DNA of 64,000 nt from Apoderus coryli. Taxonomy: Eukaryota > Arthropoda > Insecta > Coleoptera > Attelabidae. The translations under genes were made by a program, and so were the position numbers. Shown piece by piece: positions 1-64,000 of this stretch. A model generated the notes under the pieces. That model saw only the letters and a program-made list of their open reading frames with translations, made no database searches and had not been told where the DNA came from. The DNA is taken from assembly GCA_911728435.2 (NCBI GenBank), contig OU452198.1, forward strand, positions 434,001 to 498,000, read 5' to 3'. Numbering within the stretch: the first letter of the stretch is position 1; each line of letters starts with the position of its first letter.

Positions 1-235
1 GCAGATCAATGCAATTAAAAATGTCCCATAGTAATCCTAAAGACAATATACTAAAATGTATAATAGAAGGCCGACGATAACAGGCAACCGCATTGCTCCA
101 AGACCATCAGATGTATGCCAATCTTGCTACCAACATTCGTCAATGAAGACGACAGATAGGTACTTGATAGTTTTTACCGCAACAAAGTAAGTAAGTGGAA
201 ATACTGTAGGCATTTAATAAATAATCACTCACAAA

Positions 236-387
236 ATTCTCGTAATTGCCTATACAAAGATCAAATAATAATAATAAAAACAATGATAATGATAATCAGC
301 ATTCACCCCACTGGGTTACAATTTTTCTGCAGACGATATATATTTGTTAACTTTGAAGTAAAATTTCCATATATCGTGTTAGTTAAA
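236..387 (+). promoter_or_regulatory. conserved promoter block of Gly-rich gene 1
   Basis: About 150 bp upstream of the start codon are nearly identical to 4462-4611 in front of the second paralogue. The block includes paired GATAA-type motifs (AATGATAATGATAATCAG) and a TATA-like TATATATTT at 337-345, about 45 bp before ATG. The conservation between paralogues marks it as the likely core promoter and 5' UTR. No clear NF-kB-like site was seen. Confidence 0.6.
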
Positions 388-1414
388 ATGAGGCAAACGG
401 TAAGTAACATTACAACGAATTTAAAATGAATTATTATAAAGTTAATAATAATTTTTTAAGGTTTTAATTTTGTGCGGCCTGATCGCTGTTTCTTTGGCTA
501 TGCCATATGGTAATACCAAAGGCAACCAACATGGTGGTGGTGGATTCGGCCCGGATAACGACAGTGCCTTTGGTGTTGGTGAGTACTTAAGTTTACGTAT
601 AAGTAGGTAATTTTAGTTTATAGCAGGAATTGATTCCGAAACTTGGTATTGAATCGAAAGGATGGTTCGCGCGGTATCGCTTTTAGTACCGTCAAATAAA
701 CTGAACTGGGATCGAAATGTAGTGAACCTTTGTGACAGATAGCCGAATTGAACCGAAACTCTCGATATTGGAAGCTTAATAGGACCCATACCTGAGTATC
801 GAAGCGGTATGGAAACTAAAGGCCCGAAACAGGTACCAAAACTCTGGAGTTTCGAACCGAAACCATCGCGGTGTCAATCCCTGGTTTATAGTATTGAAAT
901 AAAATTACTTGGGATTCTAATGACGGGCATCTTTTGTCAATGAAATACTTAACGACACTGATAATGTTTTTAGAGCTTCTCGATTTAGAATGTAGAAAAG
1001 GGAAAGTAAAAACCATGAAACGTCGGCAACCCTATAATTAAGTATTGTTACTAAATTAGTGCTGTTTACTTTCGTGCCATGCTCAAATTTTGAATATTCC
1101 AGATGTAGGAGGAGGTAGAGGTGGTGGATATGGAGGCGGACAAGGAGGTGGAAGCCAAGGGGGTTTCGGTGGTGGTCACCAAGGTGGCGGTGGTGGATTT
1201 GGAGGCGGACAAGGCGGTGAAGGCCAAGGTGGTTTCGGTGGTGGTCACCAAGGTGGCGGTGGTGGATTTGGAGGAGGTCAAGGTGGTAGTTCTGGCCACG
1301 GTGGTGGATTCGGAGGCGGACAAGGTGAGGATGTAGCAAATTTTCATAACAATTTAATTTATTTTGATTTTTTCAGGTGGACACCAAGGAGGTTATAAAA
1401 GTCATGGTTATTAG
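388..1414 (+). CDS. tenecin-3/holotricin-3-like glycine-rich secreted peptide (copy 1)
   Basis: Four coding exons assemble in frame: 388-399, 461-578, 1103-1324 and 1377-1414, with GT-AG introns and a total of 129 aa. The first intron falls inside the signal peptide, which reads MRQTVLILCGLIAVSLA. The mature part begins near MPYGNTKG and carries an acidic spot (PDNDSAFGVG). It then becomes a Gly/Gln/His repeat domain built from GGGHQGGGGGFGGGQGG-type units and ends GGHQGGYKSHGY. That ending closely resembles tenecin-3, a beetle antifungal peptide, so an extracellular haemolymph or cuticle defence role is inferred. A structural cuticular Gly-rich protein is the main alternative. A polyadenylation signal AATAAA lies at 1460-1465. 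Exon structure and the 52-nt last intron are shared with the copy at 4612-5837. Confidence 0.82.
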
Positions 1415-1539
1415 TTAATAAGTTGGTACCTACTTAAATTTTTATTCTCTTTTTTTGTAAATAAAATTATAAATTAAACCTATTTAATAGTTTTATTATT
1501 TAATGAAAAAAATAAAACAACACTTCTCACATAGAAATA

Positions 1540-2105
1540 TACAATGTGTTCACGGATAGAGTTTGGAAGAGCAAAAACTTTTTTATTTGTAGATTTAGAA
1601 GAAAAGGTCATTCTTTATAAAAACGTCTGCTTGTGTCAAAACTACAATTTCGAGTACCAACTTTACGATTACTATACAGGGTATATCAAAAATAACATTT
1701 TTAATGATTTTTATTTTTTTGTTTTTTATTTTATGAAAATATTTTCAAAATCGTGATTTATTACACCAATTGTGCAAAAAAAACACTAATAAACATTTTT
1801 CTCAAAGTGGTTAATTTTATAGCTACTATTAAAATAATAAAATTAAAAAAAAAACAAGGAAATCAAAATCATTAAAAATGTTATTTTTGATATACCCTGT
1901 ATAGGAATCGTAAATTTCGTACTCGAAATTGTAGTTTTGACACAAGCAGACGTTTTTATAAAGAATGATTGAAAATATTTTCATAAAATTAAAAAAAAAA
2001 CAAAAAAATCAAAATCATTAAAAATTATATTTTTGATATACCCTGTATAGTAATCGTAAATTTGGTATTTGAAATTGTGGTTTCGACATAAGCAGACAAA
2101 TTTTG
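1540..2105. repeat. inverted dispersed repeat with ATACAGGGTATATC ends
   Basis: A segment at about 1544-1700 reappears in inverted orientation at about 1880-1975 and again at about 2020-2100. The same family is found at 22320-22500. Shared landmarks are the cysteine-codon-rich stretch around ACACAAGCAGACG and the phrase ATACAGGGTATATC. The open frame in it (starting MCSRIEFGRAKTF) is also conserved in the 22.3-kb copy, but neither copy has a codon-level signature of a gene. It looks like a MITE-like repeat. Confidence 0.6.
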
Positions 2106-2439
2106 TCTTATTTAGAGTCAGCTCATTAATCTTTGAACTGTCGTCGATGAAGCATCTCAATCGGGAAGAAAAATAAAAACATGGAGAAAATCGAGCACTG
2201 CATCGTTCTAAAGTTTCTGACTAACAGGAAAGTATGTTCAAAACATTATGGAAGTGATCCTCTATTAAAAACGCTCTATTAATCCTAAATACGATATACC
2301 TACTAAAATTAATAATAGAAGGCTGAAGACAACAGGTTTGCCTGAAAAGCATTCACCCATAATAATGGCCACAACCGCATTACTCCAATCTACTCGAGAA
2401 TGCCGTAGCACAGAAGTCATTATCTGGCCTGACTCCTAG

Positions 2440-4462
2440 TTTTAAATTATAAGAGAGAAAACAGCACCTTAGCAGACACCCCGGTTCCCAACTCCAACCT
2501 GCCCATCCACGCCCAACCCAACTTCCTTCCACTAACAAAATCCAGTTTCAAATTATAAGGGATTAAACAGTTTTCCTACCCCAAACATCACATTTTCCCA
2601 ACCAAACGCTCCAAACCGCTCATCCACGCCCAATCCAATGTTCCTCCACGAACAAAATTCAGTCCCAAATTATGAGAGAGAAAACAGCACCCCGGCAGAC
2701 ACTCTATAGTCCCCAATTCCAACCAAACGCTCTAAATTGTTCCAAACTGCTCACCCACGCCGAATCTAATCTCCCCCCCACTAACAAAATCTAGCTCTAA
2801 ATTCTAAGAGAGAAAACCACGCTTTGGCAGACACCCCGGTTCCCAAACTGGGTTGTTCCAGGCTGCACAATTGTGCCAAAAGTGGCATCCTTTGGCACAC
2901 TGACACCTCTTTGGTAAAAATGGCACAATTATAACAATTGATCTTTTACACAAAATATCCACCCCGCGACTAACCAAATTATTACTTTATTCAACATAAA
3001 AGCGATTTTTTAATTGGGAGTTTGAGGAGAGAGAATTTTTTTCTGTATGATGCTTGAGCCAGTCCTGAATTGTCGCGACAATTTTAGCGACCTTTCCATT
3101 ATTAAATAATAAAAACAGACAGCACTGCAGGCAGCCAGGCATACACCATATACAAAATGATTTTTTTTTTTAATCTGGCGGCAAACTGGCACTATTGGAA
3201 CGTTGACAAATGCACACTCAAAAAATCTCTAGGAACAACACTGTTCCCAACTCCAACCAAACGCTCCAACTTGCCCATCCACGCCCAACCCAACTTCCTT
3301 CCACTAACAAAATCCAGTTTCAAACTATAAGAGATTAAACAGTTTTCCAACTCCAAACAACATCACATTCTCCCAACCAAACGCTCCAAACGACTCATCC
3401 ACGCCCAATCCAATTTCCCTTCACTAACAAAATTCAGTCCCAAATTATGAGAGAGAAAACAGCACCCCGACAGACACTCTATAGTCCCCAATTTCAACCA
3501 AACGCTCTAACTTGTTCCAAACTGCTCACCCACGCCGAATCCAATCTCCCCCCAATAACAAAATCTAGCTCTAAATTATAAGAGAGAAAACAGCACCTTG
3601 GCAGACACCCCGGTTCCCAAATCCAACCGAACGCTTCAACGTGCCCATCCACGCCCAATCCAACCCAAGTTCCTTCCACTAACAAAATCCAGCTTCAAAC
3701 TATAAGAGATTAAACAATTTTTCAACCCCAAACAACATCACATTCTCTCAACCAAACGCTCCAAACCACTCATCCACGCCCAATCCAATTTCCCTTCACT
3801 AACAAAATTCAGTCCCAAATTATGAGAGAGAAAAGAGCACCCTGGCAGACACTCTATAGTCCCCTATTCCAACCAAACGCTCTAACTTGTTCCAAACTGC
3901 TCACCCACGCCGAATCCATCTCCCCCCACTAACAAAATCTAGCGCTAAATTATAAGAGAGAAAACAGCACATTGGCAGACACCCCGGTTCCCAACTCCAA
4001 CCAAACGCTCTAAATCGCTCCAAACTGCTCACCCACGTCCAACCCAACTTCCTTCCACTAACAAAATTCAGTTTCAAACTATAAGAGAGAAAACAGCTTT
4101 CCAACCCCAAACAATATCACACTCTCTCAACCAAACCTCCCCAAACCGCTCAATGCAATTTTCCTCCACTAACAAAATTCAGTCCCAAATTATGAGAGAG
4201 AAAAACAGCACCCGTCAGACACTATATAGTCCCCAATTCCAAGCAAACGCTCTAAATCGTTCCAAACTGCTCACCTACGCCGAATCCCATCTCCCCCCAC
4301 TAAGAAAATCTAGCTGCTCTAAATTATAAGAGAGAAAACAGCACCTTGGCAGACACCCCGGTTCCCAACTCCAACCAAACGCTCCTAACTGCTCACCCAT
4401 GCTCAATCCAACTTCCTTCCACCAACAAAATTCAGTTCCAAATTACAAGAGAGAAAACAGCC
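2440..4462. repeat. satellite-like tandem array, ~110-133 bp monomers
   Basis: About 14 diverged monomers carry the landmarks AACCAAACGCTC, CTAACAAAATC and GAGAGAAAACAGCACC. Successive GAGAGAAAA/GAGATTAAA anchors near 3451, 3583, 3705, 3827, 3956, 4087, 4197, 4330 and 4450 give spacings of 110-133 bp, with hints of a multi-monomer higher order. An unrelated insertion interrupts the array at about 2846-3240. The array separates the two Gly-rich paralogues. Long reading frames inside it follow the monomer period and are not genes. Confidence 0.85.
2846..3240. mobile_element. ~395-bp insertion in the satellite array
   Basis: The satellite monomer pattern stops near GGTTCCCAAACTGG and resumes at GTTCCCAACTCC. 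The inserted DNA begins GTTGTTCC and ends GGAACAAC, so its outer 8 bp are inverted repeats. An ACTG-like duplication may flank it. It encodes no recognisable protein. This fits a short non-autonomous DNA transposon; the exact borders are approximate. Confidence 0.45.
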
Positions 4463-4611
4463 TCGTAATTGACTATACAAAGATCAAATAGTAATAACAA
4501 AAACAATGATAATGATAATCAGCATTCACCCCACTGGGTTACAATCTTTTCTGCAGACGATATATATTTGTTAACTTTGAAGTAAAATTTCCAAATATCG
4601 TGTTTGTTAAA
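4462..4611 (+). promoter_or_regulatory. conserved promoter block of Gly-rich gene 2
   Basis: This is a near copy of 236-387, including the doubled GATAAT motif and TATATATTT at 4561-4569, about 43 bp before the start codon. It directly follows the end of the satellite array. Confidence 0.6.
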
Positions 4612-5837
4612 ATGAGTCAAACGGTAAGTAAAATTACCTACAACGAAATTAAAATTAATTAATGATAAATAAGATTCGTCTGCTCCACAAACAATTCTTT
4701 ATTTTATAATATTGCGTCATCAACCAGACATGTTTCGAGAGACACAGCTCTCATCATCAGTGGTCATTAAAATGGAGGGAATTTAATACAGAATTAAATG
4801 TAATATATTTGTTTGAATCATTTGTGAAAAAACATTTTATGAAAAGTTAAATATTAAAATTTTTGTAAGTTTGTAATAGTACTTTCCTCATGGAACTTAC
4901 AAAAATTTTAATATTTAAGTTTTCATAAAATGTTTTTTCACAAATGATTCAAACAAATATATTACATTTAATTCTGTATTAAATTCCCCCCATTTTAATG
5001 ACCACTGATGATGAGAGTTGTGTCTCTCGAAACATGTCTGGTTGATGACGCAATATTATAAAATAAAGAATTGTTTGTGGAGCAGACGAATTTTATTTAT
5101 CATTACATGATAAACTCCACGTATAATGGAATATTTCTATAACATTAAAATTAATTATTATAAACTTAATAACAATTTAAGGTTTTAATTTTGTGCGGGC
5201 TGATCGCTGTTTCTTTGGCTATGCCATATGGTACCACCAAAGGTGGATTCGGTGGTGGACACAATGATAACGACAGTGCCTTTGGTGTTGGTGAGTTTAC
5301 GTATTAGTAGGTAATTTTAGTATTGAAATAAAACTGCTTGAGATTCTACTGACGGGCACATTTTGTCAATGAAATAATTAAGACACTGTTAATATTTTTA
5401 TAGCTTCCGCTTTAGAATGTAGAAAAGCGGAAGTAAAAAACCATGAAACGTAGTCAAACCTTTGATTGAGTATTGTTACTAAATTATTGCCGCTTAATCT
5501 ATGATTCCGTTTTTCTATGATCAAATTTTGAACATTCCAGATGTAGGAGGAGGTAGAGGTGGTGGACAAGGAGGTGGAGGCCAAGGCGGTTTCGGTGGTA
5601 GTCACCAAGACGGTGGTGGATTTGGAACCGGACGAGGAGGCGGTGGAGGCCATGGTGGTTTCGGTGGTGGTGGTCACCAAGGTGGCGGTGGAGGTCACGG
5701 TGGTGGTTCCGGTGGCGGCTACGGTGGTGGATTCGGAGGCGGACAAGGTGGGGATTTAGCAAATTTTCATAACAATTTAATTTATTTTGATTTTTTCAGG
5801 TGGACACCAAGGAGGTTATAAAACTCATGGTTATTAG
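4612..5837 (+). CDS. tenecin-3/holotricin-3-like glycine-rich secreted peptide (copy 2)
   Basis: The exons are 4612-4623, 5182-5290, 5541-5747 and 5800-5837, in frame, for 121 aa. The signal peptide is split after MSQT, as in copy 1, and continues VLILCGLIAVSLA. The secreted part is rich in Gly, His and Gln and ends GGHQGGYKTHGY, the same ending style as tenecin-3. A poly(A) signal lies at 5859-5864. Intron 1 is enlarged by a 482-bp hammerhead-bearing foldback element (4662-5143). Intron 3 is 52 nt and almost identical to that of copy 1, which points to recent duplication. An antifungal or haemolymph role is inferred from the family; a cuticular role cannot be excluded. Confidence 0.82.
4721..4768 (-). 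ncRNA. type-I hammerhead ribozyme
   Basis: On the minus strand the order is stem I (ACCA), CTGATGA, stem II GAGAG...CTCTC, GAAA, the palindromic stem III ACATGT, then C (GUC cleavage site) and TGGT closing stem I. All conserved core bases are present. Confidence 0.8.
4997..5044 (+). ncRNA. type-I hammerhead ribozyme
   Basis: This is the right-arm copy of the motif at 4721-4768. It has ACCA, CTGATGA, GAGAG...CTCTC, GAAA, ACATGT, C, TGGT. Core and stems are intact; only the stem II loop differs. Confidence 0.8.
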
Positions 5838-6599
5838 TTAATAAGTCTCTTTCTTGTAAATAAAATTATAAATTAAACCTATTTAATAGTTTTATTATTT
5901 AATTAAAAAAATAAAACAACACTTCGCACATAAAAATATATATATTTGAGTATAACTTGATGTTTATACATTGCCATCCATATAAATATATTTTAATAAA
6001 TTATATTAGTAGGTAGTAAATTTTAAAAAAATATCAACGAACAAAAAAACTTACCATTTGTGCAAAATGACAAAAAAAGCACCAAAACAAGGTAAAAAAA
6101 AGAATGTCCCAGAAAGGAATGAAACAAAGTGAGAACATCTTACTTTTAGAACCAGTACTAGACAATTGATTCCTGAGCTTCATTCATTTCGGAACACTAT
6201 ATTACATTATATTTTCATTAAAAATTAATAGCACCTCATATTTACAAATTTTGGCTTTAAGTAAGATTAATATACTATCCAATGTGCCCATAAATATAAG
6301 AAACTATTTTATTATTTAATACAATCACAAATACGGGACACATTGTATAAACAGGGCGTTTAGTGAGTTTCTACTTGAGTTAATTTTAAGAATCCTGTGC
6401 CAAACCTTTTGATAGTCTCGTCAAATAACATCTTGGCAACCTTTTCTTTTTATTATTTATCTTCAAATGTTTGCTTTTCAACAAATCTTTGTGTGATCAT
6501 GTAATAAGACACCACGCCACTGGTATTATGTATACTAGTTGGGTGATTTTATAGATATTTTCTCTTAGTTGGGGAAATACAATATTTTTGTGAATATTG

Positions 6600-7772
6600 C
6601 AGGGTGCGGAAACATAACTTCCTTATTTCAAAACGCAATAAAACCCATTTAATGGAGTAGAAGTTTTTATTATTTTCTTAAATATTGTAGGTACATATGT
6701 AAAGTTTTGCTTCAAACAGTTTTAAAACTCATGTCAGGTAAGTGACGCCCTCCATTGTCGATACACTGAATAAGCCGATTTCTGGCATTTGTCATAACTC
6801 TTTCCAGCATAGCCACTGGTATGTTGACCATTTCAGTCCGGATGTGGGCTTTGAGATCTTCTAGCGTTCTTGGACGATTGATATTAACACGGGATTTCAA
6901 AAATCCCCATAAAAAAAAATCGCAAGCGGTCAAATCGGGGGAACGAGCTGGCCACTCCAAATCACCGCTGATTGAAAGTGTTCCCTCAAAACAGCCATTG
7001 ATACCCTTGAAGTGTGAGCCGTGGCGCCGTCTTGTTGAAACCAATCGACCACGAAATCCAATTTGTTAAGTCGAGAAAAAAAAATCTTCCAACTAGAATT
7101 CACTGTCACTGTTTCCTCATTTTCCTCAAAAAATCAGGAATCAATTCCCCAGCCGAAGAAATTTGCACACCACACTGTGACTTTAGGTGAGTGCAGGGGC
7201 CTTTAATGCAATTCGCGGGGGTTGCTGTCGGCCCAGTATGTTGTTTGTTGACGTATCCACTCACGTGGAAATGGGCCTCATCACTAAAAAAACAATTGCG
7301 TCCTCAGGAACGAAATGGGAGAGTTCTTCAACAATCGCCAACTTGTACGAATGGTAATGAAGATCATCGTGAAGAACTCGCCTCACTGAACGAGCGGAAA
7401 GTCTTAGGACAGATGCATGTTTGCAGGCAGAACGCCGTGGGGATCGTAATATTGAGACTCTCACAGCTTCAATGTTTTCAGGTGTTCTAATGGGCTGAGG
7501 GACACCATATTCTTCGTCTCGTCACACTCGCGCTTTGTTTGAATGTAAAGACCCATGTAACTATTGATTTCCGACCTGGCACAGGCCCTGAATCGATTTC
7601 GAAAAGTACCCCTCGCCGGCAAATGCACGTTGCTCACTGTTACAACGCATCGTGGAGCCTGACCGAATTGGGAACAAAACTTTAGATGAATAAGAGCAGT
7701 CTCCCCCCAGTTCGATATTTACAGTCTAAGTAGCGCGCATTTCAAAAAAGGAAGTTATGCTGCCGCACCCTG
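6600..7772 (-). mobile_element. mariner-type DNA transposon, complete ends, dead transposase
   Basis: Terminal inverted repeats of about 35 bp begin CAGGGTGCGG at 6600 and end CCGCACCCTG at 7772, and both contain the block CATAACTTCCTT. The flanking TA is kept on the right and reads TG on the left. The length (1.17 kb) is typical for mariner. The transposase runs on the minus strand and is broken by frameshifts. Confidence 0.85.
6712..7640 (-). pseudogene. mariner transposase pseudogene
   Basis: The C-terminal part at 7044-6712 contains WPARSPDLTACDFFLWGFLK, the DDE/D catalytic-region signature with the last aspartate of the triad. An upstream piece in another frame (about 7464-7261) contains the helix-turn-helix-like RSARSVRRVLHDDLHYHSYK. 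Stops and frameshifts separate the pieces, so no active enzyme is encoded. Confidence 0.8.
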
Positions 7773-8044
7773 TACTTTTGGAAAAATAGATATCCGATAT
7801 GATTTGCAACCTTTGCATCTATCTAAAAGATGAGATTCACAATCAAGTCACTTTGGTCCATTTAGTCTAGGTTTTACCAAAAAGCTATTTATTCTTAAAA
7901 ATTAAAAAAAAAAGTATCTATGTTTCCTCAACTAAAAAGGAAGAATTAATCCCAAAAAGGGGTTTCCACACTAAAGACTATCAGAAAGATGTGAGCTACA
8001 ATCAAGTCACTGGATACTTTGGCCCATTTAGTCTAAGCATATAT

Positions 8045-8282
8045 TGAGAGGACCTACTCCATACCAAGGCTAGTACTGCAAGGAAAGATCGAAGGTAGAA
8101 GGGGGCCAGGTCGAAAACAACACTCTTGGTTCCGCAATATAAGAAACTGGTGTGGTATACAGGATGCCGCAAGCATTTTTAAACAGGCTGAGGAGGGCAG
8201 CCCTAGCCATTCTGTGAACATAAAATGGACAAATGATCGCCGACGTGCGGCATAGCACATGGCACCCGAAGAAGAAGAAGTC
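8045..8282 (+). pseudogene. 3' end of an RTE/BovB-like LINE
   Basis: The translation contains LLQGKIEGRRGPGRKQHSW followed by FRNIRNWCGIQDAASIFKQA. This is the typical last segment of RTE/BovB-type retrotransposon polyproteins. The sequence finishes in a (GAA)n tail near 8270-8281, as LINE 3' ends do. It is a severely 5'-truncated copy. Confidence 0.65.
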
Positions 8283-8894
8283 TAGACCTTTCCAACAAGC
8301 TAACTAACAAGCTTTATTCTTTAAAGTTTCAAAAAGTATCAATCATTCCTCAAGGGACATAAGAGATTAAATCCCAAAAAGGTGGCATCGAAGAATAAAA
8401 CGGACTCTATAATAGAGCCTCCACCAAAAGCCCTGCAGAGACACTAACTAAAGAAACCTTGCCTATACATATCTCTTACCCCATACTGTATGCGATTTTA
8501 TTGGCAAAGTGTTGGTTGCATTTCATTCATGAAAAAAGGAGTCTAACAATTTTCGAGATAATTTGTTAAATGCCATAATAATTCGAAGCCACTTGAATAA
8601 AGAAAACAATCTTTGGCGTTCCGGCAAACTCCAAATTGTTAGTTTTGAGAAAAACTAGCTTTAGTTTTCAAATTAGAAACAAAATTCCATATTATTGAAT
8701 AGGCAACTATACCGCGTATTCCATTAAGGGTGGACAGGTAGCATGTCTCAGGAAATAATAGTCGTAGGACAATGAGAAAAAAAATATTTTAGGGAAATCG
8801 ACCATGGGAAATTGCTGGAAATAGTTTTTTAGTTCCTTACTATACCGCTAGGGGGCGTAATAGATACAGTAATGCGAAAAATGCATTTTTATTG

Positions 8895-9470
8895 AGAATT
8901 TCGCAATATAAGTTATTAAACCTAAGGTTGTCCCTAGGATTGTGAAATACAGAGATTTCAGTAACTTCAATTTGCAAGATTTTCTTGACTAATTGTATAA
9001 CCATCCCTGGGATAGTATTTTTTATGAAAATTCCATTGAAAATAAGATATTGTGTTTGAACAATTTTATTCTTGATACATTTGATAGACATGCACCTGTG
9101 AGACATGCAAGGATTACTAAACCTAAAGCACCGTGGCTCAACTCCAATCTCAGAATATTTATGCGTCAAAGGGATTTAGCTTTGCAGACTTACAAACGTA
9201 CTAGATGTGAATTGGATTGGATTAGATACAAGCAATTGAGAAATTTTACCTTGTCTAAAATTAGACAGGCTAAAAAACTTTACTTGGATCGTCTTTCAGG
9301 TGAAAATAATTCACGTAAGACGTGGAGTGCCCTCAAGGGGATGAACATTGCCAAGGTTGGAAATGTTGAGCTACCGGCTGTGTTGTCTAATGCCGAGCAG
9401 ATTAATTTGCATTTCGCGCAGTTCTTGCAGGGTAAATCCGATGAAGTATGTTCTAGTAAAATAAATTATT
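8895..9470 (+). pseudogene. jockey-superfamily LINE, linker region, 5' half of a split copy
   Basis: The translated region (about 8895-9470) includes FDRHAPVRHARITKPKAPWL and KTWSALKGMNIAK. This is the linker between the endonuclease and the reverse transcriptase in jockey/CR1-type elements. One stop occurs near 8990. The copy is cut at 9470 by a 1,040-bp insertion and continues at 10511. Confidence 0.75.
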
Positions 9471-9534
9471 TGAAATGGGCTTGTTTAACAAAACAAGACT
9501 TAAAATCCGAGAGTTTGTCTGTCAACCACTATAC

Positions 9535-9583
9535 TTTCACCAGACGGCCGTTTCGTCGATCCACGACTCATCAGTGGTGATCG
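9535..9583 (-). ncRNA. type-I hammerhead ribozyme
   Basis: On the minus strand: stem I CACCA, CTGATGA, stem II GTCG...CGAC, GAAA, the self-complementary stem III ACGGCCGT, C, then TGGTG closing stem I with 5 bp. The core is complete. Confidence 0.85.
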
Positions 9584-9867
9584 GTCAGTAGTTGACAGCC
9601 AAACTCTCGTAAATAATGTGGTATATACCCCACACGGAACAGATATGTAAAAGGATGTGTTTGGCGACATCTAGTTTTATCGTTGGTAGTACGCCGAGTG
9701 AACAACAGTTCCTATTTCGGCTGCCTGGGAGGTCTCTGACCCCATAAAGCAACTACCAACACATAGACGCGCCGATACTCCCTTAAGCGGGATCGCATAT
9801 ATTTGAAATGGGCTTGTTTAACAAAACAAGACTTAAAATCCGAGAGTTTGTCTGTCAACCACTATAC

Positions 9868-9915
9868 TTTCACCAGACGGCCGTTTCGTCGATCCACGAC
9901 TCATCAGTGGTGATC
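9868..9915 (-). ncRNA. type-I hammerhead ribozyme
   Basis: This is a second copy, identical in core and stems to the ribozyme at 9535-9583, in the second direct unit of the composite element. Confidence 0.85.
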
Positions 9916-10240
9916 GGTCAGTAGTTGACAGCCAAACTCTCGTAAATAATGTGGTATATACCCCACACGGAACAGATATGTAAAAGGATGTGTTTGGCGA
10001 CATCTAGTTTTATCGTTGGTAGTACGCCGAGTGAACAACAGTTCCTATCGGCGCGTCTATGTGTTGGTAGTTGCTTTATGGGGTCAGAGACCTCCCAGGC
10101 AGCCGAAATAGGAACTGTTGTTCACTCGGCGTACTACCAACGATAAAACTAGATGTCGCCAAACACATCCTTTTACATATCTGTTCCGTGTGGGGTATAT
10201 ACCACATTATTTACGAGAGTTTGGCTGTCAACTACTGACC

Positions 10241-10288
10241 GATCACCACTGATGAGTCGTGGATCGACGAAACGGCCGTCTGGTGAAA
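10241..10288 (+). ncRNA. type-I hammerhead ribozyme
   Basis: This is the inverted-unit copy. It has CACCA, CTGATGA, GTCG...CGAC, GAAA, ACGGCCGT, C, TGGTG. All core positions and a 5-bp stem I are present. Confidence 0.85.
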
Positions 10289-10510
10289 GTATAGTGGTTG
10301 ACAGACAAACTCTCGGATTTTAAGTCTTGTTTTGTTAAACAAGCCCATTTCAAATATATGCGATCCCGCTTAAGGGAGTATCGGCGCGTCTATGTGTTGG
10401 TAGTTGCTTTATGGGGTCAGAGACCTCCCAGGCAGCCGAAATAGGAACTGTTGTTCACTCGGCGTACTACCAACGATAAAACTAGATGTCGCCAAACACA
10501 TCCTTTTACA

Positions 10511-10800
10511 AATAAATTATTACTTAAATCATTTATATAGCGATAATTGTAAATATTCTCTTGTTATGACCACGGAATTTGAAGTTAATAAGATACTACA
10601 TGGTATTGAAACCAGTGCGGTGGGTGCGGACGGAATCTCTGCTACTATGCTGAAATATTGTTCTCCTTTCATTGACAAGTACATAGTTCATATCATTAAC
10701 TCTTGTATTGAGGTTTATTTCTTTCCTGATTCATGGAAGATGTCATTTGGTTTGCCTTTGTCGAAGAAATCGAATCCGACTACACTGAATGACCTAAGAT
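10511..10800 (+). pseudogene. jockey-superfamily LINE, reverse transcriptase start, 3' half of split copy
   Basis: This resumes the LINE cut at 9470. It contains TSAVGADGISATMLKYCSPF and the FFPDSWK-type start of the RT domain, then decays after about 10800. It lacks the catalytic palm motifs. Confidence 0.7.
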
Positions 10801-10869
10801 GGAATACCCGGTACATACTGAGATGCATTTTTAAAGATTGCGCGTTGAAAAATGTTAAACATAAATAAT

Positions 10870-12010
10870 AAACATGTTTTTACAGGAACGCCAACCAGAT
10901 TAAGCAATAACCCAAAAACTACAATACTTCTTACTGAAAAATAAAATTATTGGTTCAGCTTATATACTAAATATTCACTAGATAAAATAAAATAGCACCT
11001 CAAGATACACAAAAGCACCATAATGTTTAAAAAAAAAAACAAAATCAGAGCAAGCTGATAAACTAGACATCTGTAACAGTTCTTATTGTCTAAAAACATG
11101 GTTAGTTAATATATTAGTAGATCTTTATTCTGGGCTTTTTCATTTTCCTGCAATCAAAAAAAAAACAAAGATAATAATAAGCAGATTTAACAGTTTCATT
11201 CGTTGTGCTGCGTTGTGGGCTACGGTTGACTTTAGCGACAGTGGAATCTTCTGTTTTTTTTTATTATTAGAACCCAACCGTTTAAACATAGACGTTGAAT
11301 ACGACATATAACAGTATACGCACTTTCCCAATCACCTCGACAAACGCCCGTTATTGAGCGGATCAGATCAGTGCTTTTCCTAAACTAACCCAACACCCAA
11401 CTAAAATTATAAATAAAAAAGTGTTCCCAATTCGGGTGCAATTACACCGTTTTGGGATAATTTGGCCGTCTATGTTTTTAGTGATTTCAATTGTCAAATT
11501 GTTTTTTGCTTCTTCTTTTTTTGGGATATATATGACATGACATTACCGCCTGTGACAACTCTTCTTCTAGTATAGCTTATGGCTTCCTACCTGCTACTGG
11601 CTACACTATAGAGGCAAAATGCAAAAGCAAACAGCCACAATTTCGGCGGTTTTTTTTTTTCAGTTATTTTTAGCCTCTTCGATAAATCGTTTTAATTAGC
11701 CATTGGCAACAATGTTGTGTGTAAAGTGGTGTTATTTGATGCTCATTCAGGGATATTTTCGGTCTCAAGTGTTGGGAACACTGGGTTGTATATCGTATAC
11801 CTATTTATTTTTGAAGTGAATACTTCTTTGGCCGCATGAGAGTGATTTTCAAGGTCGCGTCACGCCACGATTTATAAAATTTTCGTCCCGCAAAAGAGCA
11901 TATAACAAATATGAGGGAGAGAGACAGAGATATTTGTGGTGTATGCTACACACTATATCCTATAGGCGAGAGAAAACGAGTGCATGCATAGGCACAGCTT
12001 TTTCGCGCCT
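10870..12010. other. gene-free stretch
   Basis: AT-rich sequence in which I see no convincing gene, RNA or transposon end. Confidence 0.5.
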
Positions 12011-12014
12011 TTCA

Positions 12015-12660
12015 ACATTGAATCAAATTAAAGCTTGAATCTTTAAACTCTCAGCCTAAGTGTGAACCGACTTTGACTTTGACTTGAAATAAACCAAATC
12101 TTTGAACATGGATTTAGCCTCAACCAAAATTGACTGTATTTCGCCCATCTGGATAATTTGCTTCTTGAATTCTTGACTTTTCGGCTTCAGTTAAAATCAA
12201 CTTTAGCTTTGAACTAATTAAAGCTTTAATCCCTAAACGTTCAACCTACGTGGGAGTAGATTTTTATTTAAAAGAAACTGTGTATTTGACATTTGGTCTC
12301 CACCAAAACAGACTGTATGTTGAACATATGGATAATTTGCTTCCCAACTTCTTTCTGCTTTACTTAAAATCAACTTTTGATTTGAACGAATTGAAGCATT
12401 ATACCCGAAACATCTAGCTTACGTGGGAACAACTTTTACTTGAAAGAAAATGAATCTATGAACTAGGATTTGGTCTCAGCCAAAATTAACTGTACTTTGT
12501 ACAGTTAAAATCAACTTTAGATTTGGATAAATTGAAGCTTAACTCCTTAAAACATTCAGCCTGTGAAATTGTAGAAATCGAGATTTACTTGAAAGAAATT
12601 GGATCCTTAAGCTTGCATTTAGACAAATTAAGCTTTATCTTAAATATCTACATAATCTGC
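12015..12660. repeat. degenerate tandem repeat, ~140-190 bp units
   Basis: Phrases of the type AATTAAAGCTT...CCTAAAC..TCAGCCTACGTGGGA and AAAATCAACTTTAG recur at about 12026, 12216, 12389 and 12530, with a remnant at 12627. Spacing falls from 190 to about 100 bp, so the units are old and partly deleted. The array lies just downstream of the cytochrome b561 gene. Confidence 0.55.
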
Positions 12661-12810
12661 TTCTGAACTTTTGTACTTTTCTATGTCGGTTAACAGTCAA
12701 CAATCAAAAATTGTCAGAAATGAATCACACAAGCAAAATGCGTATATTTTGGAAAACTCCAAAGCATAACATAGTCGTTCTTTGTCTTAATTTATTATTA
12801 TTGTTCTTAC

Positions 12811-15543
12811 CTACTCTTCAGTATTGGACAACATGATTTCGTCATCTGGCGATATGCCCCGTTTAAAACTCGCTTCATTAACTAAATACAGCACCAAAAT
12901 ACCGTAAACCACAGTAAAAAGGGCTAGTAAATTAAAAAGAACTGCTTCCGATGGTAAAGAACCGTACGTTGAACCTCTAAAAGAATAAAACCAGATCAAA
13001 TTGTTTAATTTGCGCCTGTCAAAAATCGGAAACTTACAATGTCCAAATAGCCTTTTCACCTAAACCAGTAACAGCGGCAACAATGGCTGACATGAACGCT
13101 GCGACACCTATCGGCACATGAAATACCATCACTGTTTTACGGAAATTTTGTGGGATTCCTGGGTACAGGAACGAAATGAAACCCACCACAAACTAGAGAA
13201 GAAAAAATGAAATAAAAACTGATTTGACTTTTAGACTATTAATGTAAACAAATAAAATAATAATACACTATTTGACACAAGCAATTTGTCTGTCGTGTTA
13301 GAAAAAACATCTTACCAAAACCAAATTATGACGTGAAACTAGAAGTGTCAACTAAACTAAAATAAGTGACACCAACGTTAGAAAAAAATAGTATCAAATT
13401 ATGACAAACCAAAGAACCATAATAGAGAGATATGGTAGTCCTAAAAAATAACGTCCGCCGCTATTAGCGTTAACGTTAATTTAACACCAACGATTTTCAA
13501 ATAGAGAGATGTGGTAGTTCTAAAAAATAACGTCACCTATGATGATAATCATATTATAGGCAGCCATTTTTAGACTAGCAAATTTAAAATATTTAGAAAT
13601 TTTTAGCATACACTTTAAATTTATATACGGGGTGAGTCAAAAATGTATTTGTTTATTTTTTTGATTTTTTTTTTAATTTTTTTTTTTTGAAATTTTTTCT
13701 TTTTAAATTTTTTTTTTTATTTTTTTTTTGAATTTTTTTCTTTTTAAATTTTTTTTTAATTTTTTCTTTTTAAATTTTTTCTTTTCAATTTTTTTTTTAA
13801 TTTTTTTTTTTGAAATTTTTTTTTTTTAAACTTTTTTTTTTTAATTTTTTTTTTAATTTTATTTTATTTATTTTAATGACTTTTTCATAGACAAAACTAC
13901 CACAAAACGACTGGGAAATTCCGCAAGGGATTTCTTGTACAAATAAATAAAAAGTGCGTAGTTTGGACTACGAATATTGGTTTTTCCAGGTTGCAATCAA
14001 ATAAATTTTAAATGTTTAGAAATTTTTAGCATACACTTTAAATTTATATACGGGGTGAGTCAAAAATGTATTTGTTTATTTTTTGGAAATTTTTTCTTTT
14101 TAAATTTTTTTTTTTTGAAATTTTTTCTTTTTAAATTTTTTTTTTATTTTTTCTTTTTAATTTTTTTTTTTGAAACTGGTTTTTTTGATTTTTTTTTTTA
14201 TTTTTTTTTTAATTTAATTTTATTTATTTTAATGACTTTTTTCATAGATAAAACTACCACAAAACAACTGGGAAATCCCGCAAGGGATTTCTTGTACAAA
14301 TAAATAAAGAGTGCGTAGTTTGGACTACAAATATTGGTTTTTGAGGCAAAATGAATAGAAAATAGACATTAGTTTGTCAGATTAGGTATGTAAAGTCAAA
14401 TAATGTTCCTTAAATATGTAGAAGTTAATATTTTAAACACTAATAGAAAATATCAAAGCAAGCAACTTTTTCAAAATTTTAATAAATAAGAACACTGAGA
14501 TTTTTAATAAAACTTGAACAATTGTTTTTACCTGTAACGTATAAACAATCACAGTTCCCAAACCAATCCATGAATGCAACGTATACATATTCGGTTTAGC
14601 TGGTTTGGACAAATTGTGGAAATCAAAAACAGCAACCAATGCGATTACAGTTAGAATAAACGTCAATGCATGTAAACATGTATGGGCCAGTTTCAAGTTC
14701 GACTTTTTCTGTTGCCTACCAGTTCTAAACATCAAAATAGCTGAAACAATAAATGGATATACAAGGAGCCTAAAAAACAAACCTAGTTAGGGGTTTTTTG
14801 TCGGTACCCTGTATATTACATAATAAAAAATGACGTTCCTGTCAACAACAATGACATTAGATTGACACTGTTCGCTTTATAATTTAAACATTAGAGGGAG
14901 TGTTTAAAGTAAGAGCTTTGAAGGGGACTCCCGTTTGCAACTCTGTAACTAGGTTCTACTTACCCTGGGAATACATGAATATCAGTCCTATAACCATCAG
15001 TAAAGGATGCCAATAGAATTGTTGGTCTGGATTCGAATGCCATGCTAGTCCGCCTCTATAATGCATGATCCAGAACAGAACTAGAATAATTGTCCCAAAA
15101 CCAATTGAAGTGGTTAACGAATACACTGTCGTGTAGGTTTTAACAGTTTGGTGTTCGGCTCTTGCTTCCATTCTGCGATTTTGTCTGAATAAATCGAGAA
15201 AGATATTTGATAAAATCCACTAATAGGTTTTTAATCATTTCTACAAGCTTAAGTTTTAAGAAAATGTTAAATTCACCTTTTCAGTAACGCCTTTAAAATC
15301 TGTTCCTGAGTTTTGTAAGTGGATTATTTTTATTTTATAACTAACGTAGGTACCTATTAAGTACTATATTTAGAATAGTGTAAGTACGAGATATATTTCT
15401 CCTATTTCCAAAAATTTAGTCAAGTACTTTTAGTAATTTTTTGATAACATTGAAAATATTAGCACTTACCGTACAACCGCAACAGATGGTCGATCTTCTA
15501 TTTCACCGTTCTCGTGCTCAGATAATAGAGATTCTGAACTCAT
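12811..15543 (-). CDS. cytochrome b561 (transmembrane ascorbate-dependent oxidoreductase)
   Basis: Five minus-strand exons (15543-15470, 15184-14964, 14740-14532, 13192-13038, 12976-12811) join in frame to 274 aa. The protein begins MSSESLLSEHENGEIED, a soluble N-terminus, followed by six hydrophobic helices. Two b-type haems would be held by four conserved His: H84 (FYWHPLLM), H118 (LKLAHTCLH), H154 (MYTLHSW) and H193 (MVFHVPIG). Their spacing is close to that of animal CYB561. The family moves electrons from cytosolic ascorbate across vesicle or plasma membranes to monodehydroascorbate or ferric iron. Start choice: the ATG at 15543 opens the only exon that splices in phase into the TM1 exon. 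A minus-strand AATAAA lies 15 nt after the stop, at 12796-12791. Intron 3 holds T-rich repeat units. Confidence 0.92.
13600..14340. repeat. two tandem T-rich repeat units in cytochrome b561 intron 3
   Basis: Each unit has the phrase TATACGGGGTGAGTCAAAAA (13624 and about 14047), a long T-rich tract, then CTACCACAAAACGACTGGGA and GGGATTTCTTGTACAAATAA. The period is about 400 bp. The downstream part also occurs in the 53.6-54.7 kb repeats inside RNF216, so it is a dispersed family. The poly-F reading frame across it is an artefact of the T-tracts. Confidence 0.7.
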
Positions 15544-17700
15544 CAAAGCGTAAAAGCCACTAAATCCAGCACCACGCAACAAGTGTGTTGTGAATAATCA
15601 ATACTTAATAGGTATACAGTTTTTTAACTTTGTTTTTTTTTCCATCTGCTATGAATGGATAGCGTGACGCATCAATTAAACTGTTTTATGCATTGGTTAT
15701 CAGTAACAGTAAACATTCATTTTGGAAAGTACTAATTATATGTAATTAATATTTAAAATATTGATAAAACTAGGTATCTACGTCTTACGAAATATATTCG
15801 CGCAATTATTCTTGTTTGAGAACTAACGCATTCTGATGTTAATATAGCCGGAGCCTCATTGTTTTATTTGTAATAAAATATTAAATATATTCCATTTAGT
15901 TATAAAAACATATTGTTTATAGCTGTAGGTATTGTTACGTATTGTATGAAATAAATAAATTAAAAAGTAATTGTTGTTTACCTGTATAAATTAAAAACAT
16001 AAATATAACCTATTTTCTATTCAACATGAGTTTGTCTTCTTTTCATTTGGATTATAAATTATATACCTACATTGTACAATTTTTGAGAAAGCGATAAATT
16101 ACTTATTGTTGCTATTTTATATATTTATTTTAATTCAAATAAAGTGTCTTAATTTGGATTGTTATAAAAATGCGAATTTCATTAAGTATGTCTTTATAAA
16201 GACAATGATTATGCTTTTATTAATTTCGAACTAGTGTAGTTCAACCTTTACAACATGGCCTGGGCACAGCATTAATAAGTACAGCATTCCGACTACAGGT
16301 TGGCACTTTGAAATAAACTGTGACGTACGACGCCGCCATTTTGGGTTACAAGTCAGGTCCTAACTAAGAATAACTAGAGTTTTCGGTTTTTAACCACAGT
16401 ACTGTATTTCCATTTTTGTAAAATAATTAAGTACATAACATCGCTGTCAATTTCAGAAATATTTGTGGTGTGTCATAGTGATTGAAAACAGCCTTGAGTG
16501 GTGGTATCAGTTAAATGTTGACATGATTGGGTGATTTTTAATAATAATAATAATAAACACAACAATAATACAGACTTTATTAGTAAAAAAGACATGTTTA
16601 TAAAAGTTGAAGCAGTCCTTCCTAACTTAACCTAAACGTAACTTATATTTTAGCGTTATCATACTATCTCACCACGAGACAACTTGTGTTTATGTTTTAC
16701 TTTCATTTAGTTTAAAAACATATTAGATACTGCCATTTCGTAATATAAATTTATATATACAAATAGTTGTTATAAACGTAAAATTATCTAGTATTCATCT
16801 TTATTTTTACTTATTACTCACCTAACAGGATCTGTGGAAAAGCGAAAAAAATGTTTAGAGCAAGTGTACCGCTTATTGAGACAACATTTTGCAGCACACA
16901 CATGTCCCCCCTGATTGTTCATTGTATTAATCATAAGATACGTTAATAAAAATAAAATCCTTTTCACATTCACACGAACACTATACCAAAAACGCAAAAC
17001 ACAGAATTAGATTTAAACACAATATTTATTTATCTCGTACACGCCGACAATGAACTATATATTGAACACAGGAGTGAACGGTATCTATCTACGTCAATGC
17101 GATTATTGTGACGTTGTAACCCATAATGGCGGCATGCGCGACGAAATGCGCAGGACGGCTCGCAAGCGGAAAGTCAGAATACTGTATTATTTATTATACT
17201 GTGGCCTGGGCCATTGTCTTTATAAGGATAGTCCGTCAGCGCTTGGAAAGTACTAGTACCTAGCAACTAACACCAGACTGCGTCAGCGACTTCATGTCGC
17301 TCATTCATGAAATTGGTTTTATAGTAAATGTGTAGTAATCTTGATCTTGATTGTGAACATTAAATAATGTTATTTAAGTTAAAAATGCAAAGTATTATAA
17401 AAAATGCAGGAAGTTTTTTAATATTTGATCATAGGTTTCGTACTGTAATTTTTAGTTAATTATAAATTAAAATATTATCTATTTTAAATAGGTTTGCACA
17501 GGTTATAGTTACAAACTTGGCGGGTTTCAATTTAAATTTGATATAATCTCATGAACAAAACTGCACCAGTTATATATTTTTAAAATATCATAATATATTA
17601 AAATTAACATAAAATACTACAGTAACTACTGAAAACCTAGTATAATTACATTTTAATTTGTTGAAACTTAACATATTATATATTCGTTTAACTAAAATAT
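15544..17700. other. gene-free stretch between the cytochrome b561 and SINA-like genes
   Basis: This should hold the promoter and any non-coding 5' exon of cytochrome b561 (minus strand). A splice-donor-like minus-strand site (AG|GTGAGTAA) occurs near 16824, but no exon is certain. A short (TAA)n run lies at 16540-16553. I see no other feature. Confidence 0.4.
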
Positions 17701-17725
17701 GGCAAATAAAAGGAAAACATTTGGT

Positions 17726-19920
17726 TCATTCGCTGCTGGAAATTGTCTGTCTACGCATAATACGAAACTTATATTTTAATTCGCCATTTTCATCCAAAAA
17801 ATGTCGGACAGCTGCAAAATCCATAACAACGCATTTATGTTCATCAAATATCCTCTCGGCAGCTACGCGGTCATTTTCGCAAATTTCCGTCACCTTATAT
17901 TTTCGGACATCCTACACAAAACAATGTCGGGTCATAGGTAAATTAGCAAGCAGCTTATAATTTGTGATATTATATTATTATAAGAGCCTACGAACAACGA
18001 TGCACATCAAAATGGGGGCTGCGCAGTAGCAAAAGCAAAGATCATGCTACAATAACTCTATGGTAGAATATCGCCTCGGTTGTGCGCAAGTAGGTGGAGG
18101 ATTGTGACGTCGTCTGTGCCTGTGCGTGGTTAAAAGTCAGTTATGGTTATAAGATATTTTCGATTTCTCCTTCTGAGTACTATCAGTTCGCAAAATGTTC
18201 CAACTGCTTTTACTCTAACGCCTAGGAATTTTGCTGCCTTCGTTGGGTTGGGTTGGGTCGCATTACACGCTTACCGACGGTTGGAACGCATTTATTATAA
18301 ATGAAAAGCATAAAATAATTATTCTTTTTAGTGCCACAAGTTAAACAAATTGTTTGGGATTCGCTGGGCACCGATGGCGTCACTGGGCGACCTCTACTTA
18401 TTTTGAAACGGTCGATATCCTACCTAGAGAGTTATTGTACCAGGATCAAAGACAACTCATACTATTTTAAAAGATGTTGCCAAATATCATGCCTCGTATG
18501 AAACGCATAACTTTAAAATGATACTAGAGACACAGAGTTAGTTTGTTTATTCTCTGCTAGAGGTCTTCCCAAGCCACCTGCCTTTAATTCAGCGGAAGAG
18601 GGGATCCAGGTAAAAAATATAAATTGCAATATTATTTTTCTCCATGTATCTACTTTACTTCCCGTTTCAGTTGCTTGATCGACGATATAATTCAAAGATT
18701 AATGACCCGAATGAGATAAAACGATGAGTCATATGACTATAAATATCCCCACGAAACCGGGGAATTTAAAACGCCCCCCGACATTTACCTGATACACTTC
18801 GAATTCGTAAATGTAGTTACTCGCTTGTCTCTGAGTACCAATCATTTGGATCGTCCAGAAAACCTTACGTTTATCAGCATCCACTTTATTTTTATAGTAA
18901 AAATATTGCTGACCATTGTGGAAGGAAATGATTTGCAAATCATAGGTAGTTGTCTTAAATCTGACTTTTAAAGCACCTCTGGTGTTAAACTCCATCCAAG
19001 TAGTGTTGGGATGGCACTCCTAAAAAGACTAAGTAAGTATATTGACATTCAAGGTCATCTATAAAACTTCAATTCGTCCTATTCTTTAGTCTGGACTGTT
19101 TTAAGAATTGGAGACAATGAATGTTTGGATGAATATACCTTGAAATGCTTATAGAGATTGCTATACTCTCCATTCCAGTTACATTTCCATTTGGCAAATA
19201 GTTTTCCTTCACATTTAAATTCTCTGAATTTACATTCGCATTCGTGATCATCTTTCCGTTTATATGTCAGTTCATATTTACAACCTGAAAACGACTGCAA
19301 AGTGCTTATTCTGTCACATTTGAAATACGGGTGAATTATTATTAATTAAATACTCTTGGACCTCCTATTTCGTAAGTTCAAAAATACAGGACTTAAAAGC
19401 AACGCGCCGGTGGAATTTGAGGTATTTAAAATTTATTAAAAGACCATAACTATGATATTGTAACACACAAGAAAATGTACACCTGTTGGCAACACCGCTA
19501 TACGTCTCGTTAAACTCGAGCTAGTGTGTGATAGATCGCCATGGATCTAGAATAGACTGCGAAATGCTCAGTTATTTCTAAAGGTGTTGTTATTTCGCGT
19601 CCATGTATATTTGAAAGTCCGCTAGCATTTTTTTTTCGTAGATATCCCCCAACATACATACATAAGTACTAACCTTTACTTTTGAATGTGCATGGCAGCT
19701 TAATGTCATTGTTTCGGTATTTTTCCAACATTGCCTCCACAATAAAGTTCTGTTTCGGTTGGCTTGGGAACCCGCTGTTACACAGTGCACACTGTGTTCG
19801 GTCGCCACAGTTATCATTATTCATCACACATTTCCTACACATGGTGTGACCGTTGTTGCACTGTACAGTTGGAATGGACATTATGTTCCGACAAATGGGA
19901 CATTCCAAAATCTCATCCAT
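17726..19920 (-). CDS. SINA/SIAH-like RING E3 ubiquitin ligase
   Basis: The exons 19920-19680, 19284-19139, 19019-18789 and 17911-17726 join in frame to 267 aa, close to the SIAH family length. The N-terminal C3HC4 RING has ligands C7, C10, C21, H25, C28, C31, C44 and C47 (MDEILECPICRNI, NNGHTMCRKCV, CALC). Next comes the SIAH-type zinc-finger region (LPCTFKSCKYELTYKRK and CEGKLFAKWKCNWNGEYSNL). A C-terminal beta-rich substrate-binding domain follows, including VFWTIQMIGTQRQASNYIYE. The last exon gives CVVMDFAAVRHFLDENGELK and KYKFRIMRRQ, a typical SINA-like ending. Such proteins direct ubiquitination of bound substrates in the cytoplasm or nucleus. Insects have several divergent SINA-like paralogues, and the exact substrate is not predictable here. 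Confidence 0.88.
19472..19562 (+). mobile_element. LTR fragment related to the one at 61549
   Basis: The string TGTACACCTGTTGGCAACAC and the following ~70 bp resemble the start of the LTR at 61549-61781. It lies in intron 1 of the SINA-like gene. Only the 5' portion is recognisable. Confidence 0.45.
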
Positions 19921-19959
19921 TCTGATTTCCCAAAGTTTTTATGCTATAAATAATAAATT

Positions 19960-21850
19960 TTAAGTTCAGTTGTTTACTTAGTTTGGTACTACTTAATATC
20001 TTATGCATTGCCAGAGTCTATTACAATAATTGCCGACCAGAGTGCAAGCACTATAGGTAGGTCTGTCCAAACTAACAGGTTATTTATTGTTATGTATGGT
20101 TTGGCTAGAATATGGCAACCTTAGATGAGTGTCTCTCTATACACATCTCTATGTGAGTGTCTCTCTACACACATCTATGGTTGTATATTGGATTGACAGT
20201 TAGTTAGGTTAGACAACGTAAGTAGTACGAATAGTTGTATAATTCAGGCTACTTGCTAAATATAAGAATAAAAAAGTTTATGTCGTTCATGCCTTATTAA
20301 TATACTTTCATTATATCAAGAACCCTCTCGGTCTTTTCTTTATCTACATACATAATATTTATATAAGGTGATATGTATTTGGTCAATTGTACCTATTATA
20401 GGCACAGTTTAAAATAATATACAGTTACTACACCTCGTGTCGGCACGTTTGATGCTCATGTCTACAAAGCAATTCGCCGCATTTATAGTTATAGTATAGT
20501 ATCATATAGTAGGTATATATAGATATAGTATATATAGTGGCGGGCCAGAAATGTAGCTGGGAATGCGACGAGTCGATGCCGTTTTCAGCGTCTACTGAAC
20601 CTTCTTATCTATAGTTAATATGTGTTCAGACGTTTGGCAACACTGGCCAGGAAGCAACACATCCTGGACTTCCCCTCTTTTCGAAAATATTATATAATTA
20701 TACTTTATACTACCTTAACGTTAATCTTAGGTACATGATAAATTTGTAACTAATAAATAAATTATATATAATTTTTTCAAACAATTACATTTGCCAATAT
20801 TATTAAGACAATAATCAAATTAATACTATTTTAATATAAAAAGAAAATATACCTACATACCTTATCCTTATCTAGCTAGAAAAACGTAAATTAAGTAAAA
20901 TATATCTGCACTTATATAATTTATATTTTGTCAAGATACACTTTACAATAATAATTACACTTTACTCGACAACATTTACCTGCAAGATACGCGCAATATA
21001 ACACCAATAAATAGTACCTAGTAGGGTAAATTTAACGACACTGATCAAAGAATAATGTTTGAAACTGCTTAGTAAGCAAAGTTATTATCACAAAACATAC
21101 CTACTTGTGGTTATTATTATGACCAGCATCAAACAAAGACAAAACTATGTAATCTATTTGTGCTAGTGATAAATAAAATAAAAATCATAGAATAATATCG
21201 ATAGAGCGATAAAAATTGCACTACCTACTACCTACACACTTTTGTCGTGCGACATATACCGAGCAACCACCAATCAGCAACAAGCATCAGAAATCAGAAC
21301 TGAATTTGAATTTTGAATAGTCGTTTGTCGTTTTGTGAAAACAGTGTTGCCATAAGAAAATTACATTTCCCACATGAACGACCAAAATTTCCATTTTTTT
21401 CCAACGAATAATAAAAATCCAATAAAACGTAGTAACAGTAAATAATCAATTATATTTCCAAAAGTATCACAAAACTATAAAATACTTAATAATACTTTCA
21501 AAATTATAAATGATTGTTGGAGATGACTAAGGATAGGACCATGGTACTTATACCATGGGATAGGACTAGAAATTACGTTTTTATTATATACTAAATAAAT
21601 TACTATTGCCGAGGATTTGATGGTTTGAGTAACTATTACCAAATATTGCTCAAATCTCAAGTTACATAAGGAAATATGAAATTATAATTAGACGAATTAA
21701 AAAAAATCCAACACAATGTAATCGAGAAAGTACAATTGCGTTTAAATTTAAAAGTTTGTGTTTATAATCACATAACATGTTATGTGGATTATAATATAAA
21801 TGAAAAGTTTAAAAAAATATCTCATTTCTAACCTAGAATTTTTCGCTCGG
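19960..21850. other. gene-free stretch upstream of the SINA-like gene
   Basis: Very AT-rich. A short duplicated phrase (GAGTGTCTCTCTA.ACACATCT) occurs near 20130 and 20155. I see no gene or recognisable transposon. Confidence 0.4.
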
Positions 21851-21856
21851 TTTTAT

Positions 21857-22192
21857 TTATGTTTGTGCGTCAGCTTTTTGTCTTGCCTTTGCTAAATATT
21901 CATTAAAATGGATGGATAGACGAGCATTAAACTTTTCCAATGAAGAAATTGGATTTCTTTTATCATTGCTGGATGAATTTATAAGGACATGTCTCTGGGT
22001 GGAATGCAAAAAACCGATAGTTGGTCTTTGTAAATTTGCTTCAATGTGCCCCATTAATAAGCACAGACTTTTTTGATTATCGAAATCATTTTTTAAATTC
22101 TGTTTGTCGCCGAGGGCGTCAACAATATCCATAGCATCTTCATCGTCGGTTAAAAGTTCCTCAAAAATAATGTGGATATCGTTTCTTAACAT
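21857..22192 (-). CDS. hypothetical protein, 111 aa, unrecognised
   Basis: An uninterrupted minus-strand frame starts MLRNDIHIIFEELLTDDEDAM and ends EYLAKARQKADAQT. Its composition is protein-like and charged: an acidic patch (TDDEDAMDIVDALG), then a basic C-terminus. There is no signal peptide or membrane segment. I do not recognise a family. It lies directly next to a dispersed repeat (22260-22500) that ends near its start codon, so it could be a transposon-derived frame or the last exon of an unrecognised gene. No canonical promoter or splice site decides the start. Confidence 0.35.
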   Translation of the reverse strand: MLRNDIHIIFEELLTDDEDAMDIVDALGDKQNLKNDFDNQKSLCLLMGHIEANLQRPTIGFLHSTQRHVLINSSSNDKRNPISSLEKFNARLSIHFNEYLAKARQKADAQT

Positions 22193-22256
22193 TATTCAAA
22201 AATAAAATCTAGAAGAACTGTCGAAAACCACGAATTTCTACAAAGTTCCCCCCTTC

Positions 22257-22500
22257 CTAGTCAAAGTTCCACCCGATACAGTTAACTCCAATGACATTAT
22301 TACAACATATGGACCGACCCTGGCCAAAATCATTAAAAATATTACTTTTGATATACCCTGTATAGTAATCGTAAATTTGGTATTCGAAATTGTAGTTTCG
22401 ACACAAGCAGACATTTTTATAAATATTGAATTTTCCTTCTAAATCTACAAATAAAAAAGCTTTTCCTCTTCCAAACTCGATTCGTGGACACATTCTATAT
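22257..22500 (-). repeat. dispersed repeat, same family as 1540-2105
   Basis: The reverse complement matches 1544-1700 closely, including ATACAGGGTATATC and ACACAAGCAGACA. The apparent frame (MCPRIEFGRGKAF...) is shared between the copies, but its translation resembles no known protein. Confidence 0.6.
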
Positions 22501-23160
22501 ATGCAAAAACTCGGCTAAATGATATTACATGCAGTTTCATCTCTTAATGTTAGGAAAAAGCCAAAATACTGAGAAATAATTTTAAAAAACTCAAAAATAA
22601 ACGTGAAATATCACATAAACACGTGAAATACGAGTATCTTTTTGCCGTAATTAGCTCTATCCTTCTTCACTTTCTCTCTCGCACTGCGGTGGAGACAAAA
22701 AATTAACGCGACACCCTGTCCATATGTTGTAATATCTTTGGTTAACTCCTACATTTTGAAGTTAACTTATAAAATGTGACGTTATTCTACGGGTAACTTT
22801 TAGTTATATGTTAAAATAGTTTTATTATACCCAAAATGCGCCTTGTATAATACCGGCCCTAGTTTTATAATTAAGCAGATATTATAGTACGTTATTACGT
22901 CTTTTATCTTTTTTGCTTCCGTGACTGTGACTTGTTGGAATAAATAAAAAAAGTTCACTACCGTTAAGTGATTTTTTTACCTCACTTAGATGAACTGATG
23001 TTTCATTCTAACATTCCATTCACTTGAGATTTTGTTGCAAAAGTAAGAAAAAACAAGTTGTTATTTGTTTTTTTTTAAGTACCGCCTAAGCGAGTACTAA
23101 CTTTGTATGACCTCTTGCGACTTTCGTAGCATACAGCCAGCTTGTGTTTATTTATTTTAT
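22500..23160. other. gene-free stretch upstream of the RNF216-type gene
   Basis: AT-rich sequence without recognisable genes. It should contain promoter elements of the plus-strand ubiquitin ligase, but no TATA or initiator can be fixed by eye. Confidence 0.35.
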
Positions 23161-23262
23161 CCTAATGGCGCAGTATAAGTGTAGCCCGTCCGGGGTTCGA
23201 ACCGACTTCACATCGGCGGGACGTGCTCCTGATCTAGCGTGCTTAACCACTAGACCACCCGC
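23161..23262 (-). repeat. tRNA-derived SINE head
   Basis: On the minus strand it begins GCGGGTGGTCTAGTGGTTAA (A-box-like TGGTCTAGTGG). It carries GGTTCGAACCCC (B box) about 50 bp later, then continues into non-tRNA sequence ending near GCGCCATTAGG. It does not fold into a full tRNA with paired acceptor ends, so it is a SINE, about 270 bp upstream of the RNF216 start codon. Confidence 0.65.
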
Positions 23263-23530
23263 TGTTATTTGTTTTCAATTCGTGATAACAGGAAGGCTGT
23301 CAGCTGTCAACATTCAACACCCGTTAAAAATAAAGCAGAAAATAGCCATAACCAAAAACCAATAACAAACAAAAACAGATCAAGGAAATTATTATAAAGT
23401 TTTGTGTTGTTGAGTATTTTGAATAAACGTAATATATCTTCAGTATCCTGTAAAATTATACCAATCAAATTTGGTGTTATGATTAAGCCGTAATTTAAGC
23501 GGATTACAAGACAAAAATAGTACCTAAATT

Positions 23531-26500
23531 ATGGTAAGTTCCAATGTCACATAAGTAGCTTTAACATCTAATTAGGTATATTATAATATACAGAAAACTT
23601 TCACAAGCAATCAAACTAGAATCATTGTATTTCGATAAATGTTGTGTGAGCTTACGTTTCGCTGATCATCTTGTTAGCTTCTTAATAATATATATTATAT
23701 ACTTAGGTACTTACTTCTTTTATTATCAGGATGATACTTCTCTGCAAGTAGACAACCTGTCGCAACTATTGCCATGGGTACTACCATCCCACATCGACCA
23801 TTTTCTACGGAAAATACCTGGACACCTAGTATCACAACGAAATATATTGTGTGTGCAATATTTTTTAGATAAAAAGGTATGTAACTTTATTAATTTAGTT
23901 TCTTTGGTACCGATCTCCATCAAAATTAGAGGAGGATAGTTATAATACTTAACATAAGACTTTAAAATTCAAAATTTGGACATCTGTACTTAGTTAATAA
24001 TAATTGTACTTAGTATTTCATGATTTAATTTGACTAACGAACTGACATTCATGAATTTACTGTTACAGTGTGTCCTATTTGTTCCGGGACACACTGATAA
24101 TAGCTGTCACTAATTATTACTGACATATACCCGTGCAGCAAACTTCAAAAAATATAGGTAAGTAAGTATGACAGAAATGATGAACGGTTATGGGGGGTAT
24201 GGGTATTGTTTTGTGTTCAATTATTACTTTTCCAGGACTCGTTGAATGTGAATTTGGATAGGGAAATTGATGATGATGCTCTCAATATTTCGTTGGCATT
24301 CCCGGATTTCCAATATTCAGAAATCGAACGGAAATTAAGAGTGTTTGGTAATATGCCCGGTAGACGAGAAGCTGTTCTCAGAGATATAATATCAGCGACA
24401 TACAGGTTAGTTTAAGTATTAATTTTAAAAGTTGTTGCTGAAATATTTTCTTTAAAAACAATTATGAAATGAATATGCTAGTGAATTAATCCTTTTAGTG
24501 GCCATAGTAGCTTGTTTTTTCCATTTTAAAATCCTCCCAAATCGCTTTGTTCTCTATCTGCTGTGAGCATCAGTCTTACCGCTTTCAAATTATGCCATCC
24601 ATAGACCAATATTATCGAATTTGCTTAAATTTTGGTTCATAATTAGCGACGCAACTCAAAAATATATACCAATTTGTCGTCGAAAAGTCAACACACAGAA
24701 GCCATGGATCTCCAGTGGTATTTTTAGAGAAATACGAAGGAAGAGAAATTTGTATAGAACACAAAACAATAAACTCAAAACAATGATAGCAGATGCCAGA
24801 ACTAAACATGAAAATGGGCTGGCAAGTGGTTCGGACAAAAAATTTTATGCCTACATACGAAGATCGTTGAACTCAAATGTTGCAACCTTTTCACTGAGAA
24901 GAAACGTTACCAACGAAATGATAACAAGTTCAATGGAAATCGCTGATACGTTCGCTGATCAGTTTAGCAGTGTTTTCACCAGGGAAGCGACCGGTGACAT
25001 GTCTACACTACCGCAAAACACCCGGAACCCACAATCAATGACAACTGTCAATTTTACAAACAACGACGTGAGGGAGGCTATCACAGCACTGACTGCAGCC
25101 CAGGTCCGGACGAGATCCCACCGGTTTTCCTCCAGAGATGCATTGAACCACTGTTGCAACCTTTAACAAAAGCAATGCAGAATTATTTTAACACCGGAAC
25201 CCTGCCAGATGGGTGGTCGAATGCAATAGTCATACCAATTTATAAGAAAGGGAACAAATACAATGCTGAAAATTATAGACCAATTAGTTTGACTTGTGCC
25301 CTGTGCAAATGCATGGAGAAAATTATTACGAAGGCAATGACTCCATTTTTACTGCAGTCAAACGTTATTCCTAACCAACAACATGAATTTATGCCGGGAA
25401 GATCAGTGCAGTCAAATCTGCTGGAATGTCTTAACTTGTGGACCAAGCAGAACGATGATGCTCGGCCTACTGATGTGGTGTACCTGGACTTTGAGAAGGC
25501 ATTTGATAAGGTGCCATTCGCTCGTCTACTATTGAAGCTGGAACATTATGGTATTCGCGGAGAACTCCTGCGATGGATTGAGGGTTTCCTTAGAGGAAGA
25601 AGTTTCCGGGATCGGTGTTGGGCCCGCTGTTGTTCCTGGTTTACATATCGGATCTGACGGGAAATATAAATGCAAATACAAGTTTCTTTGCTGATGACTC
25701 TAAGCTGTTTTGTGATCCGCTGCAGAGTGCTGAGGTGTTCCAGACCGATCTCGACAGAGTGATGACTTGGTCATCAACTTGTCTGATGAGTTTGAATTTG
25801 GATAAATGTACAGTCCTCCATTTGGGACCAAATAACCCCGAAATATCCTACACCCTTGGTGGACACGAATTAAGAACAACTCTCCAGCAAAAGGATCTCG
25901 GCGTGATTATTACCAATGATTTAAAATGGGAAATCCATGTATCGACGGTAGTGAAGAAGGCCAACAAATTGTGGTATTTGATCCGGAAACCATTTAGATC
26001 AAGGTCTAATGACGTGGTTCTGAAGCACAAGTCGTTTGTCAGGCCGAGTCTGGAATATGCCAATAGCGTATGGTCTCCTTATTTTGTTAAGGATATTGAG
26101 GCTTTGGAGAGAGTTCAGAGAAGATTTACCAAGCTTCCACAAGCGCTGTGCCACCTGCCATATGAAGATCGGCTAAGAGCTTTGAACTTAACAACGCTTC
26201 AAGAAAGGCGTCCTCGTGGCGACTTGATACAGACGTATAAGGTTCTTAGCGGACATTACACAATAAACTTGGATCTCTTTCATCTTAATAGAAATCCGAG
26301 CCTACGTGGTAACAGCAAGAAATTGTGCAAAGAAAGATGCGCCAAGCTCGCTCGAAGAAACTTTCTATCAAACAGAGTGGTATATGCGTGGAATGATATG
26401 TCGGAGGAGGTTGTATCAGCGCCAACAGTGAATAGCTTTAAGAACAGACTGGACATTACGCTTAAAGATCGGGGCAGCTGCATGATCCACTACTCGCTAT

Positions 26501-29500
26501 AGTAAATCGTCGTGTTTTTATACACTGAGCCGAGTTTTATCTTTTACAAATCGGGCGACAGTCTCATCGGTTTCACCGCTTACTGTCTGAACTAATAATA
26601 ATAATAATAATTGATGTAATTATTTTTGAGTGATTTTTTGCAACTAATTTTGTCTCAAATGTATATGCGTCAGAATTTGTTATAACATTTTGTATATGAT
26701 GTGAGTTTAAAGGACGGTACAGCCGGACACGACAGCGACGAATCGGAAACGTCATGAACCATTTGATAATGGTATAAGTAACGAGCCAGACCAAGACACA
26801 ATTCGTATCAAAATACGGAGAAAAGATGGGGCGCTTCGCGTTGTCTCTAGTTTCGATCAACGCAATAATTCATCAAATACATCACAGCAGAACAATATCC
26901 AGGTTAGTTTTAGTAGTTTTTTTTATAGAGGAAATGCATTTACGACATGACCACCTCTTATCGGCAGGTGAGTGTGTGGTGTGGGTTTTTAGCAAGAATG
27001 CAACTGGCTTTATTAAATTTGGTAAAAATGTTTTAAACTTTTGTTGACATTGTGGCAACAGCGATATTTTACCTACTTATCAGGATTTATAGACGTTTAA
27101 CAAAAGTGATTGATATGAATGCATGTTTTTTATACTTCAACAATTTTTTATTTATTTTTCCAATATTTTTAGGATCTATTTCTCTACTATTTAGTTATTA
27201 TTTTATGTTTTATGTTTGAACGTATATACATATGTGTACTTAATTGTTTTTAAATTTTAAAATTGACTTTATCAGGTAATCAATATAATGTTTAAGCTTT
27301 TAACTAGGTAGATGTTATCCTTTTGTAATCGAGTTGGCGAACTTCTTTTTTTTTAAACATAATGTCCTTTGATATGTGATAATATTAATAATAATAAAAC
27401 TGCTAGCCAAAACAAGGGGACCTGTTCAAAATTTGCCTTAATTTCAAACGCAAATATTTCAATAACCAGGAGAGATACGGACATGCTGTTTTCAGGATAT
27501 TAAAGATAAATTATTTGTCATGTATTTATTTTTTTTTTCTAGATTTTAGGTCGATTTTTACGTAATAATTAATATATTTATTTTTTTATTATTCTTGAAC
27601 CGCTATTCTACTCGTAATTTTTTCCAGTTTACTTTTTTCTTGGGGTGTTCGGTTCTTATAAAAATTCCTCTTTACACAACTTCTCTACATAAAAATATTC
27701 ATATTTATTTTCGTCACTATCAAACAAAAATCATAACAAACGACGTTTCGTTACTAATTAGTAACTTCCTCAGGTTGAACAACATTTTTTTCCCTTTGCT
27801 TTCTAACACAAATTCCAAAACGTCAATATCAATAAAATAACAAACAATTTTCATTACATTTAAAACATTCAAATATAATAAAATACATTTTGTATATACA
27901 GGGTGTCCTACGGCCTTTGCTCAGTATAGGACTATAGAACGCTATCATTCAAGCCCTAAGAAACTATCCTTAATGACCCTGTTTCCGCATGTCGTTTGGC
28001 ATGCATGTGGAGTCTGACATTTTGTGACTAATTTGTTACTGGTTAGTAAAATTAAAATTATGAAATAAATACATAATAATAAATGGTGAAGCAATGTTTT
28101 GATGTTAAATGTTGATTTTTAATTAAATAAAAACATTAAATTTGCTAATTGGTGTTTTCAAGTCAGATTGCAACTCTATTATCACTTCAATTTATAATTT
28201 GATCACAATAATCTAACATCATGTTCGTATTTATCTTCTTGCTCAAATTTGATTCGTCACACAATTTACCCGAAATTTCTTTGTTGCCCTTGGTAGACCA
28301 AAACTACATGTTCTTTTTCACCTCATAATCTGTAAAATGAGGTTTTGCTCAATATATGATCTAGCTATGACTTTCACCTTTGATAGTACATAAAAAATAA
28401 GAAGAAGATTTTATATATTTAATTAATTCTAACATAACCACATTTTAAAATTCTTAAAACCTTTAATGGAGCACGAGTTGAACGTTAGAATTTTTAAGTC
28501 CTATTTCTTGAACTTGAATTTCAACTCTGATATGATCTACAAAAAGAAACAAAAAGTGTTAAGCGATCTGGATCATGTCTCATGTTCAATTTCGAGATTT
28601 CTAGTTGATTTATGTAAATGATTTTATAAAAATAATTTTTCACAAAACTCATAATTTTGACATGTATAATTCCATATTTTTACTCTTACTTCTTATTTCT
28701 AGAACATAATTAACATTGTAAATTTTTTAATAACGGATAACATTCACAAACTTAATGTCACTGATGATGAGGTAGTACCTTGAAACATGTATGACTGATT
28801 GACAAATGAGCAATATATTTGTGTTTAGTTTGTGGAGCAGACGCAGTTTTATTGATGATTAAATTTGTCTAAATCACCTTGTATACGGACTAATAGAGCA
28901 TTTATGGTAAAAGTCAAAACCTGTGTCGACACATTTACGATTACGACAAATATTCAAATACCTTTTAACCTAATCATACTTTCCAATATTCTGGTTTTTA
29001 GTGTCCTTCGCAAATACGAATTGTTAGATTATTTCATAGGGTAGAGGACACAGAAAACATCATCGACGTTTCGTAGCTATATTGCTGCTTCCTCAGGCAC
29101 TTATGCTTAGTCAGGTACAAAAAAAAAACAATAATCTTCAATGAACCATTATTATTGTTTTGTTTTTGTAGGTTTCAATAAATGTTATGTTTCATTGAAG
29201 ATAATTATTATTGTTGCATCGAGAGGTGGGCATCTCTCGCCTCCATTTTCTTTTAATTCTGAACATTATCCAAAATTGACAAGATTTCAAAAATTCCTTC
29301 AAATTGTTTTTCTCCATAAAATATATATACCAATTGAGAGGGGACATCCTTCTCAATTGGAAAAAACTTCTGGGACATATTGAGGAAACATAGACAAGCA
29401 GTTTGAGATAAGAGACTGATGTCGGAAGTGCACGGTTTTCAAAATACAGGGTGTCAAAGTTTCTTTCAAAAAACCTTTTTTTATCAATATCTCAATGACA

Positions 29501-32500
29501 CGTTAACCGATTTTCTTGAAATTCGCTGGTGATGTGAGTTTAATAAGACGCTACTGACTTTTGAAATTTTTATATATTTTTTAGAAAGCAGTTAAAAATA
29601 CAACTTTTTTGTCACGTATCTCTCTCCGTTTTTGAGAAAATTTTTTTATTAAAAACTTTATTAAAATGTTCATTATTATTAGAAAGAAAAACAAGGAGGC
29701 TTTATTACAAATAATTTATTATTAATAACGGAGAGAAATACGAAAAAATATCAAGTGACAAAAAAGTTTTATTTTTAACTGAGCTTTCTAAAAAAAAAAT
29801 ATAAAGTTTCCAAAAAAAGTCAGTAGCGTACATTTTTTTGTCATTTTTATTCATGACACTGTCCCCCGGGGCGCCATTGGAAGTCATAATTAATATTTAA
29901 TTAGTGCTAACTGAGCGTCTTATTAAGCTTACATCACCAGCGAATTTCAAGAAAATCGGTTAACGTGTCTTTGAGATATTGATAAAAAAAGGTTTTTTGA
30001 AAAAATCTTTGACATCCTGTATTTTGAAAACCATGCACTTCCGGACATCAGTCTCTTATCTCAAACTGCTTGTCTATTGGTTCCTCAATATGCCCCAGAA
30101 GTTTTTTTTTTTCAATTGAGAGGGGACACCCTGTATATATAATATAAATGTATAGGTACAAAAAAAATAAATTTGGAAGGCTCTCCAAAACTACGGCTAC
30201 GAAAAAAAATTGGTAGTTAGAAGTATCTAGTTAGATATGAAAAATGATTCTATATTTCTAATAAGTTTAGAAATTACAATATTTTAAAAATTTTTGACCT
30301 CGTTTTTAAACGCCTTGTCTATGCTCAATGTTTTCCACAAGCTAATCAGCACCTAGAATGCCAATGTGATCCAAATTTTTTACGTTAAGTTTTTCGGTTA
30401 TATTCTATTAAATAATTTATTTCATACATTTTAGTTAATGAAATCTAAAAAATACTCGGTGTTGTCATTTCTCAGGTTATTAGACCGTTCCTCGCCTTGA
30501 AGAATATGAGTGTTGGCGAAACGTTTAGAAGAAATTCTACAAGAAATCTTACCTAATAACCAGAGAAACGATATTTACTGACTCAAATAAATAAATAAAT
30601 ACACTTTATAGTCTAGGTGGGACACCCAATTACATGACAAAAAATAATTACAGTATTCAAGCAATTATACAATGATTACAATCAACAAATTATCTGTTAT
30701 TATGAACCAAAAACCACAAAGAACACAGATACGGCTGTATGAAAAAAAAAAAAAAACAATCAAAATTAGCCAAACCTGTCAGCTAATGTTGCCTGCTTAA
30801 ACACTAGATGTCAGTTTTTCATTCATTTTCCATTCCAACTGATTTTAGCTTGCATATTCTTCGTGCAAGTTGGCTGGTACGGTATCTACAACGAACACCT
30901 CTGCGTCATTCCTGGACACATCATCGACAGATTCATCATCTTCGTCAGCCACAATACAAACAGAGGAATCATTCACAGAGCAATTGCATGATCTGTATCG
31001 TCATCGGGAAATGCCTACGTCGTCGCAGTACCTTGCCGCGCAACGGGCTACAGGGAAAGCTCCTCCTCCCTTGGAACCACCACGTGATATTAACAGAACA
31101 TCATCGGTGAGTTGAAATTTTAAATTTTTTAATAATCGCTGAGATACAAGATGATTTACAGCACAAATAAAACCGAAACTAAATTTGGTCAAGAGACAGC
31201 GTTTGTATGGCAAGTATCCGAACTAGTGATTTCTTCTAATCTTCGTTTAGTCTTGTTTATCACCGGAATTTAATTCTTCTTCTAGGTTTTGTTGTTCATT
31301 TATTTCTTCGATTATCTTCATCGTTGTTATTGCTTGTTGTTCTTAAATTTTTATTTATTTCTAGCTGAAGTCTCATAGCTGCTTCTTGTCTTCAGTTTTA
31401 GTCAGTTATGTCAAGTTTAGCATTAGTTTAACTTGTTTCCTTACTTCTTTTTCAGCCTTCGTCTTCCTTTTCCACTTCATGTTGTTCTGTTTCATCCGTT
31501 TTCTCAGCTTAGCATCATTGGCTTGCCTTCTACTTGTTTTAATTTTTCTTCTTCTTTTTCAGCTTCCCGTTCTCGTCTTTAGTTTTCAGTTATACACAGA
31601 CTTCTTTTGCTCCCAACGTTGTTTTCTTTTTGTTTCTCCGATTCATATTGTTTTCCTTAGTTTTCTGGTAATTTTTCTTTCTTCTGTCTCAGCATAGCGT
31701 TGTTTTGTTTCGTCTTCTAGTCGTTTTCCTTCTTCTTTTTCAGTATTGCGTTTTCTTTCAGCTTCAGGTTCTCGTCCTTAAATTTCAGTTTCACGTGGTC
31801 TTCTTTCTTTATTTGCATTAACTTTTTGGATTTTTCTTGTTCAGTTTCACGTTGTTACTGTTTTTTGACTCAGTTTCACTGCTTGGTTTTTCGTCTTCTA
31901 GTCGTTTTTTTTCTTTTTGGAGTATTTTTTTTTCAGCTTCACGTTCAGTTTTCTGTTTCTTTCTCTTTTGTATTCCAATCGTTTCTTCTCTGCTTCTTGT
32001 TCGGTGCCACTCTCTTCTTGGCATTCTTCATTTTCGGCTTTGGGTTGCTTTTTTCCTCTGCTAGTCGTTTTCTTCCTTTCTTGGCTTTTTGTTTCTTAGC
32101 TGTCTATTCTTTCTCAGTTTTTGTAATTGTGTCTTCTAGCTGTTTTCTTTTTGGCTTTGCGTTGTAATCCTTCTTGTTCTGACTCAGCTTTGCTTCTTTT
32201 CTTGCGACATCGAGTCGCATTTTCTTTTCTTCTTCTTTTTCAGCTTCCCGTTGTCGTCTTTAGTTTTCAGTTACACGCAGACTTCTTGTTTCTCTGATTC
32301 ACATTGTTTTCCTTAGTTTTCTGGTAAGTTTTCTTTCTTCTGTCTCAGCTTAGCGTTGTTTTGTTTCGTCTTCTAGCCGTTTTCCTTCTTCGTTTTCAGT
32401 ATTGCGTTTTCTTTCAGCTTCAGGTTCTCGTCCTTAAATTTCAGTTTCACGTGGTCTTCTTTCTTTATTTACATCAACTTTTTGGATTTTTCTTTTTCAG

Positions 32501-35500
32501 TTTCACGTTGTTACTGTTTTTTGACTCAGTTTCACTGCTTGGTTTTTCGTCTTCTAGTCGTTTTTTTCTTTTTTTGGAGTTTTAGTCTTCTTTCTCTTTT
32601 GTATTCTAATCGTTTTCTCTCTTCTTCTTGTTTGGTGTTACTCCCTTCTTCATATTCTTCATTTTCGGCTTTGGGTTGGTTTCTTTCTTCTTCTAGCCGT
32701 TTTCTTCCTTTTTTGGCTTGGCTTCTTGTTTCTTAGCTTTGTATTCTTTCTTACTTTCTTACGTGTTCTGTTGTATCTGTTGCGTCTTCGCAAAACCGAC
32801 AAGTGTCGTCCTCGGTTAGGCCCATCTTTTTGAGATGGTACTTCACTGGGTGGTGTCCCGTAAAAAGGCCTGTAATTCGCCTTAGGTCGCTTCTCTCCAG
32901 TTGGATAAGCTTCCCTGCGTTGGCCTCTGAAGGTTTGATAAACCTTTTTAATTGTCTTATGCCTGGAGTGTTTCTCCAGTAGGACTTAAGTTGTTCCTTT
33001 TCGCATCTCCGAAGTTCTCCCTTCATATGGCTTTTTGGAAGGCCAAAGATGGGTTGGCCACAGAACGGAGCGTTTGCGCCCTCTTTTGCAAGTTGGTCCG
33101 CCGCTTCGTTCCCCTCTATGCCTTCATGTCCTGGCACCCATGTCAGAGTAATCTTTTTCCCCTGAGCTGCCAGTTGCTTTATGGTCTGTTTGCATTCCCA
33201 TGCTAGCTTTGACGTGAAAGTGTAAGACCTCAGTGCTTTTAACGCAGCTTGACTGTCTGACATAATATTGATCTGCCGTTCCGGGATGCCTCTCTGCAGG
33301 CATTCTTGAGCACAACGATTAATAGCGTTGATCTCTGCTTGGAATATAGTGCGACTTTTCCCGAGAGATTCAGAGAGCCTGCAATTTGGCCCGTATACTC
33401 CCATGCCTGTGTTCCCTTCTATTCCTTTTGGACCGTCCGTATACCAGACGGATGTGTTTTCTAGGAATCGTGGTTCGCCATTTAGCCAATTTTGACGGTC
33501 TGCAATGACCACTTCAAATGGGATTTCAAAATCATGTTTGCGTGGCAAAGCGTCCGACGGTTTTCTTCCTGAATCCAAAGGTATTAGATTCAGGATTCCC
33601 ATGTGTCCCTCTAGATCGCCAGATTCGTATTCCATCACTTGTGCCAGTTTCAGAGCGCTAATTGCTGCCTCTTTTTTGACTAGGACAGGCCCCCAAGTCC
33701 TACCGAGTAGCCTGTGACACGTCCATATGGCCGCTGTGGCTTTCGATATGGTTTTCTCTATATGCTGATTCCAGATTAGTCGTTTATCCAGGATTACTCC
33801 CAGGTATTTGACTTTATCCGAAAGGCAAATTTGCTCACCGCTGAGAGTGAGGTTAATAATGTCCATCTTTCTCCTTCTTCTTGTGTCTCAGCTTTGCTTC
33901 CTTTCTTTTGACTTCCAGTCGCATTTTCTTATCTTCTTCTTCCTAGACTTCACGTTTTCTTTCATCTTCTAGTCTTTTTCCTTTTTCTGATTTACATTCA
34001 CTACTACTTGCGATCTCACGAAATTCCCAGAAGTGGGTTTATAATTTGCTTTTGAAACTAGGACGTACAGAACGGCCCTTTTATATGTGTAATTCCTGCA
34101 GGTGATCCGGAATCAGCGCGTTCATCAATGGTTGGGTAATGATGCTGGCAATATCAACCCATATTTTTTTGATCCTCTTTTAATGAAAGCGAAACAACGT
34201 AATAGACCATCTGCGACCATTACTAGTCAAGATGTGGCGCAACCAGTTCAGGAAGTTATTGATCTTAGCAAAACTATGCCGCTTGGTAAGTCATTTTATT
34301 TTTTTCTAAACGTAGAAGAGAAGAAGCGATGCGAAACATGGCATTTTTGAATAGTTTATACTTTTATTTGTATGCATTGAATAAAAAGCCTTTACTTAGT
34401 TGATAGGCTGGTAATTTTTCAGGATCCCAAATTGACTATTTTTTTCAACTTACCCTGTATTTTTGTTTCTTTATTCTAGAAGAACCAATTGTTCTTCCAA
34501 TGGTCCCGGAAACCAAAAGAGAACTAGTACAACAGCAACCACAGGGGGCTATTCCGCGTCATAATTATGTAAGAAATGTCATGGCAGCAGGACCATCGCA
34601 GCAACCACTTATTCCGCCAAGAAACTTGGATACAGCAGGTCCATCGCACATTGCTAGTCCTCCAAGTAGTCCAGGGGTAGCATCGAATCATTTGTCTCCA
34701 CCCATAAATGTGGATACGAAATTGCTGTATAAAATCTTCGAAATCTTCCCGGATGCCTGTCCACGTCATGTGAAAAAGCTTTGCGATAATTTGGTGTACA
34801 GCGAGGACACTGTGAATGATGTGATTGGGCAATTATTGGCTGGTAAGTTATTTTTTATGCTGGCGATAACATTATGAAACAAGTTTTCTGTTAACAATAT
34901 TTAGCCAATTGTTTATATGAAACGCGTCCAATCGGAGGAACACTTTGATTCCGACCTACATCAACGTGATCCAAAGTCAAAACAGAACAAGACTGATGGC
35001 CAATTGTACCGACTCTAACTATAGGTAAACTTAACTAAGGCCGACTTATATTTTAAGTCTGTCTTTAAGTTTGTAGTCTTGCACCGCACTCCATTTAGTT
35101 AAGTTTGAAATAATCTTGGCAGCATTGCAATTCTGTCAAAATTCTAAGATTTCTAACCCCATTGCAGTCAAATTTTTTTAAACAAAAACAAAGTAGAAAA
35201 AAAGTATCCTTTTTGTAAATTGAAATATAGAAACATGGACGTAAAACAAAATAATATAACTAATAGACACCGAAGTTCAAACTTTACAGAACGGGAAAAA
35301 ATTTGCTTTTTAGCTTAGTTTTTAAATATAATAAACTGTTGCCCACGAGGCACGAATAGCTCTCCATATTTAGGTGTAAAAGTAATAATTTTATGACCTT
35401 TTTGTCATTTATCTAAATTTAATAAATTTTTGTTTTGTTTTAGACATCAGCTATTTTTTTTTCAGTATCGGGTTTTGTGCCTTTTTCTTCTCTTTGGACG

Positions 35501-36386
35501 CACTATTTATACGCAGATATTTTATATTTCAGATCTAGGCCAAGTTCTTGAACGCAAATTAATTGATTTTTTTTAGTTTTATTATAAAATTTATTTTGCC
35601 CCCTTTTCTACTATTTACGAACGCCTATGTAAACAAAATTGTTATGCTGCATGTTGTAGGTTATCTGTTAAGTGGTTTTTGAGTTATCACGGATACAAAT
35701 TTTTTCTGACCCTTTTATAGAATTTTCACGGACGCCTATGGAACATTAATTTTTGTCGTGTATTTTTAACACCAATTCAACTAGTTAAATATAAAATTTT
35801 TTACATTTTAATTTTTTTTATTTTACCCCTTTTTTACTATTTACGAACGCCTATGTAAATAAAAATTTTATGCTGCATTTTTTAGGTTATCTTATATGAA
35901 AGCCAATTTTTCTGGTATATTTGGGAAACATTTATTTTTCGTTTTTGACCCTTTTTAAGACTATTTTCGAACGCCTGTGTGAACTAATTCTTTTATGTAA
36001 CATTTTTTAGGTTATATTCTATCACAACTATAAAAAATTATTCCATATTTCGAATAAGTTTAGGAAATATGTATTTTTTATATTTTGACCCCTTTTCCAC
36101 TATTTACGAACGCCTATGAAAGTAAGTTATTTATGACACATTTTATAGGTTATATTCTATTAAAGCTATAAATAATTAGTTAATATTTCTGCTATGTTTA
36201 AGAAGTACGTTTTTTTTAAATATTTTTTACCCCATTTTACACTATTTTCGAACGCCAATGTGGTCTAATATTTTATGTTAAATATTTTAGGTTATATTCA
36301 ATTAAATGCGTAAAAAATTATGCAGTATTTCGGATAAGTTTAAGAACTATGAATTTTTTTAATTTTTGAACCCTATTTTCGTGCAT

Positions 36387-36424
<38 letters not shown>

Positions 36425-39400
36425 TGACAGACAGACAGACATTTTTTTAAAACTACTTATTTATGTATAAAATGACCAAAAACAAGTATTTCCGGTGAAA
36501 TTAAAAATTTTTTTTTTTCATGAAACTAATAGTCTCCATATACAGGGTGTCCTACGGTGGCAACCCATTAGATTATTTCAGAAACTACTTCGAATTGAAT
36601 TTTGAAAATTTCAGTGTCTATATTGTCAAATATGCTCTACTCAAATAATATAATAGCAACGGCATAGCACTTCCGGTTATACCGGAAGTTGATGGCAACT
36701 TTGTTATTTTAAATGGAACACCCTATATATTATTACATTTTTGGATTCTAAATAAGATTTCAGACATATTTCATGTATCATGTCCTATACCTAACGTCAG
36801 TCATTTTTGACTTATATCAAGATTTATGTCAAAATTGACAGTTTAGGGCTCCATAAGAATTCCGTTTTTTCCTTGTAAATCAGTATTTAATAATTATTTT
36901 GCAAGTATTTTCTTTTCAGGGATCTTCTTTTTCGAATTGACAAGACATTTTCTGATTAGTTTATACAGGGTGGTCAAAAAAATATATTGAAAACGGTTCA
37001 AGAAAAACAGTTGAAAGTCAATTTTTTCAAATGGAATGGGTATATTATTATTATTATTTTATCTTCCTTAGCATTAAAAAATAATGCAATTTTGTAATAG
37101 GTTATCATTTTCTAAAATGCATAGTTTTCGCAAGATCGTCATTTTAAATTTTTTTGCATTTTTCTGCAGCGCCTACCGTTGTCTCTCTCGAAGCTAGCTA
37201 ATTAATTTAGTTAAGACTGAATGGGGGTCATATCGAACAATTAAATTAGTTTTATTTAAGAATTTCTTAATTTCTTGGTGTATTAGATTCTCAAAAAACA
37301 AAACATTCTAATTACGCATCCATGGAAAACAGGTGGCTCAAAAATTTAAGATCATTTCTAACTGCAACAGAAAAATTTTAAATTAGTTTTGTTATCGTTA
37401 GTTGATTAACTTTTTTTAGTTGAAAATTTATTTAGTTTAATCTTCTGTTCATCTCTGCTGTATTATTTTAAATATTAGTCTTAGTTCGTTGTAATACTTG
37501 ATTTGTATACCTCCCAACCTGCTCTAAATGATTTCTCAAAATTCTTCCTAATTTCTCTAGTCATCGTTACCAAATGGGGGTTTCTCTCGTTAAATACTCT
37601 ACAGGTGATGTTAATCACTTTATTTTATTCTCCATGAATTAATAATAAATGTATAATATCAATAAGTATTTTTCATTTTTATTAATTTGACGTTTAGTTT
37701 GACGTTAAAATGACAATACTTTCATGGCTAACTAAATTAATTAGCTAGCTTCCAGAGAGACAACAGTAGGCGAAAAATTTAAAATGACTATATTTCGAAA
37801 ACTATGCATTTTAGAAAATGATAACCTATTACAAAATTGCATTATTTTTCAATGCTAAGGAAGATAAAATAATAATAATATACCCATTCCATTTAAAAAA
37901 ATTGACTTTCAACTGTTTTTCTTGAACCGTTTTCAATATAATTTTTTGACCACCCTGTATAAACTAATCAGAAAATGTCTTGTCAGTTCGGAAAAGAAGA
38001 TCCCCTCTGATAAGAAAATACCTGCAAAATAATTATTAAATACTGATTTATAAGGAAAAAACGGAATTCTTATGGAGCCCTAAACTGTAAATTTTGACAT
38101 AAATCTTGATATAAGTCAAAAACGACTGACGTTAGGTATAGGACATGATAAATGAAATATGTCTGAAATCTTATTTAGAATCCAAAAATGTAATAATATA
38201 TAGGGTGTTCCATTTAAAATAACAAAGTTGCCATCAACTTCCGGTATAACCGGAAGAGCTATGCCGTTGCTATTATATTATTTGAGTAGAGCATATTTGA
38301 CAATATGGACACTGAAATTTTCAAAATTCAATTCGAAGTAGTTTCTGAAATAATCTAATGGGTTGCCACCGTAGGACACCCTGTATACATATATTACATA
38401 TATGATATGGAGAGCTAAAAATGTTATTGAAAAAGAAGATGGTACTACCAGAGAATATATACCAAGTCCAAAAACAAATTAAAATATTTAATTTAACATT
38501 ATATATAATGAGAGAAAACACAACTTGACTGAACCAGGGCTAGAACGGATCTGATCTAAAAGTTCTCTTGCCTTTCCAGAATTCCCTCATAAAAGTCTCA
38601 AAGTAGATAATACAGAATGAAATAGGCCAATCAGAAAAAAGGGCCCATTTTTTTTATAATATAACCCAATACAGATACAACTACAGGGTGAGAACATTAC
38701 AAAATAAGATACATTTTTATTTGTATGTCGACTTTAATAAAGATTTTTGATCTTGGAGTTCGCGACTGGACAAAAACCCTTTATTTTTTTATGCACCCGT
38801 TATATATATTATTATTTTGATATGGGAAACCGTGACGCTTTCCAACTAGCTTTTGTATATAATAATAAATATTCGACATTTAATTTACATGAAGTTATAT
38901 CGATAGTTTTGAGTGATCACACTGTAACTATAACATCTGGTTATCTTTTCAATACATGCTTTTATCTTTGAGCTCACCCATAAACATAAACAGTATATTC
39001 TCGATTAGAAAAAAAAATGTTGAAAAAGATGTTGTAAAACCTATATCAATAGAAGATAAGATAAATAGAAAACATACCCTTAGATTTTATGACTCAAAAG
39101 AAGAGTTTAGAACATTTGTATACAATCTACTTAAATAATTCCCAAACTAATATAAAACCCCGACACAAATACAGGGTAGGAGAAAAGTAAATTCTATTGC
39201 CCGTCCGTCTTATTACAAGTGAACTAAAAATATAATGCACTCTAGAAAACAAAGTTAAAAAAAAAACTGTTTCAAAAACACAGGAAAAGTAAGGTTAGAA
39301 ACGCTTCCTTAAATATTTAAGTCTAGAAAAACCGTGGCTTAATTTAAGTCTCACTTAAATACATTTCAACGTACCGTTCAAAGAGATAAGATCTTATTAT

Positions 39401-42400
39401 TATCTTATTACAACATCTTTTTCAACATTTTTTTTTCTAATCGACAATATACAGTTTATGTTTATGGGTGAGCCCAAAGATAGTATTGAAAAGATAACCA
39501 GATGTTATAGTTACAGTGTGATCACTCAAAACTTTCGATATAACTTCATGTCAATTAAATGTCGAACATTTATTATTATATACAAAAGCTAGTTGGAAAG
39601 CGTCACGGTTTCCCATATCAAAATAATATATATAACGGGCGCAAAGAGATAAGAACAGCTTAAGCCTAAACTTGCCTTAAAAACGTCGGTGCAATTGGCC
39701 ATTAATATAAAGTTTAAGTGACTGTAGCAGTAGTTGATGGCTGGAATACAACATTTTTAAGAAATAGTAAACCCTTTGAACACAGTGATAGTTTTTTTAA
39801 AAAAATATTTTCTTTTTCAATAAATTACCTACCAACCCTAATGTTGAATATTTCCCAGAAAAAACTAGCTAACCGATTTTGATAAAATTTTACATGCATT
39901 TGGGGACGGATAACTTAAACTTTAAACAACCTTCGTGCCATTAGGTCGCGAAATTTTCAAGAACGTTTTAGTATCTATGTTTGGGGTGGCATGTTTAACA
40001 ACCAATTATTGCCGTCATTTTCTACAAAACCACCTACTCGAATTTATTGAGGATGTACCTCTGAATATTGTACAAAACATGTGGTATTAACATGACGGAG
40101 CCCCTGCGCATCGTTGTAGACAATTAACAGAAATTTTAAATCAACTGTTTGGAAACAATTGGATTGGTTTGGAAGGTCCTATTTAGTGGCCTTCAAGATC
40201 GCCAGATCTGAATCAGCTCGACTTCTTTTTATGGGGGTACATGAAACAATTGGTCTACAGTGTCCCAATTATATTTGCGGACATGGGTTCAATGGCAAAA
40301 AATGCTTGAATTGTTTTCAGGAAACCCCAGTTTTCGTTTGTTGCAGCCATAATGAATCACCCTGAGGTTAGGTGCTGTTTAGGGTTAGGTAGAGTAGCCT
40401 AAGCTAGATTTAGCCCTGTGATTGGATTTGTGCTGTTTTTTAAGTATCTTCCAATATATTTGATACTTTTGATTTGAAAATTTATTATTATTCGACAAAG
40501 AAACAGTTTTTTTAGTCTCAATTTGACATTTTTCTCGTTGGTTTCCTTACAGACGAAAATTATCCACGTAGAGAGAATCGCGCTCCAACTCCTGACATTC
40601 AAATAGATCCGGAGGCACAACTGGAAAATTTGAAATGCATTTTTCCTGATGCGGATCCAACGTATTTACGTCAGAAATGTGATGAATTCGCAGGAGATAT
40701 GGATGAAATAAATATGTTTATCATGGAGAATTTACAGAATCGCAGATATCCCACCATGAAGGAGTTTGTGCGGTAAGATTGAGTGAATAGACATTTATTT
40801 ACGGACAAGAAAGTCCTTGTTACAAATTAAATTACATTCTATTAACAGCAAACAACATTTTTTGAAGTAACCTATGGCAAAGAGGAGCGCGATTTATCCA
40901 GACATCAAAGTCGTCTGCACCACAAAATATTATTAATAACAAAGATTTTGTGGAGCATATGGGTTTGATTTCTGGAGTAATAAAGATCCTTAAACCATAA
41001 AAACAAATCAACATAGACGGATGCATAAAACTAGCTAAATCATTAAAGATAATACTAAAGTATGCTATGAAATGTCCCGACATTGTCGCAAGTCATTAAT
41101 ATAGTCACCGTGCGGCCAGAAAAAATCTAGGACTGTTTCCACAACCACACATCGACTGGCCAATTCCCAAAACCCATGAGACTCGTAATTCTTTCGGCTA
41201 AACGGTGCACGAAAGAGATCCGTACCTCTGTCTCTCGTCGATTTGGAACGTCAAGGTTATCTCGAGGACAGAACGTTTCTCTACGATCAACCAGGCTTTC
41301 CATCTGGAACTCATCAGACAGTGAGCCATAGTCGTAAAAATAATCTTCCCAACTTGACAAACCTCAAAAACTTTCAATCCTATGGATGTGAAACACTACC
41401 CAACGGGGGGATTAGTGCTTCTAGGACTCGAAGTTTGGAGAGAAGACCACAAAAAAGAGAGTTTTGTGGTTAGAGAGCCTGGCGGAGCATTCGGACACAT
41501 ATGTGCTCCAACGCGGGGAGACTTCATGGTCCGAGCCGCCAAGTCTCCAACCACTCTCTTCAAACTTTACTACACCGAAGTGCAAATGAAAAATCCCCTG
41601 TAACTTCCTGTTACACAAAAATTTATAACTTTACTCTTTGCCACTCTTTCGAATATCGACCAATCAAATTGTCTATTCTTAGCGTCGGTCGTACCGTTTT
41701 GTCTCGTCGATTTGGAACGTCAAGGTTATCTCGAGAAAAGCACGTTTCTCTACGATCAACCAGGCTTTCCCAACTTGACAAACCTCAAAAACTTTCAATC
41801 CTATGGATGTGAAACACTACCAAACGGGGGGATTAGTGCTTCTAGGACCCGAAGTTTGGAGAGAAGACCCCAAAAAAGAGAGTTTTGTGGTTAGAGAGCC
41901 TGACGGAGCATTCGGACACATATGTGCTCCAACGCGGGGAGACTTCATGGTCCGAGCCGCCAAGTCTCCAACCACTCTCTTCAAACTTTACTACACCGAA
42001 GTGCAAATGAAAAATCCCCTGTAACTTCCTGTTACACAAAAATTTATAACTTTACTTTTTTCCACTCTTACGAATATCGACCAATCAAATTGTCTATTCG
42101 TAGCGTCGGTCGTACCGTTTTGTCTCGTCGATTTGGAACGTCAAGGTTATCTCGAGGAAAGCACGTTTCTCTACGATCAACCAGGCTTCCCATCTGGAAC
42201 TCATCACACAGTGAGTCATAGTCGTTAAAATAATCTTCCCAACTTGACAAACCTCAAAAACTTTCAATCCTATGGATGTGAAACTCTTAAAATGGACTCC
42301 AAACTGACGAAGTCTACTGAACACATCCCTGAAGGCAGGTGTGCATCGTCTAACAACAGTTGAAGTGCTTTAAGGGTAATGTGATCCACATGCTGCGTAC

Positions 42401-45400
42401 AGATCAGCGAATTATTTAGTTTAACGCCAAGATCATTGCCGCGATTTTATGCTCCAAGTTAACGGTATTTAATTTGAAAAAATGGTCCATTCTTAAGTGA
42501 AGTTGCAATTTTAGTGTTTAAATGAAAGTCAAATCTCCACAAGATAAATTTAATAGAAACTATCTGCCATACATGTTTCGGGACTAGACCAGTCCCATCA
42601 TCAGTGGCATGTCAATAATCGTACAAACACAACGCTAAGACATACAATATTCCATTAAAGTTCTATCGAAGTCACCCTATGGAAAAAATATTTGAATTAT
42701 TAAAATTTAATTAAAATTACAAATTGAAAAACAAGCGAAATATGATATACAAAAAGAAAATTAGATCAAAAAATATGTAATTGTAATTTTAATTAAATTT
42801 TAATAATTCAAATATTTTTTCCATAGGGTGACTTTGATAGAAATTTAATGGAATATTGTATGTCTTAATATTGTATGTCGTAGCGTTGTTTGTACGATTA
42901 TTGACATGCCACTAATGATGGGACTGGTCTAGTCCCGAAACATGTATGGCCGATAGTTTCTATTAAATTTATCTTGTGGAGATTTGACTGCACTCGAGAA
43001 CGTGCTTTAAGAAATACTTTTTTTACACTGGAAATTAAGACATTAACATGTGGAAATTTTTGTCTAATCTCTTCGGCAACCCTGTTTAGTCCATGTGCTA
43101 AACATGTTACATGTATTAGTGGTTGGGTTCAAATTTTGATCCGCCTTTGTAAGGTGCTGCATCCGACAACAAAAATAAGAGTCAAGGGTCTGTTTACCAT
43201 CTTTTATTTGGGTGGGTTTTCCTCGCTATTTAGGTACCTGCTTTGGTTTTAAATTTAAAAATTGTGTATATAATTAGGATAATTTCTATTCTAACAATTA
43301 TTCATGTACATTTTTTTGACTGAATATACTTCGTTATAGACACTATATATGCAGCTTTTTACAAAAATATGCAAAAAACCACTAAAATGCAAAATATGCA
43401 CTTTGCTTAAATGGCCTTCTTTAGTCATCGCCCACCCTTGTAGATTGTTTTATCGGAATCGTTTAGGCGGTTTGGCCTCCACTCACTTCGACCTGCAGAA
43501 GGTCTTTTGTGAATGACTCTAATCTATGAATTGCTCAGCTGTCCCACACTTTTCATAAAGTTGATGATTTCTCTGGGGGCTAAATTCCTTGCCTCGTCGG
43601 GTGTTAGGGTCACACCTCCAAGGTGTTTTAGCCTTTAGCAGAAAAGTGCCATGCATTCGCAGAGCACGTGTTCTGTTGTCTCTGTTGCGTCTTCGCAAAA
43701 CCGACAAGTGTCATGCATTCACAGAGCACGTGGTCTGGTGTCTCTGTTGCGTCTTCGCAAAACCGACAAGTGTCATGCATTCACAGAGCACGTGTTCTGG
43801 TGTCTCTGTTGCGTCTTCGCAAAACCGACAAGTGTCGTCCTCGGTTAGGCCCATCTTTTAGAGATGGTACTTCACTGGGTGGTGTCCCGTAAAAGGCCTG
43901 TAATTCGCCTTAGGTCGCTTCTCTCCAGTTGGATAAGCTTCCCTGCGTTGGCCTCTGATGGTTTGATAAACCTTTTTGATTGTCTTAGGCCTGGAGTGTA
44001 TCTGCAGGAGGACTTAAGTTGTTCCTTTTCCTATCTCCGAAGTTCTTCTTTCATATGGCTTTTTGGAAGGCCAAAGATGGTTTCGGGCCGCAGAACGGAG
44101 CGTTTGCGCCCTCTTTTGCAAGTTGGTCCGCCGCTTCGTTCCCCTCTATGCCTTCATGTCCTTGCACCCATGTCAGAGTAATCTTTTCCCCTGAGCTGCC
44201 AGTTGCTTTAGGGTCTGTTTGCATTCCCATGCTAGCTTTGACGTGAAGGTGTAAGACCTCAGTGCTTTTAACGCAGTTTGACTGTCTGACATAATATTGA
44301 TCTGCCGTTCCGGGATGCCTCTCTGCAGGCATTCTTGAGCACAACGATTAATAGCGTTGATCTCTGCTTGGAATATAGTGGGACTTTTCCCGAGAGATTC
44401 AGAGAGCCTGCAATTTGGCCCGTATACTCCCATGCCTGTGTTCCCTTCTATTCCTTTAGAACCGTCCGTATACCAGACGGATGTGTTTTCTGGAAATCGT
44501 GGTTCCCCATTTAGCCAATTTTGACGGTCTGTATTGTCCACTTCAAATGGGATTTCAAAATCATGTTTGCGTGACAAAGCGTCCGACGGTTTTCTTCCTG
44601 AATCCAAAGGTATTAGATTCAGGATTCCCCCTCTAGATCGCCAGATTTGTATTCCATTACCTGTGCCAGTTTCAGAGCGCTAATTGCTGCCTCTTTTTTG
44701 ACTAGGACAGGCAAAGGTATTAGATGCAGCAACGTTTCCATCGCCCACCCTTAGTAATGCTGTTGTCGTGCCGAGTTTTTCAAAGGAATCGATCTGGACA
44801 AGGGGTCGGACAGAAAACTCATCCAAATAGTTCCGCATCTGTTTACTTAACACAATACGCTTAAGAACTTTAGACAGAGCTGGCAAAATGAAAATTGATT
44901 TGAGATCATTATATGGATCTGGAGTACATCTCTAAATGTCAGTTGAGTCATTGAAAATGCTTTTAACAAATTTCCAATCGGAGCATTACTAGTATTATCC
45001 ACTTCACTTATGTCTGTTTAGCTTAAAAATTTGAAAAATTCCAGGTAAATTACATTTTGATTTTTATTTCTAATCTAGCAAACAGCAATTGTCTGCCCAA
45101 CAACGGCAGTATACCACAAACTTTAAAGTTGAGGATTTTGTGGCTTTGTTTCCAAATCCAAAGGAAACATTTGAAAATGGCACGAGAAAGATTGTCTTAG
45201 ACAACGAGTCGAAATCCTATTTATGTATGCATCTGCGGAACGAGTTTCCCTTGATTCTTGTTAAAACTGTAAGTATGATTTTCTTTATTTATTTTTGAAC
45301 GTACAACAAATTTAAAACAATAAAACGTTGTTAAATCAAGATAATTAAAAGTTCGTAATTGGAGAGAAGACCCCAAAAAAGAGAGTTTTGTGGTTAGAGA

Positions 45401-48400
45401 GCCTGACGGAGCATTCGGACACATATGTGCTCCAACGCGGGGAGACTTCATGGTTCGAGCCGCCAAGTCTCCAACCACTCTCTTCAAACTTTACTACACC
45501 GAAGTGCAAATGAAAAATCCCCTGTAACTTCCTGTTACACAAAAAGTTATAACTTTACTTTTTTCCACTCTTTTGTCTATTCTTAGCGTCGGTCGTACCG
45601 TTTTTTGTTGAATTTGCAATTTGTCTATTAGGTATAATACCAATGTTAGAGTCATGAACTTATATAAATATAAATAAATCAGCGTAAAATAACTAGTTCG
45701 ACCGGATGCAATATTTTTATTACAATATACCGGGTGTGACAATAATAAAAAATCGGTTGTGTCGCCCTAAAACTTTTTCTCTACCACTGTCGTACTTCAG
45801 ATTTCGCCATTTGAAAAATATGCTTTTTTTGATGTTGAGTTGCGGTCATTTTGCCACGTGATGAATGCTTTACGCTTAGGGTCTATTAGTCTGATCATTT
45901 TGGTGCACATAACCTAGCGTCTCCTCACCAGCAGAGTGCACCTAAATCACCACCAGTGTTCTTCAATATCATCCAGATATTCTTTCGAGAGCTTGTCCTG
46001 CAGGTGTTCTTGGAAACCCAGTTTCGTTCTGTTGTAAACCTTGCTAACTCCCCAACTACTAGCTTCTGTATATAATAATAAAAGTCCGACATTTAATTTA
46101 CATGAAGGTTTCGAGAATTTTGAATGTTTGGACCATCCTATAACTGAAACATCTGGTTATCTTTTTTAATATATGCTTTTATCTTTGGACTAACTCATAA
46201 ACAAACAAATATTCTCGATTAGAAAAAGGTCGTTATTTATGTAAAACTTCTTTTAGGAATATTTGTTAAAAGCTAAAAGATAATAAATTTGTTACTTGCA
46301 GATGTTGTTGTTGTTGTTACGAAAAGATTAGACTTCTAGGTATAAAACGATAAAAAGAAGAGAAACTATCTAAAATTATCCAAATATATATACAGGGGAG
46401 GACAAAAGTAAATTATATTGTCAGTGTGTCTTTGTTTTGTTACATATTTAACGTTAACAAAACACTGTTTCAATTTGGTTACAGTTTTTTTAGCTCTCCA
46501 TATCATATATGTAATATATGTATATATGGAGACTATTAGTTTCATGAAAAAAAAATTTTTTTTAATTTCACCGGAAATACTTGTTTTTGGTCATTTTATA
46601 CATAAACTAGCTGTTGCCCTCGAGGCACGAATAGCTCTCCATATTTAAGTGTAAAAGTAATAATTTTATGACCTTTTTGTCATTTATCTAAATTTTTGTT
46701 TTGTTTTAGACATCAGCTATTTTTTTTTTTTTTTGTATCGGGTTTTGTGCCTTTTTCTTCTCTTTGGAGGCACTATTTATACGCAGATATTTTATATTTC
46801 AGATCTAGGCCAAATTCTTGTACGCAAAATAATTGATTTTTTTTTAGTTTTATTATAAAATTTATTTTGCCCCCTTTTCTACTATATAGGAACGCCTATG
46901 TAAACAAAATTGTTATGCTGCATGTTGTAGGTTATCCGTTAAGTGGTTTTTGAGTTATCACGGATACAATTTTTTCCTGACCCTTTTATAGAATTTTCAC
47001 GGACGCCTATGGAACATTAATTTTTGTCGTGTATTTTTAACACCAATTCAACTAGTTAAATATAAAATTTTTTACAATTTATTTTTTTTTCATTTTACCC
47101 CTTTTTTTACTATTTACGAACGCCTATGTAAATAAAAATTTTATGCTGCATTTTTTAGGTTATCTTATATGAAAGCTATATATAATTAGCCAATTTTTCT
47201 GGTATATTTGGGAAACATTTTTTTTTCGTTTTTGACTCTTTTTTTAAGACTATTTTCGAACGCCTGTGTGAACTAATTCTTTTATGTAACATTTTTTAGG
47301 TTATATTCTATCACACCTATAAAAAATTATTCAATATTTCGGATAAGTTTAAGAACTATAATTTTTTTAATTTTTGAACCCTCTTTTAAACCCCTTGCCT
47401 ACGCTCAATATTAATCACCACCTATAAATAGCCTGTAGTATTTTCGTACCAAATGTGGTTAAAATCCGTTAAGTGGTTTTTGAGTTATCACGGATACAAA
47501 TTTTTTCTGACCCTTTTATAGAATTTTCACGGACGCCTATGGAACATTAATTTTTGTCGTGTATTTTTAACACCAACTCAACTAGTTAAATATAAAAATT
47601 TTTACATTTTAGTTTTTTTTATTTTACCCCTTTTTCTACTATTTACGAACGCCTATGTAAATAAAAATTTTATGCTGCATTTTTTAGGTTATCTTATATC
47701 AAAGCTATATATAATTAGCCAATTTTTCTGGTATATTTGGGAAACATTTTTTTTTCGTTTTGACCCTTTTTTAACACTATTTTCGAACGCCTGTGTGAAC
47801 TAATTCTTTTATGTAACATTTTTTAGGTTATATTCTATCACAACTATAAAAAATTATTCAATATTTCGGATAAGTTTAAGAACTATGATTTTTTAAATTT
47901 TTGAAACCTCTTTTAAACCCGTTGCCTACGCTCAATGTTAATCACCACCTATAATTATCCTGTAGTATTTTCGTACCAAATGTGGTTAAAATCCGTTAAG
48001 TGGTTTTTGAGTTATCACGGATACAAATTTTTTCTGACCCTTTTATAGAATTTTTACGGACGCCTATGGTACATTAATTTTTGTCGTGTATTTTTAACAC
48101 CAATTCATCTAGTTAAATATAAAAATTTTTACATTTTAATTTTTTTTTATTTTACCCCTTTTTCTACTATTTACGAACGCCTATGTGAATAAAAATTTTA
48201 TGCTGCATTTTTTAGGTTATCTTATATCAAAGCTATATATAATTAGCCAATTTTTCTGGTATATTTGGGAAACGTTTTTTTTTTCGTTTTTGACCCTTTT
48301 TTTAAACTATTTTCGAACGCCTTTGTGAACTAATTCTTTTATGGAAATTTTTTTAGCTTATATTGTATCACAACTATGAAAAATTATTCCATATTTCGAA

Positions 48401-48845
48401 TAAGTTTAGGAAATATATATTTTTTATGTTTTGACCCCTTTTCCACTATTTACGAACGCCTATGAAAGTAAGTTATTCATGACACATTTTATAGGTTATA
48501 TTCTATCAAAACTATCAATAACTAGTTAATATTTCTGCTATTTTGAAGAAATACGTTTTTTTTTTAATCTTTTTTACCCCATTTTACACTATTTTCGAAC
48601 GCCAATGTGGTCTAATATTTTATGTTCAATATTTTAGGTTATATTCAATTAAATGCGTAAAAAATTATGCAGTATTTCGGATAAGTTTAAGAACTATGAA
48701 TTTTTTTAATTTTTGAACCCTCTTTTAAACCCTTTGCCTACGCTCAATGTTTCCCAAAATATAATCAGCTCCTTGCCATGTCCAATAGTATTTTTGTACC
48801 AAATTTGGTTAAAATCTGTTAAGCAATTTTTGCGTTTTCGTGGAT

Positions 48846-48876
<31 letters not shown>

Positions 48877-48877
48877 T

Positions 48878-48916
<39 letters not shown>

Positions 48917-51900
48917 TTTTTTTAAAACTACTTATTTATGTATAAAATGACCAAAAAGAAGTATTTCCGGTGAAATTAAAAAAAAAAATTTTTTCATGAA
49001 ACTAATAGTCTCCATATATACATATATTACATATATGATATGGAGAGCTAATAAGTAGTTTTAAAAAAATGTCTGTCTGTCTGTCTGTCTGTATCCACGA
49101 AAACGCAAAAAGCGCTTAACAGATTTTAACCAAATTTGGTACAAAAATACTATTGGACATGGCAAGGAGCTGATTAGATTTTTGGAAACATTGAGCGTAG
49201 GCAAAGGGTTTAAAAGAGGGTTCAAAAATTAAAAAAATTCATAGTTCTTAAACTTATCCGAAATACTGCATAATTTTTTACGCATTTAATCGAATATAAC
49301 CTAAAATATTGAACATAAAATATTAGACCACATTGGCGTTCGAAAATAGTGTAAAATGGGGTAAAAAAGATTTAAAAAAAAAACGTATTTCTTAAAAATA
49401 GCAGAAATATTAACTAGTTATTTATAGTTTTGATAGAATATAACCTATAAAATGTGTCATAAATAACTTACTTTCATAGGCGTTCGTAAATAGTGGAAAA
49501 GGGGTCAAAACATAAAAAATATATATATCCTAAACTTATTCGAAATATGGAATAATTTTTCATAGTTGTGATACAATATAAGCTAAAAAATATTCCATAA
49601 AAAAATTGGTTCACACAGGCGTTCGAAAATAGTTTAAAAAAAGGGTCAAAAACGAAAAAAAATGTTTCTCAAATATACCAGAAAAATTGGCTAATTATAT
49701 ATAGCTTTGATATAAGATAACCTAAAAAATGCAGCATAAAATTTTTATTTACATAGGCGTTCGTAAATAGCAGAAAAAGGGGTAAATAAAAAAAAATTAA
49801 AATGTAAAAATTTTTATATTTAACAAAATGAATTGGTGTTAAAAATACACGACAAAAATTAATGTACCATAGGCGTCCGTGAAAATTCTATAAAAGGGTC
49901 AGAAAAAATTTGTATCCGTGATAACTCAAAAACCACTTAACGGATTTTAACCACATTTGGTACGAAAATACTACAGGATATTTATAGGTGGTGATTAACA
50001 TTGAGCGTAGGCAAGGGGTTTAAAAGAGGGTTCAAAAATTTAAAAAATCATAGTTCTTAAACTTATCCGAAATATTGAATAATTTTTTATAGTTGTGATA
50101 GAATATAACCTAAAAAATGTTACATAAAAGAATTATTTCACACAGGCGTTCGAAAATAGTCTTAAAAAAGGGTCAAAAACGAAAAAAAAATGTTTCCCAA
50201 ATATACCAGAAAAATTGGCTAATTATATATAGCTTTCATATAAGATAACCTAAAAAATGCAGCATAAAATTTTTATTTACATTGGCGTTCGTAAAAAAGA
50301 GGTAAAATAAAAAAATTTAAATGTTAAAAATTTTATATTTAACTAGTTGAATTGGTGTTAAAAATACACGACAAAAATTAATGTTCCATAGGCGTCCGTG
50401 AAAATTCTATAAAAGGGTCAGAAAAAAATTGTATCCGTGATAACTCAAAAACCACTTAATGGATAACTTACAACATGCAGCATAACAATTTTGTTTACAT
50501 AGGCGTTCGTAAATAGTAGAAAAGGGGGCAAAATAAATTTTATAATAAAGCTAAAAAAAATCAATTAATTTGCGTTCAAGAACTTGGCCTAGATCTGAAA
50601 TATAAAATATCTGCGTATAAATAGTGCCTCCAAAAAGAAGAAAAAGGCACAAAACCCGATACTTAAAAAAAAATAGCTGATGTCTAAAACAAAACAAAAA
50701 TTTATTAAATTTAGATAAATGACAAAAAGGTCATAAAATTATTACTTTTACACTTAAATATGGAGAGCTATTCGTGCCTCGAGGGCAACAGTTTATTGAT
50801 GTTGAGTTGCGGTCATTTTGCCACATGATGAATGCTTGACGCTTAGTGTCTATTAGTCTTTGTATCTCTTCATCATTTTCGTCGAACGAATCCTGATGAT
50901 TTCGGTGCACATAGACTAGCGTCTCCTCACCAGCAGAGTGCACCTAAATCACCACCAGTGTTCTTCAATATCATCCAGATATTCTTTCGGGAGCTTGTCC
51001 TGCAGGTGTTCCTGAAAACCCAGTTTCGCTCTGTTGTCAACCTTGCTAACTCCCCAACTACTAGCTTCTGTATATAATAATAAAAGTCCGACATTTAATT
51101 TACATGAAGGTTTCGAGAATTTTGAATGTTTGGACCATCCTATAACTGAAACATCTGGTTATCTTTTTTAATATATGCTTTTATCTTTGGACTAACTCAT
51201 AAACAAACAAATATTCTCGATGAGAAAAAGGTCGTTATTTATGTAAAACTTCTTTTAGGAATATTTGTTAAAAGCTAAAAGATAATAAATTTGTTACTTG
51301 CAGATGTTGTTGTTGTTGTTACGAAAAGATTAGACTTCTAGGTATAAAACTATAAAAATAAGAGAAACTATCCAAAATTTTCCAAATATATATACAGGGG
51401 AGGACAAAAGTAAATTCTATTGTCAGTGTGTCTACAGTTTTTTTTTTGGAGTTTCTTAAAATAAAATATGACTGAAGGTTATTTTCCTCCTCTTTTTCTT
51501 TCAGATAGATACAATTGTAAGCAGTGGGTTTAAGTCGGTTAGTCAATGTATACATGATTTAACACAGAAACAGTCTTCTGGCCTTAGAAGAAAATCCAAG
51601 CGTAAGGCAATTTCCCTGGATGATTCAATAATTCAGAATATACCACTTTTACAGGATTTAGCATATCATTCGCATAAAACTGAAATACTCAATTACATTG
51701 AGATGAAAGAAGTAAGACAGCAAATAATGGTAAAACACAATTTTATTGAATACAACAAACAAATTTTAGCAACAAGACGAGGAAGAAAGACAAAACGCCA
51801 TTACAAAAGGTTTAATTCAAACTTGTGGTTGTTGTTTTGATGAGGAGGTGTTACCAAAGGATGTTTTTATGTGTAACAAGGATTGCAAGTTTTGTCGAGA

Positions 51901-54900
51901 ATGTATTCAAAGAAACGCGGAAATTGCTATGGGCGAAGGGAAATGTAAAGTTATGTGTATGGCACAGTGTGATGGGGAGTTTAGTTTGCAGGTATGTATC
52001 AATGAGTTTCTTTTTCACTATTATCTTATTTGTTTATTGTATTGTTTTTTTAAAGGTTTTACAGAGTATTCTACCTCCAAATATGTTTACAAAATTGGCG
52101 CAACGCAATATGCTGGAAGAAGTGAGTTAATTTTTATTGATTTTTTCTAATTAGAATAGAATAAAAGTTCGACCGACAACGCTCTACAACAGAAAGCTCT
52201 AGCCTTAAAGGGCTTAGTTGTCTAGAGATACAGGGTGTCAAAGATTCAAATTTAAAATCGATAATTTGCCATAATTCAAAAACGCCTTTAAATATTTTTT
52301 CAAATTTAGTGACTGCTCCTTAAAAAAGTCATATTTTGACATAAAAAAAAAACATTAATTAGCCGACATTTAACAAATTTTCCAGATTGCAATCGAATAA
52401 ATTTTAAATGTTTAGAAATTTTTGAGCATTGTATTTGTTAATTTTTTTTTAAGGGCAAAAAAGTAATACTTCGAATTATCTTTTTGAATTTTTTAGATTT
52501 GAATTCATGATTTCTTTAGCGTGTAACTATAAGCTCCTAGAGGTGATCTACGGGGTATCTCAAACATGTTTCTATTTATTTTCAATATTTTTAGGTACGG
52601 TAGAACGTAATAGAAAAATTTTCAGAATTTTTTGAGATTGATTTATGAAATTATTGCACAGGATGGTTAAAAAGTGTTTCAAAAAAAATTTAATTTGAAG
52701 TTTTTTGTATATTTTTAGGTAGAATGGGCTCATGTGATCTATTTAGAATTTTACCAGTTAGGTAGTTGGAACCTATTTTATTAAAATTAAAAGACAATAT
52801 TTGTTATCAGGCTGTGGCGTCATTGGTACGGCATGCGAAAAGTTAGGGGTTCGAATCCCAGCTCTGGCAATTTTTTTGAATTTTTTGTTTTGATTTTTTT
52901 TTATTTTTTTTTTAATTTTTTTTTATTTTTTTTTAATTTTTTTTTTAATTTTTATTTTTGTAATTTTTTTTTCTGAATTTTTTTTTTTAAATTTTTTAAC
53001 TTTTTTTTATAAAATTGTTATACAGTTTGTATGTGTCCCGTTTAAAATTTTACCAGTTAGGTAGTTGGAACTTATATTATTAAAATTAAAAGACAATATT
53101 TGTTATCAGGCTGTGGCGTCATTGGTAGGGCATCCGAAAAGTTAGGGGTTCGAATCCCAGCTCTGGCAATAATTTTTTGAATTTTTTGTTTTGAATTTTT
53201 TTTTTTTATTTTTGTTTTGATTTTTTTTTTATTTTTTTTTAATTTTTTTTTGATTTTTTTTTTAATTTTTATTTTTTTAATTTTTTTTTCTGAATTTTTT
53301 TTTTTAAATTTTTTAACTTTTTTTTATAAAATTGTTATACAGTGTGTATGTGTCCCATTTAAAATTTTACCAGTTAGGTAGTTGGAACTTATATTATTAA
53401 AATTAAAAGACAATATTTGTTATCAGGCTGTGGCGTCATTGGTAGGGCATCCGAAAAGTTAGGGGTTCGAATCCCAGCTCTGGCAATAATTTTTTTGAAT
53501 TTATTTTTTGAATTTTTGTTTTGAATTTTTTTTTGAATTTATATTTTTTTAATTTTTTTTCTGAAATTTTTTAACTTTTTTTTTAAATTTTTTTTTTATT
53601 TTTTTTTACAACCCTCAATGACTTTTGTCATAGATAAGACTACCACAAAACGACTGGGAAATCCCAAGGGGATTTCTTGTTTTGACATAAACAATATTTA
53701 AAAAAAATGAACCAGTGGCATGCTATAGGGGTTAGTAGCCTTTTTTATACCCTTATTTCTTACATCACTGGAACAAATATATTGTTTTAAAAACTTTTTA
53801 TGGGTCTAAAGGAATTTGCTTTAAAAAAAACGTCTGGAATCAGAGGGTGCGTATGTATCCATACCTCATTTTTCAAAAAAGTTTCTACTTTCAACTTTAC
53901 TTGCAGTTTTGTTTAGATTTTTTTTTCAATTTTTTTTTTGTTTTTTTTTTTATTTATTTTTTTTTGAAATTTTTTAACTTTTTTTAAAATTTTTTTTTTT
54001 AATTTTTTTTTACAACCCTCAATGACTTTTGTCATACATAAGACTACCACAAAACGACTGGGAAATCCCAACGGGATTTCTTGTTTTGACATAAACAATA
54101 TTTTAAAAAAATGAACCAGTGGCATGCTATAGGGGTTAGTGGCCCTTTTTATACCCCTATTTTTTACATCACTGGAACAAATGTATTGTTTTAAAAATTT
54201 TTTATGGGTCTAAAGAAATTTGCTTTTAAAAAAAAGTCTGGAAGTAGACGGTGTGTATGTATACATGTAAAAAGTATTCTTGATTATTTTAAAATTATTT
54301 AATAAAAGTCTAAAAACCACACCCAAAATCATTTATTATTTGTCATCACATAAAACAACGTATTTCTAACAGCTCTTGTTAACATCTTTCTTCTATTATA
54401 TTTTGTTATCTTCTAATATTCTCATTACTCGTTCGGCCACCCTTGTTATATCGTAAGCAAAACCTGTTTGTCTGGTGTGACGTAGGCGAACCATGTCGGA
54501 ATGTACTTTACAGGGGATGATTGCTAACATACATACCTCATTTTTGCAAAAAAGTTTCTACTTTCAACTTTACTTGCAGTTTTGTTTTGATTTTTTTTTT
54601 AATTTTTTTTTTTTAATTTTTTTAACTTTTTTTTTAATTTTTTTTTACAACCCTCAATGACTTTTGTCATAGATAAGACTACCACAAAACGACTGGGAAA
54701 TCCCAAGGGGATTTCTTGTTTTGACATAAACAATATTTTAAAAAAATGAACCAGTGGCATGCTATAGGGGTTAGTAGCCTTTTTTATACCCCTATTTCTT
54801 ACATCACTGGAACAAATATATTGTTTTAAAAACTTTTTATGGGTCTAAAGGAATTTGCTTTTAAAAAAAAGTCTGGAAGTAGACGGTGTGTATGTATACA

Positions 54901-57900
54901 TGTAAAAAGTATTCTTGATTATTTTAAAATTATTTAATAAAAGTCTAAAAACCACACCCAAAATCATTTATTATTTGTCATCACATAAAACAACGTATTT
55001 CTAACAGCTCTTATTAACATCTTTCTTCTATTATATCTTGTTATCTTCTAATACTCTCATCATTACTCGTTCGGCCACCCTTGTTATATCGTAAACAAAA
55101 CCTGTTTCTCTGGTGTGACGTAGGCGAACCACGTCGGAATGTACTTTACAGGGGATGATTGTTAACATACATACTTCATTTTTTCAAAAAAGTTTCTACT
55201 TTCAACTTTACTTGCAGTTTAAGTTTGGAGGCAAATTCCTGCAAAACCGTTCACTTTAGATCCAAAAAAAGTTACTACTGTTTGAAGCAAAAATGAACAG
55301 GGAATTTAAAAAAAAAATATATTTGTTCCAGTGGCGTAAAAATAGGGGGATAACAAGTGTCACTAACCCCTATAGCATGCCATTGGTTAATTTTTTTAAA
55401 ATATTGTTTATGTCAAAAATATGACTTTTTTAAAGGATATAGCGGTCACTAAATTTGAAAAAAATATTTAAAGGGGTTTTTGAATTATGGCAAATTTTAT
55501 CGTATCGTATCTCAGGCACTTGCAGGCTTTAGTTTAGAGGCAAATTCCTGCAAAACCGTTCACTTTAGACCTATAAAAAGTTATTACTTTGTTAAGCAAA
55601 AATGAACAGGGAATTTAAGAAAAATTAAAAAAATATATTTATTCCAGTGGCGTCAAAAATAGGGGGATAAAAAGTGTCACTAACCCCTATAGCATGCCAC
55701 TGGTTGATTTTTTAAAAATATTGTTTATGTCAAAAAATGACTTTTTTAAATAACATATCGGTCACTAAATTTGAAAAAAATATTTAAAGAAGTTTTTGAA
55801 TTATGACAAATTTTTTTACATATTACACAAAACAGCTCTTACAAATATGGAAAACAAACAAAACAAAATTATGAAATGAGGGAATTAATAATACTCTGTC
55901 TCCTCCACTAAATTTCAATATATATTCATAAATCTGGTCGTATTCTAATTATCATTGGGTTCTTATAACATACATGTTTCGGTCATATATATGGCCATCC
56001 TCAGTGTTATACAAAAGTTACATTGTCACATAATATTGAAGTTTACTGGAATAAAAAATAAAAAAAATTTCTTTAAAAATTCTACATTCTTAAAACTAAC
56101 TCAACTAAAAGAACATTATACTTCAAAATTATGAAACCTTCATATAAAATCTCCAAATCCAAATACTCTTGTACGGTATAAAGACAGTTACCACAAAAAT
56201 GATTTTTAATACTACTTTCAAATTTTGAGAACGGCAACGGTGTTACACTATCTGGCAATACAGTAAAGAAATTTGGATTCAGTGAGTATTTGAAGGATTT
56301 CGTTAATTTATATTTATTTATTTATCTATTTACGGACAAAGTCAATTATTACAACACGAAAATATAAAAATAAAAAACAGGCGTGAGAATCACTTACTAA
56401 ACTAATTAAATTACTAATTGCGCAATACTAATCGCAAAAGTAGTTGTGAAAATCGAAAGCCACATCAAGTGCCGCAGGAACTCATTAGTCGGGGAGAAAA
56501 AGTCGAGTCCCAGACCCGAAAAACCGATTGGCCAAACGACAATTAATGATCTGTGAAATAACAAAATAAAATCAGAAAAAAAGCCAGGTGGAATCTTAAA
56601 TTTTCATCTAATTGACATCTAGGTAAAGGCAGCTGGTCTTGATGATTTGGAGTATTGCCCAGCCTGCGATTTCGCGAATATACCCGCGCCTGGTGATAAG
56701 CTGTTCCGTTGTATGAATCCTGAATGCATGAAGGAAACTTGTCGACAGTGTAAAGAACCATCTCATGTGCCCCTTCGATGTGAAGAGGTGGAAAAGGATC
56801 AGGAAACTAAAGCGAGGACGTATATTGAGAACCAGATGACCGAGGCATTGCTAAGGTAACATTAATAAATATTTCGAGACATTTCATTATGTTTTGGCGT
56901 TTCTCTAGGACTTGCTACCAATGCAATGCGAAGTTCTTTAAAGAAGAGGGTTGCAATAAGATGACTTGTTCGTGTGGGGCCAAGATGTGTTACGTTTGCA
57001 GAAAACCAGTCATCGATTACAAGCATTTTAATGGTATTGGAGGGACCGAACTTAATAAGTAAGTCTTGCAGATTTTTTTTTTTTTTGTTTATGAACTTAT
57101 TGAATTTTGCAGGAAATTTGCGAAACCTTTAGGGATTTCACTTTTTTTTTGTGCGATTTCGGTGGTGAGGAGCTAAAGCTCAACATTACTGAAGAAATTA
57201 GCGTTTTAGGTGCAGTTATACCGGGAGTGTTCCAGATTAACGAAAGTACTTTGAAGTTTGTTTGATTTTGTGGCCAAATAACATATTTTTTCTATAAATA
57301 ACCGTTTTTGAGTTGCGATTTTTTAAAGCCTTCATTCGAATATTTATTTATTTACGGGCAAACGCCCATTTTATACAAAATTACAATAAATAAAAATAGT
57401 TCTACAATAAAACACTTCAAAAGAATTAGACAATCGAAAAATGTCAAATAAAAATCAATCATAAATAAAATGGATAATAATAAGATACACGATCAATACT
57501 TCACTATTATAAAGCAATATGGTACAACACAACGTATCAATTATCAAAGAGGTGCCCTACTGAACCCAAAAAGGTATTTCTCGGGACAAAAAAATCCAGT
57601 GTCTCTTCACTGTCATTGGCGAGACGCATTGAGCGCGCCAAAAATGAATTCCAACCATAATTTGTTCTGGAATGTGTCTGGTGAAACATACGCCTCGTAC
57701 GCGTTGCACGATATGGAACATGAATTCCAATCTTGCCCAAAAGAACGGGACAATTCAACCTTCCATTTATAAGGTCATACAATAAAATCAAAGCATGTCT
57801 CTGTCGTCGATCACCCAGCGTGTCAATGCCAAGGTAGGACTCTAAGTCGGCATATAATTCAAAACGATTCTCAAAAATAAAGTCTATGTGCAGTTTGTAG

Positions 57901-60900
57901 GCTAGGTATCTAAGAAATTTGTGCTGTACCTGCTCAATTTTTGCTAGATGCACAGTATAATGTGGAGACCACACAGCCGACGCTTACTCAAAGCACGGTC
58001 TGACCAAACTTGTGTAAAGAAGCCTCAGAGAATCGACATGTGTGAACTCCCGTGAGCAACGTTTATTGAAGCCAAGAACCTTCAGAGACCTTGAGACCAT
58101 TGAAGTTATATGTGGAATAAGCCACTATCAAGCACGACTCCAAGATCCTTAACTGTAGTAACCAATTTAAGGGAAGTCTGGTTCAGTGAGTAATCGAAAA
58201 GAGTGGTCCGTCTTGATCTCGAAAAGGACATAAAACAACACTTATCAACATTCAGATGCATATCATTCCCAACACACCACTCGTGAAGAGCTCCAAGGTC
58301 AGACTGCAATCTCTCGCAATCTTCAGTTTTGTTGACTATCGTAAATAGTTTGAGATCATCAGCGAACAAGAGAAAATCGCTCGAAGTAAAACATCTGGCG
58401 ATGTCATTAACGAAAATATTAAAAAACAGTGGTCCCAAGTGGGGGACGCCAGATGATACTTTTATCTCAGTAGAAATAAAGCCCTTGACCTTAACGTATT
58501 GAATTCTGTTATCAAGGTAGCTACTCATCCATTCGAGCATGCGTCCGCCGATGCCAACCTCAGCCAACTTTATCAATAAGATTTTATGATTTACATGATC
58601 GAAGGCTTTGGAGAAATCGGTATACACTGAATGTACCTCCGATCCACTCTCTAGAGCATTAATAATAAAGTTGGTGTATTTTAACAGACTATAGGTAAAG
58701 GCGCCAAGCAAACAGGAATCTGAAAAAAGTGCTGATTAAAATTTTCATTTACCGTGGCAGATAGCTTTCAAAACTTGTAACCAATATCCCTCAGGCAACA
58801 GAACAGAACAGAATGGCAACATCGCAATTTATTTAAACATGCCCGCGTGGTATAGCACGTTCGTGCATCATGTATCGCCTAGCAGACGGGAGTTCGACAG
58901 CCCTATCATTTTTTTAGTACAACACACCTAGCTTAGGTCAATGATCTCTTAGCATAAGACGTATGGACTTTGACATTTGACGTGTAGCGGTTGACATTTG
59001 ACGTATAGCGTTGACATATTGTCACGTTTAGGTTTAACGTGAACTACGAGGGCATTGAAAATCTAAGAGATTGAAACACCGAATACCAAGTTTAAATAGA
59101 CTAAGTTTATTAAAGTTGAGAAGAGTTTACAAAATGATGAAACTTAGATTAGAGACTATAGAGTTATAATAATATAATACAAATAATATTACTTACATTA
59201 AAATATAAGAGACCACATACGGTCAAGTTGCACTATGGTTCACATTTTACTGCCTTCAGGTTTTCTTACTATTATTTAAGTAAGTTTTCTTTATTTGGGT
59301 TGTAGGTCGTAAACAATAAAACTCAGTTTTAAATATCACTAACGTTTCGATCTATATTAGATCATCCTCAGAGTGCTGATTTCTTTTACATTGTAACACA
59401 AAATTTTTGTGATTCACAAAATTCGCTAATTGTTTGTTTGTGTTGGCCCAGAGTTTCAAGTTGTGGTATGCATCGTCACCATATTCTCGTTTGATGTTAC
59501 TTAGAAAACCCATTGCTGTTGGCGCGTAGAACAATTCCCAAAAGTTATAATATTTTGCTAAGTTTTTTTTGACCTTCTGTTAAATATTTAAGTAAGTTTT
59601 CTTTATTTGGGTTGTAGGTCGTAAACTTACTTAAATATTTAACAGAAGGTCAAAAAAACTTAGCAAAATTTCTTACTATTAATTTCAAAATTAGATCTGT
59701 ACTCGTGACAATATTCTTACCCCCACCACCTCTTGGGAACCGGAATTTCGACATCTCAGAATATAATTTCTCCCCTATTTTCTCAGAAAAATATGAAAAT
59801 TTGGCAACGCTGCATGGGTTTTCGGTGCTAAATTCTGGGAATGTAAATATGTCAAATTTATCCCTAAATGGCGGTGTTGGGAACAAAAAATCATGGACCT
59901 ATGTCTGTTCTATAACCATATTGTATAGACAATAATTTCCAACTTTAGGGACATACGTTATTGCGTCAAGGTTTTGACATTTTACGTGATTTTAATCGGA
60001 TCACAAAAAATTACCCTTGTTTTCAGCCGAACAAGTATTTGGTGTTAATTTCGGCACATCCTGTATAAACGGTAACAACTTTTTCTTTGAAATTGAAGTT
60101 GGTTGGTTTTAGGTCAATTATAGAAACAAAGTAATTCCTCTGTCGACGTTTCGACTTTTATTAAGTCATCCTCAGGACAGTGAACAATTTGTTTCTTTTG
60201 TCAATATTTTCCATTGTGAAGGACATTTACATATGATGAAATCAAAAAGTTTTAGTTTATACACTATTAAAATAGCAAAATATATGTTTAAAAGAAACCC
60301 CCTTTGTTCACTGACCTGATGATGACTTACTAAAAGTCGAAACGTTGACAGAGGAATTACATTGTTTCTATAATTGACCTAAAACCAACCAACTTCAATT
60401 TGAAAACACTTAAAGGTCACTAACACAACAGTTTTTCTTTGAAGGTGTCCACTATTCAGTGACAACATCGAAATGAATCAACATAACGTGTTGGAGGCAG
60501 CTAACAAAGCTAAACAAGACCTCGACCCGAAAATGTTAAAACACGATCCTACTGCTGATGTCGAAACTCATTTCCAGGAACGTAAGAAAGTCGTACAACA
60601 ACCGCATTTGGTGGCCATACAACAGCATGTAAGTTAAACCGTATTTACCAAAATTTAATTTTTTTCATGGATTCTCCATTAATACTCAGTGGTGGTTCGT
60701 GGTTTTTGAAAGAGGGTGGGCACATGAAAAAATTTACGTACTATTTTTTGTACATGAAGTCATGCTCCACAAATGACACAAATATATATTACCAAACATG
60801 TTTCGGAGCTTCAAGCTCCATCATCACTGGCCATGCAATCAGCAAAGAAAAGCTACATTGCAATGTGCAGAGAACTTAGAATTATTAATAAATAGAGCAC

Positions 60901-61421
60901 ATTGTAATGCAGCTTTTCTTTGACGATTGTATGGCCACTGATGAAGAAGCTTGAAGCTCCGAAACATGTTTGTTTTATTTCGTGGAGGATTGAGTTTCAT
61001 TCCTGTTAAATAGAATTTACTCCACTATAGAATGGACTACTTCTTTCAGGTGGTCAATAACTTTGTTGTTAAAGTCTGGGGTAGATTGGACGAACTTTTT
61101 TTTGCGATGTGTTTAAATCATTATTCTATGTACTGATCTCTTTCTTCAAAATGAAGTGCAGTTTATTTGAAGATCAAGAGTAGGCCTTGCTTTCTTCCTA
61201 ATAAAAAGTTTATCGCCAAATGATAGCGGGTTTTTTTTAAATATTTTACGTACCATTAACTTTGGCTCCATCATAAATATAAAAAGGCTACAATATTTTA
61301 TCACGTATTTGTGGTGCTTTGAACATTTCAGAGTAGAAAATATTATGAAAATTTACAAAAAAGGAAGACTTATACTGAGTCTGTTGCAACTGGAATCTCA
61401 TTTGGGACACTCATTTCCTAA
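23531..61421 (+). CDS. RNF216: RNF216/TRIAD3-type RBR E3 ubiquitin-protein ligase, 16 exons
   Basis: The exons are 23531-23533, 23730-23876, 24236-24405, 26713-26902, 30849-31106, 34102-34285, 34480-34842, 40553-40772, 45079-45268, 51505-51729, 51770-51991, 52056-52121, 56623-56855, 56909-57058, 60445-60628 and 61332-61421. All have GT-AG borders and matching phases, giving 964 aa. The order is: an N-terminal region with FPD-type CUE-like modules; a low-complexity Pro/Ser linker; a charged helix before the RBR; RING1 from C669; IBR near 755-800; RING2 with likely catalytic C844; and a Lys/Glu-rich tail. RBR ligases load ubiquitin onto the RING2 cysteine; vertebrate RNF216 acts in TLR/RIG-I signalling and autophagy turnover. 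The start codon is the last triplet before the first donor (ATG|GTAAGT). The gene spans 38 kb because of transposons. Confidence 0.9.
24600..26611 (+). pseudogene. jockey/CR1-type LINE in RNF216 intron 3
   Basis: The linker ([20 protein letters not shown]) is followed by a reverse transcriptase with [39 protein letters not shown] and the catalytic [11 protein letters not shown]-terminal maturase-like region ends near 26500. A frameshift near 25098 and a deletion near 25610, just before GPLLFLVYI, break the frame. The 3' end is a (TAA)n run at 26593-26611. It is 5' truncated and inactive, in the same orientation as the host gene. Confidence 0.88.
27732..27780 (-). ncRNA. type-I hammerhead ribozyme motif
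   Basis: On the minus strand: CAAC, CTGAGGA, stem II GTTACTAATTAGTAAC (perfect hairpin arms), GAAA, ACGT, C, then GTTTG. The core is intact; stem I has about 3 bp. Confidence 0.7.
28755..28797 (+). ncRNA. type-I hammerhead ribozyme
   Basis: GTCA, CTGATGA, stem II AGGTAGTACCT, GAAA, ACATGT, A (GUA cleavage site), TGAC. All core bases are present and stem I has 4 bp. Confidence 0.78.
29061..29103 (-). ncRNA. degenerate hammerhead ribozyme motif
   Basis: On the minus strand: CTGAGGA, GCAGC...GCTAC (one mismatch), GAAA, ACGT, C. The core is preserved, but stem I pairing is poor, so activity is doubtful. Confidence 0.5.
29330..30145. mobile_element. foldback element with CAGGGTGTC inner ends
   Basis: The left arm (about 29338-29650) is repeated in inverted orientation at about 29885-30130. 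Both carry the ATTGAGAGGGGACA end, the phrase GAGATAAGAGACTGATGTC, and an inner CAGGGTGTCAAAG/TTTGACATCCTGT pair. It has no ORF and sits in RNF216 intron 4. Confidence 0.7.
31230..32750 (-). repeat. degenerate coding-like Lys/Glu/Arg-rich repeat region
   Basis: The plus strand is a T/C-rich array of phrases such as TTCTTCTAGTCGTTTTCTTT and TTTTTCAGCTTCACGTTGT. The minus strand would encode a charged coiled-coil type protein (for example [20 protein letters not shown]). A block at about 31545-32100 is duplicated at about 32225-32700. Frames are short and broken. It resumes after the LINE fragment, at 33867-34030. Its origin is unknown: a decayed repetitive gene or a minisatellite. Confidence 0.55.
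32751..33866 (-). pseudogene. RNase H-encoding non-LTR retrotransposon fragment (copy 1)
   Basis: The minus-strand frame of 371 aa begins with the end of the RT region ([20 protein letters not shown]), has an internal deletion near 90 aa, and then a full RNase H domain. Catalytic-site motifs are [14 protein letters not shown] (D), FQAEINAI (E), [14 protein letters not shown] (D) and [20 protein letters not shown] (D). A CCHC-type tail ([14 protein letters not shown]) follows. RNase H places it in the I/LOA-like part of the LINEs. It is embedded in the Lys/Glu-rich repeat; short CTTTCT-like sequence occurs at both borders. Confidence 0.85.
33867..34030 (-). repeat. continuation of the Lys/Glu/Arg-rich repeat
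   Basis: T/C-rich phrases such as TTCCAGTCGCATTTTCTT match 31230-32750. This shows that the LINE fragment at 32751-33866 was inserted into a single older array. Confidence 0.6.
34480..34842 (+). CDS. RNF216: RNF216 exon 7: Pro-rich linker and CUE-like module
   Basis: This is the largest exon (aa 318-439). It holds Gln/Pro-rich disorder ([17 protein letters not shown]) and then [20 protein letters not shown]. That pattern of I/L-FPD-x-P followed by a hydrophobic helix is CUE-like and may bind ubiquitin. Confidence 0.85.
35330..36480. repeat. partial copy of the GAACGCCTATG repeat family with (ACAG)n
   Basis: It starts at GTTGCCCACGAGGCACGAAT and runs through several subunits with CTATTTACGAACGCCTATG / AGGTTATATTCTAT. 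It ends with an (ACAG)n microsatellite at 36387-36440. The same order occurs in both arms of 46611-50791. It has no coding capacity. Confidence 0.75.
36537..38393. mobile_element. 1.85-kb foldback element with CAGGGTGTCC ends
   Basis: The left end TATACAGGGTGTCCTACGGT (36540) and the right end ACCGTAGGACACCCTGTATA (about 38372-38391) are inverted. The arms match over several hundred base pairs, including a second inner pair CAGGGTGGTCAAAAAA (36964) / TTTTTTGACCACCCTG (37943). The central part is about 37250-37700. It has no ORF and appears nested or composite. Confidence 0.75.
38747..39645. mobile_element. palindromic element of the CGACTGGACAAAAACCC family
   Basis: The plus-oriented arm (38747-39060) and inverted arm (about 39405-39645) share ATGGGAAACCGTGACGCTTT and ATCTGGTTATCTTTTCAATA. 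Single-arm relatives lie at 46060-46430, 51040-51434 and 62160-62620. The frames read from it are not supported as genes. Confidence 0.65.
39955..40345 (+). pseudogene. mariner-like transposase fragment
   Basis: Conceptual translation across frames gives [21 protein letters not shown] and [20 protein letters not shown]. These are the catalytic-core motifs of mariner/Tc1 transposases (D in HDGAP, D in SPDL.DFF). Several stops are present and no terminal repeats are seen. Confidence 0.75.
40553..40772 (+). CDS. RNF216: RNF216 exon 8: second CUE-like module
   Basis: aa 439-512. It contains [20 protein letters not shown] followed by [20 protein letters not shown]. This region preceding the RBR is well conserved in RNF216 orthologues and resembles the module in exon 7. 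Confidence 0.88.
40788..41100 (-). repeat. probable 3' end of a jockey-type LINE
   Basis: The sequence starts ATTTATTTACGGACAAGAAA, like those at 56320 and 57345 where it marks LINE 3' ends (minus orientation). No diagnostic protein motif remains. Confidence 0.4.
41230..42330. repeat. tandem repeat of ~421-468 bp units
   Basis: The phrase GTCGATTTGGAACGTCAAGG recurs at about 41237, 41705 and 42126. Units share CAATCCTATGGATGTGAAAC, GGAGAGAAGACC and TGACGGAGCATTCGGACACA. Copy 2 is 421 bp and copy 1 carries about 47 bp more. Part of a further unit lies at 45358-45600. Each unit keeps a 73-aa plus-strand frame ([20 protein letters not shown]) and a 65-aa minus-strand frame. Neither is recognised. 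Confidence 0.8.
42563..42613 (-). ncRNA. type-I hammerhead ribozyme
   Basis: On the minus strand: GCCA, CTGATGA, stem II GGGACT...AGTCCC, GAAA, ACATGT, A, TGGC. The core is intact and stem I has 4 bp. Confidence 0.8.
42902..42952 (+). ncRNA. hammerhead ribozyme with core mutation
   Basis: This mirrors 42563-42613, but the first box reads CTAATGA instead of CTGATGA. The stems are preserved (GCCA/TGGC, GGGACT/AGTCCC). The missing conserved G should abolish or strongly reduce cleavage. Confidence 0.65.
43430..44710 (-). pseudogene. RNase H-encoding non-LTR retrotransposon fragment (copy 2)
   Basis: This is closely similar to 32751-33866, but extends further 3' ([16 protein letters not shown]...). 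RNase H motifs: [52 protein letters not shown]. The frames are broken. The zinc-knuckle segment is expanded as three copies of a 62-bp unit at 43651-43836, which shifts the frame. Confidence 0.82.
43651..43836. repeat. 62-bp tandem repeat, three copies, inside a LINE
   Basis: ATGCATTC(A/G)CAGAGCACGT starts at 43651, 43713 and 43775, each followed by CTCTGTTGCGTCTTCGCAAA. 62 is not a multiple of three, so the coding frame is lost. Confidence 0.9.
44720..45000 (-). pseudogene. LINE reverse transcriptase fragment
   Basis: On the minus strand, [20 protein letters not shown] and the later [10 protein letters not shown] match the start of a jockey-type RT domain. It abuts the RNase H LINE fragment and ends about 80 bp before RNF216 exon 9. 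Confidence 0.65.
45831..46430. repeat. left direct repeat flanking the 4.2-kb foldback
   Basis: About 600 bp, nearly identical to 50798-51434 but lacking about 37 bp. It contains a minus-strand remnant of an RTE-like LINE linker and a single arm of the CGACTGGACAAAAACCC family (46060-46430). Confidence 0.75.
46611..50791. mobile_element. 4.2-kb foldback element (GAACGCCTATG family)
   Basis: The ends CTGTTGCCCTCGAGGCACGA (46611) and its reverse complement (50791) are inverted. The arms meet near 49030 at a palindromic spacer (ATATATTACATATATGATAT). Each arm is a string of about 260-420-bp subunits with (A)CGAACGCCTATG and GGTTATATTCTAT, and carries (ACAG)n near the centre (48846-48916; (CTGT)n at 49071-49091). 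It has no ORF. It lies in RNF216 intron 9, between two ~600-bp direct repeats. Confidence 0.8.
50798..51434. repeat. right direct repeat flanking the 4.2-kb foldback
   Basis: This is a longer version of 45831-46430. Its minus strand keeps [20 protein letters not shown] and [17 protein letters not shown], the linker typical of RTE/BovB-type LINEs. It ends about 70 bp before RNF216 exon 10. Confidence 0.75.
51770..51991 (+). CDS. RNF216: RNF216 exon 11: RING1
   Basis: aa 651-724. The RING1 cysteines start at TCGCCFDEE (C669/C671/C672), followed by [20 protein letters not shown] and [17 protein letters not shown]1 recruits the E2 in RBR ligases. The preceding intron is only 40 nt. Confidence 0.9.
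52810..52869 (+). repeat. tRNA-like (A/B box) repeat head, copy 1
   Basis: GGCTGTGGCGTCATTGGTA resembles an A box and GGGGTTCGAATCCCAGC has a B box with T-arm pairing. The anticodon arm and paired acceptor ends are missing. Confidence 0.55.
53109..53168 (+). repeat. tRNA-like repeat head, copy 2
   Basis: Same as 52810-52869 with GGTAGGGCATCC in place of GGTACGGCATGC. It lies 299 bp downstream. Confidence 0.55.
53426..53485 (+). repeat. tRNA-like repeat head, copy 3
   Basis: Identical to copy 2 over the A- and B-box parts, 317 bp further on. Confidence 0.55.
55965..56011 (-). ncRNA. type-I hammerhead ribozyme
   Basis: On the minus strand: AACA, CTGAGGA, stem II GGCCATA..TATGACC (one C/A mismatch), GAAA, ACATGT, A, TGTT. 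The core is intact and stem I has 4 bp. Confidence 0.72.
56310..56545 (-). repeat. probable LINE 3' end
   Basis: It starts with ATTTATTTATCTATTTACGG, resembling the LINE 3' end at 57345, and ends about 80 bp before RNF216 exon 13. No protein motif was recognised. Confidence 0.4.
56623..56855 (+). CDS. RNF216: RNF216 exon 13: IBR domain
   Basis: aa 747-824. The zinc-binding pattern [34 protein letters not shown] and the following basic/acidic helix match the in-between-RING domain of RNF216. Confidence 0.92.
56909..57058 (+). CDS. RNF216: RNF216 exon 14: RING2 with catalytic cysteine
   Basis: aa 824-874. [20 protein letters not shown] is followed by [20 protein letters not shown]. By alignment with RBR enzymes, C844 in NKMTCSCG is the thioester-forming residue. 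The intron before it is 53 nt. Confidence 0.92.
57340..58725 (-). pseudogene. jockey-type LINE, RT to 3' end, in RNF216 intron 14
   Basis: On the minus strand, the RT domain at 58711-58106 has [20 protein letters not shown] and the catalytic [11 protein letters not shown]. The usual GVPQGS motif is shortened to [13 protein letters not shown], a 3-residue deletion. After a frameshift, the C-terminal region continues at 57974-57537 ([20 protein letters not shown]). A 3' tail rich in AATAAATA ends near 57340. It is 5' truncated and inactive. Confidence 0.85.
58836..58899 (+). repeat. tRNA-like SINE head
   Basis: GCCCGCGTGGTATAGCACGT (A-box-like) and GAGTTCGACAGCCC (B-box-like), followed by a T-tract. 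The clover leaf is imperfect. Confidence 0.4.
59333..59378 (-). ncRNA. type-I hammerhead ribozyme
   Basis: On the minus strand: CACT, CTGAGGA, stem II GATCT...AGATC, GAAA, ACGT, T, AGTG. The core is intact and stem I has 4 bp. Confidence 0.75.
59352..59534 (-). pseudogene. N-terminal fragment of a Penelope-like ORF
   Basis: The minus-strand frame of 60 aa contains [20 protein letters not shown] and [20 protein letters not shown]. This resembles the region before the RT in Penelope-like elements (KYG...HKNH..FLL.C). The last residues (NQHSEDDLI) are encoded by the overlapping hammerhead motif at 59333-59378. This suggests truncation of the element at, or recombination with, its ribozyme. Confidence 0.5.
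60136..60185 (-). ncRNA. type-I hammerhead ribozyme
   Basis: On the minus strand: CTGTC, CTGAGGA, stem II GACTT...AAGTC, GAAA, ACGT, C, GACAG. The core is intact and stem I has 5 bp. Confidence 0.8.
60306..60355 (+). ncRNA. type-I hammerhead ribozyme
   Basis: CTGAC, CTGATGA, stem II GACTT...AAGTC, GAAA, ACGT, T, GACAG. The core is intact; stem I has one mismatch. Confidence 0.72.
60445..60628 (+). CDS. RNF216: RNF216 exon 15: end of RING2 and helical tail
   Basis: aa 874-935. It begins with the last RING2 zinc ligand context KCPLFSDN and continues into charged helix ([25 protein letters not shown]). The acceptor CTTTGAAG lies inside a 12-bp direct repeat created by a transposon insertion immediately upstream. 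Confidence 0.88.
60790..60835 (-). ncRNA. hammerhead motif with mutated core
   Basis: On the minus strand: CCA, GTGATGA (expected CTGATGA), stem II GGAGC...GCTCC, GAAA, ACATGT, T, TGG. The first core base is changed, so it is probably inactive. Confidence 0.55.
60931..60975 (+). ncRNA. hammerhead motif with weakened stem II
   Basis: GGCCA, CTGATGA, stem II GAAGC...GCTCC (one mismatch), GAAA, ACATGT, T. The core is intact; stem I is mostly lost. Confidence 0.55.
61332..61421 (+). CDS. RNF216: RNF216 terminal exon 16
   Basis: After the acceptor ACATTTCAG, the frame (phase 0) reads [20 protein letters not shown] and ends at TAA 61419-61421. Phase match and a short basic tail make it the likely last exon; no conserved domain confirms it. 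Confidence 0.65.
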   Translation, partial: SRKYYENLQKRKTYTESVATGISFGTLIS

Positions 61422-61548
61422 TTATGTATTTCAATGCTCTTGTATATTTTTTTATTTTTGTTCTGGTTTAGGATTTAGAAATACTGTTAAAACAAAATTA
61501 AGTGTTAAGGTAACTCCCTTATTTTAATAATGTGATGAATATGAAAAT

Positions 61549-61781
61549 GTAAACCTGTTGGCAACACCGCTACGCGTCTAGTTAAACGCGAGCTGGTTGT
61601 GTCGTAGACCACCATAGGATAGAAGAGACTGGAAAGGTCCAGAACGTTCGCGCGTGATGTTAAACGCAATACAATAAATACAGACATATAGTGCATTAGT
61701 TTGTTTAAGTATAAATAAATTAGTTTTAATTAAAGAGAAGAGCGTTTTTCTTTCACACTACGAACCACGAAAAACATTACA
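61549..61781 (+). mobile_element. LTR followed by primer-binding site
   Basis: A 233-bp segment begins TGTAA and ends TTACA (TG...CA with short inverted ends). Two nucleotides later comes TGGTGTCAGGTGTGGGG, a typical retroviral-type primer-binding start (TGG complementary to a tRNA CCA end). No gag or pol follows. It is probably the 5' LTR remnant of an LTR retrotransposon. Confidence 0.6.
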
Positions 61782-62159
61782 TTTGGTGTCAGGTGTGGGG
61801 TAATAACGCTCTTTAATTTATTTACACTTAGTAACTGAGCACTTAAACAAACTAATAACTTCTTGTATTTTTCTTCTTCTATACTTAATTCTATGTTGAC
61901 AACCAACTTTCACAATCAAATTATAGGAATTTAACGTCGTCTGGGCCCATAACCTGATATTAATTTAGATAAAGTTGGAATCAGTACCGCAGGAACATCT
62001 TAATAAACTTTTTTTATATTATTGATAATTTAAAAAATTAAATTAATTACGAAAGACAGTGTCAGGTCATATGTACAGAGATTACTGTGTAACCATTTTG
62101 AAATAAGCGGGTATTATGTACATTCAGAAACAATACAATTTTATAATGACTTCTCAATC

Positions 62160-62620
62160 TCCCGAATCAGCGACTGGACAAAAACCCATTGTTTTTTATG
62201 CGCCCTTTATATATATTATTTGATATGGGAAACCGTGACACCCTCCAACTACTAGCTTCTGTATATAATAATAAAAGTCCGACATTTAATTTACATGAAG
62301 GCGTTTCGAGAATCTTGAATGACCACTCTGTATTTACAATATCTGGTTATCTTTTCTAATATATGCTTTTATCTTTGGACTAACTCATAAACATAAACTC
62401 AATATTCTCGATTAGAAAAAAGGTCGTTCTTTTAGGTACCTAACAATTCCTTTAGGAATATTTGTTAAAAGCCCAAGAAAATTTATTACTTGCAGATGTT
62501 GTATAATGTTTACGAAAAGATTATATTAGGTATAATACTATAAAAATAAGAGAACATATCCAAATATATATACAGGGGAGGACAAAAGTGAATTCTATTG
62601 TCAGTGTGTTGTTTTGTTAC
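62160..62620 (+). repeat. single arm of the CGACTGGACAAAAACCC family
   Basis: It matches 38747-39060 and 46060-46430 (ATGGGAAACCGTGACACCC, AACTACTAGCTTCTGTATAT, ATACAGGGGAGGACAAAAGT). It is non-coding. Confidence 0.6.
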
Positions 62621-62722
62621 AACTGTTCAATTATTGTTAATTCAACAGTCCTGAGTACAATGATGTGCCATATGTGGGGGGTAACATAAGAACATTTTTG
62701 AGAAAATGCAGGTTTTTTTTTG

Positions 62723-63150
62723 TCACTTTGTGATTAATGAAATAACAAAGCGGGCACCGTTAATCGTTTGCCAATGGGGTAACCTTTTCCCAAACGACCG
62801 TTGCACGTTTTCTATGATTTCGGGGGTGATCAATTGCATCTCGTTTTGAATACGGTGCCTTAATTCATCTAAATACTGTGATCTATTTAGGTAAATACGA
62901 TTTCTGAGAAGTCGTACGGGTTTTAAATCGGGCGATCTCGCTATGTGAATGAACCGTAACAAGGTATAGTCCGATTCAGGGTCGAATGAGCCAGACGCGC
63001 ATTTGTTTAGTACAGTAACAGCAGTTGTAGCACGTAATGTAGGTCAAAATCCTAAAATTGCTTCGTTACGAAAATCTGCCATTTCTCAAAATTGTTTTTA
63101 TGTTATGTGGCACATCATCGTACGACAGCATCAACTTATCAGTGCCCTAA
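62723..63150. pseudogene. rearranged mariner transposase fragments
   Basis: On the minus strand at 62962-62723, IARSPDLKPVRLLRNRIYLN then LITPEIIENVQRSFGKRLPH is the transposase C-terminus. On the plus strand from about 63003, VARNVGQNPKIASLRKSAIS resembles the N-terminal DNA-binding part. The opposite orientations show rearrangement or two nested copies. Confidence 0.55.
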
Positions 63151-63279
63151 AAATAGGGATTGCAATTTACATGGTATTAATTTTACATTTGGCTGTATCA
63201 GAGGAAATCTGTTCAGAGCATACCATTCAGATAGAAAATTCTAGTCACTCCGAACTCGATCACAGCCTATAACAACCCT

Positions 63280-64000
63280 ATATACAGGGTGTTAATTAAG
63301 TATCTGGCCAAATTTCAGGGGGTGATTCTTTGAGTGATTTTAAGGTAAAAAGTATAATATAGTATAGCGTATAAGCAGGTGTCCGGAAATCAGTGGCGGC
63401 TTTAGGATTTGAACTTGGGGGGGGCGCATCCCCAAAGGTCAAGTCTTAAGCTATATTGAATATGCTTGTAAAAAAATTGTAAATTTTCACGTATGCGGAT
63501 AAGACTTTATAAAATATGTTACTGATCGGGCATGACGAGGAACATGGAGATAAAATTTAAAGGAAATACGTTTGTTAACTTTTTATATGTATATTAAACG
63601 AAACTAAACAATTCTAAATTTGAAACAAAAAAGAAATAAACAAAACTGAAACAACTCGTAGATCACACAAAAACAAAATACATAAAACAAAAATAAAATA
63701 AAAACATAAACAACTAAAGTGACTTTTTATTATTCTAACCAACAAACCAAGTCCGAAATGAATAAAAACCAAACGCCGAACGTCAAGGAAAAATGAAGCC
63801 GAAAAGGACAAAGACACCGACTCCTAGAAATTCGCATTATAGACCAAGAGCCAAGAGCAGTCCTGTTAAATATTATAGACCGGGTGCTCGATTAAAACAT
63901 ATTTATGCAATTAATCTATTTATATGTGGAGGAATTCATGTGGAGGAATTCATGGAAATGCATAGTTTTCAAGATACAGGGTGTCAACATTTTTTTTTTT
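63280..64000. other. gene-free end of window
   Basis: TATACAGGGTGTTAATTAAG at 63283 and ATACAGGGTGTCAACA near 63975 are ends of CAGGGTG-type repeats. No gene is recognised. Confidence 0.4.

Follow-up and report, generated by a model that had tools for sequence, protein, structure and literature searches.

What are the sixteen or so hammerhead ribozyme motifs found within a single stretch of the genome of the beetle Apoderus coryli, and how did so many of them come to lie there? The stretch analysed, hereafter the window, is 64 kb long, and positions are counted from its first nucleotide. Minimal type I hammerheads of Penelope-like elements have reportedly been described by Cervera and De la Pena in 2014 and by Lunse, Weinberg and Breaker in 2017. 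Our analysis makes it probable that the 16 motifs are hammerheads residing in Penelope-like insertions (13 motifs, some of them assigned from the motif) and in a 333-bp retrozyme insertion (3 motifs), whose RNAs are predicted to be cut to unit lengths and were likely copied by a Penelope-type reverse transcriptase (RT) into AT-rich targets. Penelope hammerheads and animal retrozymes are both already published kinds; the new element is that they leave common insertion scars in one genome.

Hammerhead motifs and their classes

The motifs were examined with a strict descriptor and with covariance models. The descriptor (CTGANGA, 0-1 nt, stem II of at least 4 bp, GAAA, palindromic stem III, H, stem I of at least 4 bp) finds 9 of the 16 sites in the window and gave no match in 100 dinucleotide shuffles, which constitutes an independent test. 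Covariance models trained on non-window motifs recovered all 16 sites at E<0.01, and nothing else in the window fell below that value. Model R1, built on 8 non-window sequences, retrieves 15 sites at E≤0.0064 (best other window match, E 0.42), and model R2, built on 14 non-window sequences, adds 29059- (best other window match, E 0.092). Since some of the training sequences share repeat families with the window sites, the model test is not fully independent and its matches count as support, not as independent proof. Every site of the approximately sixteen claimed by the sequence-only reading exists, and the observation of hammerhead sequences in the window is confirmed.

The features of a type I hammerhead (CUGANGA and GAAA core, three helices, an open helix I and H at the cut site) are all present in the 9 strict sites, and at least one position is decayed in the 7 others, two of which have lost a core base. 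Stem I is short or broken in 27736- and 29059- and mismatched in 60310+; stem II contains mismatches in 55965- and 60932+; the core is altered to CTAATGA in 42906+, and its first C is replaced by G in 60789-. The Rfam hammerhead model, put forward as a check together with the original claim, lists three of the 16 sites, at 33.8 bits and thus just short of the curated cut-off of 34 (RF00163), while the custom covariance models match all 16. Relatives of the canonical class score 37.4 and 34.4 bits in Rfam. With 3/16 sites listed, Rfam was rejected as the sole test. At 8 loci bearing minimal hammerheads, Rfam 15 listed no hammerhead even at E up to 10, and its missing of this class represents an annotation gap. 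Several other candidates were discarded. Rfam matches to miRNA families all stayed below the cut-offs of those families and, where compared, were located in palindromes; a bare CTGANGA...GAAA search of the window returned 19 rows, 5 of them clearly due to chance; three pattern matches in viral contigs lacked the stems, as judged by eye, and one narrow pattern gave no match in prokaryote genomes.

The 16 motifs form two classes. In the three canonical sites of the 333-bp retrozyme (9537-, 9870- and 10243+), stem II directly follows CTGATGA. The 13 minimal sites, of Penelope type, carry an A or T between CTGANGA and stem II and possess a short stem I and a stem III that is a palindrome of 4 or 6 nt (ACGT or ACATGT). 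The minimal pattern with A/T before stem II matches 16,428 times in the 428-Mb genome (reversed-pattern control, 22), and the same pattern with G/C at this place 657 times (control, 23), meaning that A/T is kept in 16,428 of 17,085 matches. The canonical pattern has 2,179 genome matches and none in the control. Ten matches to the genome-wide minimal pattern lie in the window, against 2.46 expected from the genome mean (Poisson P 2.4e-4, with paired insertions not being independent). The window samples, at high density, a phenomenon that extends over the whole genome. The number and variety of the motifs had initially been regarded as remarkable for one gene, a view that did not hold: the two patterns alone match 18,607 places in the genome, so that such abundance is not peculiar to one gene. 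With a T between CTGANGA and stem II, the base of stem II contains an ATG, and it is at this place that the open reading frame (ORF) of the Anolis element PAc reportedly begins (PMC11167929).

Stems I and II of the different families differ in sequence and yet co-vary, as the first reading had already stated. The two minimal types were aligned apart (A2, A3) and a mixed alignment (A1) was dropped because their stem III lengths differ; A2 and A3 omit L037:2156-2203, L050 and one member of a near-identical pair of L051 motifs. With 8 non-window sequences 91.7% of the cells pair, versus 71.0% when shuffled, and with 14 non-window sequences 73.2% versus 52.8%; none of 500 shuffles was as high in either set. 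A weaker measure, namely both-sided changes in the 14-sequence set (one of five measures), was matched by 74 of 500 shuffles. When 25 distinct stem II families, window included, are considered, 89/100 stem II cells pair (maximum of 2,000 re-deals, 65), as do 93/125 stem I cells (re-deal maximum, 74).

Insertions in the window

Five head-to-head elements contain 11 of the 16 motifs, and target duplications are present at three of the five. The palindromic Penelope-type insertion P1 (4662-5143) has arms at 4660-4871 and 4894-5105 and is bordered by 14-bp duplications, ATTAAAATTAATTA, at 4648-4661 and 5144-5157. Its left arm carries a minimal hammerhead at 4721-4766 on the minus strand and its right arm another one at 4999-5044 on the plus strand, each found by the strict descriptor and the models; a GTGGAG...CTCCAC hairpin with a one-sided tail, the predicted region of reverse-transcription start, occupies 5077-5143 (+). 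The regions 239-1400 and 4462-5750 are tandem paralogous genes, apparently for glycine-rich proteins, 80-92% alike in pieces; P1 sits in the second paralogue, and the first one shows the empty site near 421-441. Since P1 is flanked by the 14-bp duplication and is lacking from the neighbouring paralogous copy, it can be considered an insertion. A transcript spanning P1 is predicted to fold on itself as a 446-nt hairpin (-326 kcal/mol, z -48.7), and for this reason the paired remnants of the window are probably inert.

P3 (60092-60431), with arms within 60086-60405, is likewise a palindromic Penelope-type insertion, and its 12-bp, T-rich duplications, TTTTTCTTTGAA, lie at 60080-60091 and 60432-60443. 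The minimal hammerhead of its left arm (60139-60181, -) was found by the strict descriptor and by model, and that of its right arm (60310-60352, +), with the stem I mismatch, by model. The palindromic element P2 (42527-42989) belongs to a family with 1,475 first-look candidates in the genome; it bears a minimal hammerhead at 42564-42610 (-) in the left arm, found by descriptor and model, and the CTAATGA variant at 42906-42952 (+) in the right arm, found by model. In the head-to-head pair P4 (60765-61046; palindrome 60793-60972), the left-arm motif with the altered first core C (60789-60833, -) and the right-arm motif with decayed stem II (60932-60976, +) were both found by model. Its GTGGAG...CTCCAC hairpin with the tail ATGGACTACTTCTTT (60982-61046, +) corresponds to the ORF start in the full-length element L098, and its arms (60.8-61.0 kb) share 78-83% identity with the direct repeat of L098. 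A search for target duplications of P2 and P4 found none. The Penelope-type copies of the window are short, and no RT or GIY-YIG ORF was found in them.

Five minimal motifs stand singly. The one at 27736-27779 (-; short stem I; model) also occurs beside the GIY-YIG frames of L042, L046, L048 and L049. The four others are 28755-28797 (+; ACATGT type; descriptor and model), 29059-29102 (-; broken stem I; model R2), 55965-56010 (-; stem II mismatch; model) and 59335-59377 (-; ACGT type; descriptor and model). No link to a Penelope ORF was found for these four families, and the motif alone suggests that they are Penelope-like.

The fifth head-to-head element is the retrozyme insertion at 9471-10509, composed of two tandem minus-strand units with a spacing of 333 and an inverted plus-strand unit, between 12-bp duplications, AAATAAATTATT, at 9459-9470 and 10510-10521. 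The canonical type I hammerheads of these units (9537-9580, -; 9870-9913, -; 10243-10286, + in the inverted unit) were each found by Rfam and the strict descriptor. The three units agree with what characterizes a retrozyme, namely tandemly repeated units some 150-450 bp long that bear a type I hammerhead and need no ORF. In the region 8993-10868 the cluster interrupts open frames that we interpret as an RT-like element; neither of the two frame pieces had a Pfam match.

Full-length Penelope-like relatives

The earlier suggestion linking the hammerheads to Penelope-like elements is borne out by full-length elements with hammerheads in the same genome. GIY-YIG sequences are abundant there: 150 of 1,260 first-look candidates were scored, and all 150 exceeded the cut-off. 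Out of 14 GIY-YIG loci, 7 (L039, L042, L043, L046, L048, L050 and L051) are followed by a hammerhead on the same strand; it is doubtful in two more, being weak in L044 and situated within an apparent separate head-to-head pair in L045, and was not found downstream in the 5 other loci examined. A scan with one core mismatch allowed found no hammerhead in 7 GIY-YIG loci, and the covariance models found some of them.

L050 and L051 each contain two long frames in head-to-head arrangement, each frame being followed by a hammerhead at a distance of 133 bp. The L050 frame combines RVT_1 (RT) and GIY-YIG endonuclease domains, and the hammerhead-bearing pLTR repeats of this element are inverted and 99.6% identical; a PDB sequence search with its protein returned none. 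In the full-length ACATGT-type element L098 the pLTRs form direct repeats that extend over at least 513 bp, show 100% identity and each contain a hammerhead; an 861-aa frame lies between them and starts inside the repeat. Its protein matches RVT_1 in Pfam. GIY-YIG was not found by Pfam at 0.01, and this region of L098 is seen solely by alignment to the L050 protein (31% over 775 columns). Named protein relatives include those of longhorn beetles, Tribolium, a lacewing and a firefly, and these mobile-element proteins by themselves point to a beetle as the likely host.

Among the 15 distinct ACATGT-type copies examined, 6 carry GTGGAG and CTCCAC separated by a loop of about 32 nt or longer, and in most of these ATGGACTAYTT follows; the remaining copies are tail-less arms or decayed. 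Predicted folds form this hairpin, and a pattern joining the 3' half of the hammerhead to the hairpin matches 969 places in the genome (control, 0). The GTGGAG/CTCCAC arms are nearly invariant. In L098 the hairpin stretch constitutes the ORF leader and the first codons, the right-hand repeat stops 8 codons into the ORF, and the predicted cuts are 3,271 nt apart, with an ATG 72 nt after each. Of six monomer folds predicted, not one consists of a bare hammerhead (z -2.55 to 0.21). By its title, the work of Lunse et al. of 2017 is said to concern dimer activity of hammerheads, and these modelled monomer folds would be in line with it.

Insertion scars

In the P2 family the 30 best-scoring of the 1,475 first-look candidates were analysed, one of them being the window's own copy, and this choice favours tail-bearing copies. 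In 27 of these 30 loci, the end of the main copy falls at query 268-275. An inverted arm is present in 21, ending at 214-241 (at 228-241 in 19/21) and never later, and none of the 21 inverted arms carries a tail. The two ends of the family are situated 62 and 100 nt beyond the predicted ribozyme cut. Duplications of at least 10 bp occur at 14 of the 21 loci with an inverted arm, as compared with 16 of 870 cross-pairs; none was found at the 9 loci without such an arm, the left border of which is poorly known.

Around the full-length elements L050 and L051 the target is duplicated over 12 and 13 bp, and only one side carries a tail, of 30-34 bp; L017, which contains a GIY-YIG remnant, and L031 likewise combine duplications of 12 and 13 bp with a one-sided tail. 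The combination of one-sided tail and short target duplication is thus found in these four as well as in P1 and P3. The tail of L012 is also one-sided, its 8-bp duplication being within chance, and no duplication was seen at L003, where the border is incomplete; in the control, 2 of 400 random pairs reached at least 11 bp. Among minimal motifs in the first 0.57 Mb, 8 head-to-head neighbours were counted versus 1 tail-to-tail, the latter consisting of two different families.

For the retrozyme, all same-strand pairs except one have a spacing of 333-339 bp. Among 100 motifs listed, 13 neighbours are head-to-head and none tail-to-tail, and 38 of the 43 partial matches listed end at two sharp points (25 + 13). 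These ends lie 76 and 233 nt beyond the predicted ribozyme cut. Borders were read for 8 insertions, two of which are one duplicated insertion, leaving 7 independent ones; target duplications of 12-15 bp flank 5 of the 7 (one a T-run; cross-pair maximum, 10), and no clear duplication was seen in the 2 others. Some of its genome copies are 98-100% alike. Head-to-head arms, two fixed 3' ends and duplications of about 12 bp in most two-armed Penelope, remnant and retrozyme copies consequently form a common insertion grammar.

Two retrozyme loci call for separate mention. At L086-L089 (C21, 11.14 and 12.32 Mb), two insertions have identical flanks in opposite orientation, reflecting either a segmental duplication or an assembly matter. 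At L082 (C10:11493570-11493709), the flank carries the Penelope-type tail ATGGACTACTTCTTTCGAAT about 15 nt from the insertion point; a target preference for this tail sequence is possible.

Proposed mechanism and rival explanations

From the folds and their covariation, the full-length Penelope-like elements, the head-to-head arms, the one-sided tails and the target duplications, all of which can be read in the DNA, we infer a staggered break, reverse-transcription starts on its two sides and head-to-head joining. Hammerheads would cut tandem transcripts into units, which a host ligase may close into circles; such circularisation is published for retrozyme units, according to the part of the report available (PMC7229834). 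The endonuclease would make a break staggered by about 12 nt, and reverse transcription would begin on either side of this break, with a separate fixed RNA site for each. The two cDNAs would run inward, halt at variable points and be joined head-to-head. For L098, uncut tandem RNA would be directly copyable, whereas RNA cut at both hammerheads could be fully copied only once circular, because the putative start region lies just past the predicted cut. Retrozyme arrays would arise when this kind of enzyme takes up, in trans, circular or tandem RNA.

Since both kinds leave the same insertion scars, Penelope elements likely move the retrozymes. The common scars thereby support, without proving, the proposal made in the accessible part of PMC7229834 that Penelope machinery moves animal retrozymes. 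On the other hand, cutting may be dispensable for insertion, since the insertion ends differ from the predicted cut and hammerhead mutants of the Anolis element still insert (PMC11167929). A wider reading, which we offer tentatively and would expect to fail somewhat more often than to hold, is that Penelope machinery integrates both itself and retrozymes by two-sided priming, the hammerhead acting as a switch and the retrozymes being ring-only parasites. On each side of the break one cDNA would then start, the two using different internal sites of a single RNA, circular or tandem. The hammerhead would separate the template body from the start site, so that cutting would free an mRNA-like unit that is not fully copyable, and ring closure would restore the cut unit to a template.

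The alternative that survives best concerns the inverted arms, which could result from fold-back self-priming of a single cDNA and not from two separate starts. This explanation, proposed for rotifer Penelope elements in the part of PMC3846280 available, agrees with the palindromes present at the junctions, and we consider it unlikely though by no means negligible. However, a fold-back copy should repeat the tail, and the absence of a tail from 21/21 inverted P2 arms favours two separate starts over simple fold-back; the tails of L050, L051, L012, L017 and L031 are one-sided, too.

Movement of the retrozymes by LINE-type RTs, with a merely coincidental likeness of scars, appears improbable. 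LINE-type RT domains do exist in the window (RVT_1 at 24998-26502 and 58106-58735), and LINE insertions can likewise be 5'-truncated and inverted. Moreover, the compared 3' regions of retrozyme and Penelope elements have no common sequence beyond the ribozyme core. Yet the retrozyme has two fixed ends on opposite arms, its neighbours among the 100 motifs listed are head-to-head in 13 cases and tail-to-tail in none, its duplications are near 12 bp as in L050 and L051, and the ends were read without any element-borne poly(A).

An origin of the short palindromic elements as MITEs or fold-back DNA transposons that carry hammerheads by accident is very improbable. Their target duplications and their terminal inverted arms, 180-463 bp long, would suit such elements, but the inner arm ends are variably truncated, the outer ends are unequal and the full-length relatives encode an RT. 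Slighter still is the chance that the hammerheads serve the host by processing transcripts of surrounding genes. P2 is situated in a putative intron, and P3 immediately upstream of a putative first coding exon (near 60470); against a host role stand the thousands of dispersed copies, the imperfection of 7/16 window motifs and the predicted burial of the ribozyme of the P1 transcript in the 446-nt hairpin. Chance accounts for 5 of the 19 bare-search rows and for the three viral-contig matches, but for the 16 sites as a set it is already refuted, with 0 matches in 100 shuffles and 16,428 versus 22 matches genome-wide, and its probability is vanishingly small.

Relation to known systems

The insertion reading adopted here agrees with several described systems. 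The minimal Penelope hammerheads of PMC6155905 and PMC7761336, as far as the available parts of these reports go, have a similar core and a very short helix III, likewise lie in or next to terminal repeats and occur as thousands of dispersed copies; there is no demonstrable difference from the present ones. In the available part of the report on the Poseidon element PAc of Anolis (PMC11167929), reverse transcription begins at an internal stem-loop of the RNA, the two strands of the target are each cut and extended in vitro, the tail is the stretch between the two start sites, and insertion persists in hammerhead mutants. The present elements resemble PAc in having a hammerhead near the ORF start and AT-rich targets, and also by an internal start of reverse transcription, a tail between two start sites and the cutting and extension of both strands, where start and cutting are for our elements only putative. 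Unlike the PAc ORF, which begins at stem II and has the cut 26 bp into it (PMC11167929), the L098 ORF follows a 72-nt leader past the predicted cut.

The Penelope elements of the rotifer Adineta vaga, according to the accessible part of PMC3846280, similarly display direct and inverted pLTRs, junction palindromes and an ORF start inside the pLTR, with a 31-bp tail on one inverted pLTR and target duplications of 8-10 bp. In Apoderus the duplications are mostly 12-13 bp and the copies far more numerous, and the inverted P2 arms are tail-less, an observation at odds with the self-priming model put forward for the rotifer. Compared with the metazoan retrozymes of PMC7229834, as described in its available part, the present arrays are distinguished by head-to-head arrangement, inverted units, two fixed ends and duplications of about 12 bp; the word 'inverted' is absent from the main text of that report, as available. 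No report of a common insertion grammar was found in the accessible literature on Penelope elements and retrozymes, which is not proof of its absence. In that same literature, the role of the Penelope ribozyme and the enzyme that moves retrozymes are still open or only proposed. Thousands of copies of both kinds with readable, like scars in one genome render both questions directly testable.

Other features of the window

ARAGORN found no tRNA gene in the whole window. Units of about 317 bp at 52741-53607, with GGTTCGAATCCC at 52848, 53147 and 53464, resemble a tRNA-derived SINE, and ARAGORN reports no tRNA in them. The frames at 34407-34877 and 51472-52150 presumably represent exons of a RING gene similar to RNF216; with 51770-52150, Pfam returned no match. 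Finally, the regions 35569-36441 and 46827-50571 consist of AT-rich arrays of about 140-bp units, direct and inverted, with ACTATTTACGAACGCCTATG and (ACAG)n.
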